Below the pieces are notes generated by a model. The model searched no databases, had not been told where the DNA came from, and worked only from the letters and a program-made list of their open reading frames with translations. From Micromonospora carbonacea (lineage in GTDB: Bacteria; Actinomycetota; Actinomycetes; Mycobacteriales; Micromonosporaceae), in contig NZ_JACHMZ010000001.1 in the NCBI RefSeq assembly GCF_014205165.1, positions 2,502,501-2,566,500 on the forward strand: a DNA stretch of 64,000 nucleotides, read 5' to 3'. The translations under genes were made by a program, and so were the position numbers. This document shows positions 1 to 64,000 of the stretch, piece after piece. Each line of letters begins with the position of its first letter. The first letter of the stretch is position 1.

Positions 1-711
1 CGGCTCACCATCGTGGAGGCCGCGCGGAAGCCGCAGCGCCTGCAACGCACCGTCCGGACCCTCGCCCTCGTCCGGCAGGACCGCCGGCACCGGCTCGGCA
101 TCGTCACCGGCAACATCGCCAACGTCACCGGCGTCGACGTCTGGGTGAACGCCGAGAACACCCAGATGGAGATGGCCCGCCCGACGGAGCCGACCATCTC
201 CGGCACGATCCGCTACCGGGGTGGCCGGCGGGACGCGGCCGGCACCCTGGTCGACGACCTCATCTACACCGAGCTGCGCGAGGTGGCCCGGCGCACGCCG
301 GTCGCCCCCGCCACGGTCTTCACCACCACGTCCGGCGCGCTCGCCGACGCCAACGGCGTCAAGCGGATCCTGCACGTCGCCTCGGTGGACGGCTCACCGG
401 GCACCGGCTACCGGCAGGTCGCCGACGTCGGCGGCTGCATGCGCAACGTGCTGGCCGAGTTGGACCGGCTCAACGCCGCCGGCGAGCAGCTGCGCAGCGT
501 CCTCCTGCCGCTGCTCGGCACCGGCAACGGCGGCGGTGACCCGGAGCGGACCGCGAAGGTCATGATCGAGGCCGCGCTGGACTACTTCCGGGCGCACCCC
601 GCCTCCCGGGTACGCACCGTCTACCTGCTCGCCTTCACCGACCTGGAGGAGCAGATCGTCCGCCTGGCGCTGACCGAGCACGGCGACATCAGCGGTCTCG
701 TGCGGGAGTGA
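1..711 (+). CDS. Macro-domain protein, 5' end outside the window
   Basis: The frame is open to base 1, so the N-terminus probably lies upstream; the first internal start is GTG at 13. The visible 236 residues are a macro (ADP-ribose-binding) domain. The phosphate-binding end reads LLPLLGTGNGGGDPE, and an earlier segment (VTGNIANV...VNAENTQMEM) matches the first macro strand and loop. Macro domains bind or hydrolyse ADP-ribose and related nucleotides. Its TGA overlaps the GTG start of the SIR2-like gene by 4 bases, so the two are almost certainly co-translated. The pairing suggests a shared role in NAD or ADP-ribose metabolism, signalling or immunity. Whether the protein carries a further N-terminal domain cannot be seen. 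Confidence 0.8.
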   Translation, partial: RLTIVEAARKPQRLQRTVRTLALVRQDRRHRLGIVTGNIANVTGVDVWVNAENTQMEMARPTEPTISGTIRYRGGRRDAAGTLVDDLIYTELREVARRTPVAPATVFTTTSGALADANGVKRILHVASVDGSPGTGYRQVADVGGCMRNVLAELDRLNAAGEQLRSVLLPLLGTGNGGGDPERTAKVMIEAALDYFRAHPASRVRTVYLLAFTDLEEQIVRLALTEHGDISGLVRE

Positions 712-2495
712 CCGTGCTCGCCGACGCAGTCGAGACGATCGCGGGGGCCGGCCCGGCCGGCGTCCTGTTCTGGACCGGGGCCGGCATCTCCCGGGGCGCG
801 CCGAGCTGCCTGCCGACCGGCTGGCAGCTCACCGAGCGGACCTTCTCGGCGCTGTTCCGGCCGTTCACCCTGGAGACCGTCCTCGCGTACCACGAACTGC
901 TGGGCTGGCGGCGTGGCGCCATCTGCCCGGCGGAGCCGGCACGGACCCGTGTGCCCCGGCTGGAGACCGCACTCGGCGCGGGCGCCCGGCAGAGCCCTGA
1001 CGTGGTCGGGGAGATCCTCGCCGACCTGCGGGACGCCCGGCCCAACCCGGTGCACGAGTTCCTCGCCGCCCACCTGGACGCGGGCGGGCGGCAGCTCACC
1101 GCCAACTTCGACCTCTGCGTGGAGCGCGCTTTCGCGGCGCGGCGCGGGCGGCCGCCGTGCCCGCAGCAGCTCCACCACTTCCACCACGCCCTCGCCGACG
1201 GCACCGACCCGGCCCGCCTGGGCGCCACCCTCGCGCACATCGAACGCGGCTTCGACGACGCCGCCCGGGCCGCGTTCGTCGAACGCCTGCGGGGCCCCGC
1301 CCGCCGGATCGTTGTCGTCGGCTACAGCGGCAGCGACTTCTTCGACGTGGACGTGGCGGTGGCCGACCTGCCGCCGGGCGCGCTGCACGGGCGAACCGTC
1401 CACTGGGTCAACCACTCGTCCTGCGCCTGGCACCGGCCGGATCCGCAGCCGCCCGCCGCCGTGTTCGGGGTCGAGGCCGGCGACCCGGCCGGCACCCTGC
1501 CCGCCCTGGCGGGACACCTGCGCAGGGCCGGGGCCACCGTCGACTTCCTCTGTGGCCCGACTACCGAACTCCTCGACGGGCTCGCGTCCCGTTGGGGGTT
1601 CGACCCGGTGCCGCCGCCGGTGCTGCGGCCACCGTGCCCGGTCAGCGCCGTCGTCGACGACCGACGCCGGCTGGCCGGCACCTTCCTGTTCTACCGGGCG
1701 GTCGGCCTCGTCCCCGAGGTCCGCCGGCTGCTCCCCGCCGAGCCGGACGTCCCCGCCGAGGAGCTGGTCCTGTCCCGCTCCGACCTGATGTGGGAGGAGG
1801 GCCGGTACGCCGACCTGCGCCGCTGGTGGCGGCGGCAGCCACCGTCGCCGCGGCGCACCGAACGGATCGGGGCGACGCTGTGGGTCCAGGGCCGGCTGCT
1901 GCCCGCGTACGCGTGGTTGACATGGCACCGGCGGCGAGTGTCGGACGACGCGGAGCTGCGGCTGATCGCCGAGACCGAGGCCCGGGTGATCGAGCACATG
2001 GGACTGGTGCCCGACCTGCGCTGGCTGGCCCGTCTCCTGGGCCGCGGGGTCGGCCGCTGGCTGCCCAGGCCCAGCCGGCAGGACGGGCTGCATGGCTTCC
2101 GGCGACTGACCGACGTCCACGGCAGCCTGCGGCACGCCATGGCAGCCGTTCCCCGGCCGGAGGCCGAGGCGGCCGAGACGCAGGAGTGGTTCCTGGAGGC
2201 CGGCAACGTGCACGCCGCGCTCTCCTACCAGCACCGGCGGCTGCGGGACAACCACCGGGCCGCCACGCCCGTCGCCGAGTTGACCCGGCGCTACCGTGAC
2301 CAGCAGCGCCGCGCCGAGCTCCTCGGCTCGACGGCGGCGGCGTGGCGGGTGCTGCTGCTCCCGCGCGCCGGGCAGGTGTTCACCCTGCGCGAGGCGGTCG
2401 TCGGCTGCGCCGCCGTGCAGTTCGGCGCCTGGCACCGGGTGCGCCTGCTGGGCCGTCTCCTGCTCGACCGGGTCCGGCCCCGGGGCCGGGCGTAG
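708..2495 (+). CDS. SIR2-like NAD-binding/NADase-type protein
   Basis: The product has 595 residues from a GTG start that overlaps the macro gene stop. A SIR2-type fold is supported by the NAD-binding loop WTGAGISRG (about residues 22-30), TANFDLCVERAF (about 130-141, equivalent to the sirtuin TxNxD segment), a His-rich stretch LHHFHH, and VVVGYSGSDFF (about 203-213), which is typical of SIR2 domains in bacterial defence proteins rather than deacetylases. I see no Cys4 zinc site of classical sirtuins. The C-terminal half (about 300-595) is Arg/Leu-rich and probably all-helical, with no recognised domain; it could be a sensor or oligomerisation region. The likely activity, by analogy with Thoeris/DSR SIR2 proteins, is NAD hydrolysis or ADP-ribosylation; this is inference. 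Confidence 0.75.
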   Translation: MTVLADAVETIAGAGPAGVLFWTGAGISRGAPSCLPTGWQLTERTFSALFRPFTLETVLAYHELLGWRRGAICPAEPARTRVPRLETALGAGARQSPDVVGEILADLRDARPNPVHEFLAAHLDAGGRQLTANFDLCVERAFAARRGRPPCPQQLHHFHHALADGTDPARLGATLAHIERGFDDAARAAFVERLRGPARRIVVVGYSGSDFFDVDVAVADLPPGALHGRTVHWVNHSSCAWHRPDPQPPAAVFGVEAGDPAGTLPALAGHLRRAGATVDFLCGPTTELLDGLASRWGFDPVPPPVLRPPCPVSAVVDDRRRLAGTFLFYRAVGLVPEVRRLLPAEPDVPAEELVLSRSDLMWEEGRYADLRRWWRRQPPSPRRTERIGATLWVQGRLLPAYAWLTWHRRRVSDDAELRLIAETEARVIEHMGLVPDLRWLARLLGRGVGRWLPRPSRQDGLHGFRRLTDVHGSLRHAMAAVPRPEAEAAETQEWFLEAGNVHAALSYQHRRLRDNHRAATPVAELTRRYRDQQRRAELLGSTAAAWRVLLLPRAGQVFTLREAVVGCAAVQFGAWHRVRLLGRLLLDRVRPRGRA

Positions 2496-2526
2496 GGCGC
2501 GCCCGCGCGGCACCGGGGCGGGCGGG

Positions 2527-3543
2527 TCAGGCCGCGGGCAGCCGCACCTCGAACTGACAGCCGCGGCCGGTGTTGCGCACGTCGACCCGGCCCCCGTGTG
2601 CCTCGACGAGGCCGCGCACGATCGCCAGGCCGAGACCGCCGCCGCCACCGGATCCGGCCGCCCCCGGGGTGCGGGCGCGTTCGCCGCGGAAGGCGACGTC
2701 GAAGACCCGGTCCAGGTCCTCCTCCGGGATGCCGCCGCAGGTGTCGGAGACGGCGAGCCACACGTCGTCGCGCTCGTGGCCGGCGGCGATGTGCACGGTG
2801 CCGTCCTCGGGGGTGTACCGGACGGAGTTGATCAGCAGGTTGCTGACGACGCGGGCGAGTTCGCGTTCGCCGGCGCGGACGAGGGGCCAGCCGCTGTCCG
2901 CGGCGACCAGGTGGATCCGGCGGCGGGCGGCGAGCGGGGCGACGCCGGCGATCGCGTCGGACACGACGTCGCGCAGCGGCACGGTGGTGGGCGCGAGCCG
3001 CAGCGCGCCCGCGTTGATCCGGGACAGCTCGAACAGGTCGTCGACGAGTTGGGTCATCCGGTCGGTTTCGACCCGGATGCGCCGGTGGTATTCGTCGACG
3101 GTGGCCGGGTCGTCGATGATGCGGTCCTCCAGGGCCTCGGCCATCGCCCGCAGCCCGGCGAGCGGGGTACGCAGGTCGTGTGACACCCAGGCGACGAGTT
3201 CGCGCCGTCCGGCCTCCAGCCGCCGTTCCCGGTCCCGGGCCGCCTGCGCCCAGACGGCGGAGGCGGCCAGCCGGCTGCCGAAGACCGCGCCGACGGCGAG
3301 GCTGATCACCGCGGAGGCGCTCACGGTGACGAGGACGACCCACAGGTCGTGCGGGGACAGGAACATCGCCTGGGCGACCGTGGCGACGCCGACGACCACG
3401 GCCAGCACGGTGACGATGAGCAGCACCAGCACGTGCACGAGGATCGACCGGCCGCGCAGCAGTCGCAGCGCCCCGGCGCCGGCCAGCCCGACGACGCCTC
3501 CGGCGACCAGGGCGTAGAGCCCGATGAGCAGCGTGTCGGTCAC
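2527..3543 (-). CDS. Sensor histidine kinase
   Basis: The 338-residue protein starts at GTG 3543, overlapping the response-regulator stop by 4 bases. Three hydrophobic N-terminal segments (about residues 4-28, 33-60 and 70-95) precede a HisKA domain with phospho-acceptor motif SHDLRTPL and an HATPase domain with N-box NLLINSVRYTP, G1 DTCGGIPEEDL and G2 GGGLGLAIVRGLVEAHGG. It has only a short extracytoplasmic part, so it may sense within the membrane. It is the last gene of a minus-strand operon that begins at 7943 and includes a membrane redox enzyme, which could be its signal source or target. Confidence 0.93.
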   Translation of the reverse strand: MTDTLLIGLYALVAGGVVGLAGAGALRLLRGRSILVHVLVLLIVTVLAVVVGVATVAQAMFLSPHDLWVVLVTVSASAVISLAVGAVFGSRLAASAVWAQAARDRERRLEAGRRELVAWVSHDLRTPLAGLRAMAEALEDRIIDDPATVDEYHRRIRVETDRMTQLVDDLFELSRINAGALRLAPTTVPLRDVVSDAIAGVAPLAARRRIHLVAADSGWPLVRAGERELARVVSNLLINSVRYTPEDGTVHIAAGHERDDVWLAVSDTCGGIPEEDLDRVFDVAFRGERARTPGAAGSGGGGGLGLAIVRGLVEAHGGRVDVRNTGRGCQFEVRLPAA

Positions 3544-4250
3544 CGCGGGGGTCCCCCGTCGAGCGGGTCGTAGCGGTAGCCGACGCCCCAGACGGTGCGG
3601 ATGCGGCGCGGTTCGGCCGGGTCGTTCTCGACCTTCTCGCGCAGCCGGCGGACGTGGACGGTCACCGTCGACTGGTCGCCGAACTGCCAGCCCCACACCC
3701 GGTCCAGCAGATCGGCGCGGGACCACGCGCGCCCGGGATGGCGCAGGAGGAAGGCCAGCAGCTCGAACTCCCGGACGGTCAGCGCCAGCGGCGCGCCGTC
3801 GCGCTCGGCGACGCGGCGGGCGGTGTCGACGGTCAGCTCCGCGTCGACGAGCCGGGTGGGGTCGGCCGGGCCGACGGTGTGCCCGCCGGTGCGACGCAGC
3901 ACCGAACGGATCCGCAGGACGAGTTCGCGGGGCGAGAACGGCTTGGTCACGTAGTCGTCGGCGCCGACCTCCAGCCCCAGGACGCGGTCGGCCTCCTCGC
4001 CGAGGGCGGTGAGCATGATCACCGGCAGGTCCGGCAGCTGCCTGCGGATCCGGCGGCACACCTCCAGGCCGTCGATGCCGGGCATCATGAGATCGAGCAC
4101 CACGAGATCGGGCCGGTGGGTGGCGATCGCCGCGAGGCCGTCGGCGCCGTCGGCGGCCAGCCGGACCTCGCAGCCGTCCTGTTCCAGGTAGCGCCGCACG
4201 ACGTCGCTGACCGTGGGGTCGTCGTCGACCACCAGCACCCGATGTCCCAT
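3540..4250 (-). CDS. OmpR/PhoB-family response regulator
   Basis: The 236-residue protein has a receiver domain with acidic pocket VVDDD (residues 7-11), phospho-acceptor Asp53 in LVVLDLMMPG and the conserved Lys of VTKPFSPREL, followed by an OmpR-type winged helix (REFELLAFLLRHPGRAWSR, then VTVHVRRLREKVE and VWGVGYRY). I chose ATG 4250 because MGHRVLVVDDD is the canonical beginning; a longer frame reaches 4289 but runs into the preceding gene. It pairs with the histidine kinase immediately downstream. Its likely targets include the repeats at 7978-8045. Confidence 0.94.
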   Translation of the reverse strand: MGHRVLVVDDDPTVSDVVRRYLEQDGCEVRLAADGADGLAAIATHRPDLVVLDLMMPGIDGLEVCRRIRRQLPDLPVIMLTALGEEADRVLGLEVGADDYVTKPFSPRELVLRIRSVLRRTGGHTVGPADPTRLVDAELTVDTARRVAERDGAPLALTVREFELLAFLLRHPGRAWSRADLLDRVWGWQFGDQSTVTVHVRRLREKVENDPAEPRRIRTVWGVGYRYDPLDGGPPR

Positions 4251-4260
4251 CCCGGCCACG

Positions 4261-4752
4261 CTACCCACCGGCCGCCGGCGGGCCGCCACCGCCGGGTCTT
4301 TCGGATCGCTTACGGCCCGCCGTCGACCGGCCCCGCCCGCGGCCCGCCGTCGACCGGCGACGCAGGTCCGCCGCCAGGCACGCCGCCAGCGTCGCGCCGG
4401 CGACGACGAGCAGGACGACGGCGAGGTTGCGGCCGTAGGGCAGGGGCAGCACCGACGGGTTGTCCGGGCGTCGGCCGAAGCCGAGGACCAGCGGCGTCGC
4501 CACGACGGTGAGCGCGGCGGCGCTGATGGCGGCGGCGCGCGTCACGGGCCGGTGCCGGCGCGGCACGAACCGGGCGACCGCCGCGCCGACGGCCAGCAGC
4601 GCGGCCATCCAGACGAGGTCGTGCCCGGCCAGCACCCCGGCCAGGAAGAGCAGCACGCCGGCCGACTTCAGGTCGGGGTCGGCGCTGCCGCCCACGACGG
4701 CGTACCCCATCAGCAGGACGCCGGCGGCGACGAGCGCCGCCCGGACCCTCAC
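4261..4752 (-). CDS. Small polytopic membrane protein, unknown function
   Basis: The product has 163 residues, starting at GTG 4752 and overlapping the stop of the molybdopterin enzyme by 4 bases. Four to five hydrophobic helices are visible (for example ALVAAGVLLMGYAVVG and NLAVVLLVVAGATLAA), followed by a basic, glycine-rich cytoplasmic tail of about 40 residues. I recognise no family. Position between the redox enzyme and the two-component pair suggests an accessory membrane component of that enzyme. Confidence 0.75.
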   Translation of the reverse strand: MRVRAALVAAGVLLMGYAVVGGSADPDLKSAGVLLFLAGVLAGHDLVWMAALLAVGAAVARFVPRRHRPVTRAAAISAAALTVVATPLVLGFGRRPDNPSVLPLPYGRNLAVVLLVVAGATLAACLAADLRRRSTAGRGRGRSTAGRKRSERPGGGGPPAAGG

Positions 4753-5966
4753 CGCCCGCCCCGCACGGTGATGCTCCCGACCCACTTGGTCTGGAGCACG
4801 CCGGGCCGGTTCGGGGCGATCAACCGCGCCGGGTAGCCGTGGTCGGGGTGCAGGGGCTCGCCGTCCAGCCGCAGGGCGATCAGCGTCAGCGGGTCGCGGA
4901 CGTGGGCCGGCGCGACGGTCGACGTGCGGTACCGGCCGGCGATCTCCAGCGACTCGACGAGGACGCTCGCCCGGTCCGGGTCGCCGCCCACGAGGGCCAC
5001 CAGGTCGCGCAGCCGCACCCCGGTCCACCGCCCGCCGGCGCTCCACCCCTCCACGCAGGCGATCGGCAGGTCGGCGGTGTGCTGCGCGAGGGCGTGCAGA
5101 GCGGCGAGGTCCAGGTCGGCCCGACCGTCGGGGCCGACGATCGCCAGCCGGTAGGACGGGTCGAGCGCGCGGGCGCGTACCCCGGCGTCGTCGGCGGTCC
5201 GGTTGACCGGGAGCCCCTGTGGCCCCACGTCGGGCCGGCGGGGGGCGAGCACCGCCAGGCCGGCCAGCGGCCGGACGGTCTGCCCGACCGTGGCCAGGGT
5301 GACCAGCCCGGCCGCGGCGGCGACGCCGCCGAGCAGACCGCGCCGGGTCAGCCGGCCCGACGGCGGCTCCGCGGCGGGCCGGGCGAGCGCGGCCCGCACG
5401 GTCGGCAGTCGTACGCCGACGTGCACCAGCAGCGCGCCGACCGCCAGCCACGCCACCCAGTAGTGCCCGGCGGTGAAGAAGAACGGCATCGGCGCGTACC
5501 AGCGGGAGACGTTCAGGACGCCGCCGACCACCTGGAACAGCGCGGCGGCGACCAGGACGCCGACGCTGGCGCGGTCGAGCGCGTGGGCGACCGAGCGGAC
5601 CGGCGGCCAGGCGAACAGGCGCGGGTAGGCGGACCACAGCTTGCCGCCGAGCAGCGGCACCGTGGCGAGCCCGGTCGCCACGTGCAGGCCCTGGGTGAAC
5701 CGGTAGAGCCCCACCGGGCGGGCCGGCCACCGGAACCAGCCCGGCGGGTGCTGGATCAGGTGGCTGAGCAGCCCGGTGAGGAAGCAGACGGCGAACGCCA
5801 CGCCGAGGGCGACGCCGAGCTGGCTGGTCAGTCGCGTCGACCGCAGCCGGGACGGGAACGCGCCGCCGGCGCGCATGGGTCCCCGCCGCAGCGCCGCGGG
5901 CGGTGCCGGCAGCGGCGTCGACCACCAGCGGGCGAGCCGCCGCAGGACCGCCGGAGGGCCGCTCAC
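4749..5966 (-). CDS. Membrane-anchored molybdopterin-dependent oxidoreductase
   Basis: The 405-residue protein starts at GTG 5966 (GTGA overlap with the methyltransferase stop). The N-terminal half has four or five transmembrane helices carrying conserved histidines (SHLIQH, QGLHVATG, TAGHYWVAW, LLVHVGV), resembling a cytochrome b561-type dihaem domain. The C-terminal half is a sulfite-oxidase-fold Moco domain with the candidate molybdenum-ligand Cys in CVEGWSAGG and the family tail HPDHGYPARLIAPNRPG followed by KWVGSI. It probably exchanges electrons between the quinone pool and an extracytoplasmic substrate, like YedYZ fused in one chain. The substrate is unknown. The operon context with glycosyltransferases is common in actinomycetes but functionally unexplained. 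Confidence 0.88.
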   Translation of the reverse strand: MSGPPAVLRRLARWWSTPLPAPPAALRRGPMRAGGAFPSRLRSTRLTSQLGVALGVAFAVCFLTGLLSHLIQHPPGWFRWPARPVGLYRFTQGLHVATGLATVPLLGGKLWSAYPRLFAWPPVRSVAHALDRASVGVLVAAALFQVVGGVLNVSRWYAPMPFFFTAGHYWVAWLAVGALLVHVGVRLPTVRAALARPAAEPPSGRLTRRGLLGGVAAAAGLVTLATVGQTVRPLAGLAVLAPRRPDVGPQGLPVNRTADDAGVRARALDPSYRLAIVGPDGRADLDLAALHALAQHTADLPIACVEGWSAGGRWTGVRLRDLVALVGGDPDRASVLVESLEIAGRYRTSTVAPAHVRDPLTLIALRLDGEPLHPDHGYPARLIAPNRPGVLQTKWVGSITVRGGR

Positions 5967-6604
5967 GCGGGGACCAGGGTGGCGAACCAGCGGCCCGCCG
6001 CCGTCCAGGTGTCCTGGATGCGCAGCGCCGTGGCCCCGGCCAGCGCGGGCAGGTCGTCGAGGGGCACGCAGGCCCAGCTCAGCGGGGTGCCGACGCCGCC
6101 CGGGGCCTGCACCACGGCGGTGCCGGACCAGGCGGGCGTGCCGGGCGGCGCGACCTCGGCGTGCAGCCGGCCGTCGGCAGCCAGCAGCCGGCGGCAGCGG
6201 CGCAGCAGCCGGTGCGGGTCCCCGCCGATGCCGACGTTGCCGTCGGCCAGCAGCAGGTGCTGCCAGCGGCCGGTCCCCGGCACCGGGTCGAAGACGTCGC
6301 GTTGCAGCGCGACCGCGCCGCGGCTGCGGGCCAGGCGGACCGCGGCGGCGCTGATGTCGATGCCGAGGGCCGGACGGCCGGCGGCGATCAGCGCGCCGGT
6401 GAGCCGACCGGGTCCGCAGCCGACGTCGAGGGTGGGCCCGGTGCAGCGGGCGAGCAGCGTCGCGTCCCCGGCGGTCGCGTCCCGGCACCAGACGGTCGGG
6501 TCGAACCGCAGCTCGCCGCCGCTCGCGTGCCGGGCCGTGAAGGCGGCGGGGACGCCCGACGCGGCCCGGTCGAACACGGCGTCGAAGACTGCGACGGCGT
6601 TCAC
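5963..6604 (-). CDS. Class I SAM-dependent methyltransferase
   Basis: This 213-residue protein starts at GTG 6604. It carries SAM-binding motif I LDVGCGPGRLTGALIAAG, motif II GIDISAAAVRLAR and a later segment LLLADGNVGIGGDP. The fold is Rossmann-like and cytosolic, with no signal or membrane segment. It overlaps both neighbours by 4 bases (DUF2064 upstream, molybdopterin enzyme downstream), indicating tight translational coupling. The substrate is unknown; the adjacent sugar transferases make a lipid-linked or nucleotide-linked sugar derivative plausible. Confidence 0.88.
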   Translation of the reverse strand: MNAVAVFDAVFDRAASGVPAAFTARHASGGELRFDPTVWCRDATAGDATLLARCTGPTLDVGCGPGRLTGALIAAGRPALGIDISAAAVRLARSRGAVALQRDVFDPVPGTGRWQHLLLADGNVGIGGDPHRLLRRCRRLLAADGRLHAEVAPPGTPAWSGTAVVQAPGGVGTPLSWACVPLDDLPALAGATALRIQDTWTAAGRWFATLVPA

Positions 6605-7287
6605 CGGCCGACCGCCGCCGCTGACGGCACGTCGACGGCGACGGCGACGGCGAACCGGCTGCCCACCGGGCACAGGGCGGCGACGGCGTGCGCGTCGGCC
6701 GCGGTGTCCACGTCGCGCAGCCGGGGCAGCAGGTGGACCCGCAGGCCGCGGCGGCGCAGCGCGGCCAGGGTGAGCCGCCCGGTGCGCGCCGTGGAGGTGG
6801 GGATCGCGCGCAGGGCCTCGGCGTGGCCGGGCTCGCGCAGGCCCAGCGCCCACCAGCCGCCGTCGTCGGCGGGGCCGAGCACCGCGTCCGGCCCGTCCGC
6901 CGTGCCGAGCAGCCCCAGGGCGGCGTCGAGGTGTGCGGCGGTGAGCTGCGGGGTGTCCATGCCGATCAGCAGGGTCGCCGCAGCCGCCCCGCGACGGTCG
7001 GCGGCCGGGTCGACCGTGCGGGTGTCGGCGAACGCGTTGGCGAGGCGGTCGGCGAGCGGGCCGCCGCGTTGGGCGAGCCGCTCCCAGCCCGCCGGGGCCG
7101 GGTGGACGCCGTCGACGACCAGGATCCGGGTGCCGGCCGTGGCCGTGGCGACGGTGTCGAGGGTGTCGGCCAGGGCGGCCGCGGCGATCCGGGCGGCCTG
7201 CTCGGGGGTGCAGGGCGGGCAGAGCCGCGTCTTGACCCGCCCGGGTTCCGGCGTCTTGGCCAGCACCAGCATCTGGGGGGCGCTCAC
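6601..7287 (-). CDS. DUF2064 / TIGR04282-type nucleotidyl or glycosyl transferase
   Basis: The 228-residue product starts at GTG 7287 within a GTGA overlap. The signature VLAKTPEPGRVKTRL, the LIGMDTPQL segment and GPADDGGWWALGL are the landmarks of the DUF2064 family (GT-A fold, related to MobA/CofC nucleotidyltransferases and to a proposed arsenosugar glycosyltransferase). It is usually encoded beside a GT2 enzyme, as here. I cannot assign a substrate. No membrane segment is seen. Confidence 0.85.
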   Translation of the reverse strand: MSAPQMLVLAKTPEPGRVKTRLCPPCTPEQAARIAAAALADTLDTVATATAGTRILVVDGVHPAPAGWERLAQRGGPLADRLANAFADTRTVDPAADRRGAAAATLLIGMDTPQLTAAHLDAALGLLGTADGPDAVLGPADDGGWWALGLREPGHAEALRAIPTSTARTGRLTLAALRRRGLRVHLLPRLRDVDTAADAHAVAALCPVGSRFAVAVAVDVPSAAAVGR

Positions 7288-7943
7288 CGGGCCAGCACCG
7301 CGCTCATGTCCCGCACGGCACGGGCGGTGCCGAGCACGGTGCCGGTCACCTTCGAGCGGGTGCCGGCCGCCCGGGGGTGGTAGTCGACGTCGACCTCGAC
7401 CACCCGCCAGCCGGCCCGGCCCGCCTCGATCAGCAGCTCCAGCGGGTAGCCGAACCGGCGGTCGCGCAGCCCCAGCGCCAGCAGGTCGGCGCGGCGCACG
7501 GCCCGGATCGGCCCGATGTCGTGGAGGTCGAGGCCGGTCGTGCGGCGCAGCCGGTGGGCCAGGACCGCGTTGGCGACCCGGGCGTGCAGGGGCCACACGC
7601 CCCGCGCGGTGGGGCGGCGACGTCCGGTGCCCAGGTGCGCCTCGCCGGCCCGGACGGGGTCGGCGAGCCGGGGCAGTTGCGCCGGGTCGAAGGACCCGTC
7701 GGCGTCCAGCACGCACACCACGCCGTCGCCGGGGTCGGCCGCCAGGACCCCGGCGTGCACGGCGGCGCCGTACCCGGGCTCGGCCACGCTGATCACCTCG
7801 GCGCCGCAGGCGCGGGCCACCTGCGCCGAGCCGTCGGTCGAGCCGTTGTCCACCACGATCGGCCGGTAGCCGGCCGGCATCCGGGCGAGCAGGCCGGGCA
7901 GGGCCGGCGCCTCGTTGCGGCAGGGAAGAACCACATCGGTCAT
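7284..7943 (-). CDS. GT2-family glycosyltransferase
   Basis: The 219-residue protein is the first gene of the minus-strand operon, starting at ATG 7943. It has the GT-A core VVLPCRNEAPALPGLL, VVDNGSTDGSA and the metal-binding VLDADGSFDP, and resembles dolichol-phosphate-mannose-synthase-like enzymes that glycosylate polyprenyl phosphate. No C-terminal membrane anchor is present. Its partner could be the divergent polytopic membrane protein at 9144-10523, which has the look of a membrane glycosyltransferase that accepts polyprenyl-linked sugars; that link is inference. Confidence 0.88.
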   Translation of the reverse strand: MTDVVLPCRNEAPALPGLLARMPAGYRPIVVDNGSTDGSAQVARACGAEVISVAEPGYGAAVHAGVLAADPGDGVVCVLDADGSFDPAQLPRLADPVRAGEAHLGTGRRRPTARGVWPLHARVANAVLAHRLRRTTGLDLHDIGPIRAVRRADLLALGLRDRRFGYPLELLIEAGRAGWRVVEVDVDYHPRAAGTRSKVTGTVLGTARAVRDMSAVLAR

Positions 7944-7977
7944 GCCGCGGACGCTAGGACGCGATCCGCCCGGAATT

Positions 7978-8045
7978 CCTTACCTGGCGGTGACAGAGTC
8001 TTACGGAACGGTGACCCGGGCCGGAGTTTCTTACGAACCGCTGAC
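7978..8045. promoter_or_regulatory. Three CTTAC/TGAC direct repeats between divergent operons
   Basis: Three copies of a bipartite element occur: CCTTACCTGGCGGTGAC (7978-7994), TCTTACGGAACGGTGAC (7999-8015) and TCTTACGAACCGCTGAC (8029-8045). The CTTAC parts start 21 and 30 bp apart, about two and three helical turns, and CTTAC and TGAC lie about one turn apart within each copy. This is the geometry of direct-repeat sites for OmpR-family regulators. They lie between GT2 (minus) and the epimerase (plus), so the regulator at 3540-4250 is the obvious candidate. Confidence 0.5.
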
Positions 8046-8097
8046 GACGGGCCGTCGCCGGTGTGGACGGCCGCGTCCCGGCTCTACCGTCGGCGCC

Positions 8098-9147
8098 GTG
8101 ACTCACGTACTCGTTACCGGCGGCGCCGGATTCATCGGAACCCACGTCGTGACCGCCCTGCACGACGCCGGCCACCGGGTGACCGTCGTGGACGCCGGCC
8201 ATCCCGGCGCGCACCGCCTGCCGCTGCCGGACACCGTGGCGGGGGCCCCGCTCGTCCGGCTCGACCTGCGGGACCGGCCCGCCGTCGCCGACGCCCTGGC
8301 CGGCGTCGACGCGGTGGTCCACCAGGCGGCCATGGTGGGCCTCGGCGTCGACCTGGACGACCTGCCCGAGTACGTCGGCTGCAACGACCTCGGCACCGCC
8401 GTCCTGCTCGCCGCGATGGCCCGCGCGGGCGTGCACCGGCTCGTGCTCGCCAGCTCCATGGTCGTCTACGGCGAGGGCGCGTACGCCTGCGCCGGGCACG
8501 GCCCGGTCCGCCCCGCGCCGCGCGGCGTCGCCGACCTGGCCGCCGGCCGCTTCGAGCCGGGCTGCCCGAGCTGCGGCCTCGCCGTCACCCCGGGACTGGT
8601 CGACGAGGAGGCCCCGCTGGATCCGCGCAGCGTGTACGCCGCCACGAAGGTCGCCCAGGAGCACCTCACCGCGGCCTGGGCCCGGCAGACCGGCGGCAGC
8701 GTCGTGGCGCTGCGGTACCACAACGTCTACGGGCCCGGGATGCCCCGCGACACGCCGTACAGCGGGGTCGCGGCGATCTTCCGCTCCGCGCTGGAGGCCG
8801 GGCGGGCGCCGCAGGTGTTCGAGGACGGCGGCCAGCGCCGCGACTTCGTGCATGTGCGCGACGTGGCGGCGGCCAACCTCGCCGCGCTGGCGGCGACCGG
8901 GACGCGCACCGGCTGGCGCGCGTACAACGTCGCCTCCGGTCGCCCGGCCACCGTCGGTGAGCTGGCCGCGGAGCTGGCGCGGGCCGCCGGCGGGCCCCCG
9001 CCCGTGGTCACCGGCGAGTTCCGGCTCGGCGACGTGCGGCACGTGGTCGCCTCGCCCGCCCGGGCGGAGGCCGAGCTCGGGTTCCGGGCCGCCGTGGGGC
9101 TCGCCGCCGGGATCGCGGAGTTCGCCCACGCGCCGCTGCGCGGATGA
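8098..9147 (+). CDS. NAD-dependent epimerase/dehydratase (extended SDR)
   Basis: The 349-residue protein starts at GTG 8098, immediately before the nucleotide-binding motif THVLVTGGAGFIGTHVV. Catalytic residues are in LASSMVVYGEG (Ser) and SVYAATKVAQEHL (YxxxK). A Cys-containing insert of about 35 residues (CAGHGP to CPSCGLAV) sits between them and is unusual for simple UDP-sugar epimerases; the CPSC pair could bind a metal. It probably acts on a nucleotide sugar. Its last codon overlaps the following membrane gene (ATGA), and it is divergently transcribed from the glycosyltransferase operon. Confidence 0.9.
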   Translation: MTHVLVTGGAGFIGTHVVTALHDAGHRVTVVDAGHPGAHRLPLPDTVAGAPLVRLDLRDRPAVADALAGVDAVVHQAAMVGLGVDLDDLPEYVGCNDLGTAVLLAAMARAGVHRLVLASSMVVYGEGAYACAGHGPVRPAPRGVADLAAGRFEPGCPSCGLAVTPGLVDEEAPLDPRSVYAATKVAQEHLTAAWARQTGGSVVALRYHNVYGPGMPRDTPYSGVAAIFRSALEAGRAPQVFEDGGQRRDFVHVRDVAAANLAALAATGTRTGWRAYNVASGRPATVGELAAELARAAGGPPPVVTGEFRLGDVRHVVASPARAEAELGFRAAVGLAAGIAEFAHAPLRG

Positions 9148-10523
9148 GCGTCCGGCTGCCGGGCGCGGTGCCGTCCCCCTCGACGGAGCGGGGGCGGCGT
9201 CCGCCGCGGGCCGACCTGATCGCCGCCGCCGCGGCACTCGGCCTGTTCGCGGCGGCCGCCGTCACCGGCGGCGTGCTGTACGCGCTGGGCCGCCCGGTGT
9301 ACGCCAGCGCGGCGCCGCTGTCCGCGCACTGGCTGCCGCACGTCGGCCCCGGCACACCGGCGGCGCTGCTGCTGGCCGCGCTGGTGTGCTGGCGGGGACC
9401 GGCGCTGGCCGCCCGGCTGCCCTGGCGGCCGCTGCTGGCGTTGTCCTACGCCACCGCCGTGGCCTGGACGCTGTCGCTCGCCCTGGTCGACGGCTGGCGG
9501 CGCGGCGTCGCCGGCCGGCTCACCACCGTCCACGAGTATCTGCACGAGGTGCCCGGCGTCACCGACGTCCCGGCCATGCTGGGGGAGTTCACCACCCGGA
9601 TCCTCGACTTCCAGCCGGACTCCTGGACCACGCACGTGTCCGGTCACCCGCCGGGGGCGCTGCTCGTCTTCGTCTGGCTCGACCGGGCCGGGCTGGGCGG
9701 CGGCGGTTGGGCCGGGGTGTTGTGCATCCTGGCCGGGGCGCTCGTCGCGGTCGCGGTGCCGCACACCGTACGGCTGCTCGGCAGCGGTGCGGCGGCCCGT
9801 GCCGTGCTGCCGTTCGCGGCGCTGTTCCCCGGCGCGGTCTGGTCCGGGGTGTCGGCCGACGGGCTGTTCGCCGGGGTGACCGCCACCGGCGTCGCCCTGC
9901 TGGCGCACGGTGTCACCCGGGGGCGTGCCGCGGGCGCGGTCGCCGGTGGCGCGGTGCTGGCGTTCGGCTGCTACCTCTCCTACGGGCTCGTCCTGATGGC
10001 CCCGGTCGCCGTGGCGGTCGTCGTGCTGGCGGGCCGGCACCGGCCCACCGTGGGCTGGGCGTTCGCCGGGGCGGCACCGGTCGTGGCCGCGTTCACGGCC
10101 GCCGGCTTCTGGTGGCCCACCGGCTACCACCTCGTCGTCGAGCGCTACTACCAGGGCATCGCCGCCGATCGCGCGTACGGCTACTGGGTCTGGGCCAACC
10201 TGGCGCTCGTGGTCGCCGCCGCCGGTCCGGCGGCGGCCGTGCTGCTGCGCCGCGCGGTGCTGGCCGGCTGGCGGGCGGTCGCGCTGCGGCGGCCGGGTGC
10301 GGAGCGGGCGACCTGGCTGCTGCCCCTCGCCGCCATGGCGGCGATCGTCGCCGCGGACCTGTCCGGCTACAGCAAGGCCGAGGTCGAACGCATCTGGCTG
10401 CCGTTCACCGCCTGGCTGATGGCCGGGGCGGCGCTGATCCCGCCCGCCGACCGCCGCACGTGGCTCGCCGTGCAGGCGGGGGTGGCCCTGACGGTCAACC
10501 ACCTGCTGCTGACGGGCTGGTAG
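9144..10523 (+). CDS. Polytopic membrane protein, possible GT-C-type glycosyltransferase
   Basis: The 459-residue product starts at ATG 9144 in a 4-base overlap with the epimerase. About ten to twelve hydrophobic helices are visible from residue 25 to the end. A large extracytoplasmic loop includes VSGHPPGALLVFVWL, reminiscent of the first-loop and HPP regions of membrane mannosyl- or arabinosyl-transferases, but I cannot confirm a catalytic DD/DE motif. Coupling to an epimerase and proximity to GT2 and DUF2064 genes point to cell-envelope glycan or glycolipid assembly. Confidence 0.75.
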   Translation: MSVRLPGAVPSPSTERGRRPPRADLIAAAAALGLFAAAAVTGGVLYALGRPVYASAAPLSAHWLPHVGPGTPAALLLAALVCWRGPALAARLPWRPLLALSYATAVAWTLSLALVDGWRRGVAGRLTTVHEYLHEVPGVTDVPAMLGEFTTRILDFQPDSWTTHVSGHPPGALLVFVWLDRAGLGGGGWAGVLCILAGALVAVAVPHTVRLLGSGAAARAVLPFAALFPGAVWSGVSADGLFAGVTATGVALLAHGVTRGRAAGAVAGGAVLAFGCYLSYGLVLMAPVAVAVVVLAGRHRPTVGWAFAGAAPVVAAFTAAGFWWPTGYHLVVERYYQGIAADRAYGYWVWANLALVVAAAGPAAAVLLRRAVLAGWRAVALRRPGAERATWLLPLAAMAAIVAADLSGYSKAEVERIWLPFTAWLMAGAALIPPADRRTWLAVQAGVALTVNHLLLTGW

Positions 10524-10591
10524 GCGCGCCGGGGGCGGCGGTCCGCCAGGTCGCCCCCGGTGGCCGGGCGCACGGGAGGCCGGGCCGACGG

Positions 10592-10963
10592 TCAGCGGGT
10601 CTTGCGCGTCGCCCGCTTGCGGGGCGGGGTCAACAGGTCGGCGATGGCCGCGATCGCGGACGGCACCAGCCGGTAATACGCCCAGACGCCCCGCTTCTCG
10701 CGTTCGAGCAGGCCGGCCTCGGTGAGGATCCGGAGGTGGTGGCTCACGGTCGGCTGGGAGAGCCCGAGCGGCGCGGTGAGGTCGCTGACGGACGCCTCGC
10801 CTTCCGGGGAAGACTGGATCAGGCTGAGCAGCCGCAGCCGGGCCGGGTCGGCGATCGCCTTCAGCACCCCCGCGAGCCGCTCGGCGTCGGCGCGCTTGAT
10901 CGGCTCGCCGGTGAGCGGCGAGACGGCGGGCGGGGCGGTTCTCGGAGTTGCCACGCCCCTCAT
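10592..10963 (-). CDS. ArsR-family winged-helix regulator
   Basis: The 123-residue protein starts at ATG 10963; a longer frame to 11176 has no typical N-terminus. The ArsR helix-turn-helix core is clear: LKAIADPARLRLLSLIQ, then DLTAPLGLSQPTVSHHLRIL and a wing EREKRGVWAYYRLVP. The metal-site signature CVC of classical arsenic or cadmium sensors is replaced by SVS, so it probably senses something else or acts by redox or protein contact. A basic tail (RKRATRKTR) ends the protein. No transporter or arsenic gene adjoins it, so its target is unknown. Confidence 0.9.
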   Translation of the reverse strand: MRGVATPRTAPPAVSPLTGEPIKRADAERLAGVLKAIADPARLRLLSLIQSSPEGEASVSDLTAPLGLSQPTVSHHLRILTEAGLLEREKRGVWAYYRLVPSAIAAIADLLTPPRKRATRKTR

Positions 10964-11170
10964 CGTCGCACCGACGCCATCGATCGGCCGGCGGATCCGG
11001 AACTCGGGTGTCGCCACCAGCCTGCGGGGTGACGCCCGGCCGGACAGGCCGGCGACCAAGGGTGGCCGGGTCGGTCGGACGGTGGAGGTGCCTCCTGTCC
11101 GGTCGCGGAGCGCGGGCGACGTTCCGGTGGAGTTCGGGAATGCGCTGGTCAGCGAGGAGCGGGGCAAGAG
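10964..11170. other. Intergenic region upstream of arsR and the rhamnosidase
   Basis: This stretch and the operator region that follows it separate the divergent arsR and GH78 genes by 330 bp. I see no reading frame with coding character and no RNA gene in it. It should hold the arsR promoter, but I cannot place it. Confidence 0.4.
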
Positions 11171-11206
11171 GTTCATGTATATGAACTTATGTTCTTATCC
11201 TTGACA
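11171..11206 (+). promoter_or_regulatory. IclR-type operator and -35 box before the rhamnosidase
   Basis: The palindrome GTTCATGTATATGAAC occupies 11171-11186 (GTTCA-N6-TGAAC, arms extend to 6 bp). It is followed by a perfect -35 hexamer TTGACA at 11201-11206, 14 bp further on; a convincing -10 is not obvious. The same palindrome occurs next to the iclR gene at 24829-24844, which makes the IclR protein at 24028-24816 the likely ligand. Confidence 0.65.
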
Positions 11207-11293
11207 GTCGAGCGCGGCCTGGCAGACGATGCCGGGCGTGTGCAAAATCCCTGTAAACAATCGGTGCCAACAACCGACATCGGCCGGCGCGCG

Positions 11294-13966
11294 ATGACCG
11301 CCGAGCCGGGGTGCGGGCCGCGCGGGATGCGGGTCGGTGGGCGGGTCGCGCCACTCGGCGTGCCCGGCACGGCACCCCACCTGTCGTGGTCGGTGCCGGG
11401 CGGCGCGGAGATCGACCCGGATCGCGGGTTCCAGGTGTCCGTGGCGGCCTCCCGACAGGCGGTCGAGTCGGACAGGGACCTCGCCTGGGCCACCACCTGC
11501 GCCCGGCCCTGGACGGTGTACGCGGGCCCGCCCCTGGCCTCGCGCGACCGCCGCTACTGGCGGGTCACCGCCACGGACCGCTCCGGCCGCCCGGTCAGCA
11601 GCGCGACGGCGGCCTTCGAGGTCGGGCTGACCGACCCGGGGGACTGGTCGGCCACCTGGATCAGCGCACCCGTGCCGACCTACCGGCGGGAGAGCTGGGA
11701 CCCCTGCCCGTACCTGCGGCACGAGTTCGACGTCGACGAGGTGGGCGCCGCCCGGGTCTACGCGAGCGCGCTCGGGCTGTACCGGCTGTGGCTCAACGGC
11801 GTCGAGCTGACCGCCGACGCGCTGTACCGCCCCGGCTGGACCGACTACCGCACCCGGGTCTACCACCAGACCTTCGACTGCGGGGCGGCACTGCGTCCGG
11901 GCCGCAACACCCTGGCGGCCGTCCTGGCCAACGGCTGGTACGCCGGACGCCTCGGACTGCTGCGCGAGCCCGGCTTCTACGGCGACCGGCCGGCGCTGCT
12001 GGCCCAACTGGAGATCGACGGCAGGCCGGTCGCCTCGACCGGCGCCGGCTGGCGCGCCGGGCACGGGGCCCTACAGGCGACGGACCTGTTGCGCGGTGAG
12101 TCCCAGGACCTGCGGCAGGAGCCGCCGGGCTGGCGGCTGGCCGGCTTCGACGACGCCGGGTGGGCGCCGGCCGAACCCTTCGCCGGGGTCACGCCCCCGG
12201 TCGAACCGCAGCCCCACGACCCGATCACGACCTACCAGGCGCACACCGGCCGGCTCGTGCACGAACACGCCCGGGGCCCGGCCGTCTTCGACTTCGGGCA
12301 GAACCTGGTCGGTTGGACGAAGCTCACCACGAGATGCCTGCCGTCGGTCGAGTTGATCGTGCGCCACGGCGAGATCCTGACCCCCGAGCAGCTCGTCTAC
12401 CGCGACAACCTGCGCGGGGCCTTCCAGGAGGACCGCTTCGTGGTGCCCGACGCCGGGCCGCACCAGCTCGCCACGTCGTTCACCATGCACGGGTTCCGCT
12501 ACGCGGAGGTCTGGGGCCTGCCCAGCCAGCTGCCGCACCACAACTTCACCCTGCTGCCCGACACCTCGATCGAGGCGGTCTCCGTCACCGGACTGCCCAG
12601 CCCGGTCGGCGAGTTCTCCTGCTCCGACGAGCACCTGACCCGCCTCGCGGCCAACGTGGCGTGGACCATCCGTGACAACTTCCTCGAAGTGGCCACCGAC
12701 TGTCCCCAGCGCGACGAACGCCTCGGCTGGCTGGGGGACGCGGGGGCGATCGCGCCGACCGCCGCGTACCACTTCGACGTGTCCGCCTTCCTGGCGAAGT
12801 TCGCCCGGGACGCGGCGGACACCCAGGGCCCCGACGGGGAGATCCGCAACTACGCCCCGGCGATCCCGCCCGCCAGCATGCGGCCCGGGGCGCCCGGCTG
12901 GTCCGACGGCTTCGTCCGCCTCGTCCACCTGCTCGTGCAGCGGTACGGGGACCTGCCGACCGCCGAGCGGCTGTTCGCGTCGATGGTCCGCTTCCTCGAC
13001 CACGTCGACCGGGCCAACCCGGCCGGGCTGCGGGTCAACGAGGTCGGGGCCGACTTCGGTGACTGGCTGTCGCTGCCGGAACGCGACGGCCTGGAGCTGC
13101 ACCCGGGCTACGCCTACACCGGCGCCTACTCGACCACCCCGACCGCCATCGTCGACACCGCCCACAGCTACCGCTCCTTCGTCCAGCTCGCCCAGATCGC
13201 GGCCTGGCTGGGCAGGGACCGGGAGGCGGCCCGGCTGGCGGACCGGGCGGCGGAGATCCGTGCCGCGTACCGTGCCGCGTTCCCGCTCGCGACCGGCGGC
13301 GTCGAGGACGCGACCCAGGCCGCGTACGCGCAGGCGGTCGGATACGGGCTGCTCACCGGCGCCGAGGCCCAGGAGGCGGCGGACCGGTTGCGCGCGGCCA
13401 TCGAACGGGTCGGCCACGTCACCACCGGCATCCACGGCGTGGAGCACGTCCTGCCCGTGCTCTGCGCGCACGGGCACGCGGACTTCGCGCTCGAACTCCT
13501 GCTGCGCAGGCAGATGCCGAGCTGGCTGTACATGGTCGACCAGGGCGCGACCACGATCTGGGAGAAGTGGGACGGCATCCGCCCCGACGGCACCCTCGCC
13601 ACGGCCGAGATGAACTCCTTCAACCACTGCGCGCTCGGTGCCGTGGGCCGGTTCCTGTTCGAGCACGTCGCCGGCATCGACGCCACCGAGACCACCTGGA
13701 CCGGGGAGGTCACGGTGCGGGCCGCGTACTCCGCCGCGCTCGGCTGGGCCCGCGCCGCCTACGAGAGCCCGGCGGGCCCGATCGGCAGCTCGTGGCGCTG
13801 GGTGGGCGACGTGGTCGAGCACGAGCTGCGGATCCCCGCGACCGCGTACGCCACCGTCCGGGCACCGGCCGGCGCCCGGCTCGTCGCGGCCGGCCAAGGC
13901 GGCGCCGAGCTGCGGCTCGGCCCCGGCCGGCACACCGTCGCCGTGCACGGGCTGGTCGCGCCGTGA
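11294..13966 (+). CDS. GH78 alpha-L-rhamnosidase, intracellular
   Basis: The 890-residue enzyme belongs to the bacterial GH78 type that hydrolyses terminal alpha-L-rhamnose from glycosides. The order of domains is N-terminal beta-sandwiches (residues about 1-330), an (alpha/alpha)6 barrel with the acid motif TDCPQRDERLGWLGDAG, and the second catalytic region GATTIWEKWDGIRPDG carrying the base Glu, then a C-terminal beta-sandwich. No signal peptide is present, so it works in the cytoplasm on imported rhamnosides. I chose ATG 11294; the ribosome site is weak, and ATG 11328 is an alternative. Its stop overlaps the start of the first permease gene, so it leads the transporter operon, controlled by the operator at 11171. 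Confidence 0.92.
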   Translation: MTAEPGCGPRGMRVGGRVAPLGVPGTAPHLSWSVPGGAEIDPDRGFQVSVAASRQAVESDRDLAWATTCARPWTVYAGPPLASRDRRYWRVTATDRSGRPVSSATAAFEVGLTDPGDWSATWISAPVPTYRRESWDPCPYLRHEFDVDEVGAARVYASALGLYRLWLNGVELTADALYRPGWTDYRTRVYHQTFDCGAALRPGRNTLAAVLANGWYAGRLGLLREPGFYGDRPALLAQLEIDGRPVASTGAGWRAGHGALQATDLLRGESQDLRQEPPGWRLAGFDDAGWAPAEPFAGVTPPVEPQPHDPITTYQAHTGRLVHEHARGPAVFDFGQNLVGWTKLTTRCLPSVELIVRHGEILTPEQLVYRDNLRGAFQEDRFVVPDAGPHQLATSFTMHGFRYAEVWGLPSQLPHHNFTLLPDTSIEAVSVTGLPSPVGEFSCSDEHLTRLAANVAWTIRDNFLEVATDCPQRDERLGWLGDAGAIAPTAAYHFDVSAFLAKFARDAADTQGPDGEIRNYAPAIPPASMRPGAPGWSDGFVRLVHLLVQRYGDLPTAERLFASMVRFLDHVDRANPAGLRVNEVGADFGDWLSLPERDGLELHPGYAYTGAYSTTPTAIVDTAHSYRSFVQLAQIAAWLGRDREAARLADRAAEIRAAYRAAFPLATGGVEDATQAAYAQAVGYGLLTGAEAQEAADRLRAAIERVGHVTTGIHGVEHVLPVLCAHGHADFALELLLRRQMPSWLYMVDQGATTIWEKWDGIRPDGTLATAEMNSFNHCALGAVGRFLFEHVAGIDATETTWTGEVTVRAAYSAALGWARAAYESPAGPIGSSWRWVGDVVEHELRIPATAYATVRAPAGARLVAAGQGGAELRLGPGRHTVAVHGLVAP

Positions 13967-14943
13967 CCCCCGGGTGGCCGCTGGCCCGCACCGTGCTGCT
14001 GAAGCTCGTCCGGCTCGCGGCGGTGCTGTTCGTGGTGTCGCTGCTCTGCTTCCTCAGCCTCAGCCTGCTGCCCGGAGACCCTGCCCAGGCGATCCTCGGC
14101 GAGTCCGCGTCGCCGCAGGCGGTGGCCGCGCTGCACGAGCAGCTCGGGCTGGACCGGCCGTTCCTGGAACGCTTCCTCGGCTGGCTCGGCAACGCGGTGC
14201 AGGGTGACCTCGGCCGGTCCTACGCGACCAACCAGACGGTCGCCCAGATCATCGCCGAGCGGGCCCCGGTCACGATCGAGCTGATCGTGCTCAGCCAGCT
14301 CATCGCGATCGCCGCCGCGATCCCCGCCGCCGTGGCGGCCGCCGCCCGCCGCGGCTCGGCCGTCGACCGGGGGATGAGCCTGTGGGTCTTCACCGTCCTG
14401 TCGACGCCCAACTTCGTCGTCGGATTCGTCCTGATCTGGGTGTTCGCGGTCCAGCTCGGGCTCTACCCGGCCAACGGTTACGTCCCGGTCAGCGCGGGGA
14501 TCGGCCAGCACCTCGGCTCCCTGCTGCTGCCCTCGCTCACGCTGGCCGCCGCACCGTTCGCGCTCTACCAGCGCGTGCTGCGCGCCGACCTGGTCGAGAC
14601 GTACGGCCAGGAGTTCATGCAGGTCGCCCGGGCCAAGGGCATCTCGCCGCTCCGCGCCGCCATGCGGCACGCCTTCCGGCCGAGCCTGCTCAACCTCACC
14701 ACCTCCGTCGGCGTCACCGTGGGAGTGCTGATCGGCTCGGACGTGATCGTGGAGACCCTGTTCAGCCTGCCCGGGCTCGGCGCCGAACTCGCCCACTCGG
14801 TCAGCGCCCGCGACTACGCGGAGGTGCAGGGCCTGGTGCTGGTGATCGCCGCCGCGTTCGTGCTGATCAACGCGGCGGTCGACCTGATCTACGGGCTGAT
14901 CGACCCGCGGCTGCGGGCGCGAAGCAAGGCGGTGACCCGATGA
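13963..14943 (+). CDS. ABC transporter permease, DppB type
   Basis: This 326-residue integral membrane protein starts at GTG 13963, overlapping the rhamnosidase stop. It is a DppB/OppB-like permease with about six helices, an N-terminal helix followed by the periplasmic segment LLPGDPAQAILGESASP, and the EAA loop QVARAKGISPLRAAMRHAFRP that contacts the ATPases. It forms a dimer with the permease encoded next. Peptide/nickel-type importers also carry oligosaccharides in many bacteria, and coupling to GH78 suggests a rhamnoside cargo. Confidence 0.93.
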   Translation: MTPGWPLARTVLLKLVRLAAVLFVVSLLCFLSLSLLPGDPAQAILGESASPQAVAALHEQLGLDRPFLERFLGWLGNAVQGDLGRSYATNQTVAQIIAERAPVTIELIVLSQLIAIAAAIPAAVAAAARRGSAVDRGMSLWVFTVLSTPNFVVGFVLIWVFAVQLGLYPANGYVPVSAGIGQHLGSLLLPSLTLAAAPFALYQRVLRADLVETYGQEFMQVARAKGISPLRAAMRHAFRPSLLNLTTSVGVTVGVLIGSDVIVETLFSLPGLGAELAHSVSARDYAEVQGLVLVIAAAFVLINAAVDLIYGLIDPRLRARSKAVTR

Positions 14944-15830
14944 GTCTCGACGTCGCACCCACGGCACCGGCCACCGCCGCCCCGGCCACGGCGAAGACCC
15001 CCGCGCGGTCGGGCCGGCGGTGGCGGGTGACCGACCTGCTGTCCATGGCCTGGCTGGTGCTGCTGGTCCTGTCGATGCTGCTGCTGCCGACCGTGCTCGG
15101 CCTCGACGACCAGAAGATGGCCGCTGCCGACCGGTTGAGCGGGCCGTCCGCCGCGCACCTGCTCGGCACGGACAACTACGGGCGCGATCTGCTCGCCCGG
15201 GCGCTGTCCGGGGCGCGGGTCTCCCTGTTCATCGGCTTCGGGTCGGTCGCCGCCGCCGCGCTCGTCGGGGTGCCGCTGGGCATGCTGGCGGGTTACCTGC
15301 GCGGCCGGTTCGACGCGGTCGTCTCGTTCGTGGTGGACGTGATCCTGGCCTTCCCGGGCCTCATCCTCGCCCTCGCCCTGGCGTCGTTCCTCGGCGCCTC
15401 GATCACCAACGTGCTGATCGCGATCACCGTGCCGATGACACCGGTGTTCGTCCGGCTGGCCAAGGCGCAGACCCTGGCGGTGGCCGGCCGCGAGTACGTG
15501 GAGGCCAGCCTGGTGATCGGCACCCCGGCCCGGTCCATCCTCTGGCGGGACGTGCTGCCGAACATCCGCACCGCCGTGCTGTCGTACGCGCTGGTCAGCA
15601 TCGGCACCGCGATCCTCATCGAGGGCGGTCTGAGCTTTCTGGGCCTGGGCGTGCCCTCGCCTCAACCCTCGTGGGGAAGCATGATCAATCTTGGCCGGTC
15701 CTTCATCGCGAACGACCCGTTGCTGATCGTGGTGCCGGCGGTGTTCATGCTGCTGACGATCCTCAGCCTGAACCTGCTCGCCGACCGGTTCCTGTCCGGG
15801 GCGGACGCCGTGACGGGCGGTGTGCGATGA
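14940..15830 (+). CDS. ABC transporter permease, DppC type
   Basis: The 296-residue partner permease starts at ATG 14940 (4-base overlap). An Ala/Pro-rich cytoplasmic N-terminus precedes about six helices. The DppC hallmark HLLGTDNYGRDLLARALSGARVSL and the EAA loop EYVEASLVIGTPARSILWRD are present, and the tail ends GGLSFLGLGVPSPQPSWGSM as in the family. It forms the heteromeric channel with the preceding permease. Confidence 0.93.
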   Translation: MSLDVAPTAPATAAPATAKTPARSGRRWRVTDLLSMAWLVLLVLSMLLLPTVLGLDDQKMAAADRLSGPSAAHLLGTDNYGRDLLARALSGARVSLFIGFGSVAAAALVGVPLGMLAGYLRGRFDAVVSFVVDVILAFPGLILALALASFLGASITNVLIAITVPMTPVFVRLAKAQTLAVAGREYVEASLVIGTPARSILWRDVLPNIRTAVLSYALVSIGTAILIEGGLSFLGLGVPSPQPSWGSMINLGRSFIANDPLLIVVPAVFMLLTILSLNLLADRFLSGADAVTGGVR

Positions 15831-16858
15831 CCGGGGACGCCCTGCTGAGCATCCGTGACCTCGTGGTGGAGTTCCCGACCCCGGCCGGGCCGGTGCGCGC
15901 CGTCGACCGGGTCAGCCTCGACCTCGGCTTCGGCGAGCGGCTGGGGATCGTCGGTGAGTCCGGCTCGGGCAAGAGCGTCCTGGCGCGTACCGCGATGGGC
16001 CTCACCCGCACCAGGGCGGCCCGGGTCACCGGCCAGGTCCGGCTCGCCGGCCACGCCGTGCTCGACCTGAGCGAGCGCCGCCGCCGCGCCCTGTGGGGCC
16101 GGGAGGTCGCCATGGTGTTCCAGGATCCGCTCAGCGCCCTGCACCCCATCACCCCGATCGGGGAGCAGATCGCCGAGGCGGTGCGACGCGATCCCCGGGT
16201 GACCCGCCGGCAGGCCGCCACCCGGGCCGTCGAACTGCTCGAAACGGTGGGCATCCCGTTGGCGGCGCAGCGGGCCCGGTCCCGGGCCCACGAGCTGTCC
16301 GGTGGGATGCGGCAGCGGGTGGCGATCGCCATGGCCGTCGCCGGTCGACCCAAGCTGATCTTCGCGGACGAGCCCACGACCGCCCTGGACGTCACCGTGC
16401 AGGCCCGCATCCTCGACCTGTTCGACGCCCTGTGCCGGGAGTTCGGCATCGGGCTGGTCATGGTGAGCCACGACCTGGGCGTGGTGGGCCGGCACACCGA
16501 CCGGGTGGCGGTGATGTACGCCGGCCGGATCGCCGAGCGCGGTCCCGTGGCCGACGTCTTCGCCCGCCCCGGCATGCGCTACACCAGCGCCCTCATGGCC
16601 GCGATCCCGCGGGCGGACGTGGCGCGGCAGGTCCTGCCCAGGCCGATTCCGGGGCTGCCGCCGAACCTGCTGGACCCGCCGCCCGGCTGCCGGTTCGCGC
16701 CCCGCTGCGGCTTCGCGTCCGACCGGTGCCGCACGGCGCAGCCGCCGATGACGGCGCGTGCGGCGGGGGCCGGGCACGAGTTCGCCTGCTGGCACCCCGG
16801 CGAACCGGCGGTCGACGCGGCGGTCGCGCCGCGCCAGGACAGGGAGGTGACGGAATGA
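15827..16858 (+). CDS. ABC transporter ATPase, DppD type
   Basis: The 343-residue ATPase starts at ATG 15827 (overlap of 4). Walker A GESGSGKSVLARTAMG, Q-loop MVFQDPLSAL, signature LSGGMRQRVAIAMA, Walker B LIFADEPTTALD and the switch His in VSHDLGVV are intact. The C-terminal oligopeptide-transporter extension contains the Cys-rich segment PPGCRFAPRCGFASDRC, typical of DppD/OppD. It energises import together with the next gene. Confidence 0.95.
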   Translation: MTGDALLSIRDLVVEFPTPAGPVRAVDRVSLDLGFGERLGIVGESGSGKSVLARTAMGLTRTRAARVTGQVRLAGHAVLDLSERRRRALWGREVAMVFQDPLSALHPITPIGEQIAEAVRRDPRVTRRQAATRAVELLETVGIPLAAQRARSRAHELSGGMRQRVAIAMAVAGRPKLIFADEPTTALDVTVQARILDLFDALCREFGIGLVMVSHDLGVVGRHTDRVAVMYAGRIAERGPVADVFARPGMRYTSALMAAIPRADVARQVLPRPIPGLPPNLLDPPPGCRFAPRCGFASDRCRTAQPPMTARAAGAGHEFACWHPGEPAVDAAVAPRQDREVTE

Positions 16859-17847
16859 CCGCCGAGCGAAGCGCCCCGGTGTTCGAACTCAGGGACGGCT
16901 CGGTCCGCTACGGCACCGGCCCGGTGGAGGCCGTCTCGCAGGTCTCGGTGCAACTGCACCGGGGCGAGATCCTCGGCCTGGTGGGCGAGTCCGGCTGCGG
17001 CAAGTCCACCACCGCCCGGGCCATGCTGGGCCTCGTCCCGCTCAGCGGCGGCGCCCTGCTCCTGCACGGCGAGCCGGTGCGGCGGCACGACCGCCGGCTG
17101 CGCAGGTCCGTGCAGGCGATCTTCCAGAACCCGGCGGCGTCGTTCAACCCGAAGCGGTCCCTGCTCGACTCGGTCGCCGAGCCGTTGCGGGTGCACGGGC
17201 ACGGCACCCCCGCCGAGCGGCGTCGGCGTGCCCTCGCCGAACTGGACCGGGTGGGCATCACCGAACAACTGGCCCACCGCCGGCCCCGGGAGGTCTCCGG
17301 CGGCCAGTGCCAGCGCGCGGCGATCGCCCGCGCGACCATCCTGCGCCCCGAGATCCTCGTCTGCGACGAGCCGGTGTCCGCGCTGGACGTCTCGATCCAG
17401 GCCCAGATCCTGGAACTGCTGGCCGAGCTGCGCGCCGAGCAGGGGCTGGCCATGCTGTTCATCTCGCACGACCTGGGCGTCGTCGCGTCGCTGTGCGACC
17501 GCACGGCGGTGATGTACGCCGGCCGGGTGGTGGAACAGGGCGGCGCCCTCGACATCGCGCACGACCCGCGCCACCCCTACTCCGTCATGTTGCAGGACTC
17601 CGTGCCCTCCCTTGACCTGGCCGCCGCCCGGGCGCCCCGGGTCCAGCCCACCCCCGGCGCCGAGGACGTCGACGGCCGCCAGCTCGCCGGCTGCCGGTTC
17701 GCCACGCTGTGCCCGTCGGTGACCACCGCCTGCACCACGTCGTCGCCTCCGCTGCGGCAGGTCGCGCCGCGCCACGAGGTGGCCTGCGTCCATCCCTTCC
17801 CGTCGACCACCCCGCGTGTCGCGGCGCAGCCGTCCAGCACGGTCTGA
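16855..17847 (+). CDS. ABC transporter ATPase, DppF type
   Basis: The 330-residue second ATPase overlaps the first by 4 bases. Walker A GESGCGKSTTARAMLG, Q-loop IFQNPAASFNP, signature VSGGQCQRAAIARA, Walker B ILVCDEPVSALD and switch ISHDLGVV are all present. The C-terminal segment CRFATLCPSVTTAC is the family Cys motif. Gene order GH78-B-C-D-F-binding protein is unusual in that the binding protein is last. Confidence 0.95.
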   Translation: MTAERSAPVFELRDGSVRYGTGPVEAVSQVSVQLHRGEILGLVGESGCGKSTTARAMLGLVPLSGGALLLHGEPVRRHDRRLRRSVQAIFQNPAASFNPKRSLLDSVAEPLRVHGHGTPAERRRRALAELDRVGITEQLAHRRPREVSGGQCQRAAIARATILRPEILVCDEPVSALDVSIQAQILELLAELRAEQGLAMLFISHDLGVVASLCDRTAVMYAGRVVEQGGALDIAHDPRHPYSVMLQDSVPSLDLAAARAPRVQPTPGAEDVDGRQLAGCRFATLCPSVTTACTTSSPPLRQVAPRHEVACVHPFPSTTPRVAAQPSSTV

Positions 17848-17926
17848 CCCCGCCTCCGGGCTGCCCGGCCGGCTCGCCGCGACACGGTTCCACCACCCCC
17901 GAACCCGTCATCCGAAAGGCCCCGAC

Positions 17927-19519
17927 ATGCCTTTTCCCCCAGCCCGCCGCCGCTTCGGCCGGGCGACAGCCCTGCTGCTGACCCCCCTGTTGGCGGTGGT
18001 CCTGACCAGTTGCACGACGAAGGCCGGCACCGGCGACACCGGTGGCGACACCGCGCCCCGGGCCGGCGGGACGCTGACGGTCGCCCTGGCGGTCGAGGTG
18101 ACGACCCTCGACCCCAGCAAGGGATCCGCCAACGCGATGGCGCTGGTCGGCTCGTCGATCTACGACACCCTCATGGTCGTTCCCAAGCTCGGCGACCAGC
18201 CCCAGCCCAATCTCGCCAAGTCGCTGACCGCGAGCCCGGACAAGTTGACCTGGACGATGACCCTGCCCACCGGGGTCCAGTTCAGCGACGGCACGCCCTT
18301 CAACGCCGAGGCGGTGAAGTTCAACCTGGAGCGCGGCATGGCCAAGGGCTCCACGGCCGCGGCGCTGCTGTCGTCGGTCAAGTCGGTGGAGGCCCCCGAC
18401 GAGACCACCGTGCTGCTGCGCCTGAAGGAACCGTTCGCCAGCCTGCCGTACGCCTTCGCCTACGACGGCTCCGGCACCGCGGGCTACGTCGCCTCGCCCA
18501 CCGCCCTCAAGCAGTACGGCGACGACTACACGGCCCACGCGGCCGGCGTCGGACCGTTCAAGCTGAAGTCCTGGTCGCCCGGCAAGCCGGTCGAGCTGGT
18601 GCGTAACCCGAACTACTGGAACAAGGACCGGCAGGTCTACCTGGACCAGGTCGTCATCAAGACGATCGCCGACCCGCAGAGCGCCTACCAGGCGTTGCAG
18701 GCGGGTGACATCGACCTGATGTCGACGGTCAACCCCACCCTGATGCAGACGGCCAAGGCCGACAGCCAGGTCAACTTCGTCCAGGGGGTGGGCGGCGACC
18801 AGGACGCCGTCATCCTCAACCTGACCCAGCCGCCGTTCGACGACCTGCGGCTGCGGCAGGCGGTGTCCAAGGCGCTCAACCGGCAGGAGATCGTCGACCT
18901 GACCACCGAGGGCTTCGGCAAGCCGGCGGTCAGCCTGTTCCCCGAGGGGAACGCCTTCCACGGCACGGCCGCCGACCCGGGCTTCGACCTGGCCGGAGCC
19001 CAGGCGCTGGTCAAGGAGTACGAGACGGCGACGGGCCGGAAGCCGAGCTTCTCCTACACGTGCAACACCATCCGCCCGGCCACGGACGTCATCGTCGCGC
19101 AGCTCAAGGCGGCCGGCTTCGACGTCAAGCTCGACGCGCTGGACTACTCGGCGTGGGTGGCCGCCTTCTTCGGCAAGAAGTACCAGGCGATCTGCTGGAC
19201 CATGGCCGGCTTCCTGACGCCGGACCTGCTGCCCTACCGGTTCCTGCACTCCGGCGGCGACCTGAACACCGGCGGGTTCACCGACGCGACGTTCGACGCC
19301 CGGGTGACCGCGGCGCGCGCCGAGTCCGACCCGGCCAAGCGCAAGCAACTGTGGAACGAGGCGGACACCGTGCTGACCACCCAACTGCCCTGGGTGTGGA
19401 CGACCAGCGCGCCGATCGGCTTCATCTGGTCGAAGCGGATGCACAGCGCCGACTACGACGAGCCGAGCCGGCTGCGCTACAGCGTGCCCACCTTCGCCAA
19501 CGCCTGGGTCACGAACTGA
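17927..19519 (+). CDS. Solute-binding lipoprotein of the ABC importer (family 5)
   Basis: The 530-residue protein has a lipoprotein signal (residues 1-28) with lipobox VLTSC and lipidated Cys29, then the family-5 extracellular solute-binding fold (GGTLTVALAVEVTTLDPSKG; later WTMTLPTGVQFSDGTPF and VELVRNPNYWNKD). It starts at ATG 17927 behind GAAAGG, 79 bp after the ATPase. It would capture the substrate outside the membrane and deliver it to the permeases. The genomic context argues for a rhamnose-containing glycoside rather than a peptide. Confidence 0.93.
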   Translation: MPFPPARRRFGRATALLLTPLLAVVLTSCTTKAGTGDTGGDTAPRAGGTLTVALAVEVTTLDPSKGSANAMALVGSSIYDTLMVVPKLGDQPQPNLAKSLTASPDKLTWTMTLPTGVQFSDGTPFNAEAVKFNLERGMAKGSTAAALLSSVKSVEAPDETTVLLRLKEPFASLPYAFAYDGSGTAGYVASPTALKQYGDDYTAHAAGVGPFKLKSWSPGKPVELVRNPNYWNKDRQVYLDQVVIKTIADPQSAYQALQAGDIDLMSTVNPTLMQTAKADSQVNFVQGVGGDQDAVILNLTQPPFDDLRLRQAVSKALNRQEIVDLTTEGFGKPAVSLFPEGNAFHGTAADPGFDLAGAQALVKEYETATGRKPSFSYTCNTIRPATDVIVAQLKAAGFDVKLDALDYSAWVAAFFGKKYQAICWTMAGFLTPDLLPYRFLHSGGDLNTGGFTDATFDARVTAARAESDPAKRKQLWNEADTVLTTQLPWVWTTSAPIGFIWSKRMHSADYDEPSRLRYSVPTFANAWVTN

Positions 19520-19565
19520 CGCCGCCGCCGGTCACCCGACCGGCGGCCTGAGGAAGGGAAACCAC

Positions 19566-20363
19566 ATGGAGTGGATCGGTCGGGTCGGTGCCGTCACCGG
19601 GGCAGCCTCGGGCATCGGGGCCGCGACGGCGCAGGAGTTGGCCGCCCGCGGCGTGCACGTGGTCGCGATGGACATCGACCCGGCCGGTCTGTCCGCCACG
19701 GTCGCCGCGATCGAGGCCGCCGGGGGCGCCGCGACCGCCGCCGTCGTCGACGTCGCCGAGCGGGCCGCGGTGCAGGACGTGATCGCCGGTGTGGCGGCGG
19801 GGCACGGACGCCTCGACCTCGTGGTCAACTGCGCCGCGACGTTCCTGGCCCGTGGCCTCGACGTGACCGGTGACGACTGGGACCACGTGCTGCGGGTCAA
19901 CGTGCAGGGCATCAGCAACGTCGTGCAGGCGGCCCACCCCCTGCTGGCCCGCGCCCCGGGCGCGGCGGTCGTCAACACCGCCAGCATCTCGGCGCACGTC
20001 GCGCAGCGGTCCCGCTGGACGTACAACACGACGAAGGCCGCGATCGTCACGCTGACCAGGTGCATGGCGATGGACCTCGCCCCCGACGGCATCCGCGTCA
20101 ACGTGGTGAGCCCCGGCTGGATCTGGACCCCCGAGGTCAGCCGGGCGGCGGGCGGCGACCGGGCCGCCTGGGAGCCGGTCTGGGGCCGGTTCCACCTGCT
20201 GCGCCGCCTCGGGGAGCCGGTGGAGGTGGCCCGCGCCATCGCCTTCCTGTGCTCCTCCGACGCCAGCTTCATCACCGGCACCGAACTGCCGGTGGACGGC
20301 GGCTACCTCGCCATGGGGCCCGAAGGGCTCGGGGACGACTCGTCCTTCGCCGGCTCCCGGTAG
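19566..20363 (+). CDS. SDR dehydrogenase, probable 6-deoxysugar or keto-deoxy acid dehydrogenase
   Basis: The 265-residue classical SDR has a good ribosome site (GGAAGGG) before ATG 19566. NAD motif TGAASGIGAAT, the acidic residue in VVAMDIDP (suggesting NAD preference), NCAATF, Ser in VVNTASIS and the YNTTK catalytic pair are intact. The C-terminal TGTELPVDGGYLAMG is typical. In non-phosphorylative L-rhamnose or L-fucose pathways SDRs act at two steps: sugar to lactone, and 2-keto-3-deoxy acid to 2,4-diketo acid. Either fits here; sequence alone does not decide. Confidence 0.88.
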   Translation: MEWIGRVGAVTGAASGIGAATAQELAARGVHVVAMDIDPAGLSATVAAIEAAGGAATAAVVDVAERAAVQDVIAGVAAGHGRLDLVVNCAATFLARGLDVTGDDWDHVLRVNVQGISNVVQAAHPLLARAPGAAVVNTASISAHVAQRSRWTYNTTKAAIVTLTRCMAMDLAPDGIRVNVVSPGWIWTPEVSRAAGGDRAAWEPVWGRFHLLRRLGEPVEVARAIAFLCSSDASFITGTELPVDGGYLAMGPEGLGDDSSFAGSR

Positions 20364-20411
20364 CACCGCCCGCCCCGCGGGGCGCATCGACTAGTGATTC
20401 GAGGAACGACA

Positions 20412-21341
20412 GTGACCACCAACATCGTCATCACCGACACCAACCTGGGGGACGGCTCGATCGAACGAGCCGTGCTGGCCGGCGACTTCGCGGTCAGCCG
20501 GTTCGACGCCAGGACCGAGGACGCCGTCCTCGACGTCGCCGGCGACGCCGACGGGCTGCTGGTGCAGTGGGCGCCCATCACCGACCGGGTGCTGGCCGGG
20601 CTGCCCCGGCTGCGTGCCGTCGTGCGCTACGGCATCGGCCTGGACAACATCGACCTGGCCGCCGCCGCCCGGCGGGGGGTCGAGGTGCGCAACGTCGACG
20701 ACTACTGCCTGGCGGAGGTCGCCGACCACAGCATGGCGGCCGTCTACGCGCACAACCGCCGGCTCACCACGGCCAGCCGGTCGTGCGCCGACGTGGGGTG
20801 GACCACCGCGGGCATCGCCCCCGCGCTGCCGCCCGCGCAGGACCCCGTCGGCGTCGCCGGCTTCGGCCGCATCGGCCGCGAGGTCGCCTCGCGGGCCCTC
20901 GCCCTGGGCTTCCCGGTGCACGTGTGGGACCCGTTCGTCCCCGACGTGCCCGCCGGCGTCACGGCGCACCCGACGCTGGTCGAGCTCGCCGCCGCGGTCA
21001 ACCACCTCACCCTGCACGTGCCCGCGACGCCACAGACGCGCGGGATCGTCGACCGCGCGGTGCTCGACGCGCTCGGGGCCGACGGCCACCTGGTGAACAC
21101 GGCCCGGGGCGCCCTCGTGGTCGAGACCGACCTGCTGGCGGCGCTCGACGCCGGCACGCTGGGCTTCGCCTCGCTCGACGTGCTGGCCAGCGAGCCACCC
21201 GAGCAGACGTCCGCGAAGCTGGCCGGGCACCCGCGGGCCCTGGTGACCCCCCACCTCGCGTACCTGTCGACGGTGTCGCTGCCGCAGTTGCAGCGGCGGG
21301 CCGCCGAGATCCTGCGCGACCTGCTGACCACGGCGGGCTGA
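20412..21341 (+). CDS. D-isomer-specific 2-hydroxyacid dehydrogenase family protein
   Basis: The 309-residue protein starts at GTG 20412 behind GAGG. The NAD-binding loop VGVAGFGRIGREVASRAL and the Arg, Glu and His of the catalytic triad (NTARGALV, LASEPPE, TPHLAYLS) are present, so it should be active. It is closest in look to C-terminal-binding-protein/phosphoglycerate-dehydrogenase-like members. Its task in a deoxysugar pathway is not obvious: reduction of a 2-oxo acid or oxidation of a 2-hydroxy acid such as an aldonate or lactate are possible. Confidence 0.88.
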   Translation: MTTNIVITDTNLGDGSIERAVLAGDFAVSRFDARTEDAVLDVAGDADGLLVQWAPITDRVLAGLPRLRAVVRYGIGLDNIDLAAAARRGVEVRNVDDYCLAEVADHSMAAVYAHNRRLTTASRSCADVGWTTAGIAPALPPAQDPVGVAGFGRIGREVASRALALGFPVHVWDPFVPDVPAGVTAHPTLVELAAAVNHLTLHVPATPQTRGIVDRAVLDALGADGHLVNTARGALVVETDLLAALDAGTLGFASLDVLASEPPEQTSAKLAGHPRALVTPHLAYLSTVSLPQLQRRAAEILRDLLTTAG

Positions 21342-21344
21342 CCG

Positions 21345-22277
21345 GTGCGCGCTCTCGTCTTCACCCGGCCGAACACGGTGGAACTGCTCGACGTCGCGCC
21401 GCCCGTGCCGTCCGACGGTGAGGTCGTCGTCGCCGTCCGCGCCGTCGGCATCTGCGGCAGCGAACTGCACGGCATCGGCGACTCCCACTTCCGCAGCCCG
21501 CCGCTGATCATGGGACACGAGTTCTCCGGCACCACGAGCGACGGGCGTCGGGTCACGGTGAACCCGCTGCTCAGCTGCGGCACCTGCGACCTGTGCGGCC
21601 TCGGCCGCGAGCAGTTGTGCCGCCGCCGGCAGATCCTCGGCATCCACCGGCCCGGCGCGTTCGCCGAGCACGTGGCGGTGCCCGAGCACGCGCTGCACCC
21701 GCTGGCGCCCACGATGTCGTTCGAGACGGCCGCGATGATCGAACCGCTGGCGAACGCCGTGCACGCCCTGAACCTGGCCCGCCCGGCCGAGGGCGCGCGG
21801 ATCGCGGTCCTGGGCGCCGGCACGATCGGCCTGGTCTCGCTGCTCGTCGCCCGCCAGCACTCGGACGAGGTGACGGTCTGCGACCTGTCCGAGGCCCGCC
21901 TGGCGGTGGCCGAGCGCCTCGGCGCGGCGGCCGTCGGCCCGACCCTGACCGGCGAGTTCGACGTGATCATCGACGCGGTGGGCGCCGCGGCCACCCACCG
22001 GCTGTCGGTGCAGCGCCTGCGTCCGGGCGGCACGGCCGTCTGGGTGGGCCTGCTCAGCGGCGACGCCGGCTTCGACGGACAGCAGATCGTCCGGGAGGAG
22101 AAGCACGTCGTGGGCTCGTACTGCTACACGGGCGCCGAGTTCGCCCACGCGGTCGCCCTCGCGGAGACGGTCGCGCTGGACTGGACCTCGCCGTTCGACC
22201 TCGCCGACGGGGCCACCATCTTCACCGAGCTGATGCGGGGCCGCCAGGACGTGGTCAAGGCGGTGCTGCGGCCGTGA
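21345..22277 (+). CDS. Zinc-dependent medium-chain dehydrogenase
   Basis: The 310-residue protein starts at GTG 21345, 3 bases after the preceding stop. Catalytic zinc ligands are in VGICGSELHG and MGHEFSG; the structural zinc site is the four-Cys cluster from CGTCDLCG through REQLC. The Rossmann motif is VLGAGTIGLVSLLVA. It belongs to the sorbitol/threonine dehydrogenase branch and is shorter than the usual 340-350 residues. A role in oxidising a sugar or aldonate hydroxyl is likely; it could supply the second oxidation in the pathway. Confidence 0.88.
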   Translation: MRALVFTRPNTVELLDVAPPVPSDGEVVVAVRAVGICGSELHGIGDSHFRSPPLIMGHEFSGTTSDGRRVTVNPLLSCGTCDLCGLGREQLCRRRQILGIHRPGAFAEHVAVPEHALHPLAPTMSFETAAMIEPLANAVHALNLARPAEGARIAVLGAGTIGLVSLLVARQHSDEVTVCDLSEARLAVAERLGAAAVGPTLTGEFDVIIDAVGAAATHRLSVQRLRPGGTAVWVGLLSGDAGFDGQQIVREEKHVVGSYCYTGAEFAHAVALAETVALDWTSPFDLADGATIFTELMRGRQDVVKAVLRP

Positions 22278-22327
22278 CGGCGCGGCGACGACCCCTGCCG
22301 GCCGACCCCAAGGAAAGGAGGAACGCC

Positions 22328-23110
22328 ATGTACGGCGTGCGGCTACTTCATCTCGGTGACGGTGACGTGCCGGGGCCCGAGGTGTACTGGATGTCGGACT
22401 GGGACCGCTGGTACCGGCTCGCCTTCCAGGCGGTCCTGATCCAGGGCCCGGGCGTCAACGCGCTGGTGAGCACCGGCCCGGCCCGGGACCTGGGCCCGAT
22501 GAACGCGCGGTGGGCCACCTTCCTCGGCGAGCGGGCCGCCCTGCGGCGGGCCCCCGGGCAGTGGCTGCCCGACCAGTTGGCCGCCCATGGCCTCGCCCCC
22601 GAGGACATCACGCACGTCCTGCTGACCCCGTTGCAGCTCTACACCACGTCGAACGTGCCGTTCTTCCCCCGTGCGCAGATCTGCCTGACCGAGCGGGGGT
22701 GGACCCACTTCCACCGGACGACGAAGCACCCGCACGACGACCGCTGGTCCTCCCTGTCGCCGGAGGTGCTCCACCACCTCACCCACGAGGCGTGGGACCG
22801 GGTCCGGCTGCTCGCCGACGAGGACGAGGTCGTGCCCGGCATCCGTACCTGGTGGACCGGGTCGCACCACCGCGCCTCGATGGCCGTCGAGATCGACAGC
22901 ACCGTCGGCGTCGTCACCGTCACCGACGCCTACTTCACCCGCCGCAACCTGGACTCCGACCACCCGATCGGGATCTGCGAGAACATCTACGAGGCCATGG
23001 CGGCGCACGAGCGGGTGCGACGGGTCGCCGACGTGCCGCTGACCCTCTACGACGCCGACCAGCTCACCGCGTACCCGGACGGGCTGGTCGCCGAGCCGCC
23101 CGGGCGGTGA
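22328..23110 (+). CDS. Metallo-beta-lactamase-fold protein without the HxHxDH site
   Basis: The 260-residue protein has a strong ribosome site (GGAAAGGAGG) before ATG 22328. Its arrangement is that of lactonase-type MBL hydrolases: an edge strand VNALVSTGPARDLG, then DITHVLLTPLQLYTTSN, a distal GSHHRASMAVEI and VTVTDAYFTRRNL. In a true enzyme the second segment would read THxHxDH; here all four ligands are replaced (P, Q, Y, T). It may be a non-metal or altered-metal lactonase or a binding protein. In its position an aldonolactonase would be expected. It ends the plus-strand arm, before a terminator shared with the convergent FAH gene. Confidence 0.72.
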   Translation: MYGVRLLHLGDGDVPGPEVYWMSDWDRWYRLAFQAVLIQGPGVNALVSTGPARDLGPMNARWATFLGERAALRRAPGQWLPDQLAAHGLAPEDITHVLLTPLQLYTTSNVPFFPRAQICLTERGWTHFHRTTKHPHDDRWSSLSPEVLHHLTHEAWDRVRLLADEDEVVPGIRTWWTGSHHRASMAVEIDSTVGVVTVTDAYFTRRNLDSDHPIGICENIYEAMAAHERVRRVADVPLTLYDADQLTAYPDGLVAEPPGR

Positions 23111-23125
23111 CGTGCCCGGGGTGCG

Positions 23126-23160
23126 CTTCCCGCTGTCCGGCCCGGCCGGACAGCGGGAAG
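23126..23160. terminator. Perfect 16-bp hairpin between convergent genes
   Basis: Bases 23126-23141 and 23145-23160 are exact inverted repeats (CTTCCCGCTGTCCGGC) around a CCG loop. There is no U tract, as is common in actinomycetes. It lies between two converging genes and should work in both directions. Confidence 0.8.
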
Positions 23161-23168
23161 CGGCGGGG

Positions 23169-24026
23169 TCAGCCGGTCGCCCGGTGCCCGACGACGGTCT
23201 GCTCCTGCCGGCCCAGGCCCTCGATCTCCAGGGCCACGACGTCGCCGACCCTGAGATAGGGGAAGCGGCCGGACAGCGCGACGCCCTCCGGGGTGCCGGT
23301 GTTGACGACGTCGCCCGGCATCAGCAGCATGTGCTGGCTGAGGTGGACGATCAGCTCGGGCACCGAGAAGATCATGTCGGCGGTGCTGGAGTCCTGCCGG
23401 GGCTCACCGTTGACCCAGGACCGCAGCCGCAGCCGGCCGGGGTCGAGCTCGCTCGCCGGGCGCAGCACCGGCCCGAGCGGGTTGAACGTCTCCGCGCACT
23501 TGCCCTTGGACCACTGGCCGCCGGAGACCTCGATCTGGAAGGCGCGCTCGGACAGGTCGTTGGCGAGCGCGTAGCCGGCCACGTAGTCCAGTGCGTCGGC
23601 CGGGTCGGTGAGGTGGCGCGGCGTGCGCTTCATGACGACGGCGAGCTCGACCTCCCAGTCGGTCTTCGTCGACCCGAGCGGCAGGACGACGTCGTCGTCC
23701 GGGCCGACCACGCAGCCGGGGTGCTTGAGGAAGACCACCGGGTGCTCCGGCGGTGCGGCGCCGGACTCCGTGGCGTGGGCCGCGTAGTTCATTCCGATGC
23801 ACACCACGGCGGGCGGGCGCGCGATCGGTGCGCCGATCCGCTGCCCGGCCGTGTCGACCGGGTCGAGCGTGCCGGCGGCGAGGGCGGCGGCCACCCGCTC
23901 GATGCCGTCGGTCTCGAAGAAGGAACCGTCCAGGTCGGCGGTCAGCCCGGTGAGGTCGTACTCCCGGCCCTCGTGGCGCACGGCCGGGCGTTCCTTGCCG
24001 GGAGCGCCGAAGCGGAACAACTCCAT
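23169..24026 (-). CDS. Fumarylacetoacetate-hydrolase-family hydrolase (2,4-diketo-3-deoxy acid hydrolase type)
   Basis: The 285-residue protein has the FAH C-terminal domain: entry motif CIGMNYAAHATESG, metal-binding TKTDWEVELAVVMKR, the ALANDLSERAFQ segment and the end MPGDVVNTGTPEGV. Relatives near this length include LRA6-type hydrolases that split 2,4-diketo-3-deoxy-L-rhamnonate (or -fuconate) into pyruvate and L-lactate. That function is supported here by the GH78 gene, the dehydrogenases and lutABC in the same locus. It begins 1 base after the iclR stop and is co-transcribed with it. Confidence 0.85.
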   Translation of the reverse strand: MELFRFGAPGKERPAVRHEGREYDLTGLTADLDGSFFETDGIERVAAALAAGTLDPVDTAGQRIGAPIARPPAVVCIGMNYAAHATESGAAPPEHPVVFLKHPGCVVGPDDDVVLPLGSTKTDWEVELAVVMKRTPRHLTDPADALDYVAGYALANDLSERAFQIEVSGGQWSKGKCAETFNPLGPVLRPASELDPGRLRLRSWVNGEPRQDSSTADMIFSVPELIVHLSQHMLLMPGDVVNTGTPEGVALSGRFPYLRVGDVVALEIEGLGRQEQTVVGHRATG

Positions 24027-24027
24027 G

Positions 24028-24816
24028 TCAGTCCCTTCGTGTCGTGGGTGCGGCGCCGTCCCGGTAGCCCAGGCGCAGCGAGAGCTGGTGGGCCGTGGAG
24101 CAGAGCGTGTCGATGGTGCGCCGGATGAGTTCGGGTGTCTTGCGGACCTCGGGAATGGAGACGCTGATGGCGGCCCGGGTGGTGGCCCGCAGGCCGTTCA
24201 GCGGGGCGGCGACGCAGAAGACGCCCGGGGTGTACTCGCAGTTGTCGATCGCGTACCCGTGCGTGCGGGCCTGCCGGACGGCGGCGACGAGCTCGGGGAG
24301 CGAGGTGACGGTCTGCGGCGTGTACCGGACGAACTCCGTGTCGGCGAAGCGGTCCCGCAGGTCGTCCTCGTCGAGCTGGCTGAGCAGCGCCTTGCCGATG
24401 CCGGTCGCGTACGCCGGCAGGCGCACGCCGACCCGGGAGGCGAGGCGCAGGTGGTGATCCGGATCGACCTTGGCGATGTAGACGTTGTCGGTGCCGTCGA
24501 GGGTGGCGAGCTGGACCGTCTCGTTCAGCGTGTCCCGGAGGGTCTCCATGTACGGCAGCGCGACCTTCTCCAGGTCGTTGATCGCGACGTAGCTCTGGCC
24601 GGCCTGCCACAGCCGGATGCCGATGCGGAACCGGCGGGTGTCCGGGTCCTGTTCGAGGAAGCCCCGGGCCGTCATCGTCATGAGCAGCACGTAGGTGCTG
24701 CTCTTCGGGAACTCCAGGCGGCGCTGGACCTCGGTCAGGGTCAACCCGTCACGGTGCTCGGTCAGCAGGTCGAGGATCGCCAGCGTGCGGTCTGCCGACT
24801 TGACGAGAGTGCTCAT
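24028..24816 (-). CDS. IclR-family transcriptional regulator
   Basis: The 262-residue protein starts at ATG 24816. An N-terminal winged helix (ADRTLAILDLLTEHRDGLTL, then LEFPKSSTYVLLMTM) is followed by the IclR effector domain (VRLPAYATGIGKALLSQLDED; YAIDNCEYTPGVFCVAAPL). It is divergent from lutABC across a shared region with a GTTCA-N6-TGAAC palindrome, and is joined to the FAH gene. Its probable role is repression of the rhamnoside and lactate operons until a pathway intermediate binds. Confidence 0.93.
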   Translation of the reverse strand: MSTLVKSADRTLAILDLLTEHRDGLTLTEVQRRLEFPKSSTYVLLMTMTARGFLEQDPDTRRFRIGIRLWQAGQSYVAINDLEKVALPYMETLRDTLNETVQLATLDGTDNVYIAKVDPDHHLRLASRVGVRLPAYATGIGKALLSQLDEDDLRDRFADTEFVRYTPQTVTSLPELVAAVRQARTHGYAIDNCEYTPGVFCVAAPLNGLRATTRAAISVSIPEVRKTPELIRRTIDTLCSTAHQLSLRLGYRDGAAPTTRRD

Positions 24817-24828
24817 AGGAACGGCCCT

Positions 24829-24868
24829 GTTCATGTAGATGAACCGTGGTTTTGATACTGGTACCATA
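24829..24868. promoter_or_regulatory. IclR operator between iclR and lutA
   Basis: GTTCATGTAGATGAAC (24829-24844) differs at one position from the palindrome before the rhamnosidase at 11171-11186. Close behind is a second, smaller palindrome centred on TGGTACCA (24859-24866). An apparent ATG at 24839 lies inside the operator and is not the lutA start. The site is 13 bp upstream of the iclR start codon, so autoregulation and control of lutABC are both likely. Confidence 0.7.
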
Positions 24869-24925
24869 CAACCTCGTCGCCGCCCGTGGGTCACCGGGTC
24901 GGGCGGCACGCCGAAAGGACATCGA

Positions 24926-25759
24926 TTGGGCCAGGATGCCGGGCCTTCCGCCCGTACCGCCGCGTCAGCTCCGCCCCCGGTCCGGGTGGCGCTGTTCGTC
25001 ACGTGCCTCGTGGACGGGCTGGTGCCCCGCGTCGGCGCCGCGACGGTCGCGGTGCTCGAACGGCTGGGCCTCGACGTGGCCGTGCCCCGGCGACAGACCT
25101 GCTGCGGTCAGCTCCACGTGAACTCCGGCTACCCCGACCAGGCGCTGGCCCTGGTCCGCAACCACGTCGCGGCGTTCGCCGACGCCGAGGCGATCGTCGT
25201 GGCCAGCGGCTCGTGCGTGGCGGCCATCCGGCACCAGCACGTCGAACTCGCCCGGGCGGCCGGCGACGAGGGGCTGGCCGCCGCGGCGGCCGCCGTCGCG
25301 GCACGCACCTACGAGCTTTCCGAGTTCCTCGTCGACGTGTGCGGCGTGCTGGACGTCGGTGCGTGGTTCCCCCACCGGGTGACGCTGCACCAGGCGTGCC
25401 ACGCGCTACGCCTGCTGCGCACCGGCGACCGGGCGCGACGACTGCTGGACCGGGTCGAGGGCATCGAACTCGTCGACCTGCCCGACGCCGACTCCTGCTG
25501 CGGCTTCGGTGGCACCTTCGCGCTGAAGAACGCGTCGGTGTCCGCCGCCATGCTCGCCGACAAGCTGCGGGCGGTCGACGCCACCGGGGCGACCGTCGTC
25601 ACCGCAGGGGACGCCTCGTGCCTCACGCACCTCGGCGGCGGGCTCTCCCGCGCGGCGGCGGGGGCCCGCACCGTGCACCTGGCCGAGATCCTGGCCGCGA
25701 CCCGAGACCGACCGTGGGCACCGCCCGGTGCTCCGCCGCACCCGAGGAGACGACCGTGA
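24926..25759 (+). CDS. lutA: Lactate utilisation protein A (CCG-domain Fe-S protein)
   Basis: The 277-residue product is the LutA-type subunit of the L-lactate oxidation complex, with two CCG domains: TCCGQLHVNSGYPDQA (first) and QACHALRLL plus DSCCGFGGTFALKN (second), which bind an iron-sulfur cluster or pass electrons. I chose TTG 24926 because AAAGGA lies 6 bases before it; the upstream ATG falls in the operator. It is first in lutABC, overlapping lutB by GTGA. With LutB and LutC it would oxidise L-lactate to pyruvate. Confidence 0.88.
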   Translation: MGQDAGPSARTAASAPPPVRVALFVTCLVDGLVPRVGAATVAVLERLGLDVAVPRRQTCCGQLHVNSGYPDQALALVRNHVAAFADAEAIVVASGSCVAAIRHQHVELARAAGDEGLAAAAAAVAARTYELSEFLVDVCGVLDVGAWFPHRVTLHQACHALRLLRTGDRARRLLDRVEGIELVDLPDADSCCGFGGTFALKNASVSAAMLADKLRAVDATGATVVTAGDASCLTHLGGGLSRAAAGARTVHLAEILAATRDRPWAPPGAPPHPRRRP

Positions 25760-27204
25760 CGGTGTTCCTGGGCCTGCCCACCGCGTCGCCCGGCGTCGGC
25801 AACCTGCACGCCGCGACGCCGTTCCCGACCGCCGCCGCCGAGGCGCTGCGCGACGACCAGCTGCGGCGCAACCTCTCGCACGCCACCCGCACCATCCGTG
25901 GCCGGCGACTGCAGACGGTCGCCGAGCTCGACGACTGGGAGCAGCTCCGGGCCGCCGGAGCCGCCATCAAGGACGACGTGCTCGACCACCTCGACCGCTA
26001 CCTGCTCCAGCTCGAACAGGCGGTGACCGCCCGGGGCGGCACGGTGCACTGGGCCCGGGACGCGGCGGAGGCCAACGCCATCGTCGTCGACCTGGTCCGG
26101 CAGGCCGGCGCGACCGAAGTGGTCAAGGTCAAGTCGATGGTCACCGCCGAGATCGGCCTCAACGAGGCGCTGGCCCGGGGCGGCATCGGCGCCGTCGAGA
26201 CCGACCTGGCCGAGCTGATCGTGCAACTCGGCCGGGACCACCCCAGTCACATCCTCGTGCCCGCCATCCACCGCAACCGGCGGGAGATCCGCGACATCTT
26301 CCGGCGCGAGATGGTCGGCGTGGACCCCGCGCTCGGCGACGAGCCGGCCGAGCTGGTCGAGGCGGCACGGGCCCACCTGCGGCAGCGGTTCCTCACGGCG
26401 CGGGTGGCCGTCTCCGGGGCGAACTTCGCGATCGCCGAGACGGGCACCCTGGCGGTCGTCGAGTCCGAGGGCAACGGGCGGATGTGCCTCACCCTGCCCC
26501 GCACCCTGATCACCGTCATGGGGATCGAGAAGGTCCTGCCGAGCTGGCGCGACCTCGAGGTGTTCCTGCAACTGCTGCCCCGCTCGTCGACCGCCGAGCG
26601 GATGAACCCGTACACGTCGATGTGGACCGGCGCGGTGGAGGGGCAGGAGTTCCACCTCGTGCTGCTCGACAACGGGCGCACCGCGACCCTGGCCGACCCG
26701 GCCGGTCGGGCGGCCCTGCGGTGCATCCGGTGCTCGGCGTGCCTGAACGTCTGCCCGGTCTACGAGCGCACGGGCGGACACGCCTACGGCTCGGTCTATC
26801 CCGGGCCGATCGGCGCGGTGCTCACCCCGCAACTGACCGGGGTGGCCGACCACCCCCACCTGCCGTTCGCGTCGACCCTGTGCGGGGCCTGCTTCGACGC
26901 GTGCCCGGTGGCGATCGACATCCCGCGCATGCTGGTGCACCTGCGGGCGCAGGCGGTGGCGGCGGGCGCGCGGCAGCGGCGGCTGCCGACGTCCGAGGCC
27001 GCCGCGATGTCGGTGCTCGGCTGGCTCATGTCCAGCCCGGGGCGCTGGTCCGCCGCCCTACGGGCGCTGTGGCTGGGGCGGGTCCTGGGCCGGCGCACCG
27101 GCTGGATCCGCCGGCTGCCGCCGCCGATGTCGGCGTGGACGAGGTCGCGGGACGCGCCCCGCCCGCCGCGCCGCCCGTTCCGGGCCCGGGGCAGGCGGCG
27201 GTGA
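25756..27204 (+). CDS. lutB: Lactate utilisation protein B (Fe-S oxidoreductase)
   Basis: The 482-residue LutB has an LUD domain (VKVKSMVTAEIGLNEAL; AIAETGTLAVVESEGNGRM; ITVMGIEKVLPSWRDL) followed by a ferredoxin-like module with CIRCSACLNVCPVYE and CGACFDACPVAIDIP, coordinating two [4Fe-4S] clusters. Start is GTG 25756 in the overlap with lutA. The C-terminal region of about 90 residues after the second cluster is basic and poorly conserved. It is the central subunit of the cytosolic L-lactate-oxidising complex. Confidence 0.92.
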   Translation: MTVFLGLPTASPGVGNLHAATPFPTAAAEALRDDQLRRNLSHATRTIRGRRLQTVAELDDWEQLRAAGAAIKDDVLDHLDRYLLQLEQAVTARGGTVHWARDAAEANAIVVDLVRQAGATEVVKVKSMVTAEIGLNEALARGGIGAVETDLAELIVQLGRDHPSHILVPAIHRNRREIRDIFRREMVGVDPALGDEPAELVEAARAHLRQRFLTARVAVSGANFAIAETGTLAVVESEGNGRMCLTLPRTLITVMGIEKVLPSWRDLEVFLQLLPRSSTAERMNPYTSMWTGAVEGQEFHLVLLDNGRTATLADPAGRAALRCIRCSACLNVCPVYERTGGHAYGSVYPGPIGAVLTPQLTGVADHPHLPFASTLCGACFDACPVAIDIPRMLVHLRAQAVAAGARQRRLPTSEAAAMSVLGWLMSSPGRWSAALRALWLGRVLGRRTGWIRRLPPPMSAWTRSRDAPRPPRRPFRARGRRR

Positions 27205-27869
27205 GCCGCGACGGGTCCGCCGGCGGGACCGGACGCGACGCCGACGCCGCGCGGGCCGAGGTGCTGCGCCGGGTCCGGCTCGCCGTCGGGACGCAGCCGC
27301 CCGGCGTCGGGGTGTCCCGGGACTACCGGGGCGTCGGCGCGCGCCCCGCCGACGACCCGGTCGGGTTGTTCGTGGAGCGGCTGACCGACTACCGGGCGAG
27401 CGCGTACCGGTGCGGCGCGGACGAGGTCGGCGAGACGATCGCCGGCATCCTGGGCGAGCACGGCCGGACCCGGATCTGCGTCCCCCACGGCCTGCCCGCC
27501 CGGTGGACCGCGCCCGGTTGGCAGGTGGTCGGCGGCGACGCGCCACCGGACCCGGTCGCGCTCGACGCCTTCGACGGCGTGGTCTCCGGTTGCGCCCTGG
27601 CGATCGCGCTCACCGGCACGATCGTGCTCGACTCGGGGCCGGGCCAGGGCTGGCGCGCGGTCACCCTGGTTCCCGACTACCACCTGGTGGTGGTGCGTGC
27701 CGACCAGATCGTGCCGGCCGTGCCGGACGCGATCGCCCGACTGGACGCCACCCGGCCGATGACCTGGATCAGCGGGCCCAGTGCCACGAGCGACATCGAG
27801 TTCGACCGGGTCGAGGGGGTGCACGGTCCGCGCACCCTGGACGTGCTGGTGGTGGCCGAGGGCCGGTAG
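27201..27869 (+). CDS. lutC: Lactate utilisation protein C (LUD domain)
   Basis: The 222-residue LutC is an LUD-domain protein ending with the characteristic TWISGPSATSDIEFDRVEG. It starts at GTG 27201 overlapping lutB. Compared with the second copy at 54419, the segment around the conserved AETGTIVL reads ALTGTIVL, with Leu in place of Glu. It completes a three-gene operon that would process the L-lactate made by the FAH-family hydrolase. Confidence 0.9.
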   Translation: MSRDGSAGGTGRDADAARAEVLRRVRLAVGTQPPGVGVSRDYRGVGARPADDPVGLFVERLTDYRASAYRCGADEVGETIAGILGEHGRTRICVPHGLPARWTAPGWQVVGGDAPPDPVALDAFDGVVSGCALAIALTGTIVLDSGPGQGWRAVTLVPDYHLVVVRADQIVPAVPDAIARLDATRPMTWISGPSATSDIEFDRVEGVHGPRTLDVLVVAEGR

Positions 27870-27882
27870 GCCGAGCCCGGCC

Positions 27883-27918
27883 GGGCGGGGCCCTGTCGAG
27901 TGCCGGCAGGTCCCGCCC
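27883..27918. terminator. Hairpin between lutC and the convergent acyl-CoA synthetase gene
   Basis: GGGCGGGG-C-CCTG (27883-27895) can pair with CAGGTCCCGCCC (27907-27918) around an 11-base loop, with one bulge. It fills the 49-bp gap between convergent genes. Confidence 0.55.
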
Positions 27919-29499
27919 CTACCGGACGGTGGCGCGTAGCTCGACCTTGCGGACCTTGCCGGAGGCCGTCTTGGGCAGGTCGCCGAACTCGATGTGGTCG
28001 GGCACCTTGAAGGCGGCCAGGTGGGCCCGCACGTGGGCGCGCAGCGCGTCCGGGTCGGCGGGCGCGCCGGGCCGCAGCGTCACGAAGGCCACCGGCCGCT
28101 CGCCCCAGCGCTCGTCGGGCACCGCGACCACCGCGGCCTCCAGCACCGCGGGATGGCTGCACAGCACCGCCTCGACCTCTATGGACGAGATGTTCTCCCC
28201 GCCCGAGATGATCACGTCCTTGGCGCGGTCGCGCAGTTGGAGGTAGCCGTCGGGGTGCCGGACCCCGAGGTCGCCGGTGCGGAACCAGCCGCCCGGTCCG
28301 GCCTCCCGGGTCGCCGCCTCGTCCCGGTAGTAGCCGAGCATCACGTTGTTGCCGCGGATCGCGACCTCGCCGACCGTCTCGCCGTCGGCGGGGACGTCGC
28401 GTTCGTCGGCGTCCAGCACCCGCAGCTCGCACGAGACCACGTTGGCCACGCCCTGCCGGGCGCGCAGCGTCGCCTGCTCCGCGGCCGGCCGGTCATCCCA
28501 CTCCGGCCGCCAGTCGCAGATCGCCGCCGGGCCGAAGGTCTCGGTCAGCCCGTACAGGTGCGTGACGTCGAAGCCGAGCGCCGCGCACCGGCGCAGCAGG
28601 CTGGGCGACGGCGGCGCGCCGCCGACCGCGACCGTGACCTGCCGGCCCGCGCCGGCGCCGGCCGCGTCCGCCTCGGCGAGGGACACGAGCACCGTGGGCG
28701 CGGCGCACAGCATGGTGACCCGCTCGTCGCGGATCAGTTCCCAGACCCGATCCGGCGCGACCCTGGGCAGGCAGACGTGGGTGCCCCCGGCCGCGGTCAC
28801 CGCCCAGGTGAAGCACCAGCCGTTGCAGTGGAACATCGGCAGTGTCCACAGGTAGACGGTGTCGGCGCGCAGCCCGAAGTGGGCGACCATCGCCAGCGAC
28901 TGGAGGTAGGCGCCCCGGTGGTGGTACATGACCCCCTTGGGGCGGCCGGTGGTGCCGCTGGTGTAGTTCAACGCCATCAGCGCCCGCTCGTCGGGCACCG
29001 GCACCCGGCGCGGCGGCGCGGCGGCGAGCAGCCGCTCGTACTCCGCGCCGCCGTCGACCAGCCGCACCCCGGGCAGCGCCCGGACGATCGTGGCGGCGAA
29101 CCCGGCGAGATCCGGGTCGTGCAGCAGGACCCGGCAGCCGGCGTGGTCGAGGATGTAGCGCAGTTCGTCGGCGGAGAGCCGGGTGTTCAGGGTGACGAGG
29201 ACCGCGCCGCCGTAGAGGACCCCGAAGTGTGCCTCCAGCATGAGGTGCGTGTTCGGTGCCAGGACGGCGACCCGGTCACCCGGCCGGACGCCGAGGTCGG
29301 CCAGCGCGCCGGCCAGGCGCAGGCACCGGTCGTGGAACTGGTGGTACGTCAGCCGAAGCGCGCCGTCGACGACCGCCAACCGGTCGGCGTGCACCGCCGC
29401 GGCCCGGTCGAGGAAGGCGGTCGGGGTCAGGGGTTCGAAGCTGAGGCTGCTGTGGGGCCCGTCCCGGTCGGCACGGCCCGCTCGGGCGCTGCTCGCCAT
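27919..29499 (-). CDS. Acyl-CoA synthetase (AMP-forming)
   Basis: The 526-residue enzyme of the ANL superfamily activates a carboxylic acid to its CoA thioester via an acyl-AMP. P-loop NYTSGTTGRPKGVMYHHRG, the A5 motif YGLTETFG, A7 GWFRTGDLG and A10 KTASGKVRKVE with the catalytic Lys are all present. It resembles medium-chain or aromatic acyl-CoA ligases. ATG 29499 has no strong ribosome site. Next to it are a TetR gene and, divergently, an acyl-CoA dehydrogenase and an APH-fold kinase, indicating degradation of a fatty or hydroxy acid. Confidence 0.92.
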   Translation of the reverse strand: MASSARAGRADRDGPHSSLSFEPLTPTAFLDRAAAVHADRLAVVDGALRLTYHQFHDRCLRLAGALADLGVRPGDRVAVLAPNTHLMLEAHFGVLYGGAVLVTLNTRLSADELRYILDHAGCRVLLHDPDLAGFAATIVRALPGVRLVDGGAEYERLLAAAPPRRVPVPDERALMALNYTSGTTGRPKGVMYHHRGAYLQSLAMVAHFGLRADTVYLWTLPMFHCNGWCFTWAVTAAGGTHVCLPRVAPDRVWELIRDERVTMLCAAPTVLVSLAEADAAGAGAGRQVTVAVGGAPPSPSLLRRCAALGFDVTHLYGLTETFGPAAICDWRPEWDDRPAAEQATLRARQGVANVVSCELRVLDADERDVPADGETVGEVAIRGNNVMLGYYRDEAATREAGPGGWFRTGDLGVRHPDGYLQLRDRAKDVIISGGENISSIEVEAVLCSHPAVLEAAVVAVPDERWGERPVAFVTLRPGAPADPDALRAHVRAHLAAFKVPDHIEFGDLPKTASGKVRKVELRATVR

Positions 29500-29562
29500 A
29501 ACAGAGGGTTCCGTCTCGCTCGGCTGGAGAGTCCGGCCATTGTTTCCACCTGTTCCAGATGC

Positions 29563-29588
29563 TGTCAACAGGTTCAAATATGTGAACC
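29563..29588 (-). promoter_or_regulatory. Palindrome plus -35 box before the acyl-CoA synthetase gene
   Basis: GGTTCAAATATGTGAACC (29571-29588) is a palindrome with the same GTTCA-N6-TGAAC core as the two IclR sites at 11171 and 24829. It overlaps the tetR stop codon. On the minus strand a TTGACA hexamer follows directly (29568 to 29563), so the site sits just upstream of the -35 box of a probable promoter. IclR or the neighbouring TetR protein could bind it. Confidence 0.55.
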
Positions 29589-30215
29589 GGCCTGGTGGTG
29601 GTGCCCCGCGATCCGCAGGGCCATCTCCCCGTACTGGCGGACGACCTCGTCCTCGGTGAACTCGCCGTCGGGCCGGAACCACATCGCCACGCCGATGCCC
29701 ATGTCGAGAATCGCGTACGAGGCGAGCCGGGCCGACGGGACCCGGAACCGGCCGAGGTCGACGCCGTCGGTGATGAGCTGGCGCAGCCGCCGCTCGTAGG
29801 TGGCGCGCCGGTCGAGGATGTCGCTGCGGTGCGGCTCGTCCAGGCTGTTGATCTCCCGGTTGCCGACGAACGCCTCCGCCGCGTGCCGGGCGTGGTAGCG
29901 CACGTGGGCCTCGGCGGCCCGGCGCAGCCGGCTCCCGACGTCGGTGCCGCCGTCTAGGGCGACCTGCTGGTCCTCCAGCAGCGCCGTCATGGTGCGCAGC
30001 ATGATCCCGGCGAGCAGGTCCTGCTTCGAGCGCACGTGCTTGTACACGCTGGGGCCCCGGATTCCGGCGCGTTCGCCGATCTCGTCCATGGTGGTGAGCT
30101 GGTAGCCGCGGGCGGCGAACAGGTCGAGCGCTGCGGCCCGAACCTGCTCGCCCCGATCCGGCCGCCCGCCCGCAGCGGTGGGGGCGGGGGTGTGCGGGCG
30201 TGCCTGGTCGTCCAT
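29574..30215 (-). CDS. TetR-family transcriptional regulator
   Basis: The 213-residue protein has an N-terminal TetR helix-turn-helix (VRAAALDLFAARGYQLTTMDEIGERAG, read in parts; recognition helix SVYKHVRSKQDLL) and a helical ligand-binding domain. I chose ATG 30215; a GTG at 30236 would add seven residues. It is divergent from the acyl-CoA dehydrogenase gene and upstream of the acyl-CoA synthetase gene on the same strand, so it probably represses both and responds to an acyl-CoA. Confidence 0.9.
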   Translation of the reverse strand: MDDQARPHTPAPTAAGGRPDRGEQVRAAALDLFAARGYQLTTMDEIGERAGIRGPSVYKHVRSKQDLLAGIMLRTMTALLEDQQVALDGGTDVGSRLRRAAEAHVRYHARHAAEAFVGNREINSLDEPHRSDILDRRATYERRLRQLITDGVDLGRFRVPSARLASYAILDMGIGVAMWFRPDGEFTEDEVVRQYGEMALRIAGHHHQAGSHI

Positions 30216-30279
30216 CTTCCGGGATTCCACCGGCACATGTTGACACGCTCCCGCGGGGCTGCTTCCCTGTATCGGCTAG

Positions 30280-30293
30280 TGAGCGTTAGCTCA
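30280..30293. promoter_or_regulatory. Probable TetR operator
   Basis: TGAGCGTTAGCTCA is a palindrome with 5-bp arms (TGAGC/GCTCA) in the tetR-acyl-CoA dehydrogenase intergenic region. It lies 24 bp before the dehydrogenase start and downstream of a TTGACA at 30240-30245. Its form is like many TetR-type sites of fatty-acid genes. Confidence 0.5.
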
Positions 30294-30316
30294 GGTTGAC
30301 GGCATCGGAGGCAGTC

Positions 30317-31540
30317 TTGGCCGTGGATCTCACCCCCGACGACGCTGCCCGCTCCGTCGCCGAACGCACCCGGGCGTTCGTCCGGGGCACGGTGCTCGCC
30401 GTCGAGCGCGAGCACCGGGGCAGCGCCCATGCGCTGCCGGAGCAGGTGCGGCTCGATCTGCAGGCCGCGGCGAGACAGGCGGGGGTCTTCTGCCCGCACC
30501 TGCCCCCGCGGTGGGGCGGCCTGGGCATCGACCGGCGCGGGCAGGCGCTCGTCTTCGAGGAGGCCGGCTACTCGCTGTTCGGCCCGCTGGCGCTCAACAT
30601 CGCGGCCCCCGACGAGGGCAACATGCACCTGCTGGCGGCGGTGGCCGACCCCGACCAGCAGGAGCGGTACCTCCGCCCGCTCGCGGCCGGGCTGATCCGT
30701 TCCTGCTTCGCCATGACCGAGCCGGCGCCGGGGGCGGGATCCGACCCGAGCGCGCTCGCCACCACGGCCCGCCCGGTGTCGGGTGGGTGGGTCCTGAACG
30801 GGCGCAAGTGGTTCACCACCGGCGCCGACGGGGCGGCGTTCGCCATCGTCATGGCCCGCACCTCCGGCCAACCCGGCGACCGGGGTGGGGCGACGATGTT
30901 CCTGGTCGACACCGACGCCCCCGGGCTGGAGCTGGTCCGGACGATCGAGACCCTCGACGAGGCGATGGTCGGCGGGCACGGCGAGTTCCTGCTACAGGAC
31001 TGCTTCGTCCCGGCCGACCGGGTCCTCGGCGCGGTGGACCAGGGGTTCGACAACGCCCAGGTCCGGCTCGCGCCGGCACGCCTGACGCACTGCATGCGGT
31101 GGCTCGGCCTGGCCCGCCACGCCCAGGACGTCGCGCTGGACCGCGCGGCGGGCCGGCGGGCCTTCGGGTCGGCGCTGGCCGACCTGGGCATGATCCAGCA
31201 GATGCTCGCCGACAGCGAGATCGAGATCGAGGCCAGCCGCGCCCTCATCCTGCGGGCGGCGTGGGAACTCGACTCCGGAGGCCGCGCCGCGCAGTCCACC
31301 TCCGTCGCGAAGGCGTTCGTCGCGGAGGCGGTGTGGCGGATCGTCGACCGGTCGCTGCAGATCTGCGGCTCCCTCGGCGTCTCGGGCGACCTCATGCTCG
31401 GGCGCTACCTGCGGGAGGTGCGCCCGTTCCGGATCTACGACGGGCCGAGCGAGACCCATCGCTGGGCGATCTCCCGTCGGGCGGTCAAGCGCCGGGCCCA
31501 GGAGCGCGACGCGGCGGTGCGGGGAGCGCTGCCGGCATGA
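30317..31540 (+). CDS. Acyl-CoA dehydrogenase
   Basis: The 407-residue flavoenzyme has the ACAD fold: CFAMTEPAPGAGSDPS (FAD-binding), KWFTTGADGA, and the C-terminal QICGSLGVSGDLMLGRY and RIYDGPSETHRWAIS. I chose TTG 30317 because GGAGG lies 5 bases before it; TTG 30296 would start in the operator. It resembles ACAD10/11-type dehydrogenases more than short-chain ones. The next gene overlaps it and encodes an APH-fold kinase, the partner domain of ACAD10/11. Confidence 0.9.
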   Translation: MAVDLTPDDAARSVAERTRAFVRGTVLAVEREHRGSAHALPEQVRLDLQAAARQAGVFCPHLPPRWGGLGIDRRGQALVFEEAGYSLFGPLALNIAAPDEGNMHLLAAVADPDQQERYLRPLAAGLIRSCFAMTEPAPGAGSDPSALATTARPVSGGWVLNGRKWFTTGADGAAFAIVMARTSGQPGDRGGATMFLVDTDAPGLELVRTIETLDEAMVGGHGEFLLQDCFVPADRVLGAVDQGFDNAQVRLAPARLTHCMRWLGLARHAQDVALDRAAGRRAFGSALADLGMIQQMLADSEIEIEASRALILRAAWELDSGGRAAQSTSVAKAFVAEAVWRIVDRSLQICGSLGVSGDLMLGRYLREVRPFRIYDGPSETHRWAISRRAVKRRAQERDAAVRGALPA

Positions 31541-32556
31541 CCGCCGACCTGCGTCCGCTGGACCTGCCCGCGCTGGAGGCGTACCTGGCCGACCGCATCC
31601 CGGGCCTCGTCGGGGGCCTGCGGGTGGACTTCGTGGACGGTGGGCGTTCCAACCTGACGTACGCCGTCCACGCCGGCGACCGGTCGTGGGCGCTTCGGCG
31701 TCCTCCGTTCGGCACCATCGCGCCCTCGGCGAACGACATCCACCGCGAGTTCCGGGTCACCGCCGCCCTGGCCGGCTCGACCGTGCCGGTCGCGGCACCC
31801 GTGCTGTACTGCGCGGACCCGGCCGTGATCGGGGCGCCGTTCAGCCTCGCGGCCTGGGTCGACGGCGTGGTGATCCGCGACCCCGGGCAACTCGCCGTCC
31901 TCGCGCCGTCGACCGTGCGCGCCGTCGGGCATTCGATGGTCGACCTGTTGCTGCGGCTGCACTCCGTGGCGCCCGCGAGCGTCGGCCTCGACGCCTTCGG
32001 CCGGCCGGAGGGCTTCCTGCTGCGACAGGTGCACCGCTGGAAGCGGCAGTGGGACGTCGTCGCGACCCGGCCGTCCGCCGACGCCGACGAACTGCACCGA
32101 CGCCTGGCGGCCGCCGTGCCGCCGCAGTCCGCGCCGGGCATCGTGCACGGCGACTTCCGGCTGGACAACATCATCTACGCGGCGGACCTGTCCGGCGCGG
32201 CCGCGCTGCTCGACTGGGAGATGGCCACGATCGGCGACCCGCTCACCGACCTGGGTCTGCTGCTGGTCTACACCGACCCGGTGTGCGCGCCCGTGCTGCC
32301 GCACGGCTGCCCGGTGACCGGCAGCGACCACTTCCCGACCCGCGACGAGCTGGTGGCGGGCTACGCCGCCGGCACGTCCCGCGACCTCACCCATCTGACC
32401 TTTTACGAGGCGCTGGGTTACTACAAGCTGGCCGTGATCGCGGAGGGCGTGCACCGCCGGTTCGTGGAGGGGATGACCGTCGGCTCCGGTTTCGAGACGG
32501 TGGGCGGTGCCGTGCCCGGCCTGCTCGCCGCCGGGCTGGCCCGGCTCGGCCGGTGA
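31537..32556 (+). CDS. APH-fold phosphotransferase, ACAD10/11 kinase-domain type
   Basis: The 339-residue protein has the aminoglycoside-phosphotransferase/choline-kinase fold with catalytic loop GIVHGDFRLDNII and metal site LLDWEMATIGDPLTDLG. Start is ATG 31537 overlapping the dehydrogenase stop (ATGA). In ACAD10/11 and in the bacterial levulinate (Lva) pathway, such kinases phosphorylate a 4-hydroxyacyl-CoA so that the dehydrogenase partner can eliminate the phosphate. The same split arrangement makes that role likely here. Antibiotic resistance is improbable in this context. Confidence 0.87.
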   Translation: MTADLRPLDLPALEAYLADRIPGLVGGLRVDFVDGGRSNLTYAVHAGDRSWALRRPPFGTIAPSANDIHREFRVTAALAGSTVPVAAPVLYCADPAVIGAPFSLAAWVDGVVIRDPGQLAVLAPSTVRAVGHSMVDLLLRLHSVAPASVGLDAFGRPEGFLLRQVHRWKRQWDVVATRPSADADELHRRLAAAVPPQSAPGIVHGDFRLDNIIYAADLSGAAALLDWEMATIGDPLTDLGLLLVYTDPVCAPVLPHGCPVTGSDHFPTRDELVAGYAAGTSRDLTHLTFYEALGYYKLAVIAEGVHRRFVEGMTVGSGFETVGGAVPGLLAAGLARLGR

Positions 32557-32569
32557 TCCGGGCACCCCT

Positions 32570-32914
32570 TCAGAAGCAGGGGAACCGGATGTCCGCGCTG
32601 GCGGTCTCGGCGCCGCTGGCGACCGTCACCCGCACGATGACGTCGGCGTACGCCGAACAGTATCCGCTGCTCGCCGGGCCCTGGTCGGCGTAGAGGCCCG
32701 TGAACGGCGTCAGCGGCTGCCACGTGTAGCGGTAGTCGCCGGCGCCGCCGGTGGCCGACGCGGTGCAGCCGAAGTCGCGCCACTGGCCGATGCCGAACTG
32801 GGCCTTGCAGTGACCGTCGACGGCCAGCGTGGTGGTGGCGGCCGGGGCGCCGAGCGTCGCGCCGCCCAGCGCGGTCGCGGCCAGGCCGGCGGCGACTGTC
32901 GTGATCAGGCTCAT
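32570..32914 (-). CDS. Small secreted protein, unknown function
   Basis: The 114-residue product starts at ATG 32914 after GGAGG and has a signal peptide (about residues 1-25, MSLITTVAAGLAATALGGAT). The mature part has four Cys (GHCKAQFG, FGCTAS, SGYCSAY, RFPCF), probably two disulfides, and a beta-rich pattern. I do not recognise the family. It is convergent with the kinase gene with only 13 bases between them. Confidence 0.7.
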   Translation of the reverse strand: MSLITTVAAGLAATALGGATLGAPAATTTLAVDGHCKAQFGIGQWRDFGCTASATGGAGDYRYTWQPLTPFTGLYADQGPASSGYCSAYADVIVRVTVASGAETASADIRFPCF

Positions 32915-33299
32915 CGGGGTCCTCCGATCGACATGCGTTCACGTCCGGACGGTGTGGCAGCCGGCGCGACCGCGCCTGGACCGACCGTACGGCCCGCCCG
33001 CCCGCACCGCAGTACGAGCCGCCCAATTCATCGACATACTCCCATGTAACGATATTGACATCAGATGTCATACGAATTACGTTGGCCATGCTCCCGTCAC
33101 CCTCCGCCAGGCGGGGGAGCGCACGTGCCGCAGCAGCCCTGCCTGCACCCGGACGGGCGTCGTCAAGCTGGCCGTCCCCGGTCAGTCGGTGCTGGCGGCC
33201 ACGCGGGGGTGAGGAACACCGATGTCGACTCCGGCGCCGGGCGCTGGTGCCCGGATGGCCCGGCTCTTCAACCCGCATTCCCGAGAGATGGGGAGGACA
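32915..33299. promoter_or_regulatory. 385-bp region before the GH2 gene, with a perfect 15-bp palindrome
   Basis: TGACATCAGATGTCA at 33056-33070 has perfect 7-bp arms around one base. It is flanked by GTAA (33047) and TTAC (33077), extending the symmetry. The region is notably AT-richer here than its surroundings. The form suits a GntR- or LacI-class dimer. It lies 230 bp before the GH2 start, so the promoter is probably near it. No credible gene is seen in the interval. Confidence 0.55.
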
Positions 33300-36200
33300 A
33301 TGCGAAAGCTAGCCGCTGCCCTCACGGCGCTGGTCACCGCCGCCGCGCTCGTGCTGATCGGGCCGCCGGGACCGGCGTCCGCCGCCCCCTACGTTCCGCA
33401 GGGGTCCAACCGGTCCGTGCTCAACTTCAACACCCACTGGCTGTTCTCCGGCGACGTGCCCGGCGGCGCCGGGCAGGCCGTGGGGCTGGACGAGAGCGGC
33501 TTCGTCCCCGTGACGCTGCCCTACTTCCGGACCCATCCGCACAAGGGCTTCCCCAAGGGCGACTTCGAGGCGCCCGCCTCGTGGTACCGCCGCCACTTCA
33601 CGCTGCCCGCCCAGTACTCCGGCCGCCGGATCGCCGTCGAGTTCCAGGGCGTCGCGAAGGTCGCCGACGTCTACGTCAACGGCACCTTCGTCGGCCAGCA
33701 CAAGGGCGCCTACACCTCCTTCACGTACGACATCACGCCGTACCTCAACATCGGCGGCGCCGACAACGTGATCGCGGTGAAGGTCGACTCCATGACCCGC
33801 AACGACATCCCGCCGGAGGGCGGCGCGATCGACTACTACGTCTGGGGCGGGATCGTCCGCGACGTCAACATGATCGTCACCGACCCGGTGCACGTGGACT
33901 GGACGTACCTCACCACGCCGAACACCAACACGGTCAACGCGCGGACCCGGGTGCGCAACGACAGCGCACAGTCCCGCTCGGTCACCGTCGTCACCCAGGT
34001 CGTCGACGCCACCAACAACGTCGTGGCCACCGGCACGGCCACCCAGACCATCGGGGCGCAGTCGGCCGTCGAGTTCGCCTACAACACCAGCACGATCGCC
34101 AACCCCACCGCCTGGCACCCGGACCGGCCGTACCTCTACACCGTCTACACGCAGGTGCGCGACGGCTCCACCTACGTGGACGAGCACAAGACCCGGATCG
34201 GCATCCGGAGCATCCAGTTCAACAAGAGCGACGGCAAGTTCTACATCAACGGCCAGGCGCTGAAGCTGCGCGGGCTCAACCGGCACGAGTCCTACCCCTA
34301 CATCGGCCGGGCCGCGCCCAACCGGCTCCAGGCCAAGGACGCCGACATCATCAAGTACGAGCTCGGCGCGAACATCGTGCGGACCTCGCACTACCCGCAG
34401 GACCCGGAGTTCCTCGACCGCGCCGACGAGATCGGCCTGCTGGTCATGGAGGAGATCCCCGGCTGGCAGCACATCGGCAACACCGCCTGGCAGGACATCG
34501 CGGTGGAGAACGTCCGCGAGATGGTGATGCGCGACCGCAACCACCCGTCGGTCGTGCTGTGGGGGGTGCGGATCAACGAGTCCGGCGACAACCACAACTT
34601 CTACACCCGCACCAACAACCTGGCCCGGCAGCTCGACCCGTCGCGTCCCACCGGCGGCGTGCGCAACTTCAAGGGCAGCGAGCTGCTGGAGGACGTCTAC
34701 ACCTACAACGACTTCTCCGGCACCGCCGAGGCGCCGACCGTGCTGCCGTGGCTGGTCACCGAGGCGGTCGGGCACACCTCCCCGCACAAGTCGTGGGACC
34801 CGGAGCAGACGCAGGTCAACACGATGCGGGTGCACCTGAACGTGCAGAACACCGCCGCCGGCAGGTCGAACATGGCCGGCGCGCTGGGCTGGGCGGCGTT
34901 CGACTACAACACCACGTTCGTCACCCCGCCGTCGTGCCAGGACTACACCTGCTACCACGGCGTCTCGGACATCTTCCGGATCCCGAAGATCGCCGCCGCC
35001 GCGTACGCCTCGCAGCGCGACCCCGCGCTGTACGGGCCGTACGTGTCGATCGCCAGCCAGTGGACGCCCGGCGTCTCCAGCGGCACCGTCTACGTCGGCG
35101 GCAACTGCCAGCAGGTCGAGCTGTTCGTCAACGGGGCGTCCCGCGGGCGCATCAACCCCAACGCGTACACGAGCCTGCCGCACCCGATGTTCCAGTTCAC
35201 CGGGATCACCGTGAGCAGTGGGCAACTGCGGGCGGACTGCTGGATCGGCGGGCAGGTCGTGGCCACCGACACCCGGCACACCCCGGGCGCGGCGACCCGG
35301 CTGACGCTGACGGCCGACGACTCCGCGATCAAGGCCGACGGCGGCGACATGACCCGCGTCGTGGTCCGGGCCCTGGACAGCAACAACCAGGTGGTGCCCA
35401 CCAACAGCGCCCCCGTGTCGTTCAGCGTCACCGGGCCCGGGGCGGTCGTGGGGGAGAGCCCGCTGGCCCTGGAGGCCGGCACCGGCGCGGTGTACGTCAA
35501 GAGCGCGCTGGGCCAGACGGGCGCGGTGACGCTGACGGCGTCCGCGCCGGGCCTGACGTCGGCGAACGTCACCGTGAACACGACGGCGTTCACCGACCCG
35601 ATCGTGCCGGCCGGAGCGTACACGTTCGGCTTCCCGGTCGACGTCAACGACCGGCAGAGCTTCGTCTACGCGGGCAGCTGGCAGGCCGTCGGGGACAACC
35701 AGACCTTCAGCAAGGACTACACCCGCAGCGGCACCGCCGGCGACACGGCCACCCTCACCGTCACCGGCAACCGCGTGGTGCTGTTCGGGGTGCAGGACCC
35801 GTCGCACGGCTCGGCCGCCGTCTCGGTCGACGGCGGTCCGGAGCAGACGGTCAGCTTCCAGGCGTCCGCCCGCCGCGGCAACGTGGCGCTGTTCAACAGC
35901 GGCACCCTCACCCAGGGGCAGCACGTCGTGCGGGTACGGGTCGTCGGCAACGGCCCCGTCGCGCTGGACCGGGCCACCGTCGTGTCGGCCGCGCCGGCAG
36001 TGGTGGCGCCGCCGCCCCCGGCCAACGGCGGGAACGGCCAGCAGGGCACCCTCGTCGGCGCGCAGTCCAACCGCTGCGTGGACGTGCCGAACTCGACGAC
36101 GACCAACGGCACCCAGGTGCAGCTCTTCGACTGCGGCGGCGGCAGCAACCAGCGGTGGACCTACACGGCGAGCCGGCAGCTCCAGGTGTACGGCAACAAG

Positions 36201-36431
36201 TGCCTGGACGCCTACGGCCAGGGGAGCAGCAACGGCACCACGGTCGTGATCTGGGACTGCAACGGCGGCAGCAACCAGCAGTGGAACGTCAACGCCGACG
36301 GCACCATCACCGGGGTCGCGTCGGGGCTCTGCCTGGATGCCAGCGGCGCCGCCACCGCCAACGGCACGAAGATCGTCCTGTGGTCGTGCAACGGCGGCGC
36401 GAACCAGCGGTGGAGCCTGAAGACCTCCTAG
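33300..36431 (+). CDS. Secreted GH2 glycosidase with C-terminal ricin-type lectin (CBM13)
   Basis: The 1043-residue protein starts at ATG 33300 behind GGGGAGGAC. A signal peptide ends near ASA-AP (residue 29). GH2 jelly-roll, Ig-like and TIM-barrel domains follow (about 30-590): the acid/base Glu is in LWGVRINESGD and the nucleophile Glu in WLVTEAVG. Next come Ig-like and carbohydrate-binding modules (about 660-890) and a CBM13 trefoil (about 905-1043) with three Q-x-W repeats and paired Cys. Family GH2 covers beta-galactosidases, glucuronidases and mannosidases. The glycine-poor NES motif departs from the usual GNE, so substrate assignment is open. Confidence 0.9.
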   Translation: MRKLAAALTALVTAAALVLIGPPGPASAAPYVPQGSNRSVLNFNTHWLFSGDVPGGAGQAVGLDESGFVPVTLPYFRTHPHKGFPKGDFEAPASWYRRHFTLPAQYSGRRIAVEFQGVAKVADVYVNGTFVGQHKGAYTSFTYDITPYLNIGGADNVIAVKVDSMTRNDIPPEGGAIDYYVWGGIVRDVNMIVTDPVHVDWTYLTTPNTNTVNARTRVRNDSAQSRSVTVVTQVVDATNNVVATGTATQTIGAQSAVEFAYNTSTIANPTAWHPDRPYLYTVYTQVRDGSTYVDEHKTRIGIRSIQFNKSDGKFYINGQALKLRGLNRHESYPYIGRAAPNRLQAKDADIIKYELGANIVRTSHYPQDPEFLDRADEIGLLVMEEIPGWQHIGNTAWQDIAVENVREMVMRDRNHPSVVLWGVRINESGDNHNFYTRTNNLARQLDPSRPTGGVRNFKGSELLEDVYTYNDFSGTAEAPTVLPWLVTEAVGHTSPHKSWDPEQTQVNTMRVHLNVQNTAAGRSNMAGALGWAAFDYNTTFVTPPSCQDYTCYHGVSDIFRIPKIAAAAYASQRDPALYGPYVSIASQWTPGVSSGTVYVGGNCQQVELFVNGASRGRINPNAYTSLPHPMFQFTGITVSSGQLRADCWIGGQVVATDTRHTPGAATRLTLTADDSAIKADGGDMTRVVVRALDSNNQVVPTNSAPVSFSVTGPGAVVGESPLALEAGTGAVYVKSALGQTGAVTLTASAPGLTSANVTVNTTAFTDPIVPAGAYTFGFPVDVNDRQSFVYAGSWQAVGDNQTFSKDYTRSGTAGDTATLTVTGNRVVLFGVQDPSHGSAAVSVDGGPEQTVSFQASARRGNVALFNSGTLTQGQHVVRVRVVGNGPVALDRATVVSAAPAVVAPPPPANGGNGQQGTLVGAQSNRCVDVPNSTTTNGTQVQLFDCGGGSNQRWTYTASRQLQVYGNKCLDAYGQGSSNGTTVVIWDCNGGSNQQWNVNADGTITGVASGLCLDASGAATANGTKIVLWSCNGGANQRWSLKTS

Positions 36432-36450
36432 CCGCCCGCCACCCGGATCC

Positions 36451-36481
36451 GGGCCGGCCCGCGCACCCTGCGGGCCGGCCC
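36451..36481. terminator. 12-bp GC hairpin after the GH2 gene
   Basis: GGGCCGGCCCGC (36451-36462) is followed by its inverted copy at 36470-36481, with a 7-base loop, 20 bp after the GH2 stop and before the convergent sigma-factor gene. Confidence 0.75.
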
Positions 36482-36530
36482 GTCGTCCGTGCCCCCGCCG
36501 CGGGGCACGGCCGGCGCCGACCGTGCCCGG

Positions 36531-37067
36531 TCAGCCTTCCGCCACCGCGGCGCGGAGGGCGCGGAGCGCGTAGTAGACGCGGGAGCGCACGGTGCCGACC
36601 GGGACATCGAGGTCGGCGGCGACCTCGTGGGCCGTCCGGTCACGGAAGTAGACCTCGTGCAGCACGCGGCGGTGGTCTGCGCTGAGCCGGCCGACCGCTT
36701 CCCGCAACGCCTGGTTCGCGATCGCGGTGTCGGCGGTGTCGTCGCCGGTCGCGCCGAACTCCTGGTCCGTCTGCGTGGCCACCTCGACCGGGCGGGCCTG
36801 CCGTCGCCGGGCCTCGTCGATGACGAGCCGCCGGGCCACGGTGAACAGCCAGCGTCGGCTTCGGCCGTCGCTGTCGGGCGGCAGCGAATCGAGGTGACGC
36901 CACGCCCGCAGCAGGGTCTCCTGGATGACGTCCTCGGCGGTCTGCCGGTGGCTGTTGGTCAGGCCGTGGACGAACCGGGTCAGTGGCGTGCCGTGTGCGG
37001 CGAGCAGCTCACGGATGCGGGTGTCGGTGTCGTTGTCGTTGGCCAGGCAGGTCACAGGGCGGTCCAA
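36531..37067 (-). CDS. ECF-type RNA polymerase sigma factor
   Basis: The 178-residue protein has sigma region 2 (TAEDVIQETLLRAWRHL) and region 4 (HEVAADLDVPVGTVRSRVYYALRALR). A TTG at 37067 gives MDRPVTCLAND; GTG 37055 is an alternative start. It is close to the SigL/SigK branch. No anti-sigma gene is adjacent, and the gene stands alone between terminators, which is unusual for this group. Confidence 0.88.
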   Translation of the reverse strand: MDRPVTCLANDNDTDTRIRELLAAHGTPLTRFVHGLTNSHRQTAEDVIQETLLRAWRHLDSLPPDSDGRSRRWLFTVARRLVIDEARRRQARPVEVATQTDQEFGATGDDTADTAIANQALREAVGRLSADHRRVLHEVYFRDRTAHEVAADLDVPVGTVRSRVYYALRALRAAVAEG

Positions 37068-37140
37068 TCACTCGGGCGGCACGGCTGCCGGGAATGACGT
37101 TAGGAACGCCGGCTGACGTGTTTGTGACGATGTGGCGCGG

Positions 37141-37200
37141 CGGTCCGGCCCCGCGCGCGCGGGGCCGGACCGCCGGACCGCGCCGCACGGCGCGGTCCGG
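37141..37200. terminator. Two tandem GC hairpins
   Basis: The first has 15-bp arms (37141-37155 with 37158-37172, CGGTCCGGCCCCGCG). The second has 13-bp arms (37173-37185 with 37188-37200, CCGGACCGCGCCG). They lie directly after the stop of the SDR gene at 37205 on the minus strand. The two share the CGGTCCGG element, so alternative pairings are possible. Confidence 0.8.
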
Positions 37201-37204
37201 TCGA

Positions 37205-37966
37205 TCACCTCGCCTGGTCGAGCCAGAGGGCGTCGGGGCCGGCGGGGAAGCGCAGCTGGCCGGTGGTGTCGTGGACGGCCCGCCACACCGTCTCGGCGAC
37301 GTCGCTCTCCCGGGTGAACAGGTCCTGGTTGACGAAGCCGCCGAGGGTCCTCTTCGCGAAGGGCTCGTAGGGCGCCGGGACCAGTCCCTCCAGCGAGGCG
37401 GTGAGGTCGATGTTGTTCGTCGCCCCGGCGGCGAAGTTCGTCGTCAGGCAGGCCCCCGGCTCGACGGTCCTGGCCCGCACGCCGAACTCCGCGAGCTCCA
37501 GGGCGAGGGACGCGGTGAACCCCTCGATGGCCATCTTGCTGGCCTTGTAGACGGCCGAGAGCGCCATGTGGCCGAGCACCACGCTGGAGGTCACGTTGAC
37601 CACCACCCCGGACCCGCGCTCGCGGAACTGCGGCAGCACCGCCTGGGTGGTCGCCATCACCCCGAAGGTGTTGGTCTCGAAGATCTCCCGGACCCGGGCC
37701 ATGGGGGTGCCCTCGAAGACGCCGATCAGCCCGACGCCGGCGTTGTTGACCAGGGCGTCGACGGGCCCCGCCGCGGCGAACGCGGCGGTGATCGTGTCGG
37801 GCCTGGTCACGTCGAGCTCCAGGACGCGGAGCCGGTCCGACTCGGGCAGGACGTCCGCGCGCGGCGTCCGCATGGTGGCGATGACGTTCCACCCCTGCGC
37901 GAGGAAGTGCCGGGCGGTCTCCCGCCCGTATCCGGAGGAGGCACCGGTGATGAGGATCGTCTGCAT
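37205..37966 (-). CDS. SDR-family oxidoreductase
   Basis: The 253-residue SDR starts at ATG 37966 after AGGAG. NAD(P) motif TGASSGYGRETA, with Arg in ATMRTPRA suggesting NADP preference, then NNAGVGL, VVNVTSSV and YKASK. All catalytic residues are present. The closest look is to oxidoreductases of secondary metabolism or detoxification. It follows a SnoaL-like gene with a 146-bp gap, so the two may be co-regulated. No specific substrate can be named. Confidence 0.9.
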   Translation of the reverse strand: MQTILITGASSGYGRETARHFLAQGWNVIATMRTPRADVLPESDRLRVLELDVTRPDTITAAFAAAGPVDALVNNAGVGLIGVFEGTPMARVREIFETNTFGVMATTQAVLPQFRERGSGVVVNVTSSVVLGHMALSAVYKASKMAIEGFTASLALELAEFGVRARTVEPGACLTTNFAAGATNNIDLTASLEGLVPAPYEPFAKRTLGGFVNQDLFTRESDVAETVWRAVHDTTGQLRFPAGPDALWLDQAR

Positions 37967-38112
37967 GGCGTGAATGCTCCTGTCGCCCGTTCGGATGGTT
38001 GCCGCACCAATGCTGTGCGGTGGCCGGGGGAGTCACATCTGTCATTCGACTTCCCGATCCGGCCGCCGCCGGGGCGGGCGACTCAGGCGTCGCCCCGGCG
38101 GCTGGGGCCCGG

Positions 38113-38517
38113 CTACGACGGGAGGGCGCCGATCTGCTGCATGATGGTCAGCCGGTCGGGCGACACCCAGAACTCCGCGATCTTGCCGGCCTCGACGCGC
38201 ATGACGCCGATGCCGACCGCCGAGACCCGCCGCCCGCTGGCGGGCACGCCCATGAGCTCCCCGTCGTGGGTGCCCTCGTACCGGCAGCGCAGCGCCACGA
38301 GGTCCCCGTCGGCGATCAGCTCGACGAGGGGGTGGCGCAGGTCGGGCATGCCGGCGAAGAACGCGTCACCGAACTCCTTCACCCCCTGCCGGTCCATCGA
38401 CGGCAGCCCGGCCGGGTGGAACCGGTAGTCGTCGGTGCACAGGTGCAGCGGGGTCGTCCGGCCGCGGTCGAGCTCCTGGAAGTAGTCGCGGACGATCCGC
38501 TTGTTCTCCTCGGACAT
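38113..38517 (-). CDS. SnoaL-like polyketide-cyclase-fold / ester cyclase protein
   Basis: The 134-residue protein starts at ATG 38517 behind GAGAGGA. It has the NTF2-like fold typical of the SnoaL family: RIVRDYFQELDRG, then VKEFGDAFFAGMPDL, and a C-terminal GIGVMRVEAGKIAEFWV. These proteins often act in small-molecule metabolism, but many have no known substrate. It is divergent from the nrdAB regulatory region. Confidence 0.82.
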   Translation of the reverse strand: MSEENKRIVRDYFQELDRGRTTPLHLCTDDYRFHPAGLPSMDRQGVKEFGDAFFAGMPDLRHPLVELIADGDLVALRCRYEGTHDGELMGVPASGRRVSAVGIGVMRVEAGKIAEFWVSPDRLTIMQQIGALPS

Positions 38518-38718
38518 GGGTGGTCCTCTCGGTCGAGGGGTCGGGATGGTGACGAGCCGGGGCGGGCCCCGCCGCGACGGCTCGCCGGTCAGTCTCGTGT
38601 GGCCGGCGGCGCGCGGCGTCTGTCATCCGACTGCATCTCGCCCTGCCGGCCGCCCGCGGTTCCGGCGTTCCGCTCACCCGTCGCGGTGGTGGGGTCACGC
38701 TGCGCGGCGACTCGCCCG
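38518..38718. other. Intergenic region between the SnoaL-like gene and the nrdA promoter
   Basis: About 200 bp, part of a 590-bp stretch without protein genes up to nrdA at 39108; the rest of that stretch is the promoter, riboswitch and leader described separately. I see nothing definite in this part. Confidence 0.4.
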
Positions 38719-38734
38719 ACACATCATCTGGTGT
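38719..38734. promoter_or_regulatory. NrdR box 1
   Basis: ACACATCATCTGGTGT has the ACAC/GTGT arms and 16-bp length of NrdR boxes (consensus close to ACAC-WATATATW-GTGT). It abuts the -35 box at 38734. Its start is 32 bp from that of box 2, about three helical turns, the typical pairing for this repressor. Confidence 0.75.
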
Positions 38735-38762
38735 TGCCATCTTCGCCTTGCGCCCATATATG
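38734..38762 (+). promoter_or_regulatory. Promoter of nrdAB
   Basis: TTGCCA (38734-38739), a 17-bp spacer and TATATG (38757-38762) form a good vegetative promoter. The two NrdR boxes cover the -35 and -10 elements, and a cobalamin riboswitch begins just downstream. Confidence 0.7.
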
Positions 38763-38766
38763 GTGT
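38751..38766. promoter_or_regulatory. NrdR box 2
   Basis: CGCCCATATATGGTGT matches the AT-rich core and the GTGT arm of the NrdR consensus, with a degenerate left arm. It overlaps the -10 hexamer. Confidence 0.65.
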
Positions 38767-38769
38767 CAC

Positions 38770-38955
38770 CCGTAGCTGGTTCGGCCGCCGCTCCACGGTG
38801 GTCGAGGCAAGAGGGAACCCGGTGCGAATCCGGGGCTGCCCCGCAGCGGTGAGTGGGAACGACCGCCGTCAACGAAGCACTGGGCCCGGCCGGGCCTGGG
38901 AAGCGACGGCCAGTAGGCACCGAGCACGACGCCCGCGAGTCCGAAGACCTGCCAG
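38770..38955 (+). ncRNA. Cobalamin (AdoCbl) riboswitch
   Basis: The core is clear: GGTGCGAATCCGGGGCTGCC then CCGCAGCGGTGAGTGGGAAC (38821-38860), a CACTGGG...CCTGGGAAG stem-loop with GACGGCCAGTAGG (38878-38916), and the B12 box GAGTCCGAAGACCTGCC (38937-38953). Outer limits are approximate. It lies in the leader of nrdAB. In Streptomyces the class Ia nrdABS operon is switched off by B12 through such an element; the same logic should hold here: when coenzyme B12 is abundant, a B12-dependent class II reductase elsewhere can take over. Confidence 0.92.
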
Positions 38956-38958
38956 CGT

Positions 38959-39104
38959 GCCGCACGCGTCGCGTGCGGCGGTCGAAGGCCGCGTGGGACG
39001 GCCGACGCCATCAGCCGGGCAGCGGCGGCGAAGCGCGCCGTCGCGGGTGCCCGGCGGCGTCCTCCCGCGCGCCCTCGACCTCGGGGACGGGCTTGAGGAG
39101 GGCG
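38959..39104 (+). promoter_or_regulatory. Expression platform of the nrdA leader
   Basis: A 9-bp hairpin with a 3-base loop (38959-38979, GCCGCACGC arms) directly follows the B12 box. Further on, CGCCCTC (39070-39076) is complementary to GAGGGCG (39098-39104), part of the nrdA ribosome site (GAGGAGGG, 39095-39102). Pairing would hide that site, giving a plausible translational switch. Confidence 0.5.
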
Positions 39105-39107
39105 AAC

Positions 39108-41483
39108 ATGGGCGCGACGCGGGAGCTGGCGGGGCCGGGGCAACGCCGGCACGTCATGCAGGTCCGGAAGCGGGACGGCGACACCGAGCCGGTGGACGTC
39201 AACAAGATCGTCGAGGCGGTGCAGCGCTGGGTCGCCGACCTGGACGAGGTCGATCCGTTGCGGGTGGCGACGAGGACGATCAGCGGCCTGTACGACGGGG
39301 CGACCACCGCCGAGCTGGACAAGCTGTCGATCCAGACGGCGGCGGAGCTGATCGGCGAGGAGCCGCAGTACTCGAAGCTGGCGGCGCGGCTGCTGGCCGC
39401 GTACGTGGCCGAGGAGGTCCGCGGGCAGCAGGTGGACAGCTTCAGCCAGTCCATCCGGTACGCCCACGGCCTCGGCCTGATCGGCGACGACACGGCCGCG
39501 TTCGTGGCCGCCCACGCCCGCGAGCTGGACGACGCCGTCGACCCGGCCGGTGACCTGCGGTTCGAGTACTTCGGCCTGCGCACCGTCGCCGACCGCTACC
39601 TGCTGCGGCACCCGCAGACCCGGCTGGTGGTGGAGACGCCGCAGTACTGGCTGCTGCGGGTGGCCTGCGGGCTGTCGCAGACGCCGGGGGAGGCGGTCGA
39701 CTTCTACCGGCTGATGTCCAGCCTGGCGTACCTGCCCAGCTCGCCGACGCTGTTCAACTCCGGCACCCGGCACACCCAGATGTCGTCGTGCTTCCTGGTC
39801 GACTCGCCGCGCGACGAACTCGACTCGATCTACGAGCGCTACCACCAGGTCGCGAAGCTGTCGAAGTTCTCCGGCGGTATCGGCATCTCCTGGTCGCGGG
39901 TGCGGGGCCGCGGCGCGCTGATCCGGGGCACCAACGGCAGGTCGAACGGGATCGTGCCGTTCCTCAAGACCCTCGACGCCGGGGTGGCGGCGGTCAACCA
40001 GGGCGGCCGGCGCAAGGGCGCTGCCTGCGTCTACCTGGAGCCGTGGCACCCGGACGTCGAGGAGTTCCTGGAGCTGCGGGACAACACCGGCGAGGAGTCC
40101 CGGCGCACCCACAACCTGAACCTGGCCAACTGGATCCCGGACGAGTTCATGCGCCGGGTCGAGGCCGACGGCGACTGGTCGCTGATCGACCCGTCCGACG
40201 CCCCCGAGCTGCCCGACCTCTACGGCGAGGCGTTCGACTCCGCGTACCGGGCGGCGGAGAAGAAGGCCGTCCGCACCGTCCGGGCCCGCGACCTGTACGG
40301 GCGGATGATGCGCACGCTCGCGCAGACCGGCAACGGGTGGATGACGTTCAAGGACGCGTCCAACCGGCTGTCCAACCAGACCGGCGAGCCGGGCAACGTG
40401 ATCCACCTGTCGAACCTGTGCACCGAGATCCTGGAGGTCAACGACGACGCCGAGACGGCCGTGTGCAACCTCGGCTCGGTCAACCTGGGCGCGCACGTCG
40501 GGGCCGACGGCGTCGACTGGGACCGGCTGCGCGCGACGGTCCGCACGGCGGTGGTGTTCCTCGACCGGGTCATCGACATCAACTACTACCCGGCGGCGCA
40601 GGCGGCGGCGTCGAACCCGCGCTGGCGGCCGGTCGGGCTCGGGCTGATGGGCTGGCAGGACGCGCTGTTCACCCTGCGCCTGCCGTTCGACTCGCCCGAG
40701 GCCCGCGAGCTGTCGACCCGGGTGCAGGAGGAGATCCTGCTGACCGCCCTGGAGACCTCCGCCGGGCTCGCCGAACGGTTCGGACCGCACCCGGCGTACG
40801 ACCGGACCCGGGCCGCCCGCGGCGAGCTGCACCCGGACCTGTGGGGCGCGGAGGTCACCCAGACGGCGCGGTGGGCCGCGCTGCGCGCGCGGATCGCCGC
40901 GCACGGCCTGCGCAACTCGCTGCTGGTCGCGATCGCGCCGACCGCCACCATCGCCTCGATCGCCGGCTGCTACGAGTGCATCGAGCCGCAGGTGTCCAAC
41001 CTGTTCAAACGCGAGACCATGTCCGGCGAGTTCCTCCAGGTCAACACGTACCTGGTCCGTGAGCTGAAGGAGCGCGGGCTGTGGACCCCGGCGGTCCGCG
41101 AGCGGATCAAGCGCGACGAGGGCTCGGTGCAGGGCGTCACCGAGCTGCCCGAGGCGGTGCGGAGCCTGTTCCGCACGGCGTGGGAGCTGCCGCAACGCGC
41201 GCTGATCGACCTGGCCGCCGCCCGCGCCCCGTACATCGACCAGTCGCAGTCGCTCAACCTGTTCCTGAGCGCGCCGACCATCGGCAAGCTCTCCTCGATG
41301 TACCTGTACGCCTGGAAGGCCGGGCTCAAGACCACCTACTACCTGCGGTCGCGTCCCGCGACCCGGATCCAGCAGGCCACCGTCGCGGTCGCCCCGGCCA
41401 CCGGGCCGGTCGTCGCGGTGAGCGCCGACGAGGCGCTGGCCTGCTCCCTGGAGAACCCCGAGAGCTGCGAGGCGTGCCAGTGA
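39108..41483 (+). CDS. nrdA: Ribonucleoside-diphosphate reductase, class I, large subunit
   Basis: The 791-residue protein starts at ATG 39108 behind GAGGAGGG. An N-terminal ATP cone (QVRKRDGDTEPVDVNKIVEA onward, about residues 17-105) senses allosteric nucleotides. Active-site cysteines are in MSSCFLVDS, SNLCTEILE (thiyl radical Cys with neighbouring Asn and Glu) and AVCNLGSVNLG. The C-terminal redox pair is SCEACQ. It reduces NDPs to dNDPs with the NrdB radical subunit, which overlaps it by GTGA. Control is by NrdR boxes, a promoter and the B12 riboswitch upstream. Confidence 0.95.
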   Translation: MGATRELAGPGQRRHVMQVRKRDGDTEPVDVNKIVEAVQRWVADLDEVDPLRVATRTISGLYDGATTAELDKLSIQTAAELIGEEPQYSKLAARLLAAYVAEEVRGQQVDSFSQSIRYAHGLGLIGDDTAAFVAAHARELDDAVDPAGDLRFEYFGLRTVADRYLLRHPQTRLVVETPQYWLLRVACGLSQTPGEAVDFYRLMSSLAYLPSSPTLFNSGTRHTQMSSCFLVDSPRDELDSIYERYHQVAKLSKFSGGIGISWSRVRGRGALIRGTNGRSNGIVPFLKTLDAGVAAVNQGGRRKGAACVYLEPWHPDVEEFLELRDNTGEESRRTHNLNLANWIPDEFMRRVEADGDWSLIDPSDAPELPDLYGEAFDSAYRAAEKKAVRTVRARDLYGRMMRTLAQTGNGWMTFKDASNRLSNQTGEPGNVIHLSNLCTEILEVNDDAETAVCNLGSVNLGAHVGADGVDWDRLRATVRTAVVFLDRVIDINYYPAAQAAASNPRWRPVGLGLMGWQDALFTLRLPFDSPEARELSTRVQEEILLTALETSAGLAERFGPHPAYDRTRAARGELHPDLWGAEVTQTARWAALRARIAAHGLRNSLLVAIAPTATIASIAGCYECIEPQVSNLFKRETMSGEFLQVNTYLVRELKERGLWTPAVRERIKRDEGSVQGVTELPEAVRSLFRTAWELPQRALIDLAAARAPYIDQSQSLNLFLSAPTIGKLSSMYLYAWKAGLKTTYYLRSRPATRIQQATVAVAPATGPVVAVSADEALACSLENPESCEACQ

Positions 41484-42520
41484 CCACCGTTTCCGAACCC
41501 CACCCTGCCGCCGGCGAGCGGCACCTGCTGCTCGACCCCGGGATGGACCTGACCCTGCGGCCGATGCGCTACCCCCGGTTCTTCGACCGGTTCAAGGACG
41601 CGATCAGGAACACCTGGACCGTCGAGGAGGTCGACCTGCACTCCGACCTCGCCGACCTCGCCCGGCTCTCCCCGGCGGAGCAGCACCTGGTGTCCCGGCT
41701 GGTCGCGTTCTTCGCCACCGGCGACACCATCGTCGCCAACAACCTCGTGCTCAACCTCTACCAGCACGTCAACTCCCCGGAGGGCCGGCTCTACCTGTCC
41801 CGGCAGCTGTTCGAGGAGGCGGTGCACGTCCAGTTCTACCTGAACCTGCTGGACACCTACGTGCCCGACGAGCGGGAACGGTTCGCCGCGTTCGCGGCGG
41901 TGGAGAACATCCCGTCGATCGCCCGCAAGGCCGAGTTCTGCTACAAGTGGATCAACTCGATCCACGCGCTGCGGGAGCTGCGGACGCGGGACGACCGGCG
42001 GGCGTTCCTGCTCAACCTCATCTGCTTCGCCGCCTGCATCGAGGGGCTGTTCTTCTACGGCGCCTTCGCCTACGTGTACTTCCTGCGTTCCCGGGGGCTG
42101 CTGCACGGGCTGGCCTCCGGCACCAACTGGGTGTTCCGCGACGAGTCGATGCACATGGCGTTCGCCTTCGACGTGGTGGACACCGTGCGCGCCGAGGAGC
42201 CGGAGCTGTTCGACGCGGAGCTGGCGCGGCAGGTGCGGCAGATGCTGACCGAGGCCGTGGAGTGCGAGGTGCAGTTCGCCGCCGACCTGCTGGAGCAGGG
42301 CGTGTCCGGGCTGTCGCTGGCCGACATGCGCGAGTATCTCCAGCACGTGGCCGACCGGCGGCTGGCCACGCTCGGCATCGAGCCGATCTACCACAGCCGC
42401 AACCCGTTCGCGTTCATGGAGTTGCAGGACGTGCAGGAACTGTCGAACTTCTTCGAACGGCGGGTCTCGGCCTACCAGATCGGGGTGACCGGGACGGTGG
42501 GCTTCGACGAGGACTTCTGA
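41480..42520 (+). CDS. nrdB: Ribonucleoside-diphosphate reductase, class I, small subunit
   Basis: The 346-residue ferritin-like protein starts at GTG 41480. Diiron ligands are visible in FEEAVHVQFY (Glu and His, with the expected radical Tyr at the end) and in RDESMHMAFAF (Glu and His), with a further Glu in AACIEGLFFYG. The end (ISAYQIG-like VSAYQIGVTG...DEDF) is the segment that docks in NrdA. The Streptomyces operon usually has nrdS next; here the following gene is on the opposite strand and overlaps this 3' end by 49 bp. Confidence 0.94.
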   Translation: MTTVSEPHPAAGERHLLLDPGMDLTLRPMRYPRFFDRFKDAIRNTWTVEEVDLHSDLADLARLSPAEQHLVSRLVAFFATGDTIVANNLVLNLYQHVNSPEGRLYLSRQLFEEAVHVQFYLNLLDTYVPDERERFAAFAAVENIPSIARKAEFCYKWINSIHALRELRTRDDRRAFLLNLICFAACIEGLFFYGAFAYVYFLRSRGLLHGLASGTNWVFRDESMHMAFAFDVVDTVRAEEPELFDAELARQVRQMLTEAVECEVQFAADLLEQGVSGLSLADMREYLQHVADRRLATLGIEPIYHSRNPFAFMELQDVQELSNFFERRVSAYQIGVTGTVGFDEDF

Positions 42521-43326
42521 CCCGGCGGCTGCGCCGGCCGACCCCGGTCGCGGGGCGGGATCGGGTCGGCGTAGGCGCCGGGCGGCCCGGAGCGGAGCCT
42601 GCCGTTCGGGTACGGCCACCCGTTGGGCGTGCAGCCGTGCAGCCCGAGCGTCTGCTGCTGCATCACCGGCGCGGGGCGGCCCCGCCCGGGGCACAGCTGG
42701 TGGCCCATGCCGAGCCGGTGGCCGACCTCGTGGTTGACCAGGTACCGACGGTAGTGGGCGAGGTCCGTGCCGAAGCCGGGCGCTCCCTTGACCCAGCGGG
42801 CGACGTTGAGGACCACCCGGTCGCCGTTGCGGCAGGAGGTGTAGCCGTCCGGGTCGTCCTGGCAGAGCAGGTCGCGGGTGTCCGGGGTCGCCAGGTGGAC
42901 GGTGAAGTCGGCCCGCTGACCGGGGCCGACCCGGCGCAGCCGCCACGTCCCGCCCGCGGTCCAGCCCTGCGGGTCGGAGAGGATCCGGGTGACCTCGGCG
43001 GCGAATTCCGCCACGGGGACGCCCCGGATGTCGCGCTCGACCGCCACCCGGTAGCGCAGCAGCCGGCCCCGCCCCGCTCCCGGGGCCACCTCGCCGGCGG
43101 CGAAGTCCCACCGGTTGCCGCCCCCGGCGGGATAGCTGACGGGCGGGGCGGGCGGCGGCGCGGGGGGCGCGGCGGCGGCCGGCGCGCCCCCGGAGGACAC
43201 GGGGGCCGGCGGGGCCGGCGCGGCGGGGGCGGGCGCGCAGCCGGCCAGCAGCACGGCCGCCAGCGTCACGGCCGACGACGTGGCGGCAGCCCTGCGGGCG
43301 AGCGCGGCGGGCGGGTGCGGAACCAT
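42472..43326 (-). CDS. DUF3152 lipoprotein, putative zinc metalloprotease
   Basis: The 284-residue protein starts at ATG 43326. A signal peptide ends in lipobox LLAGC, followed by a Pro/Ala-rich linker of about 40 residues, then a DUF3152 domain with a zinc-protease-like site YLVNHEVGHRLGMGHQLCPG (HExxH-like HEVGH, third ligand His) and conserved Cys pairs (LLCQDD, TSCRNG). DUF3152 is widespread in actinobacteria and related to metzincin-type peptidases; no substrate is known. The last 16 codons lie over the nrdB 3' end. Confidence 0.85.
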   Translation of the reverse strand: MVPHPPAALARRAAATSSAVTLAAVLLAGCAPAPAAPAPPAPVSSGGAPAAAAPPAPPPAPPVSYPAGGGNRWDFAAGEVAPGAGRGRLLRYRVAVERDIRGVPVAEFAAEVTRILSDPQGWTAGGTWRLRRVGPGQRADFTVHLATPDTRDLLCQDDPDGYTSCRNGDRVVLNVARWVKGAPGFGTDLAHYRRYLVNHEVGHRLGMGHQLCPGRGRPAPVMQQQTLGLHGCTPNGWPYPNGRLRSGPPGAYADPIPPRDRGRPAQPPGQKSSSKPTVPVTPIW

Positions 43327-43410
43327 GGTCCTCCTTCGGCCGGTGCCCCGGTCGGGGCACGCGGCAGAGGGGACGGGCGGCCGGCGGCGAAAGTTGGTCC
43401 GCCGACGGCT

Positions 43411-43435
43411 CAACCTTTCCGGGGCGTCACCCGTC
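43411..43435 (+). promoter_or_regulatory. Candidate ECF promoter of the SigE-type sigma gene
   Basis: CAACC (43411-43415), then a 16-bp spacer and CGTC (43432-43435), follow the AACC/CGTC pattern of ECF-dependent promoters. It lies 32 bp before the sigma gene start, suggesting autoregulation. Confidence 0.45.
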
Positions 43436-43467
43436 GGAGGAGGGCGTGAGGCAGATGAGAGACGGCG

Positions 43468-43971
43468 ATGGCCAGAGGTGACCCGGAGTTCGTCGAGTTC
43501 GTCCAGGCGGCCTCCGGGCGGCTGGCGCACGCGGCGTTCCTGCTGACCGGTGACCATCACCAGGCCGAGGACGCCACGCAGACTGCCCTGGTCCGCACCT
43601 ACGCCTCGTGGGCGCGGGTGCGCCGCGACGACCCCTACGCGTACACGCGACAGGTGATGGTCAACCACATCATCGACAACTGGCGGCGGCCGATCCGGGA
43701 GCAGCCCACCGACGAGTTGCCGCACCGGCAGCGGGGCGACGTCGCGGAGGAGGTGACCGCCCGGCGGCTCCTCCAGGTGGCCCTCGGCACGCTCACCGCG
43801 CGGGAGCGGGCGATCGTGGTGCTGCGCTACCTGTTCGACCTCCCGGAGCAGCAGGTCGCCCGCGAGCTCGGGGTCTCGCTGGGCACGGTCAAGAGCACCA
43901 GTTCCCGCGCCCTGGAGAAGCTGCGGCAGACCCTGGTCGAGGCGCCGACTCCCCCTGGAGGAAGCCGATGA
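43468..43971 (+). CDS. SigE-type ECF sigma factor
   Basis: The 167-residue protein has region 2 (HHQAEDATQTALVRTYASW) and region 4 (PEQQVARELGVSLGTVKSTSSRALEKLR), the pattern of the actinobacterial SigE family. Start is ATG 43468. Its stop overlaps the ATG of the next gene, which has a single membrane helix and is a candidate anti-sigma factor. It is divergent from the DUF3152 gene. Confidence 0.92.
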   Translation: MARGDPEFVEFVQAASGRLAHAAFLLTGDHHQAEDATQTALVRTYASWARVRRDDPYAYTRQVMVNHIIDNWRRPIREQPTDELPHRQRGDVAEEVTARRLLQVALGTLTARERAIVVLRYLFDLPEQQVARELGVSLGTVKSTSSRALEKLRQTLVEAPTPPGGSR

Positions 43972-44717
43972 ACGAGGCAGACCGCCTCCGCGCGGCCATG
44001 CGCAGCACGGAGCGGGGCCGGGGGGACCGGTTCGACGTCGAGGCGATCATGCGGGAGGGCCGTCGGCTGCGTCGCCGCCGGGCGGCGCGCAGCGGGGCGG
44101 TCATGCTCGCCGTCGTGGCGGCGATCGTCGGGACCACGGTCGCGCTCCGGCGGGCCGAGCCGCCGCCATGGGGGGCCGAGCCGGCCGCGACCGCGCCGGT
44201 GACCCCATCGGCGACCCCATCGGCGACCCCGCCGACCGATCGGACGCCCGCCGCCACGGATCCGCCCAGCAGGCAGGCGCTCGGTGAGATCGTCCGGACC
44301 GGGATCCGGTACGGCGACGACGAGCGGGTGCTCTACTTCACCCCGGTCGCCGTGCCCGACGCGCCGGGCGTGACGATGGGGCTCGTCGCCGGCCGCCGCG
44401 CCCCTGACGGCCGACTGACCCCGGACCACCTGGCGAACGACATCGCGGGCGGCGACCGGCGGCCGGGCTTCCACCAGATCGGGTACGAACCGTCGGCCAG
44501 GCTCCCGCCCGCCAACCCGGTGCCCACGTTCGGTTACTTCGTGGGGCCCGCCGCGCAGATCACCGGCACCGTCGACGGGCGCGCCGTCGCCGCGAGGCTG
44601 GCCCGGTGGAGCGAGGACCCCGACGTGGTGGTCTTCTGGTTCCCGCCGCAGGCGCTGTCTCCCGGCCGGCGGCTGGACGGCATCGTCGCCCAGGACGCGT
44701 CGGGGCGGCAGTTGTGA
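43968..44717 (+). CDS. Single-pass membrane protein, candidate regulator of the sigma factor
   Basis: The 249-residue product starts at ATG 43968 in a 4-base overlap. A short basic cytoplasmic part (1-42), one transmembrane helix (GAVMLAVVAAIVGTTVAL, 43-60), a Thr/Pro-rich linker with a short repeat (TPSATPSATPP) and an extracytoplasmic domain of about 150 residues follow. No zinc-binding anti-sigma motif (HxxxCxxC) is present. Topology and coupling still suggest an anti-sigma or sensor role. Confidence 0.75.
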   Translation: MNEADRLRAAMRSTERGRGDRFDVEAIMREGRRLRRRRAARSGAVMLAVVAAIVGTTVALRRAEPPPWGAEPAATAPVTPSATPSATPPTDRTPAATDPPSRQALGEIVRTGIRYGDDERVLYFTPVAVPDAPGVTMGLVAGRRAPDGRLTPDHLANDIAGGDRRPGFHQIGYEPSARLPPANPVPTFGYFVGPAAQITGTVDGRAVAARLARWSEDPDVVVFWFPPQALSPGRRLDGIVAQDASGRQL

Positions 44718-44896
44718 CGAGACCGCCCGATCCTGCCGATCGGTGGGTGCCACGTGAGCGACGCCGCCGGATTCAACGGCGACAGCATCCAATTCTGTCG
44801 ATTAAATCACCGTGCGTGACGGTGGAGACCGCACGCGTCCCGGTGGATGGTGACCTGAGAAACACCGACAGTTGGTCGAGCACAGGAGGCAACAGC

Positions 44897-45220
44897 ATGA
44901 GGAAGCGGATCGTTCGTATCGCCGTCAGCCTGGCCGCCGTGGCGGGGGCCACCGCCGCGATGGCGCTGCCGGCGCACGCCGCGTCTGCCGGCGCGGGCCT
45001 GACCTTCTACCAGGGCACGTTCGCCACGCCGGTGCTGCACGTCGCCGAGCCCGACGGCGCCTGCACGGCGTTCCCGGCGAGCGCCGACTCCCTGGCCGCC
45101 GCCGGCGGCGTGGAGCAGGTCCTCGCGTTCCGCAGCGCCGACTGCGCGGGCGCGGCGGTGGGGCTGGGCACCCTGCGCACCTTCCCGGCCGGCGAGTACC
45201 ACTCCTTCCGGGCGTTCTGA
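44897..45220 (+). CDS. Small secreted protein, unknown function
   Basis: The 107-residue protein has an excellent ribosome site (AGGAGG at 44884-44889) before ATG 44897 and a signal peptide cleaved near AHA-AS (residue 29). The mature 78 residues contain two Cys (GACTAF, SADCAGA), likely one disulfide, and a beta-rich sequence (TFYQGTF, HVAEPDGAC, GTLRTFPAGEYHSF). I do not recognise a family. A strong terminator follows. Confidence 0.78.
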   Translation: MRKRIVRIAVSLAAVAGATAAMALPAHAASAGAGLTFYQGTFATPVLHVAEPDGACTAFPASADSLAAAGGVEQVLAFRSADCAGAAVGLGTLRTFPAGEYHSFRAF

Positions 45221-45223
45221 GCC

Positions 45224-45260
45224 GTCGCCGGGGGCGGGCACGGCCGCCGCCCCCGGCGAC
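45224..45260 (+). terminator. 14-bp hairpin after the small secreted gene
   Basis: GTCGCCGGGGGCGG (45224-45237) pairs with CCGCCCCCGGCGAC (45247-45260) around a 9-base loop, 3 bases after the stop. Confidence 0.8.
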
Positions 45261-45394
45261 CCACCCCGGTTGGGTCCGGCCGGTCAGGAACAGCGCCGGG
45301 CCCGGCGCGAGGATCGGGCGGGAACCGGCGTCCTTTCGACAACCCGGCCACGTGGAGCGGACGTACCATCGTTGATCTCTTCTCGGTCCCCGCG

Positions 45395-47374
45395 GTGAGG
45401 GGCACGGCACCAGGGACGGTGGCATCTGGCGTGCTGCGCTTCGAGGTGCTCGGGCCCCTGCGGGTCCTTCGGGACGGCCTTGAGGTGGACCTGGGCCCGG
45501 CCCAGCAGCGTTCGGTGCTGGCGCTGTTGCTGGCCCGCGCCGGTGAGCCGGTGACGATCGCCGAGTTCGCCGACCTGCTGTGGGGCGCGGACCCCCCGTC
45601 CCGGGCCGTGAACGTGGTGCACCGGCACGTCGGCGCGGTGCGCCGCCTGCTGGAACCGGCGCTGCCGCCGCGCTCCACGGGGCGGGTGGTGGGCGGCGCG
45701 GGCGAGTACCGGCTGACGGTGGCGGCCGACGAGCTCGACCTGACCCGGTTCCGCCGGCTCGTGACGCGCGGCCGTGAGCTGGCGGCGCAGGGTCGGCTGG
45801 CGGACGGCCTCGCGCTCGCCGTCGACGCGCTGGGCCTGTGGCGGGGGCCGTGCGCCGGCGGCCCGGAGGCCCTGCGCCGGGACCACCCGTCCTTCACGGC
45901 CGTCGACCGGGAGTGCGCGGCGGTGGCCCGGGAGGCCGCCGAGGCGGCCCTCTACACCGGCACGGTCCACCCGGTGCTGCCCACGGTGCTGGCCATCGCC
46001 GACCTGTTCCCCCTCGACGAGGCACTACAGGCGCAGACGTTGCTGCTGCTGGAGGCGGGCGGGCGGCGCGCGGAGGCGGTCGCGCGCTACGAGCGTGTCC
46101 GCGCCCGCCTGGCCGACGAACTCGGCACCGACCCCGATGCCGAGCTGCGCCAGGCGTACGACGAGGTGGCGCGCCGGGGCGGCCCGGTCGACCCGGCCGC
46201 GGGCCCGCCGGCCCGCGCGCGGGTCGCGGAGGAGCCCGCGGCGCCCCTGCGCCTGGCCGGTTCTCTCCGCCCGGCGCAGCTGCCCCCGGACCTGCCCGTC
46301 TTCGCCGGCCGCGACGAGCAGATCCGGCACATGGCGCGCATGCTGCGCAGCCACCGCACCCGCACCGCCATGCCGCTGCTGGCCATCGACGGCCTGCCGG
46401 GCAGCGGCAAGACCGCCTGCGCGGTGCGCCTGGCGCACCTGCTCGCCGACTCCTGCCCGGACGGCCAGCTCTACGTCGACCTCCAGGGCTTCCACCCGAG
46501 CGACAGGGCCCTGGACCCGCTGGACGTGCTCGGCTGCTTCCTCGACCTGCTGGGCGTGCCCGACCGCGCCGTCCCCGCCGCGTTGGACGCCCGCCTGCGC
46601 CTGGCGCGCAGCCACCTCGCGGGCCGGCGGGTGATGATCGTCCTGGACAACGCCCGCGACGTGGACCAGGTGCGGCACCTCCTGCCGGGCTCCGCCGACT
46701 GCCTCGTGCTGGTGACGAGCCGGCGTCGGCTCGACGGGCTCGCCACGGCGTACGGGGCGCACCTGGTCACCCTGGACGTCCTCCCGGCCGACGAGGCACG
46801 CCGGTTCCTGCTCGCCCGCATCGGCGCGGTGGCACCGGCGGACGACGAGGCGCTGGACGAGATCGTGGAGCGGTGCGGGCGGCTGCCGCTGGCCTTGGCC
46901 CTCGTTTCGGGACGCGCCCTGGAGCACCCGGGGCGGGGACTGGCGGACCTCGCCCGGGAACTGCGGGCGGCCCAGGGCACCCTGGACGGGTTCGCGAGCC
47001 ACACCATCCAGACCGACCTGCGGGCCGTCTTCTCCTGGTCGTACCGGCTGCTCGGCGAGCCGGCGGCGCGCCTGTTCCGGCTGCTGTCGCTGCGGCCGGA
47101 CCGGGAGATCGGCCTGCCGGCGGTCGCGAGCCTCGCCGGCCTGCCGGTGCGGCGGTGCCGCGAGCTCGTCGGCGAGCTGGTCCACACCGGTCTGCTGACC
47201 CGGGCCGGTCCCGGCCGGTACCGCTCGCACGACCTGATCCACGCGTACGCCGGCGAGCTGTGCCAGGAGCACGACGCCGAACCGGTGCGCCGGGCGGCCC
47301 GGCGGCGGCTGCACCGGCACCACTGCCGGCACCTCGGCGACACCGTCGAGGCGTCGGCGACGCGTGGGCGCTGA
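45395..47374 (+). CDS. SARP-family regulator with NB-ARC ATPase domain (AfsR-like)
   Basis: The product has up to 659 residues: OmpR-type DNA-binding domain (FEVLGPLRVLRDGLEVDLGPAQQR) and bacterial transcriptional activator domain (to about residue 265), a variable linker, then an NB-ARC ATPase with P-loop GLPGSGKTACAV (near 335), MIVLDNARD, LVTSRRR and RCGRLPLALALV, ending in a winged helix (SHDLIHAYA). There are no C-terminal TPR repeats, unlike full AfsR. Start is uncertain: GTG 45395, 45419 or 45431, the last being closest to the usual SARP beginning. It faces a related gene at 47399. Confidence 0.88.
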   Translation: MRGTAPGTVASGVLRFEVLGPLRVLRDGLEVDLGPAQQRSVLALLLARAGEPVTIAEFADLLWGADPPSRAVNVVHRHVGAVRRLLEPALPPRSTGRVVGGAGEYRLTVAADELDLTRFRRLVTRGRELAAQGRLADGLALAVDALGLWRGPCAGGPEALRRDHPSFTAVDRECAAVAREAAEAALYTGTVHPVLPTVLAIADLFPLDEALQAQTLLLLEAGGRRAEAVARYERVRARLADELGTDPDAELRQAYDEVARRGGPVDPAAGPPARARVAEEPAAPLRLAGSLRPAQLPPDLPVFAGRDEQIRHMARMLRSHRTRTAMPLLAIDGLPGSGKTACAVRLAHLLADSCPDGQLYVDLQGFHPSDRALDPLDVLGCFLDLLGVPDRAVPAALDARLRLARSHLAGRRVMIVLDNARDVDQVRHLLPGSADCLVLVTSRRRLDGLATAYGAHLVTLDVLPADEARRFLLARIGAVAPADDEALDEIVERCGRLPLALALVSGRALEHPGRGLADLARELRAAQGTLDGFASHTIQTDLRAVFSWSYRLLGEPAARLFRLLSLRPDREIGLPAVASLAGLPVRRCRELVGELVHTGLLTRAGPGRYRSHDLIHAYAGELCQEHDAEPVRRAARRRLHRHHCRHLGDTVEASATRGR

Positions 47375-47398
47375 CGCCCCAGGGCGGCCCGCCCCGGC

Positions 47399-49279
47399 TC
47401 AGCGCAGGCCCACGAGGTCCGGCTGTCGGTAGTGGTCGGCGAGCCGGCCCAGCGCCTCCCGACGCACCGCCTCCGGCTCCGCCTCGACGCTCAACTCGTG
47501 GGCGTACGCGCGGATCAGGTCGTGGCTGTCGTACCGCCCCGCCCCGCGCTCCACCAGCAGCCCCGCGCGCACCAGCTCGCCGACCAGCGCCCGGGCCTCG
47601 GCCGCGGACGCGCCGAGCAGGCAGGCGACCGCCGGCGCGGCGATGCCCGGCCCCGGGTGCACCGGCAGCAACCGGAACAGCCGCCGGGCGCGCGGGCTGA
47701 GCAGCCGGTACGACCAGGAGAACGCCTCGCGTACCTGACTGTCCACGGCGTCGCCGGTGGGCGGCGACGCGTGGGCGGCGACCGCGGCAAGCGCCAGCGG
47801 CAGCCCGCCGCACCGCTGCGCGACCTGATCCACGGCGTGCCGCCCGGCCGGCGTCCGGGCGACGCCCACCCGGGAGGCGACCAGCTCGCGTGACTGCGCC
47901 GGCGAGAGCACGTCGAGGTTCACCAGCCGCGCCCCGAACCCGGTGGCCAGCGCGGTGAGCCGGCCGCGGCCGGTCACCAGCACCGCGCAGCCGGGCGCGC
48001 CCGGCAACAGATGCCGCGCCTGCTCCGCGTCGCGGACGTTGTCCACGAGCACCAGCACCCGCCGGCCGGCCAGCGCGCTGCGGTAGAGCCCGACCCGGGC
48101 CTGGAGCGCGGCGGGGACCTCGGCGTCGGGCAGGCCGAGGGCGGTGAGGAAACCCCGCAACGCCTCGCCCGGATCCGTCGGGCCGTCCGGAGCGAAGCCG
48201 CGCATGTCCACGTGGAGCTGGCCGTCGGGGTAGGCGGCCGTGAGCCGGTGCGCCAGGTGGACCGCGAACGTCGTCTTGCCGATGCCCGGCAGTCCGTCGA
48301 CGGCCAGGATCGGCACGGCGGCCGGGCCGCCGTCCGGCCCGTCGAGGGCGTCGAGGCCCCGGCGCAGCTCCTCGTCCCGGCCGACGATCCGGGGCGGATC
48401 CTGCGGTAGCTGGGCCGGGACGGGAAGCGGGGCCGCTCGGGCGCGTGTCGTGGCCGCGTCGCGGGGGCGGTGCCGTGGGCCGGCCCCGGGCAGCCCGTGC
48501 GCCCCGTCGGCGCGCAGCACCGTCGCGTACGCCTGACGGAGCTGTGCGCCGGGGCCGACGTCGAGTTCCTCGGCCAGCCGCCGGCAGATGTCCTGGTAGA
48601 CGGCGATCGCCTCGGCCTGCTTGCCGTCGGCCGAGAGCGTGCCGAGGAACTGCGCGTGCAGCGCCTCGTCCAGGGGGTGCAGCTCCGTCGCCCGCCGCAG
48701 GGCCGGCAGGACGAGCCGCACGGCGCAGCCGCGGTGCGCCAGGTCGGCGGTCCTGCGTACCAGGTCCACGCACTCCCGGTCCACCGCGCCGAAGACCGCG
48801 GGCTGCTGCGACGGCAGCTCCGGCATGCTCCCGCAGGCCCCCCGCCACAGGGGCAGCGCCTCGACGTAGTGCGACAACGCCTCCTCGACGTGCCCGGCGC
48901 GCTCGGCGGCCGCCCCGCGCCGCACCAGCGCGCGGAACCTGAGCAGGTCGAGCTGCTCGGCCGTCGCCAGCAGCCGGTATCCGGCCGGGTCGCTCGCGAT
49001 CCACCGGCCGGTCGACCGGGCGGCGAGGCCGGGCTCCAGGAGCCGCCGCAGCCCGCCGATGTGCCGCTGCACCACGTTCACCGCGTGGGCCGGCGGCTCC
49101 TCCCACAGCGCGTCCACGATCTCGCCGACCGGCACCGTCCGCCCCGCGTCGGCGAGCAGCAGAGCCAGGACCAGCCGCTGCTGCCGGGGCCCCGGGTCCA
49201 GTTCGACGCCCGAGCGCCGCACCCGCAGCGGGCCCATCACCTCCAGCCACAGGTCCGTCTCGCCGCCGTCCACCGTCAT
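47399..49279 (-). CDS. SARP-family regulator with NB-ARC ATPase domain, second copy
   Basis: The 626-residue protein starts at ATG 49279 and has the same architecture as the preceding gene: LEVMGPLRVRRSGVELDPGPRQQR, BTAD, NB-ARC with P-loop GLPGIGKTTFAV, VLVLVDNVRD, LVTGRGR and RCGGLPLALAAV, and the end SHDLIRAYAHEL. The two are parallel in domain order but diverged in sequence, and point tail-to-tail with 24 bp between stops. SARPs usually activate secondary-metabolite clusters; none is evident in the window. Confidence 0.9.
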   Translation of the reverse strand: MTVDGGETDLWLEVMGPLRVRRSGVELDPGPRQQRLVLALLLADAGRTVPVGEIVDALWEEPPAHAVNVVQRHIGGLRRLLEPGLAARSTGRWIASDPAGYRLLATAEQLDLLRFRALVRRGAAAERAGHVEEALSHYVEALPLWRGACGSMPELPSQQPAVFGAVDRECVDLVRRTADLAHRGCAVRLVLPALRRATELHPLDEALHAQFLGTLSADGKQAEAIAVYQDICRRLAEELDVGPGAQLRQAYATVLRADGAHGLPGAGPRHRPRDAATTRARAAPLPVPAQLPQDPPRIVGRDEELRRGLDALDGPDGGPAAVPILAVDGLPGIGKTTFAVHLAHRLTAAYPDGQLHVDMRGFAPDGPTDPGEALRGFLTALGLPDAEVPAALQARVGLYRSALAGRRVLVLVDNVRDAEQARHLLPGAPGCAVLVTGRGRLTALATGFGARLVNLDVLSPAQSRELVASRVGVARTPAGRHAVDQVAQRCGGLPLALAAVAAHASPPTGDAVDSQVREAFSWSYRLLSPRARRLFRLLPVHPGPGIAAPAVACLLGASAAEARALVGELVRAGLLVERGAGRYDSHDLIRAYAHELSVEAEPEAVRREALGRLADHYRQPDLVGLR

Positions 49280-49326
49280 CGGCCACCCCCACACCCGGGA
49301 ATTGTCTCCACCGTCGCGGCGCGCCG

Positions 49327-51024
49327 TCAGCGGCCCGTGCCGGTCTGCCACAGCGTGCGACCGTCGAGGCCGATCCGGACGTTGCCGTCCCCGCCGAGGG
49401 TCAGGGTGGCCCCGTCGTTGCCCGGGGTGGCGGAGCTCCAGACGGTGCTGTCGTCGTGCGCGTACAGGACCAGGTTCCCGTCGGCCTGGAAGACCAGATC
49501 GCGGACGTCGCGGCCGGTGGTGCCGCTGCTCCACACCGACCGGCCCCGGTCGCGCAGCACGACGTCGCCGGCGCCGGTCACGGCGAGGCTCAACCGGTCG
49601 GTGGACCACGCCTCGCCCGGCCGGAGCACGGCGGTGGCGGTGACGACCCGGGTCCGGCCCGCCGGCGCGGCGCTGCGGGGCGGGCCGGACGTGGGAGCGG
49701 CCGACGGCGTGCCGGCCCGGGGGGAGGCCGGCCGCCGGGGCGTCGGCGTCGAGACGACCGCGCTGGGGCGCGGGGCACCCGTCGGGTCGGCGGGCGGCTC
49801 CGGGGACCCGGTCGGCGCCGGTGCGTCGGTCCCGCCCGGGCGGTCGGGCGGCGGGGCGACGACGCCGGCCCGGTCCGCCGGCGGCCCGCCGGCCGGCGGG
49901 CCGTAGCCGGCGGCGGCCCATTCGACGCCCGCCGCGCCCAGCAGCACCAGCACCGCCAGCAGGGTCGCGGGACGCGCCAGGTGGGACCGTCGCCGCGACG
50001 GCCCCGCCTCGGCCGGCATCGCCGGCGGCCGGTACAGCACGCACAGCGCCCGGTGCGTCGCCACGGTTCCCACCGCCGCCGGCTGGTAGGACCGCTCCCG
50101 GACGTGCGCGAGCAGCGCCGCGCCGGGGTCCTGACGCCGGGCGCGGACGGCCTCGCCGGCGGCGGCGGGCCAGATCCAGGCGCCATCGGTGCGGTACGCC
50201 CCCTCGGCGCGCGCGCCGTGCACATCCGTGACCACGCTGAGCGGTTCCCCGGCGTCCAGGTAGGCGGCCACCCGGGGGGCGTCGGGCAGGCCGGGGTCGG
50301 CGGGCACGGCATCGGGCGCGAGCCGGGGCGGCTGCGCCGGCGCGGCGGTCCACAACAGCGCGGAGAAGCCGAGGGCCCGCTGCTGGTACGCCGGCAGCGC
50401 GTCCCCCTCGACGAAGGCCTCCACCTGGGGGTGGGCCTCGCCGGCCGCCGCCAGGGCCGCCTGGAGGTCGGCGGTCACCGTGGCCAGCGTCGCCTCCTCG
50501 CGGACCTGCGCCAGGTAGATCCGCCGGGCCGGTCCCTGCGGGGTGCCCTCCGTCGGGTACCGCCACGACCGCCACAGCGCGTGGGCGCGCCCGTCCGCCG
50601 CGCACCACCGCACCGCCGCGCCGTCCAGCGCGTCCGGCCCGCCGGGAACGTCGTGCCGGACGGACAGGTCCATGCGGAACGGGATCTCGTCGCCGTGTTC
50701 GGCCAGGACGTCGGGGCCGGTGGGGGCCATGCCGTAGGCGGGCGCGACGGCGCGGTCGACCCGCCCGACGCGGTCCACCGTCCGCGCGTCCTCGCCGCCG
50801 TCGGCGAGGGCGGCGGCCAGCAGGGCGGCCTCTGCGCCGGTGACGCCCACCCGGTGGGCCAGCGCGGCCAGCACCGCCGCCCGGGCCGCCCGCGTGGTGC
50901 TGCCGTCGGCCAGCCACGCCCGGCACCGGGCGGTCACCTCGTCGGGCAGGCGACCCGCGAGGGCGAGGAGCATCCGGTGCCACTCGACAGTCCGGGTGGC
51001 GCTGCCCCCGCCCGCCCCGCTCAT
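49327..51024 (-). CDS. Membrane protein with C-terminal bulb-type (B-type) lectin domain
   Basis: The 565-residue protein starts at ATG 51024. About 340 N-terminal residues have no recognised domain and are cytoplasmic or peripheral (regular AAxL helices, WRSWRYPTEGTP). One transmembrane helix (LLAVLVLLGAAGVEWAAAGY, about 345-365) and a Pro/Thr-rich spacer follow. The last about 100 residues are a B-lectin with a mannose-site motif FQADGNLVLY (QxDxNxVxY) and weaker repeats (LTLGGDGNVRIG). It would present a sugar-binding module outside the cell. The adjacent SARP gene on the same strand suggests a link, possibly co-transcription. Confidence 0.75.
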   Translation of the reverse strand: MSGAGGGSATRTVEWHRMLLALAGRLPDEVTARCRAWLADGSTTRAARAAVLAALAHRVGVTGAEAALLAAALADGGEDARTVDRVGRVDRAVAPAYGMAPTGPDVLAEHGDEIPFRMDLSVRHDVPGGPDALDGAAVRWCAADGRAHALWRSWRYPTEGTPQGPARRIYLAQVREEATLATVTADLQAALAAAGEAHPQVEAFVEGDALPAYQQRALGFSALLWTAAPAQPPRLAPDAVPADPGLPDAPRVAAYLDAGEPLSVVTDVHGARAEGAYRTDGAWIWPAAAGEAVRARRQDPGAALLAHVRERSYQPAAVGTVATHRALCVLYRPPAMPAEAGPSRRRSHLARPATLLAVLVLLGAAGVEWAAAGYGPPAGGPPADRAGVVAPPPDRPGGTDAPAPTGSPEPPADPTGAPRPSAVVSTPTPRRPASPRAGTPSAAPTSGPPRSAAPAGRTRVVTATAVLRPGEAWSTDRLSLAVTGAGDVVLRDRGRSVWSSGTTGRDVRDLVFQADGNLVLYAHDDSTVWSSATPGNDGATLTLGGDGNVRIGLDGRTLWQTGTGR

Positions 51025-51070
51025 GTCCGTGCCCCGGAGCCGACCGGGTGGCCGGGGCGGTGGTGTGGCC

Positions 51071-51865
51071 TCACCGGGCCGATTCCTGCGCTGCGGCGGC
51101 GGCCATGGTCCGCCCCGCGATCCGGCGGGTGAGCGAGGCGGGCAGGCGGTTCATCACGCGCGCGACGACGCCGGGGATCACCATGCCCCGGCCGGCCTCC
51201 AGCGCCCTGAGCGCCTGGGACACGCAGTCCGCGGCCGTCATCCCGACGGAGTCCGGCAGCGACCGCCGGCTTTGCAGCTCGGTGCGGGTCGGGCCGGGCG
51301 CCAGCACGGTCACGGTGACCCCGCGGGCGGCGAACTCGGCGTGCAACCCCCGCCCGAGCGTGTTCGTGTACGCCTTCGCGGCGGCATGGGCGGCGAGCCA
51401 GGGGATGCCGTGCTCGGCGCCCGCCGCGCCGACCAGCACGACACCGCCCCGGCCGCGGTCGGCGAGCCGCCTGCCGAACACGCGGGCGAGCACCAGATGG
51501 CTGTAGGCGTTGAGCTGCAACGAGTCGATCGAGTGGCGCAGGTCCAGGCTGAGGAACTCGCCGGGCGTCAGGTCGCCGGCGTTGGAGACGAGCAGCCCCA
51601 CGTCCAGGCTGGACGTCGCCTCGGCGAGGCGGTCCGGCCCGCTCGCCTCGCTCAGGTCCACCGTGACGGCCAGGTGCCGCACACCGTACCGGCTCTCGAT
51701 CTCCGCCCCGAGCTCGGCGAGCGTGTCGGTGCGCCGGGCGGCGAGGACGACGTGGAGGCCGTTCGCCGCCAGTTGCCGGGCGAACTCGCGGCCGATGCCG
51801 GACGAGGCCCCGGTGACCAGGGCCCACGGCCCGAAGCGATCGGCCGAGATCTTCACCTGCGTCAT
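51071..51865 (-). CDS. SDR-fold protein lacking the catalytic Ser and Tyr
   Basis: The 264-residue protein starts at ATG 51865. The N-terminal NAD(P) motif TGASSGIGREFA and SNAGDLT are intact, so nucleotide binding is likely. Where the catalytic Ser is expected the sequence is VVLVGAAGAEHG (Ser to Ala), and the YxxxK site reads HAAAK (Tyr to His). Relatives include fatty-acid or secondary-metabolite SDRs with a C-terminal AGRTM segment. It may have lost oxidoreductase activity or use other residues. It is divergent from the second lutABC. Confidence 0.8.
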   Translation of the reverse strand: MTQVKISADRFGPWALVTGASSGIGREFARQLAANGLHVVLAARRTDTLAELGAEIESRYGVRHLAVTVDLSEASGPDRLAEATSSLDVGLLVSNAGDLTPGEFLSLDLRHSIDSLQLNAYSHLVLARVFGRRLADRGRGGVVLVGAAGAEHGIPWLAAHAAAKAYTNTLGRGLHAEFAARGVTVTVLAPGPTRTELQSRRSLPDSVGMTAADCVSQALRALEAGRGMVIPGVVARVMNRLPASLTRRIAGRTMAAAAAQESAR

Positions 51866-52215
51866 CGGTTTCCCCTCGTCCGGGCTGTTGGCGCGCCTGC
51901 CCCGTGCCTCAGCGGGGAAGACGGGTGGGCGCACCTGCCGTTCAGGCCCGGCCCGCCCCGCCGATGTGACGTGGGACACGCGGGGCTCGGATCCGCGTCG
52001 CTCTCCCGGCGCGCGGCGCGACCACTGCCGCGCCTGCGGTGTTCGCGGGGCTGGTCGGGGCCACCGCGTTGGGTAACATCCCGGTGCAGGCGCGATCGGC
52101 GGCGACCCGGCCGCGCTGCGGGGCCTGCCGCGCGAGACCCGCACCTCGTCCGGCACGAGCCGGGGGGCGACCGGGCGGTCCGGCGGGCCGCGCCGGAGCG
52201 GATGGGTGGTGGAGG
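51866..52215. other. 350-bp divergent intergenic region
   Basis: This lies between the SDR-like gene (minus) and lutA copy 2 (plus). I find no clear operator; in particular no GTTCA-N6-TGAAC palindrome is seen, unlike the first lut operon. A TAACAT at 52074-52079 could be a -10 element but has no matching -35. Confidence 0.35.
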
Positions 52216-52995
52216 ATGCGCGTCGCGTTGTTCGTGACCTGCCTGGCCGACACCCTGTTCCCGCAGGCGGCGGTGGCGACGGTGCGGCTGCTGGAGCGCC
52301 TCGGCCACGAGGTCGTCTTCCCCGAGGGCCAGACCTGCTGCGGGCAGATGCACGTCAACACCGGCTACCCGGACGACGCGCTGCGGCTGGTCCGCCGGCA
52401 CGTGCGGGTCTTCGCCCCGTACGACGTGGTGGTGGCGCCCTCCGGGTCGTGCGTGGGCTCGGTGCGGCACCAGCACGCCACGGTGGCCCGGCGGGCGGGC
52501 GACGAGCGGCTCGCCGCCCGGGCCGGGGAGGTCGCCGCCCGCACCTACGAGCTGTCGGAGTTCCTCGTCGACGTGGCCGGGGTCACCGACGTCGGGGCCT
52601 ACTACCCGCACCGGGTGACGTACCACCCGACGTGCCACTCGCTGCGGATGCTGCGGGTGGCCGACCGGCCGCTGCGCCTGCTGCGCGCCGTGCGCGGGCT
52701 GGAGCTGGTGGAGCTGCCGCAGGCGGAGCAGTGCTGCGGCTTCGGCGGCACCTTCGCGGTGAAGAACCCCGACACCTCCACGGCGATGCTCGCCGACAAG
52801 ATGCGCCACGTGCTCGCCACCCGGGCCGACGTGTGCACGGCCGGCGACGTCTCCTGCCTGATGCACATCGGCGGCGGGCTGTCCCGGCTGCGCGCCGGCG
52901 TGCGCACCGTGCACCTGGCCGAGATCCTGGCCAGCACCGAGGCGAACCCGGCCGGCGGGGTGGCCGCGACGCCGGCCACCGGGGGCGCGCGATGA
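52216..52995 (+). CDS. lutA: Lactate utilisation protein A, second copy
   Basis: The 259-residue LutA starts at ATG 52216 (MRVALFVTCLADTLFP). It has the CCG domains TCCGQMHVNTGYPDDA and PTCHSLRMLR plus QCCGFGGTFAVKN. It is clearly homologous to the product of 24926-25759 over the whole length but diverged. The ribosome site GGTGG-AGG is close to the start. It overlaps lutB by 4 bases. Confidence 0.88.
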   Translation: MRVALFVTCLADTLFPQAAVATVRLLERLGHEVVFPEGQTCCGQMHVNTGYPDDALRLVRRHVRVFAPYDVVVAPSGSCVGSVRHQHATVARRAGDERLAARAGEVAARTYELSEFLVDVAGVTDVGAYYPHRVTYHPTCHSLRMLRVADRPLRLLRAVRGLELVELPQAEQCCGFGGTFAVKNPDTSTAMLADKMRHVLATRADVCTAGDVSCLMHIGGGLSRLRAGVRTVHLAEILASTEANPAGGVAATPATGGAR

Positions 52996-54422
52996 CCGAG
53001 ACGTTCCTCGGCATGCCCGCCACCGCCCCGCCCGGCGTCGGGCACCTGCGCGGCGACGAGCCGTTCCCCGTCGCCGCCCGGCGGGCGCTGGCCGACGCCC
53101 AGCTGCGCCGCAACGTGGGCCACGCCACCAGCACCATCCGCGCCAGGTCGGCCGCCGTGATCGGCGAGGTGCCGGACTGGCCGCAGCTGCGGGCCGCCGC
53201 CCGGGCGATCAAGACCGACACCATGGCCCGCCTGCCCGAGCTGCTGGAGCAGCTGGAGACGGCGGTTGGCCGGGCCGGCGGGACGGTGCACTGGGCCGCC
53301 GACGCGGTCGAGGCCAACCGGATCGTCACCGACCTGGTCCGGGCGGCCGGCGTCGACCGGGTGATGAAGGTCAAGTCGATGGCCACCCAGGAGATCGGCC
53401 TCAACGAGGCCCTGGCGGACGCCGGCATCGAGCCGGTCGAGACCGACCTCGCCGAGCTGATCGTGCAGCTCGGCGACGATCGGCCCAGCCACATCCTGGT
53501 GCCGGCGATCCACCGCAACCGGGCCGAGATCCGGGAGATCTTCCTCCGCGAGATGCCCGGCGTCGACCCGGCGCTGACCGACGAGCCGGCGGCCCTGGCC
53601 GCCGCCGCGCGCCGGCACCTGCGCGAGACGTTCCTGAGCACCCGGGTCGCCGTGTCCGGGGCGAACTTCGCCGTCGCCGAGACCGGCACCCTCGCCGTCG
53701 TCGAGTCCGAGGGCAACGGGCGGATGTGCCTGACGCTGCCGGAGACCCTGATCACCGTCATGGGCATCGAGAAGGTCGTGCCCACCTGGCGCGACCTGGA
53801 GGTCTTCCTGCAACTGCTGCCCCGGGCGTCGACGGGGGAGCGGATGAACCCCTACACCTCGATGTGGACCGGCGTCACCCCCGGCGACGGCCCGCAGGCG
53901 TTCCACCTGGTGCTGCTCGACAACGGCCGCAGCGCGGTGCTCGCCGACCCGGTCGGCCGGGAGGCGCTGCACTGCATCCGCTGCTCGGCCTGCCTCAACG
54001 TCTGCCCCGTCTACGAGCGCACCGGCGGGCACGCCTACGGGTCGGTCTACCCGGGGCCCATCGGCGCGGTGCTCTCTCCGCAGCTCACCGGCGTCGCCGA
54101 CAACGCCTCGCTGCCGTACGCGTCGTCGCTCTGCGGCGCGTGCTACGACGCCTGCCCGGTGCTGATCGACATCCCGTCGATCCTGGTGCACCTGCGCGCC
54201 CAGGCGCCCCACCCGAGGGGCGAGGCGGCGGCGATGGCCGCGGCCGCGTACGCGATGGACCACCCGGCCCTGTACGCGGCCGCCCAGCGCGGCGCGAGGC
54301 TGAGCCGGCTCGCCGGCCCGCGCGGGCGCGGCCTGCCCCCGCCGCTGTCGGGCTGGACGGCCAGCCGCGACCTGCCGGAGCCCCCGCCGCAGACCTTCCG
54401 CCAGTGGTGGGCCGACCGGTGA
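52992..54422 (+). CDS. lutB: Lactate utilisation protein B, second copy
   Basis: The 476-residue protein starts at ATG 52992. LUD domain motifs (VKSMATQEIGLNEAL; ETGTLAVVESEGNGRM) and two [4Fe-4S] motifs (CIRCSACLNVCPVYE; CGACYDACPVLIDIP) are intact. It closely resembles the copy at 25756-27204, differing most at the C-terminal end. With its neighbours it forms a complete L-lactate oxidation operon. Confidence 0.92.
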   Translation: MTETFLGMPATAPPGVGHLRGDEPFPVAARRALADAQLRRNVGHATSTIRARSAAVIGEVPDWPQLRAAARAIKTDTMARLPELLEQLETAVGRAGGTVHWAADAVEANRIVTDLVRAAGVDRVMKVKSMATQEIGLNEALADAGIEPVETDLAELIVQLGDDRPSHILVPAIHRNRAEIREIFLREMPGVDPALTDEPAALAAAARRHLRETFLSTRVAVSGANFAVAETGTLAVVESEGNGRMCLTLPETLITVMGIEKVVPTWRDLEVFLQLLPRASTGERMNPYTSMWTGVTPGDGPQAFHLVLLDNGRSAVLADPVGREALHCIRCSACLNVCPVYERTGGHAYGSVYPGPIGAVLSPQLTGVADNASLPYASSLCGACYDACPVLIDIPSILVHLRAQAPHPRGEAAAMAAAAYAMDHPALYAAAQRGARLSRLAGPRGRGLPPPLSGWTASRDLPEPPPQTFRQWWADR

Positions 54423-55036
54423 GCGCCCGCGACCTGGTCCTCGGCCGCCTGCGGGCCGCGCTGGCCGCACCCGCGCCCACGCCGGCCGAGACGCCCCGCG
54501 ACTACCGGCCCGCCGGCGTCGTCGCCGCCGACCCGGACCTGCTCGCGGACCGGCTCACCGACTACCGGGCGACCGTGCACCGGTGCGCGGACGCCGACGT
54601 GGCCCGGGTCGTCGCCGAGGTGCTCGGCGGCCGGCGGGTCGTGGTGCCGCCCGGGCTGCCCCCGCACTGGCTGCCGCCCGGCGTCGACGTCGTGGTCGAC
54701 GACGGCCTCGACGCCGCGCGGATCGCCGCGGTCGACGGCGTGGTCACCGCGGCGGCCGTTGCCGTCGCCGAGACCGGCACCATCGTGCTCGACGGGGCCC
54801 CGGACCAGGGCCGCCGGGTCGTCACCCTGCTGCCCGACGTGCACGTCTGCGTGCTGCGGGCCGACCAGGTCGTCGCCACCGTGCCGGACGCCCTCGCCCG
54901 CCTCGACCCGCGGCGCCCCCTGACCTGGATCAGCGGCCCGTCGGCCACCAGCGACATCGAGCTCGACCGGGTCGAGGGCGTCCACGGGCCCCGCAACCTG
55001 CACGTGGTCCTCACCGGCGGGCCCGGCGGGGGCTGA
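54419..55036 (+). CDS. lutC: Lactate utilisation protein C, second copy
   Basis: The 205-residue LUD-domain protein starts at GTG 54419 (GTGA overlap) and ends with TWISGPSATSDIELDRVEG. It keeps the conserved AETGTIVLDGAP segment that is altered in the first copy. It completes lutABC number two. Confidence 0.9.
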   Translation: MSARDLVLGRLRAALAAPAPTPAETPRDYRPAGVVAADPDLLADRLTDYRATVHRCADADVARVVAEVLGGRRVVVPPGLPPHWLPPGVDVVVDDGLDAARIAAVDGVVTAAAVAVAETGTIVLDGAPDQGRRVVTLLPDVHVCVLRADQVVATVPDALARLDPRRPLTWISGPSATSDIELDRVEGVHGPRNLHVVLTGGPGGG

Positions 55037-55135
55037 AAAACCCGTCGCGCCCGACCGCCCCGCCCGCTACGGTCTCCGGCGTGCTTCCGTCGGGGAGCGC
55101 GGGAACCGTTCCCACACCCGGGTGAGGTGGCGTCG

Positions 55136-55516
55136 ATGGCCTGTCGGATCAGCGAACTCGTGCTCAGCTGCCGCGACCCCGAGGCGCTGGCGCGGTTCTG
55201 GTGCGCGGTGCTGGACTACGTGGTCCTCGACCGCGAGGGCGACGGCAGCATCGAGATCGGGCCGCGCGAGGGGTTCGGCGGCCCGCAGCCGACGATCATC
55301 CTCGCCCCGGCCGACGAGCCGGAGCCGGCGAAGCCCCGACTGCACATCGACGTCAACGCCACCGACCGCGACCAGGACGCCGAGCTCGAACGCCTCCTGG
55401 CGCTCGGGGCGCGCCGGGCCGACGTCGGCCAGACCGGCGAGGAGTCCTGGCACGTCCTCGCCGACCCCGAGGGCAACGAGTTCTGCCTGCTCAGGGCCCG
55501 CCTCAAGCCACTGTAG
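55136..55516 (+). CDS. VOC-family (glyoxalase/bleomycin-resistance fold) protein
   Basis: The 126-residue protein starts at ATG 55136 behind GAGGTGG. The paired beta-alpha-beta-beta-beta modules begin ISELVLSCRDPEALARFWCAVLDY and end HVLADPEGNEFCLLRA, the latter with the terminal metal-ligand Glu. PRLHIDVNATD is the other ligand region. Cytosolic and probably dimeric; the substrate is unknown. It is followed by a strong terminator shared with the convergent GH95 gene. Confidence 0.85.
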   Translation: MACRISELVLSCRDPEALARFWCAVLDYVVLDREGDGSIEIGPREGFGGPQPTIILAPADEPEPAKPRLHIDVNATDRDQDAELERLLALGARRADVGQTGEESWHVLADPEGNEFCLLRARLKPL

Positions 55517-55521
55517 GCGGG

Positions 55522-55579
55522 GCGGGGCGCGCCCCTCCGGGCGGCGCCCAAGGCCGCCCGGCGCGGGAGCGCGCCCCGC
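55522..55579. terminator. Nested hairpin between VOC and GH95 genes
   Basis: An outer 11-bp stem (GCGGGGCGCGC at 55522-55532 with 55569-55579) encloses an inner 9-bp stem (CCGGGCGGC, 55537-55545 with 55553-55561). It occupies the whole gap between convergent stops. Confidence 0.75.
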
Positions 55580-55584
55580 TCCGG

Positions 55585-58422
55585 TCAGGTGGTGGTGCAG
55601 GTGAGGTTCGTCGGCGGGTTGTTGGTCCCGGTCGTCGTGCCGATGAAGCCGAACGTGGTGGAGGCGCCGGCGGCCAGCGCCCCGTTGTAGTCGACGTTGC
55701 GCACGGTCACGTTCGCCCCGCTCTGGGTGTGCGAGCCGCCCCAGATCTGGCTGATGACCTGGCCGTTGGGGAACGTCCAGGAGACCGTCCAGCCCCGGAT
55801 CGCCGTCGCGCCGGCGGTGACGGTGACCTCGCCCTGGAAGCCGCCCGACCAGGACCCCGTCACCGCGTACGTCGCCCGCGCGCCGGACGACGGCGGCGAG
55901 CTGGTCGGCGGCGGGGTCGGCGTCGGCGTCGGCGTCCCGGTGGGCGTGGGGGTGGGGGTCGGCGTGGGCGTGGGGGTCAGCGTCGGCGACGGCGTGACGC
56001 CGGGCCGCGCCGCCCGGTAGGTGTGGCCGGCGCGGACGGTGAGCTGCACGACGTCCGTCTCCGGCCGGGTGACGGCCGGCGTGCTGCCGTCGGTGACGTC
56101 GACGAGGGTGAAGCTGCCGGTGAGCAGCCGGGCGCGCAGCTTCAGCGTGCCGTCGCGGTCGGCGCGGACGGCGATCTCGTCGATCTGGCTGCTGGTCCAG
56201 GCCACGCCGACGGTGTAGCCGCCGCGGCCGCGCAGGCCCGCGACCTGCCCGGTGGGCCACGCCGTCGGCAGCGCGGGCAGCACGTGCAGCTCCCCGGCGT
56301 GGCTGTGCAGCAGCATCTCGGCGATGCCGGAGGTGGCCCCGAAGTTGCCGTCGATCTGGAACGGCGGGTGCAGGTCGAACATGTTCGGCGCGAGCCGGTC
56401 GGTGCGCACCAGGTCCTTGAACAGCTTGTGGGCGCGGGCGGCGTCCTCCAGCCGGGCCCAGAAATTGATCTTCCAGGCGAGGGACCAGCCGGTGCCGTCG
56501 TCACCGCGCAGCTCCAGCGTCTTGCGCGCGGCCTCGTGCAGGGCCGGGGTGCCGCGCTTGGTGATCTGGTTGCTGGGGTGCAGGCCGTACAGGTGGGAGA
56601 CGTGCCGGTGGGTCCGCTCGGTCTCGACCCAGTCGGCGAGCCACTCCTGGACGTTGCCGCGCGAGCCGACGCGGCTCGGGGGCAGCCGGTCCTTCGCGGT
56701 ACGCACCTGGGACCGGAAGGTGGTGTCGACGCCGAGCGCCTCGCTGGCCTTGGCCGCCGCGTCGAACAGGTCGCGCAGGATCTGGTTGTCCATCGTGGGG
56801 CCGGCGCAGACGCTGACGTTCGAGTGGTGCGGGAGCTCCGGCGAGTTCGACGGGTTCGTGACCAGGTAGCCGAGCGTCGGGTGGGCGACCAGGGTGTCGA
56901 GGAAGAACTGCGCGGCGCCCTTCAGGGCCGGGTAGTTGGTCTGGAGGAACCCGAGGTCGCCCGTGAACAGGTAGTGCTCCCAGATGAGCGTGGCCAGCCA
57001 CGCGCCGCCGGTCTGCCACATGCCCCACAGGGCCCCGTCGACGACCGACGCGCCCCGCCACGCGTCGGTGTTGTGGTGGGTGACCCAGCCGCCGGCGCCG
57101 TACTGGGCCTGGGCGACGCGCGCGCCGGTCACCGTCAGGTCCTTGATCATGTCGAAGACCGGCAGGAAGCATTCGGACAGGTTCGTCGTGTCGGCCGGCC
57201 AGTAGTTCATCGGCAGGTTGGCGTTGATGGTGTACTTCGAGTCCCAGGACGGGGCCAGCGAGTCGTTCCAGATGCCCTGGAGGTTCGCCGGCTGGGTGCC
57301 CGGCCGGGAGGACGAGATCAGCAGGTAGCGCCCGAACTGGAACAGCAGCGCGGCGAACTGCGGGTCGTTGGTGCTCGCGTGCTGGGCGATCCGCACGTCG
57401 GTGGGCTGGTCGGCGGCGGCCGTGCGCCCCAGGTTGATCGTCACCCGGTTGAACAGCGCCTGGTAGTCGGCGACGTGGCGGCTGCGCAGCTGGTCGATGG
57501 CCACGCCCTTGGCCGCGTTCAGCCGGGTGCGGGCGATGCCCTGGTAGTCGCCGTTGACGGTGCGGTAGTTGACGTAGCTGGAGCCGATCGAGACCAGCAC
57601 GGTCACGCTCGTCGCCCCGGAGACCCGCAGCGAGCCGCCAGAGCTGCTGACCGTGCCGCCCGACGCGATCGCGTGGGCCAGGCCGAGGAAGCGCACCGAC
57701 CCGTTGACGCCCTCCATGCTGCCGGAGATGCCGTCGACGGCGATCGTGTTGGCGTCCGGGCTCGACATGGTCGTCCGCTGCGGACTGTCGAAGGTGGCGG
57801 TGAACGTGATCGAGTTGGCCCGGTCGGCGGTCAGCCGCAGCACGATCACCTGGTCGGGGGCGCTGGCGAACACCTCGCGCTGGTAGCGGACGCCGCCCAG
57901 CACGTACGTGGTGGTGACGGTGGCGGTGGTGAGGTCGAGGGTGCGGTTGTACTGCGACACGCCGCTGGCCGAGCCGAAGGCGAGCCGGAGGTTGCCCACG
58001 GTCTGGTAGGCGAGCTGGCCGCCCGGCGAGCCCATCATCGTCTGGTTGATCAGGTCCTGGGCCGAGGACCACTGGTCGGCGAAGACGCGGCGGCGGATCT
58101 CGGCCAGGTTGGCCGCGCCCCGGGTGTTGGCGGAGTCGTACGGGCCGCCGGCCCAGACGGTGTCCTCGTTGAGTTGCAGCCGCTCGGTGTCTACGTTGCC
58201 GAAGACCATGGCGCCGAGGCGTCCGTTGCCGATGGGCAACGCGCGCAGCCAGTCGGTGCCGGCCCCCTCGTCGTACCACAGCGCCATGTCGCCGGCGGCC
58301 AGCGCCTGTGGGGGCGCCGTCGAGTCGGCGCGGGCGACGGCGCTCCACGCGGCGGGCGCCAGCGCGGCCCCGGCCCCCGCCGCCCCGGCCTTGAGCACGT
58401 TCCTTCGGGTCACTTCAGACAT
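55585..58422 (-). CDS. Tat-exported GH95 alpha-L-fucosidase with C-terminal CBM2
   Basis: The 945-residue protein starts at ATG 58422 after GGAG. A twin-arginine signal (TRRNVLKAGAAGAGAAL) directs folded export. GH95 motifs follow: GNGRLGAMVFGN and NLQGIWNDSLAPSWDSKYT, TINANLPMNYWPA with the catalytic Asn pair, acid-region ETERTHRHVSHLYGLHP, and QIDGNFGATSGIAEML with the catalytic Asp. A Thr-Pro repeat linker (encoded about 55900-55995) joins a CBM2 (about residues 850-945; SWSGGFQGEVTV, NVDYNGALAAGASTTFGF). Family GH95 members cleave alpha-1,2-L-fucosides, some alpha-L-galactosides. A cellulose-binding-type module suggests a plant cell-wall target such as fucosylated xyloglucan. Confidence 0.92.
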   Translation of the reverse strand: MSEVTRRNVLKAGAAGAGAALAPAAWSAVARADSTAPPQALAAGDMALWYDEGAGTDWLRALPIGNGRLGAMVFGNVDTERLQLNEDTVWAGGPYDSANTRGAANLAEIRRRVFADQWSSAQDLINQTMMGSPGGQLAYQTVGNLRLAFGSASGVSQYNRTLDLTTATVTTTYVLGGVRYQREVFASAPDQVIVLRLTADRANSITFTATFDSPQRTTMSSPDANTIAVDGISGSMEGVNGSVRFLGLAHAIASGGTVSSSGGSLRVSGATSVTVLVSIGSSYVNYRTVNGDYQGIARTRLNAAKGVAIDQLRSRHVADYQALFNRVTINLGRTAAADQPTDVRIAQHASTNDPQFAALLFQFGRYLLISSSRPGTQPANLQGIWNDSLAPSWDSKYTINANLPMNYWPADTTNLSECFLPVFDMIKDLTVTGARVAQAQYGAGGWVTHHNTDAWRGASVVDGALWGMWQTGGAWLATLIWEHYLFTGDLGFLQTNYPALKGAAQFFLDTLVAHPTLGYLVTNPSNSPELPHHSNVSVCAGPTMDNQILRDLFDAAAKASEALGVDTTFRSQVRTAKDRLPPSRVGSRGNVQEWLADWVETERTHRHVSHLYGLHPSNQITKRGTPALHEAARKTLELRGDDGTGWSLAWKINFWARLEDAARAHKLFKDLVRTDRLAPNMFDLHPPFQIDGNFGATSGIAEMLLHSHAGELHVLPALPTAWPTGQVAGLRGRGGYTVGVAWTSSQIDEIAVRADRDGTLKLRARLLTGSFTLVDVTDGSTPAVTRPETDVVQLTVRAGHTYRAARPGVTPSPTLTPTPTPTPTPTPTGTPTPTPTPPPTSSPPSSGARATYAVTGSWSGGFQGEVTVTAGATAIRGWTVSWTFPNGQVISQIWGGSHTQSGANVTVRNVDYNGALAAGASTTFGFIGTTTGTNNPPTNLTCTTT

Positions 58423-58672
58423 GATCACTCCAAGTCGTGCGGGTCCAGAGGCTGACGCGGGTCAGGGACGGCGTCTCGGGTGTGCCGCCGGCGGGGCAGC
58501 CGAACGTCGGGGGCGCGCCGGCGGCCAGGCTGCCGTCCCACGTCCCGGCGTGGACGTTCCGGGTGCCGCCGGCCGGTGCGTGGCGGCCTCGGACCTGGGT
58601 GACGGTCCGCCCGCCGGAGCGCGTCCAGCGCCGTGACCGCGACGGATGCTCTCCGGGTATGCAGGTGGACAT
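58415..58672 (-). pseudogene. Remnant of a second CBM2-bearing secreted protein
   Basis: An 85-codon frame starts at ATG 58672 behind AAGGAG and ends over the GH95 start. Residues about 19-70 (58618-58463) look like the C-terminal half of a CBM2: SGGRTVTQVRG, RNVHAGTWDGSLAAGAPP and TFGCPAGGTPETPSLT follow the VTQ...NGSLAAGASTTFGF pattern. The catalytic part and signal peptide are missing, and the usual final Cys is changed. It reads as an internal-deletion remnant of an enzyme that once preceded GH95. It differs in sequence from the CBM2 of the GH95 protein. Confidence 0.6.
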
Positions 58673-58903
58673 CAGACGTCTCCTTCATGCCGTGGGGTGG
58701 TGGTGTCGACGGCATGCCGTCGTTGCTCGGGCGGGCGCGGCCGATCCGGCCGGGAGCGGCTTCCGGCAGGCCGGCCTGCCCGTGTCGGGCCGTGCCGCGG
58801 AGGATGGCGTGTCTGCCCGGTCGCCGGCGTCCGGGACCGGCGTCGTCGACCCGGCGAAGCTCGTCGCGCCGCCGACCGGTCGCCCGCGCCGCGCCGGACG
58901 GCG

Positions 58904-58919
58904 CTGTTAGCGTTAACAG
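58904..58919. promoter_or_regulatory. LacI-type operator 1
   Basis: CTGTTAGCGTTAACAG has perfect 6-bp arms (CTGTTA/TAACAG) around GCGT, close to the LacI-family consensus for actinomycete polysaccharide genes. It lies in the 789-bp divergent region between GH95 and GH43, an interval otherwise without genes except for the CBM2 remnant. Confidence 0.6.
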
Positions 58920-59160
58920 GAGCGCCTCGCGTGCCCGACGCCGGCCTGCGTCGATGCTGCCGGCGTCCGAGCTCCCAACGGTGCACCAGCATTGCCCATA
59001 TGGACTCTCGTGGATGCACGTGCCTGCCGTCAAGATATGACGTTTAGGTTTCGCGAACGTTTTCCGCTGGTGAGATGCCGGCCTGTCGGCCCGACGCCCG
59101 CCCGCTCCGCGGGGACCGCGCCGTGGGCCTGGGGCGCTTGAGTCCGGTGGGGGATTCTCG

Positions 59161-59194
59161 TAACATCCAGGGTCAGCGATGTTATCGCGAACAT
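59161..59194. promoter_or_regulatory. LacI-type operator 2 with overlapping inverted repeat
   Basis: ATGTTATCGCGAACAT (59179-59194) is a 16-bp palindrome with CG centre and ATGTT/AACAT arms. It overlaps TAACATC-N10-GATGTTA (59161-59184). The site ends 18 bp before the GH43 start codon, so binding should block the ribosome-binding region or early transcript. Smaller repeats (CGTCA-N5-TGACG, 59028-59042) lie between the two operators. Confidence 0.55.
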
Positions 59195-59211
59195 TCACCG
59201 GAGGTGGCGCG

Positions 59212-60762
59212 GTGTCCACCGACCCGCACTACCGAAACCCGGTCGTCGCCGGCTTCTTCCCCGACCCGAGCATCTGCCGCGTCGGCGAGGACTACTACCT
59301 GGTGTGCTCCAGCTTCGAGTACTTCCCGGGCGTGCCGCTGCTGCACAGCCGGAACCTGGTCAACTGGCGGCAGATCGGCAACGTCCTCGACCGCCCGAGC
59401 CAGCTCGCGCTCCCCGCGGACACCCCGGCCTCCCAGGGCGTCTACGCCCCGACCATCCGGCACCACGACGGCCGGTTCTGGGTGGTCACCACCAACGTCA
59501 GCCTGGGCCGGCACCTGATCGTCACCGCGCAGGATCCGGCCGGGCCGTGGTCCGACCCGGTCCACGTCGACCTGCCGCACGTCGACCCGTCGCTGACCTG
59601 GGACGACGAGGGGAACTGCTGGCTGACCACCTCGGGGGTGAAGTCCTACCGGATCGACCCGGACACGGGCCGGGTGCTGGAGGGCCCGATTCCCCTGTGG
59701 TCGGGCACCGGCGGCCAGTATCCGGAGGCCCCGCACCTCTACCGGATCGACGGCTGGTGGTACCTGCTGCTGTCCGAGGGCGGCACGCACACCGGCCACG
59801 CCGTCTCCGTCGCCCGGTCGCGCAGCCCCCGGGGCCCCTTCGAGCCCGCACCGACCAACCCGATCCTCACCCACCGGGGCAGCAACCTGCCGGTGCAGGC
59901 CACCGGGCACGCCGACCTGGTCCAGGCCCCCGACGGCGGCTGGTGGATGGTCCTGCTCGGCATCCGGGCCAAGGGCCAGTGGCCGCCCTACCACGTCCTG
60001 GGCCGCGAGACCTTCCTCGTGCCCGTGCGCTGGGTCGACGGGTGGCCGGTCGTCGACCCCGTCGGGGAGGTCACGGCCGCCCCGGCCGGCAGCGCCCCGG
60101 CGCTCGCCGCCCCGGCCGACCCGGGCGCGTACCGCGACGACTTCGACACGGCCGTCCTCGCTCCCGGCTGGGTCTCGCCGCGCTCCCGGCCCGACGCCGC
60201 CTGGTCGCTGACCGCGCGACCCGGCTGGCTCACCCTGACCGCCACCGGGGCGACGCTGGACCGCGCCGGCGCGACGATCGTGGCCGCCCGGCAGCGGCAC
60301 CACGACTGTCGTGCCAGCGCCCGCCTCGACCCGGGCGACGGCACCGCCGGGCTCACCCTCCGCATCGACGAGGCGCACCACTACGACCTGGAGGTGTCCG
60401 CCGGCCGCGTGCGGGTCGTCGGCAGGGTCGGCCCCTTCCGGCAGGTCTTCGCCGAACTCGCCGTCTCCGGCGGGCCGGTCGTCCTCACGATCGCCACCCG
60501 CACCCACGACCTCCGTCCGCCGACCGTGACCGGCGCCGCCGACCTGGCGGCCGGGGCCGCGCCCTTCGGGGTGCGCGCCGCCGCCTGCGACATGGTGTCC
60601 TTCGAGGTGGAGACCCCCGACGGGCCCCGCGTGCTCGCCGAGCTCGACGGGCGCTACCTGTCCACCGAGGTCGCCGCCGGCTTCACCGGCCGGGTCGTCG
60701 GCATGTACGTCACCGAGGGCAGCGCGGCGTTCGACTGGTTCGACTACCGCCCGGCGGGCTGA
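59212..60762 (+). CDS. GH43 beta-xylosidase / alpha-L-arabinofuranosidase
   Basis: The 516-residue protein starts at GTG 59212 after GGAGGT; a longer frame to 59179 would begin inside the operator. The five-bladed GH43 propeller has base Asp in FFPDPSICRVGEDYYLV, the pKa-modulating Asp in VDPSLTWDDEG and acid Glu in QYPEAPHLYRIDG. A C-terminal beta-sandwich (about 310-516) is typical of xylosidase-type members. No signal peptide is visible, so it should act inside the cell on imported oligosaccharides. LacI-type sites upstream suggest control by a sugar-responsive repressor outside the window. Confidence 0.9.
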   Translation: MSTDPHYRNPVVAGFFPDPSICRVGEDYYLVCSSFEYFPGVPLLHSRNLVNWRQIGNVLDRPSQLALPADTPASQGVYAPTIRHHDGRFWVVTTNVSLGRHLIVTAQDPAGPWSDPVHVDLPHVDPSLTWDDEGNCWLTTSGVKSYRIDPDTGRVLEGPIPLWSGTGGQYPEAPHLYRIDGWWYLLLSEGGTHTGHAVSVARSRSPRGPFEPAPTNPILTHRGSNLPVQATGHADLVQAPDGGWWMVLLGIRAKGQWPPYHVLGRETFLVPVRWVDGWPVVDPVGEVTAAPAGSAPALAAPADPGAYRDDFDTAVLAPGWVSPRSRPDAAWSLTARPGWLTLTATGATLDRAGATIVAARQRHHDCRASARLDPGDGTAGLTLRIDEAHHYDLEVSAGRVRVVGRVGPFRQVFAELAVSGGPVVLTIATRTHDLRPPTVTGAADLAAGAAPFGVRAAACDMVSFEVETPDGPRVLAELDGRYLSTEVAAGFTGRVVGMYVTEGSAAFDWFDYRPAG

Positions 60763-60849
60763 ACCCCTCCGGCGGACCCGCGTGCCGACGACGCCCCGGT
60801 GCCCCGGTCAGCCGACCGCGTCCGGGGCGACCCCGGTGGACAGGCGCGC

Positions 60850-60886
60850 CCGCCGTCCGGAGTCCCCCTCGGCCCCCGGACGGCGG
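60850..60886. terminator. 11-bp hairpin between GH43 and the E2 gene
   Basis: CCGCCGTCCGG (60850-60860) pairs with CCGGACGGCGG (60876-60886), loop 15 bases, in the convergent gap. Confidence 0.7.
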
Positions 60887-60893
60887 TGGCCGC

Positions 60894-62300
60894 TCAGCAG
60901 ACGATCCGCAGCGGCTGCTCCAGGATCGCGACGAACTCCCGCATCCACTGCGCGGCGAGCGCGCCGTCGACGGCCCGGTGGTCCACCGAGAGGGTCACCC
61001 GCAGCACGGTGGCGACGGCGAGCTCACCGGCGTCGGTGACCACCGGCTCGCGGCGGGCCGCGCCGACGGCGAGGATCGTCGCCTGGGGCGGGTTGAGGAT
61101 GGCGCTGAACTCCTCCGCGCCGTACATGCCGAGGTTGGTGACGGTGGCGCTGCCGCCCTCCAGCTCGTGCTGGCGCAGCGCGCCGCGCCTGGCGCGGTCG
61201 GCGAAGTCGCGGGTGGCGGCGGCCACCGCGGACACGCTCATCCGGTCGACCCCCCGCAGCACCGGGGTGACCAGGCCGCCCTCGGTGGCGACGGCGACGC
61301 CGAGGTCGACCTCGCCGAACACCCGCATCCCGGCGTCGGTCCAGCCGACGTTGACCTGCGGCACCGCCAGGTGCGCCTGGCCGACGGCCTTGACGACCAG
61401 GTCGTTCACCGAGATCTTCACCGGGGCGGCGGCGTTGAGTTCGGTACGCAGCGCGAGCAGCGCGTCCACCCGGGCGCTGCCGCGCAGGTAGAAGTGCGGC
61501 ACGGTGGACTTGCTCTCGGTCAGCCGCCGCGCGATGGCCCGCCGCAGCCGGGAGTGCGGCACCAGCTCGTCGTCGCCGTCGGGCGTCCCCGCCGCGCCCT
61601 GCGGGCCGGGCACGGTCGCCGGGGCCGCCGGCTGTGCCGCCCCGGCGGGGGAGTGGCCGGCCGGGGCGGCCGGCGGCGCGGGGGCGGCGGCGGGCGGCGC
61701 GACCGCCGGGGCCGCGGCGCGGGCGGCGGCGATCGCGGCCTCGACGTCGGCCCGGACCACCCGCCCCTGCGGGCCGCTGCCGCGCAGGGTGTCGAAGGGG
61801 ATGCCCGCCTCGCGGGCCAGCTTGCGGGCCAGCGGGCTGGCGAAGATCCGGCCGGCGCCGGTCGCGGGGGCCCCGGCGGGCGGGGGCGTCGCCGGGGCGG
61901 CGGCCACCCCCGCCGGGGCCGACCGCGGCGGGGCGGGCGCGGGTCCCGGCGCGCCCGCCGTCGTCGTCGGTGCGAGGGTGGGCCCCGGCGTCGGGCCGGT
62001 GCCGGTCGCGGTGCCGAGGCCGAGCCGGGCGAGGGCGGCGTCGACGTCGTCCACCGTCTCGCCGGGGGCCGCGATCAACGCGATCGGGTCGCCGACGGCG
62101 ACGTCGGTCCCCTCGGGCACCAGGAGGCGGACGACCGCGCCCGGCGTGGGCGCCTCGACGTCGACCACCGCCTTGGCGGTCTCGATGGTGGCGATCACGT
62201 CACCGGCGGCGAACTCGTCGCCCTCGGCCACCGGCCAGCCGGCCAGGACCGCCTCCTCGGTGTTGGCCGCGATCTCGGGCATGCGCAGCAGGTCAGCCAT
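60894..62300 (-). CDS. 2-oxoacid dehydrogenase E2 (dihydrolipoamide acyltransferase)
   Basis: The 468-residue protein starts at ATG 62300, overlapping the E1 stop by 8 bases. A single lipoyl domain (lipoyl-Lys in ETAKAVVDVEAP, about residue 44), a long Pro/Ala linker, an E1/E3-binding domain (SPLARKLAREAGIPFDTLRG), a second linker and a catalytic core ending LSVDHRAVDGALAAQW (His and Asp of the acyltransferase) are in the usual order. The complex could use pyruvate or branched-chain 2-oxoacids; sequence does not decide. Confidence 0.9.
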   Translation of the reverse strand: MADLLRMPEIAANTEEAVLAGWPVAEGDEFAAGDVIATIETAKAVVDVEAPTPGAVVRLLVPEGTDVAVGDPIALIAAPGETVDDVDAALARLGLGTATGTGPTPGPTLAPTTTAGAPGPAPAPPRSAPAGVAAAPATPPPAGAPATGAGRIFASPLARKLAREAGIPFDTLRGSGPQGRVVRADVEAAIAAARAAAPAVAPPAAAPAPPAAPAGHSPAGAAQPAAPATVPGPQGAAGTPDGDDELVPHSRLRRAIARRLTESKSTVPHFYLRGSARVDALLALRTELNAAAPVKISVNDLVVKAVGQAHLAVPQVNVGWTDAGMRVFGEVDLGVAVATEGGLVTPVLRGVDRMSVSAVAAATRDFADRARRGALRQHELEGGSATVTNLGMYGAEEFSAILNPPQATILAVGAARREPVVTDAGELAVATVLRVTLSVDHRAVDGALAAQWMREFVAILEQPLRIVC

Positions 62301-64000
62301 GGTTGCCACCGTCCGTGAGCGTGGTGAGGCCGCGCACGACGTCGTCGACGTCGGCGATGGCGGCGCGCTCCAGCACCTTGCTGATGCTGGGGGAGGCGAC
62401 GCCGCCGGTGACGCGTTCGATCGGCGCGTCGAGCCAGTCGAAGTAGCGGCGCTGGATCTCGTCGGCCAGCCAGCCACCGTACGAGGTGCCCAGCGCCCCC
62501 TGCTCGGCGATGAGCACCCGGTTGGTCTTGCGGACGCTCGCGCCGATCGTGTCCCAGTCGATGCTGGCCCGGTCCAGCCAGCGCAGGTCGATCACCTCGG
62601 CGTCGATGCCGGTGCGGTCGACCGCCGTGAGCACCCGGTCGGTCATCGCCAGGTAGGTGAGCACGGTGGCCGCCGAGCCGGTGCGGCGGACCGCGGCCCG
62701 CCCGACCGGCAGGCAGTAGTCCCAGTCCTCCGTGGGCCCCTCGCCGGTGCCGGTGTAGAGGTCGACGTGCTCCAGCACCACCACCGGGTCCGCGCAGCGC
62801 AGCGCGGCGTTCATCAGGCCGACGTAGTCGAAGGGGGTGGAGGGGGCGACGATGCGCCAGCCGGGGGCGGTGGCGAAGACGCCCGCCGGGTCCATCGAGT
62901 GCTGGGAGCCGTACCCCGTGCCCATGGCGACCTTGGCGCGCAGCACGAACGGCACCGCGTCGTCGCCGCCGAACATGTGCCGGGCCTTGCCGACCTGGTT
63001 GAAGATCTGGTCGGCGGCGACCCACAGGAAGTCGGCGTACATGAACTCCACGACGGGGCGGAACCGGCCGTCCAGCGCCAGCCCGCCACCCAGGCCGGCG
63101 AAGGCGTTCTCGCTGATCGGGGTGCCGAGGACCCGGTCGGGGTAGCGTTCGGCCAGCCCCCGGGTGGCGCCGTTGGTGCCCCCGGCGAGGCGGTGCACGT
63201 CCTCGCCGAGGACCACGACGCGCTCGTCGGCGGCCATCCGGCGGTCCATCACCCCGGCGACCGCGTCGATGAACTTCACCGGCGCGGTGGCTCCGTAGCT
63301 GTCGCGGTCGACGGTGCGGGCGGTGGTGAACTCCGACAGGTCGCCGCGCACGCCGACGTCGACGAACGCCGGGTCGGGCCACTCGGCGGGGCGGATGCGC
63401 CGCTCCTGCGGCTTGCCGCCGGGGGCGGGTTCGAGCAGCAGGTCGCCGGTGTCGGCGAGGAGCTGCTTGGCGCGTGCCACGGCGGCGCGCTGTTGCCCGG
63501 GGGAGAGGATGCCGCGCCGGGCCAGGTGCCCTTCGAGCTGGTCGATCGGGTCGCGGGCCCGCCAGGAGTCCTCCTCCTGCCGGGTGCGGTAGCGGAACGC
63601 GCTGCCCGGGAAGGGGCCGTTCTGGTGGTAGTAGCGGTAGACGTCGGCCTCGACCAGGGTCGGGCCCCCGCCGGCCCGCATGTGCTCCACCGCCTCCCGC
63701 ATCGCCAGGTACACGGCGAGCACGTTCATGCCGTCGACCCGGTAGCTGCGGATGCCGAAGCCGGGGCCCCGGGCGGACAGGCGCGGCTCGGCGGTGGACT
63801 CCTCGACGGTGGTGGACACCGCGTAGTGGTTGTTCTCGACGAAGAAGCACAGCGGCAGCCGCCAGGCCGCGGCCAGGTTGAACGTCTCCAACGTCGAGCC
63901 GATGTTGATCGCGCCGTCGCCGAAGTAGGTCACGGCCACGGCGTCGGTGCCGGCCCGGCGGTGCGCCCACGCGCTGCCGGCGGCGAGCGGCACGCCGCCG
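62293..64000 (-). CDS. 2-oxoacid dehydrogenase E1, alpha and beta fused, 5' end outside the window
   Basis: The frame is open to the right edge, and about 150 residues of the alpha part are missing. The thiamine-diphosphate motif YFGDGAINIGSTLETFN belongs to E1-alpha; after about residue 205 the chain continues into E1-beta (VVVLGEDVHRLAGGTNGATRG; TPISENAFAGLGGGLAL; ALGTSYGGWLADEI). Alpha and beta as one polypeptide is less common than separate subunits. The next gene is E2, which overlaps it. E3 is not seen and may be upstream or elsewhere. Confidence 0.9.
   Translation of the reverse strand, partial: GGVPLAAGSAWAHRRAGTDAVAVTYFGDGAINIGSTLETFNLAAAWRLPLCFFVENNHYAVSTTVEESTAEPRLSARGPGFGIRSYRVDGMNVLAVYLAMREAVEHMRAGGGPTLVEADVYRYYHQNGPFPGSAFRYRTRQEEDSWRARDPIDQLEGHLARRGILSPGQQRAAVARAKQLLADTGDLLLEPAPGGKPQERRIRPAEWPDPAFVDVGVRGDLSEFTTARTVDRDSYGATAPVKFIDAVAGVMDRRMAADERVVVLGEDVHRLAGGTNGATRGLAERYPDRVLGTPISENAFAGLGGGLALDGRFRPVVEFMYADFLWVAADQIFNQVGKARHMFGGDDAVPFVLRAKVAMGTGYGSQHSMDPAGVFATAPGWRIVAPSTPFDYVGLMNAALRCADPVVVLEHVDLYTGTGEGPTEDWDYCLPVGRAAVRRTGSAATVLTYLAMTDRVLTAVDRTGIDAEVIDLRWLDRASIDWDTIGASVRKTNRVLIAEQGALGTSYGGWLADEIQRRYFDWLDAPIERVTGGVASPSISKVLERAAIADVDDVVRGLTTLTDGGNHG

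Follow-up and report, generated by a model that had tools for sequence, protein, structure and literature searches.

A putative IclR-controlled rhamnoside cassette in Micromonospora carbonacea with a lactonase-fold protein lacking the usual metal motif

The closest described systems are the non-phosphorylative L-rhamnose route (LRA1-3, LRA5, LRA6) and the L-fucose route (FucA-C, FucF, FucG). The locus analysed here shares with them dehydrogenases, a lactonase-fold protein, an FAH-family hydrolase and, by homology, an L-lactate product, but differs in having no L-rhamnonate dehydratase above cut-off and in carrying an additional D-2-hydroxyacid dehydrogenase (HADH) and an acyl-CoA synthetase. 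Its lactonase candidate also differs in fold from the cog3618 amidohydrolase fuconolactonase named in the reference list of PMC11199699. A link between rhamnose and lactate alone is not new, since the accessible text of Rodionova et al. 2013 (PMC3870299) places the lactate dehydrogenase genes lldD/lldEFG in the rhamnose regulons of some Actinomycetales and already proposes lactate oxidation within them. Rhamnose catabolism and L-lactate oxidation are thus common to these RhaR regulons and our locus; as far as that text describes them, however, theirs are phosphorylative and end via RhaEW, whereas ours has an FAH hydrolase and an IclR-family regulator. Among the matches listed from the open PMC literature (subscription journals lay outside the scope), we found neither an MBL-fold rhamnonolactonase nor a dehydratase-free rhamnose route.

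The window is a stretch of 64,000 nucleotides of the M. carbonacea genome, and Table 1 lists the features of interest. Pfam matched the domains of the genes that the original prediction had joined into one locus (GH78, importer, SDR, HADH, ADH_zinc, FAH, IclR and lutABC), and that grouping stands; its boundary at 27869 does not, as it excludes the acyl-CoA synthetase, and three candidate operators had been missed. The GH78 protein has the Bac_rhamnosid6H catalytic domain together with N- and C-terminal rhamnosidase domains (304.8, 132, 63.1 and 34.7 bits, all above the Pfam cut-off). The run from GH78 to the MBL protein is on the plus strand, with FAH and IclR on the minus strand between it and the plus-strand lutABC. 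Four minus-strand ORFs across the importer gave no Pfam match and were set aside as shadow ORFs.

Table 1. Genes and candidate operators of the locus (positions in the window)
Feature	Position	Strand	Evidence
Perfect palindrome GTTCATGTATATGAAC preceding the GH78 operon, candidate IclR operator	11171..11186		whole-genome scan
GH78 alpha-L-rhamnosidase, no visible signal peptide (N-terminus by eye; start codon inferred)	11294..13966	+	Pfam; PDB 3w5m 443 bits
Two Opp/Dpp-type permeases (starts approximate)	13966-14943, 14940-15830	+	Pfam BPD_transp_1
Two Opp-type ATPases	15827-16858, 16855-17847	+	Pfam ABC_tran + oligo_HPY
SBP_bac_5 solute-binding lipoprotein, LTSC lipobox (by eye)	17927..19519	+	Pfam; N-terminus
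SDR dehydrogenase with Yx3K; candidate sugar 1-dehydrogenase	19566..20363	+	Pfam + sequence comparison
D-2-hydroxyacid dehydrogenase (HADH)	20412..21341	+	Pfam 2-Hacid_dh
Zinc-type alcohol dehydrogenase (ADH)	21345..22277	+	Pfam ADH_zinc; nearest PDB 8wwd 177.6 bits
Lactonase-fold MBL protein, TPLQLYT in place of HxHxDH; candidate rhamnonolactonase	22328..23110	+	NCBIfam, predicted model
FAH-family hydrolase, closest to the curated model for 2,4-didehydro-3-deoxy-L-rhamnonate hydrolase but scoring under its cut-off	23169..24026	-	
IclR-family regulator, start inferred	24028..24816	-	Pfam
Candidate operator GTTCATGTAGATGAAC between iclR and lutA	24829..24844		whole-genome scan
lutA 24926-25759 (start inferred), lutB 25756-27204, lutC 27201-27869	24926..27869	+	CCG, LUD domains
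Acyl-CoA synthetase, PRK08162-like but below that model's cut-off	27919..29499	-	
Candidate operator GTTCAAATATGTGAAC upstream of acyl-CoA synthetase	29572..29587		whole-genome scan

We think it fairly probable that these genes form an IclR-controlled alpha-L-rhamnoside cassette leading through import, GH78, a lactone route and FAH to L-lactate, and through lutABC to pyruvate. The lipoprotein-dependent Opp-type importer would take up a small rhamnoside, from which the cytosolic GH78 would release L-rhamnose. The SDR (or the zinc ADH) would oxidise C1 to give rhamnonolactone, the MBL protein, despite lacking the metal motif, would convert this to L-rhamnonate, and further oxidations by ADH/SDR and HADH may yield a 2,4-diketo acid, which FAH would cleave to a C3 keto acid and L-lactate. 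The extra lutABC of this genome, beside the common operator, would then take L-lactate to pyruvate. We infer all substrates and the order of the steps; the most likely reading is a non-phosphorylative route that takes L-rhamnose to L-lactate, with the MBL protein as rhamnonolactonase.

That rhamnose is the sugar, as originally predicted, is supported by the GH78 gene in the locus and, as the best evidence, by seven sister loci outside the window, from Actinocatenispora and other Micromonosporaceae, in which a curated L-rhamnonate dehydratase (RhmD) adjoins MBL, SDR and ADH genes (L121-L123, L126, L127, L129, L130). These loci differ from ours in that RhmD is present and the run lacks HADH, and their SDR and ADH are of other subfamilies (33-37% identical to ours). 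IclR is present in six of the seven, the exact operator in four, and a GH78 gene (30-31% identical) is nearby in four. Against our reading we count that an FAH gene (66% identical to ours) was seen in only one of the seven, and that L127 has neither IclR nor operator within its 19 kb. On its other strand, some 4.5 kb from the run, L127 also carries a gene of the HADH family (36%).

Pfam did not match the MBL protein even at E 1, and NCBIfam lactonase matches were weak, while its predicted structure is confidently lactonase-like. The HxHxDH metal motif is absent: all 120 homologues examined (own entry included) read [TS]P[LF]Q[LA]Y[TS] in its place; these were the best 120 of 463 at E <= 0.001, so more distant ones may carry HxHxDH. 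Conserved residues are H134, H136, D137, R139, H180, H181, R182, D200, E218, E222 and Y241. Compared with MBL-fold lactonases (the AHL lactonases AiiA, AiiB and GcL, and 4-pyridoxolactonase), our protein is 14-20% identical and without HxHxDH. Since the metal ligands of the motif are lost, hydrolysis is not a given.

Across actinobacteria the cassette is sporadic. Ten of eleven places listed were taken with wider flanks, the eleventh being the window itself. The order GH78-importer-SBP-SDR-HADH-ADH-MBL is kept in L007, L107, L010, L011 and L012, a recurrence in relatives that argues for more than chance. L009 has the same gene set with the importer relocated, and in L006 the contig ends within the SDR gene. 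The lack of FAH and IclR within the 20.8 kb of L010 counts against our reading.

Exact GTTCA-N6-TGAAC occurs five times in the genome, three times in the locus and at 878337 and 4359315, the latter two with GC-rich spacers. A scan allowing one mismatch gave 236 sites against 61 in a backwards-read control, a comparison that holds for that scan and not for the exact sites, which lack a separate control; only the five exact sites were used. A GTTC-type palindrome near regulated genes is what is expected of an IclR group-1 operator, and the three exact sites agree with this at the level of sequence; the NpdR operator GTTCMRYATMRTGAWS, from the accessible part of PMC8222616, serves as a comparison. 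The IclR protein of the locus is the presumed binder of these sites. The operator also lies upstream of the acyl-CoA synthetase in L006, while its absence in exact form from the L010, L011 and L012 stretches counts against us.

The FAH protein scores best with the diketo-deoxyrhamnonate hydrolase model NF053535 (248.5 bits, compared to at most 160.6 for catechol-pathway models), although this is below the curated equivalog cut-off of 500 bits (LRA6), which again counts against our reading. Of 7999 homologues 120 were listed and nine entered a FastTree phylogeny, a small tree of 26 sequences rooted on an HpaG domain, with PDB rows that are aligned stretches only. Here the clade of actinobacterial FAH proteins has 8gsr, the solved L-DKDRH, as its sister with moderate support (0.806); 8gsr falls outside the clade. 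The original prediction had proposed a phylogeny of the protein against LRA6; clustering with catechol-pathway hydrolases, named there as an outcome that would speak against its reading, was not seen in this tree. A paralogue lies at 4.243 Mb, with four further FAH-family matches elsewhere in the genome.

Against our reading, the locus has no dehydratase of any kind; the best L-rhamnonate dehydratase match in the genome reaches 136.9 bits against the NF011968 cut-off of 393. RhmD above cut-off was found in one of nine HADH-type genomes, which also counts against us, compared to seven of ten other MBL genomes (Fisher p 0.020; 0.0055 if a split gene in G956 is counted). These p values overstate independence, because a single genus (g309) supplies four of the ten genomes without HADH, with G685 taken as G730 on the strength of a shared 130881-base contig, and another (g333) supplies two. 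The HADH-type count starts from nine loci, omits L013 (an RhmD-type locus on the contig of L121) and L014 (DapA type), treats L008 as L107 and adds Actinoplanes SE50.

It is conceivable, if somewhat unlikely, that the standard LRA route operates with a dehydratase encoded at another place in the genome, either an IlvD/Edd enzyme or a member of the enolase superfamily other than RhmD, and that HADH has a side role. Candidates are at hand: this genome has 10 MR_MLE_C matches and all eight other HADH-type genomes have 4 to 37 each, an enolase that is FucD-like by eye adjoins an amidohydrolase, an ADH and a KduD-like SDR at 4.213 Mb, and in S. blattellae an IlvD/Edd-family gene is about 4 kb beyond the cassette FAH. 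However, exact operator sites are at none of these genes, RhmD above cut-off is missing in eight of nine HADH-type genomes, and this genome has no UxaA-type match and a single IlvD/Edd match, which we take to be IlvD itself. The FucD-like cluster together with the FAH paralogue looked like a separate deoxysugar cluster, and the S. blattellae gene is beside a second IclR-like gene and a PfkB-like gene (by eye), resembling a different sugar-acid cluster.

The nearly opposite distribution of HADH and RhmD fits a replacement of the dehydratase by HADH. The C2 of L-rhamnonate has the R configuration, the one used by D-2-hydroxyacid dehydrogenases. In HADH the catalytic-type Arg, Glu and His, presumably the catalytic residues, and the NAD-type Asp are identical in all nine loci compared. 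In a dehydratase-free oxidative route the metal-site-less lactonase-fold protein would open the lactone, HADH would oxidise C2 of L-rhamnonate and ADH/SDR C4, and FAH would split the resulting 2,4-diketo-3-hydroxy acid into L-lactate and hydroxypyruvate, the latter of which HADH-family enzymes could reduce to glycerate; we put this specific scheme forward tentatively and regard it as rather unlikely.

As for the lactate ending of the proposed rhamnose route, lutABC and iclR share one intergenic operator, and in Actinoplanes SE50 HADH, FAH and lutABC form one run with diverged proteins, providing independent support, although the SE50 FAH is 46-48% identical to ours and outside our FAH clade, which counts against us. 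LutB is 3 bits below the TIGR00273 cut-off (441.5 against 444.8), the scored ORF carrying a long N-terminal stretch that is not native, and is flanked by the CCG and LUD domains of LutA and LutC. No lut gene was found around seven close relatives (L006, L007, L009-L012, L107) within stretches of 13-21 kb, which cover the far side of GH78 only in L007, L009 and L107. We therefore rejected lutABC as a core member of the cassette and, after SE50, kept it as an accessory. The lactate ending is supported, but the earlier claim that lutABC closes the pathway is not, as the dehydratase is missing. This genome also has a second lutABC (52.2-55.0 kb, 24 kb from the locus copy). A chance position of lutABC beside the cassette, with a function in lactate use at large, would agree with the relatives' stretches and with lutB at E <= 1e-80 in 44 of 61 genomes of the genus, this one among them; we consider it unlikely, as the genome already has another copy and both the common operator and the SE50 run point to a link.

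The acyl-CoA synthetase adjoins the cassette in four relatives (75, 73, 70 and 60% identical) and goes with it, yet it is without a place in the proposed rhamnose scheme, which counts against that scheme. A main target in the aglycone or acyl part of the rhamnoside (a rhamnolipid or acylated glycoside, for instance), with the synthetase activating the freed acid and SDR, ADH and FAH acting there, would account for its position in five genomes (own included), for the operator upstream of it here and in L006 and for the acyl-CoA dehydrogenase gene adjoining it in the window, but is quite improbable given that L-rhamnonate dehydratase accompanies SDR, ADH and MBL in the seven sister loci, where no synthetase orthologue was seen, and that the L009, L011 and L012 genomes have no orthologue-level synthetase (none or 43%).

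The lack of the dehydratase of the known pathway, together with a lactonase-shaped protein without the usual metal site, raises the possibility that part of the rhamnose route is new. If so, actinobacteria would have a second way from a common deoxysugar to L-lactate, one that dispenses with the defining dehydratase of the known route, an uncharacterised lactonase-fold family with no Pfam match and no usual metal motif would acquire a specific role and mark rhamnose catabolism, and the operator would delimit a small regulon.

The rhamnoside cassette of M. carbonacea, whose genome is one contig of 7.53 Mb, lies in a window of 74.6% GC (see table). The GH78 rhamnosidase has no signal peptide visible by eye at its N-terminus and the binding protein has, again by eye, a lipobox, which would be in keeping with uptake followed by cytosolic cleavage. 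Slight GC differences along 11189–29499 (73.2% in the run from GH78 to the lactonase-fold MBL protein, 71.1% in FAH–IclR, 75.5% in lutABC and 74.8% in the synthetase) hint at separate origins.

Features of the cassette and its surroundings (window positions)
Feature	Position	Strand	Remark
GH78 rhamnosidase, two Opp-type permeases, two Opp-type ATPases, family-5 binding lipoprotein, SDR, D-2-hydroxyacid dehydrogenase (HADH), zinc ADH, MBL-fold protein	11294–23110	+	
FAH-family hydrolase (FAH), IclR	after MBL	−	FAH has 97% identity to an FAH listed under Micromonospora oryzae
lutABC, first copy	after IclR; 24.9–27.9 kb	+	
Acyl-CoA synthetase	27919–29499	−	
Acyl-CoA dehydrogenase	30296–31540	+	Pfam; adjoins synthetase
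GH2 with ricin-type lectin domain	33222–36431	+	near cassette; polysaccharide-degrading
Cobalamin riboswitch	38760–38970	+	Rfam RF00174, 83.6 bits
lutABC, second copy	52216–55015		~24 kb from first
GH95 with CBM2 and TAT-signal match	55585–58428	−	near cassette; polysaccharide-degrading
GH43	59179–60762	+	near cassette; polysaccharide-degrading

The cassette is real and recurring. With the MBL protein as query, nine loci were found in the species-genome collection, and seven of them (L006–L012) carry the cassette; L006 is broken off by a contig end, L008 was completed as L107, and in L009 the importer genes are placed after FAH and IclR. FAH and IclR are present in six of these seven close cassettes, neither being seen within 20.8 kb in L010. 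An acyl-CoA synthetase adjoins the cassette in L006 (75%), L007 (73%), L107 (70%) and L010 (60%), and an orthologue-level synthetase is absent from the genomes of L009 (best 43%), L011 (none) and L012 (43%). L107 has the order GH78 operon, then a divergent synthetase–iclR–FAH, without lut. Near the L010 synthetase lies a protein resembling, by eye, an acyl-CoA dehydrogenase (13427–14614, − strand). Distribution is sporadic: in the family scan of 354 genomes ten passed the 1e-50 threshold, counting our own (identity in the other nine is 54–62%), the order scan of 298 genomes gave some match at E ≤ 0.001 in 42 (best non-self match 64.9 bits, 29% identity), and two of 396 passed E 1e-40 in the phylum scan, namely our own and a 35% relative.

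The cassette is also probably co-regulated. A perfect palindrome lies upstream of GH78, a near-identical one in the iclR–lutA intergenic region and a third upstream of the acyl-CoA synthetase. Exact GTTCA-N6-TGAAC occurs five times in the whole genome, three of them in this locus; with one mismatch there are 236 sites, compared to 61 for the backwards control. The palindrome resembles group-1 IclR motifs, such as that of NpdR, GTTCMRYATMRTGAWS (PMC8222616), and we infer that the palindromes are bound by the cassette IclR. The exact operator recurs in L006, L107, L009 and L108 (upstream of L007), and was not found in the stretches of L010, L011 and L012.

The case for rhamnose comes from sister loci. 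We read the surroundings of MBL in nine other Micromonosporaceae MBL genomes and in L014 and L131. In seven loci (L121–L123, L126, L127, L129 and L130) MBL stands with SDR, zinc ADH and an enolase-family protein, which by curated model is L-rhamnonate dehydratase (RhmD; intact copies score 662–702 bits against a cut-off of 393, and in L129 it is split into two overlapping pieces that score 347 and 338 bits). L121, L122, L123 and L126 carry the exact operator, L129 and L130 a version with a single mismatch, and IclR relatives (43–47%) occur in six of the seven, L127 being the exception. In L127, MBL, ADH, RhmD, FAH (66% identical to the window FAH) and SDR form one run; the remaining six loci showed no FAH. 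As set out for fucose, with a rhamnose parallel, in PMC11199699, the known route comprises 1-dehydrogenase, lactonase, dehydratase, 4-dehydrogenase and hydrolase. Since L127 has five genes for these five steps, the MBL protein is left as the putative lactonase. In L014 (6841–10355, an actinobacterial MAG) and L131 (1682–4730, G592) the partner of the MBL homologue is a DapA-type (aldolase-like) protein rather than FAH, and L131 additionally has a non-RhmD enolase.

The MBL protein itself is unusual. It has 463 homologues at E ≤ 0.001; among the best 120, own entry included, none has a Pfam domain and all have [TS]P[LF]Q[LA]Y[TS] in place of HxHxDH. Among 36 sequences G178, H180, H181, R182, R139, D200, E218, E222 and Y241 are invariant, and H134, P135, H136 and D137 nearly so. 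The confident predicted model (pLDDT 94.9) is closest to 4-pyridoxolactonase and AHL lactonases. On alignment with AiiB, the four motif residues are gone and a later His and an Asp are retained, all of which we take to be metal ligands.

For FAH, the best curated model is 2,4-didehydro-3-deoxy-L-rhamnonate hydrolase (248.5 bits, below the cut-off of 500), the best catechol-pathway model scoring 160.6 bits; the best single-domain PDB match is the L-DKDRH 8gsr (184 bits), and two-domain 1gtt gives 192.9 bits summed. In a 26-sequence tree rooted on a HpaG domain, the actinobacterial FAHs, including those of the window and L127, group together (split 0.996); 8gsr is sister to this clade (0.806), and the lut-linked FAH of Actinoplanes SE50 lies outside it. 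The clustering with catechol hydrolases that would have told against the original prediction of a deoxysugar-to-lactate route was thus not seen, although FAH is no more than a candidate LRA6.

That route had been predicted to end in lutABC. In SE50 (G793, L144), HADH, FAH, lutA, lutB and lutC are consecutive on one strand, MBL, ADH-like and SDR genes starting ~5.6 kb off on the opposite strand (L124); this separate FAH–lutABC association supports L-lactate as product. Just past the SE50 run sits another FAH match (L144 4193–6118; 63% to that of L127), in or over an ORF starting, by eye, like an aldo-keto reductase. A lactate ending is plausible, but lutABC is accessory: no lut gene was found near the seven close cassettes in the stretches covered. 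The genome holds a second lutABC (LutB 70%, LutA 65% and LutC 57% identical to the first) and, counting our own, 44 of 61 genomes of the genus have a lutB, so the cassette-linked copy is an extra one. Lactate dehydrogenases joining rhamnose regulons have been described before: PMC3870299 places lldD/lldEFG there with RhaEW in some Actinomycetales and Rhodobacterales.

The dehydratase is the missing step. RhmD over cut-off was found in one of nine HADH-type genomes (only G682, on a different contig, 421 bits), in seven of ten MBL genomes without the HADH cassette (Fisher p = 0.020, taking genomes as independent despite kinship) and in one of 14 control genomes. The Arg, Glu, His and NAD-type Asp of HADH are conserved throughout the nine loci, and an HADH-family gene (36%) also lies ~4.5 kb from MBL in the RhmD locus L127. 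A dehydratase may be recruited from elsewhere in the genome. Ours has one IlvD/Edd match and no match to UxaA, but ten enolase-superfamily matches, and each of the eight other HADH-type genomes has enolase-superfamily matches as well. Alternatively, HADH and ADH/SDR may carry out a double oxidation that needs no dehydratase, which would be chemically possible; against it in S. blattellae stands an IlvD/Edd-family gene ~4 kb from the cassette FAH. Elsewhere in our genome, at 4.213 Mb (L076 5041–9382), a FucD-like enolase and an amidohydrolase-like lactonase (both by eye), a zinc ADH and a KduD-like SDR form a possible second deoxysugar route. Two things stand out in the rhamnoside cassette: its lactonase-fold protein lacks the usual metal motif, and HADH seems to have taken the place of the dehydratase.
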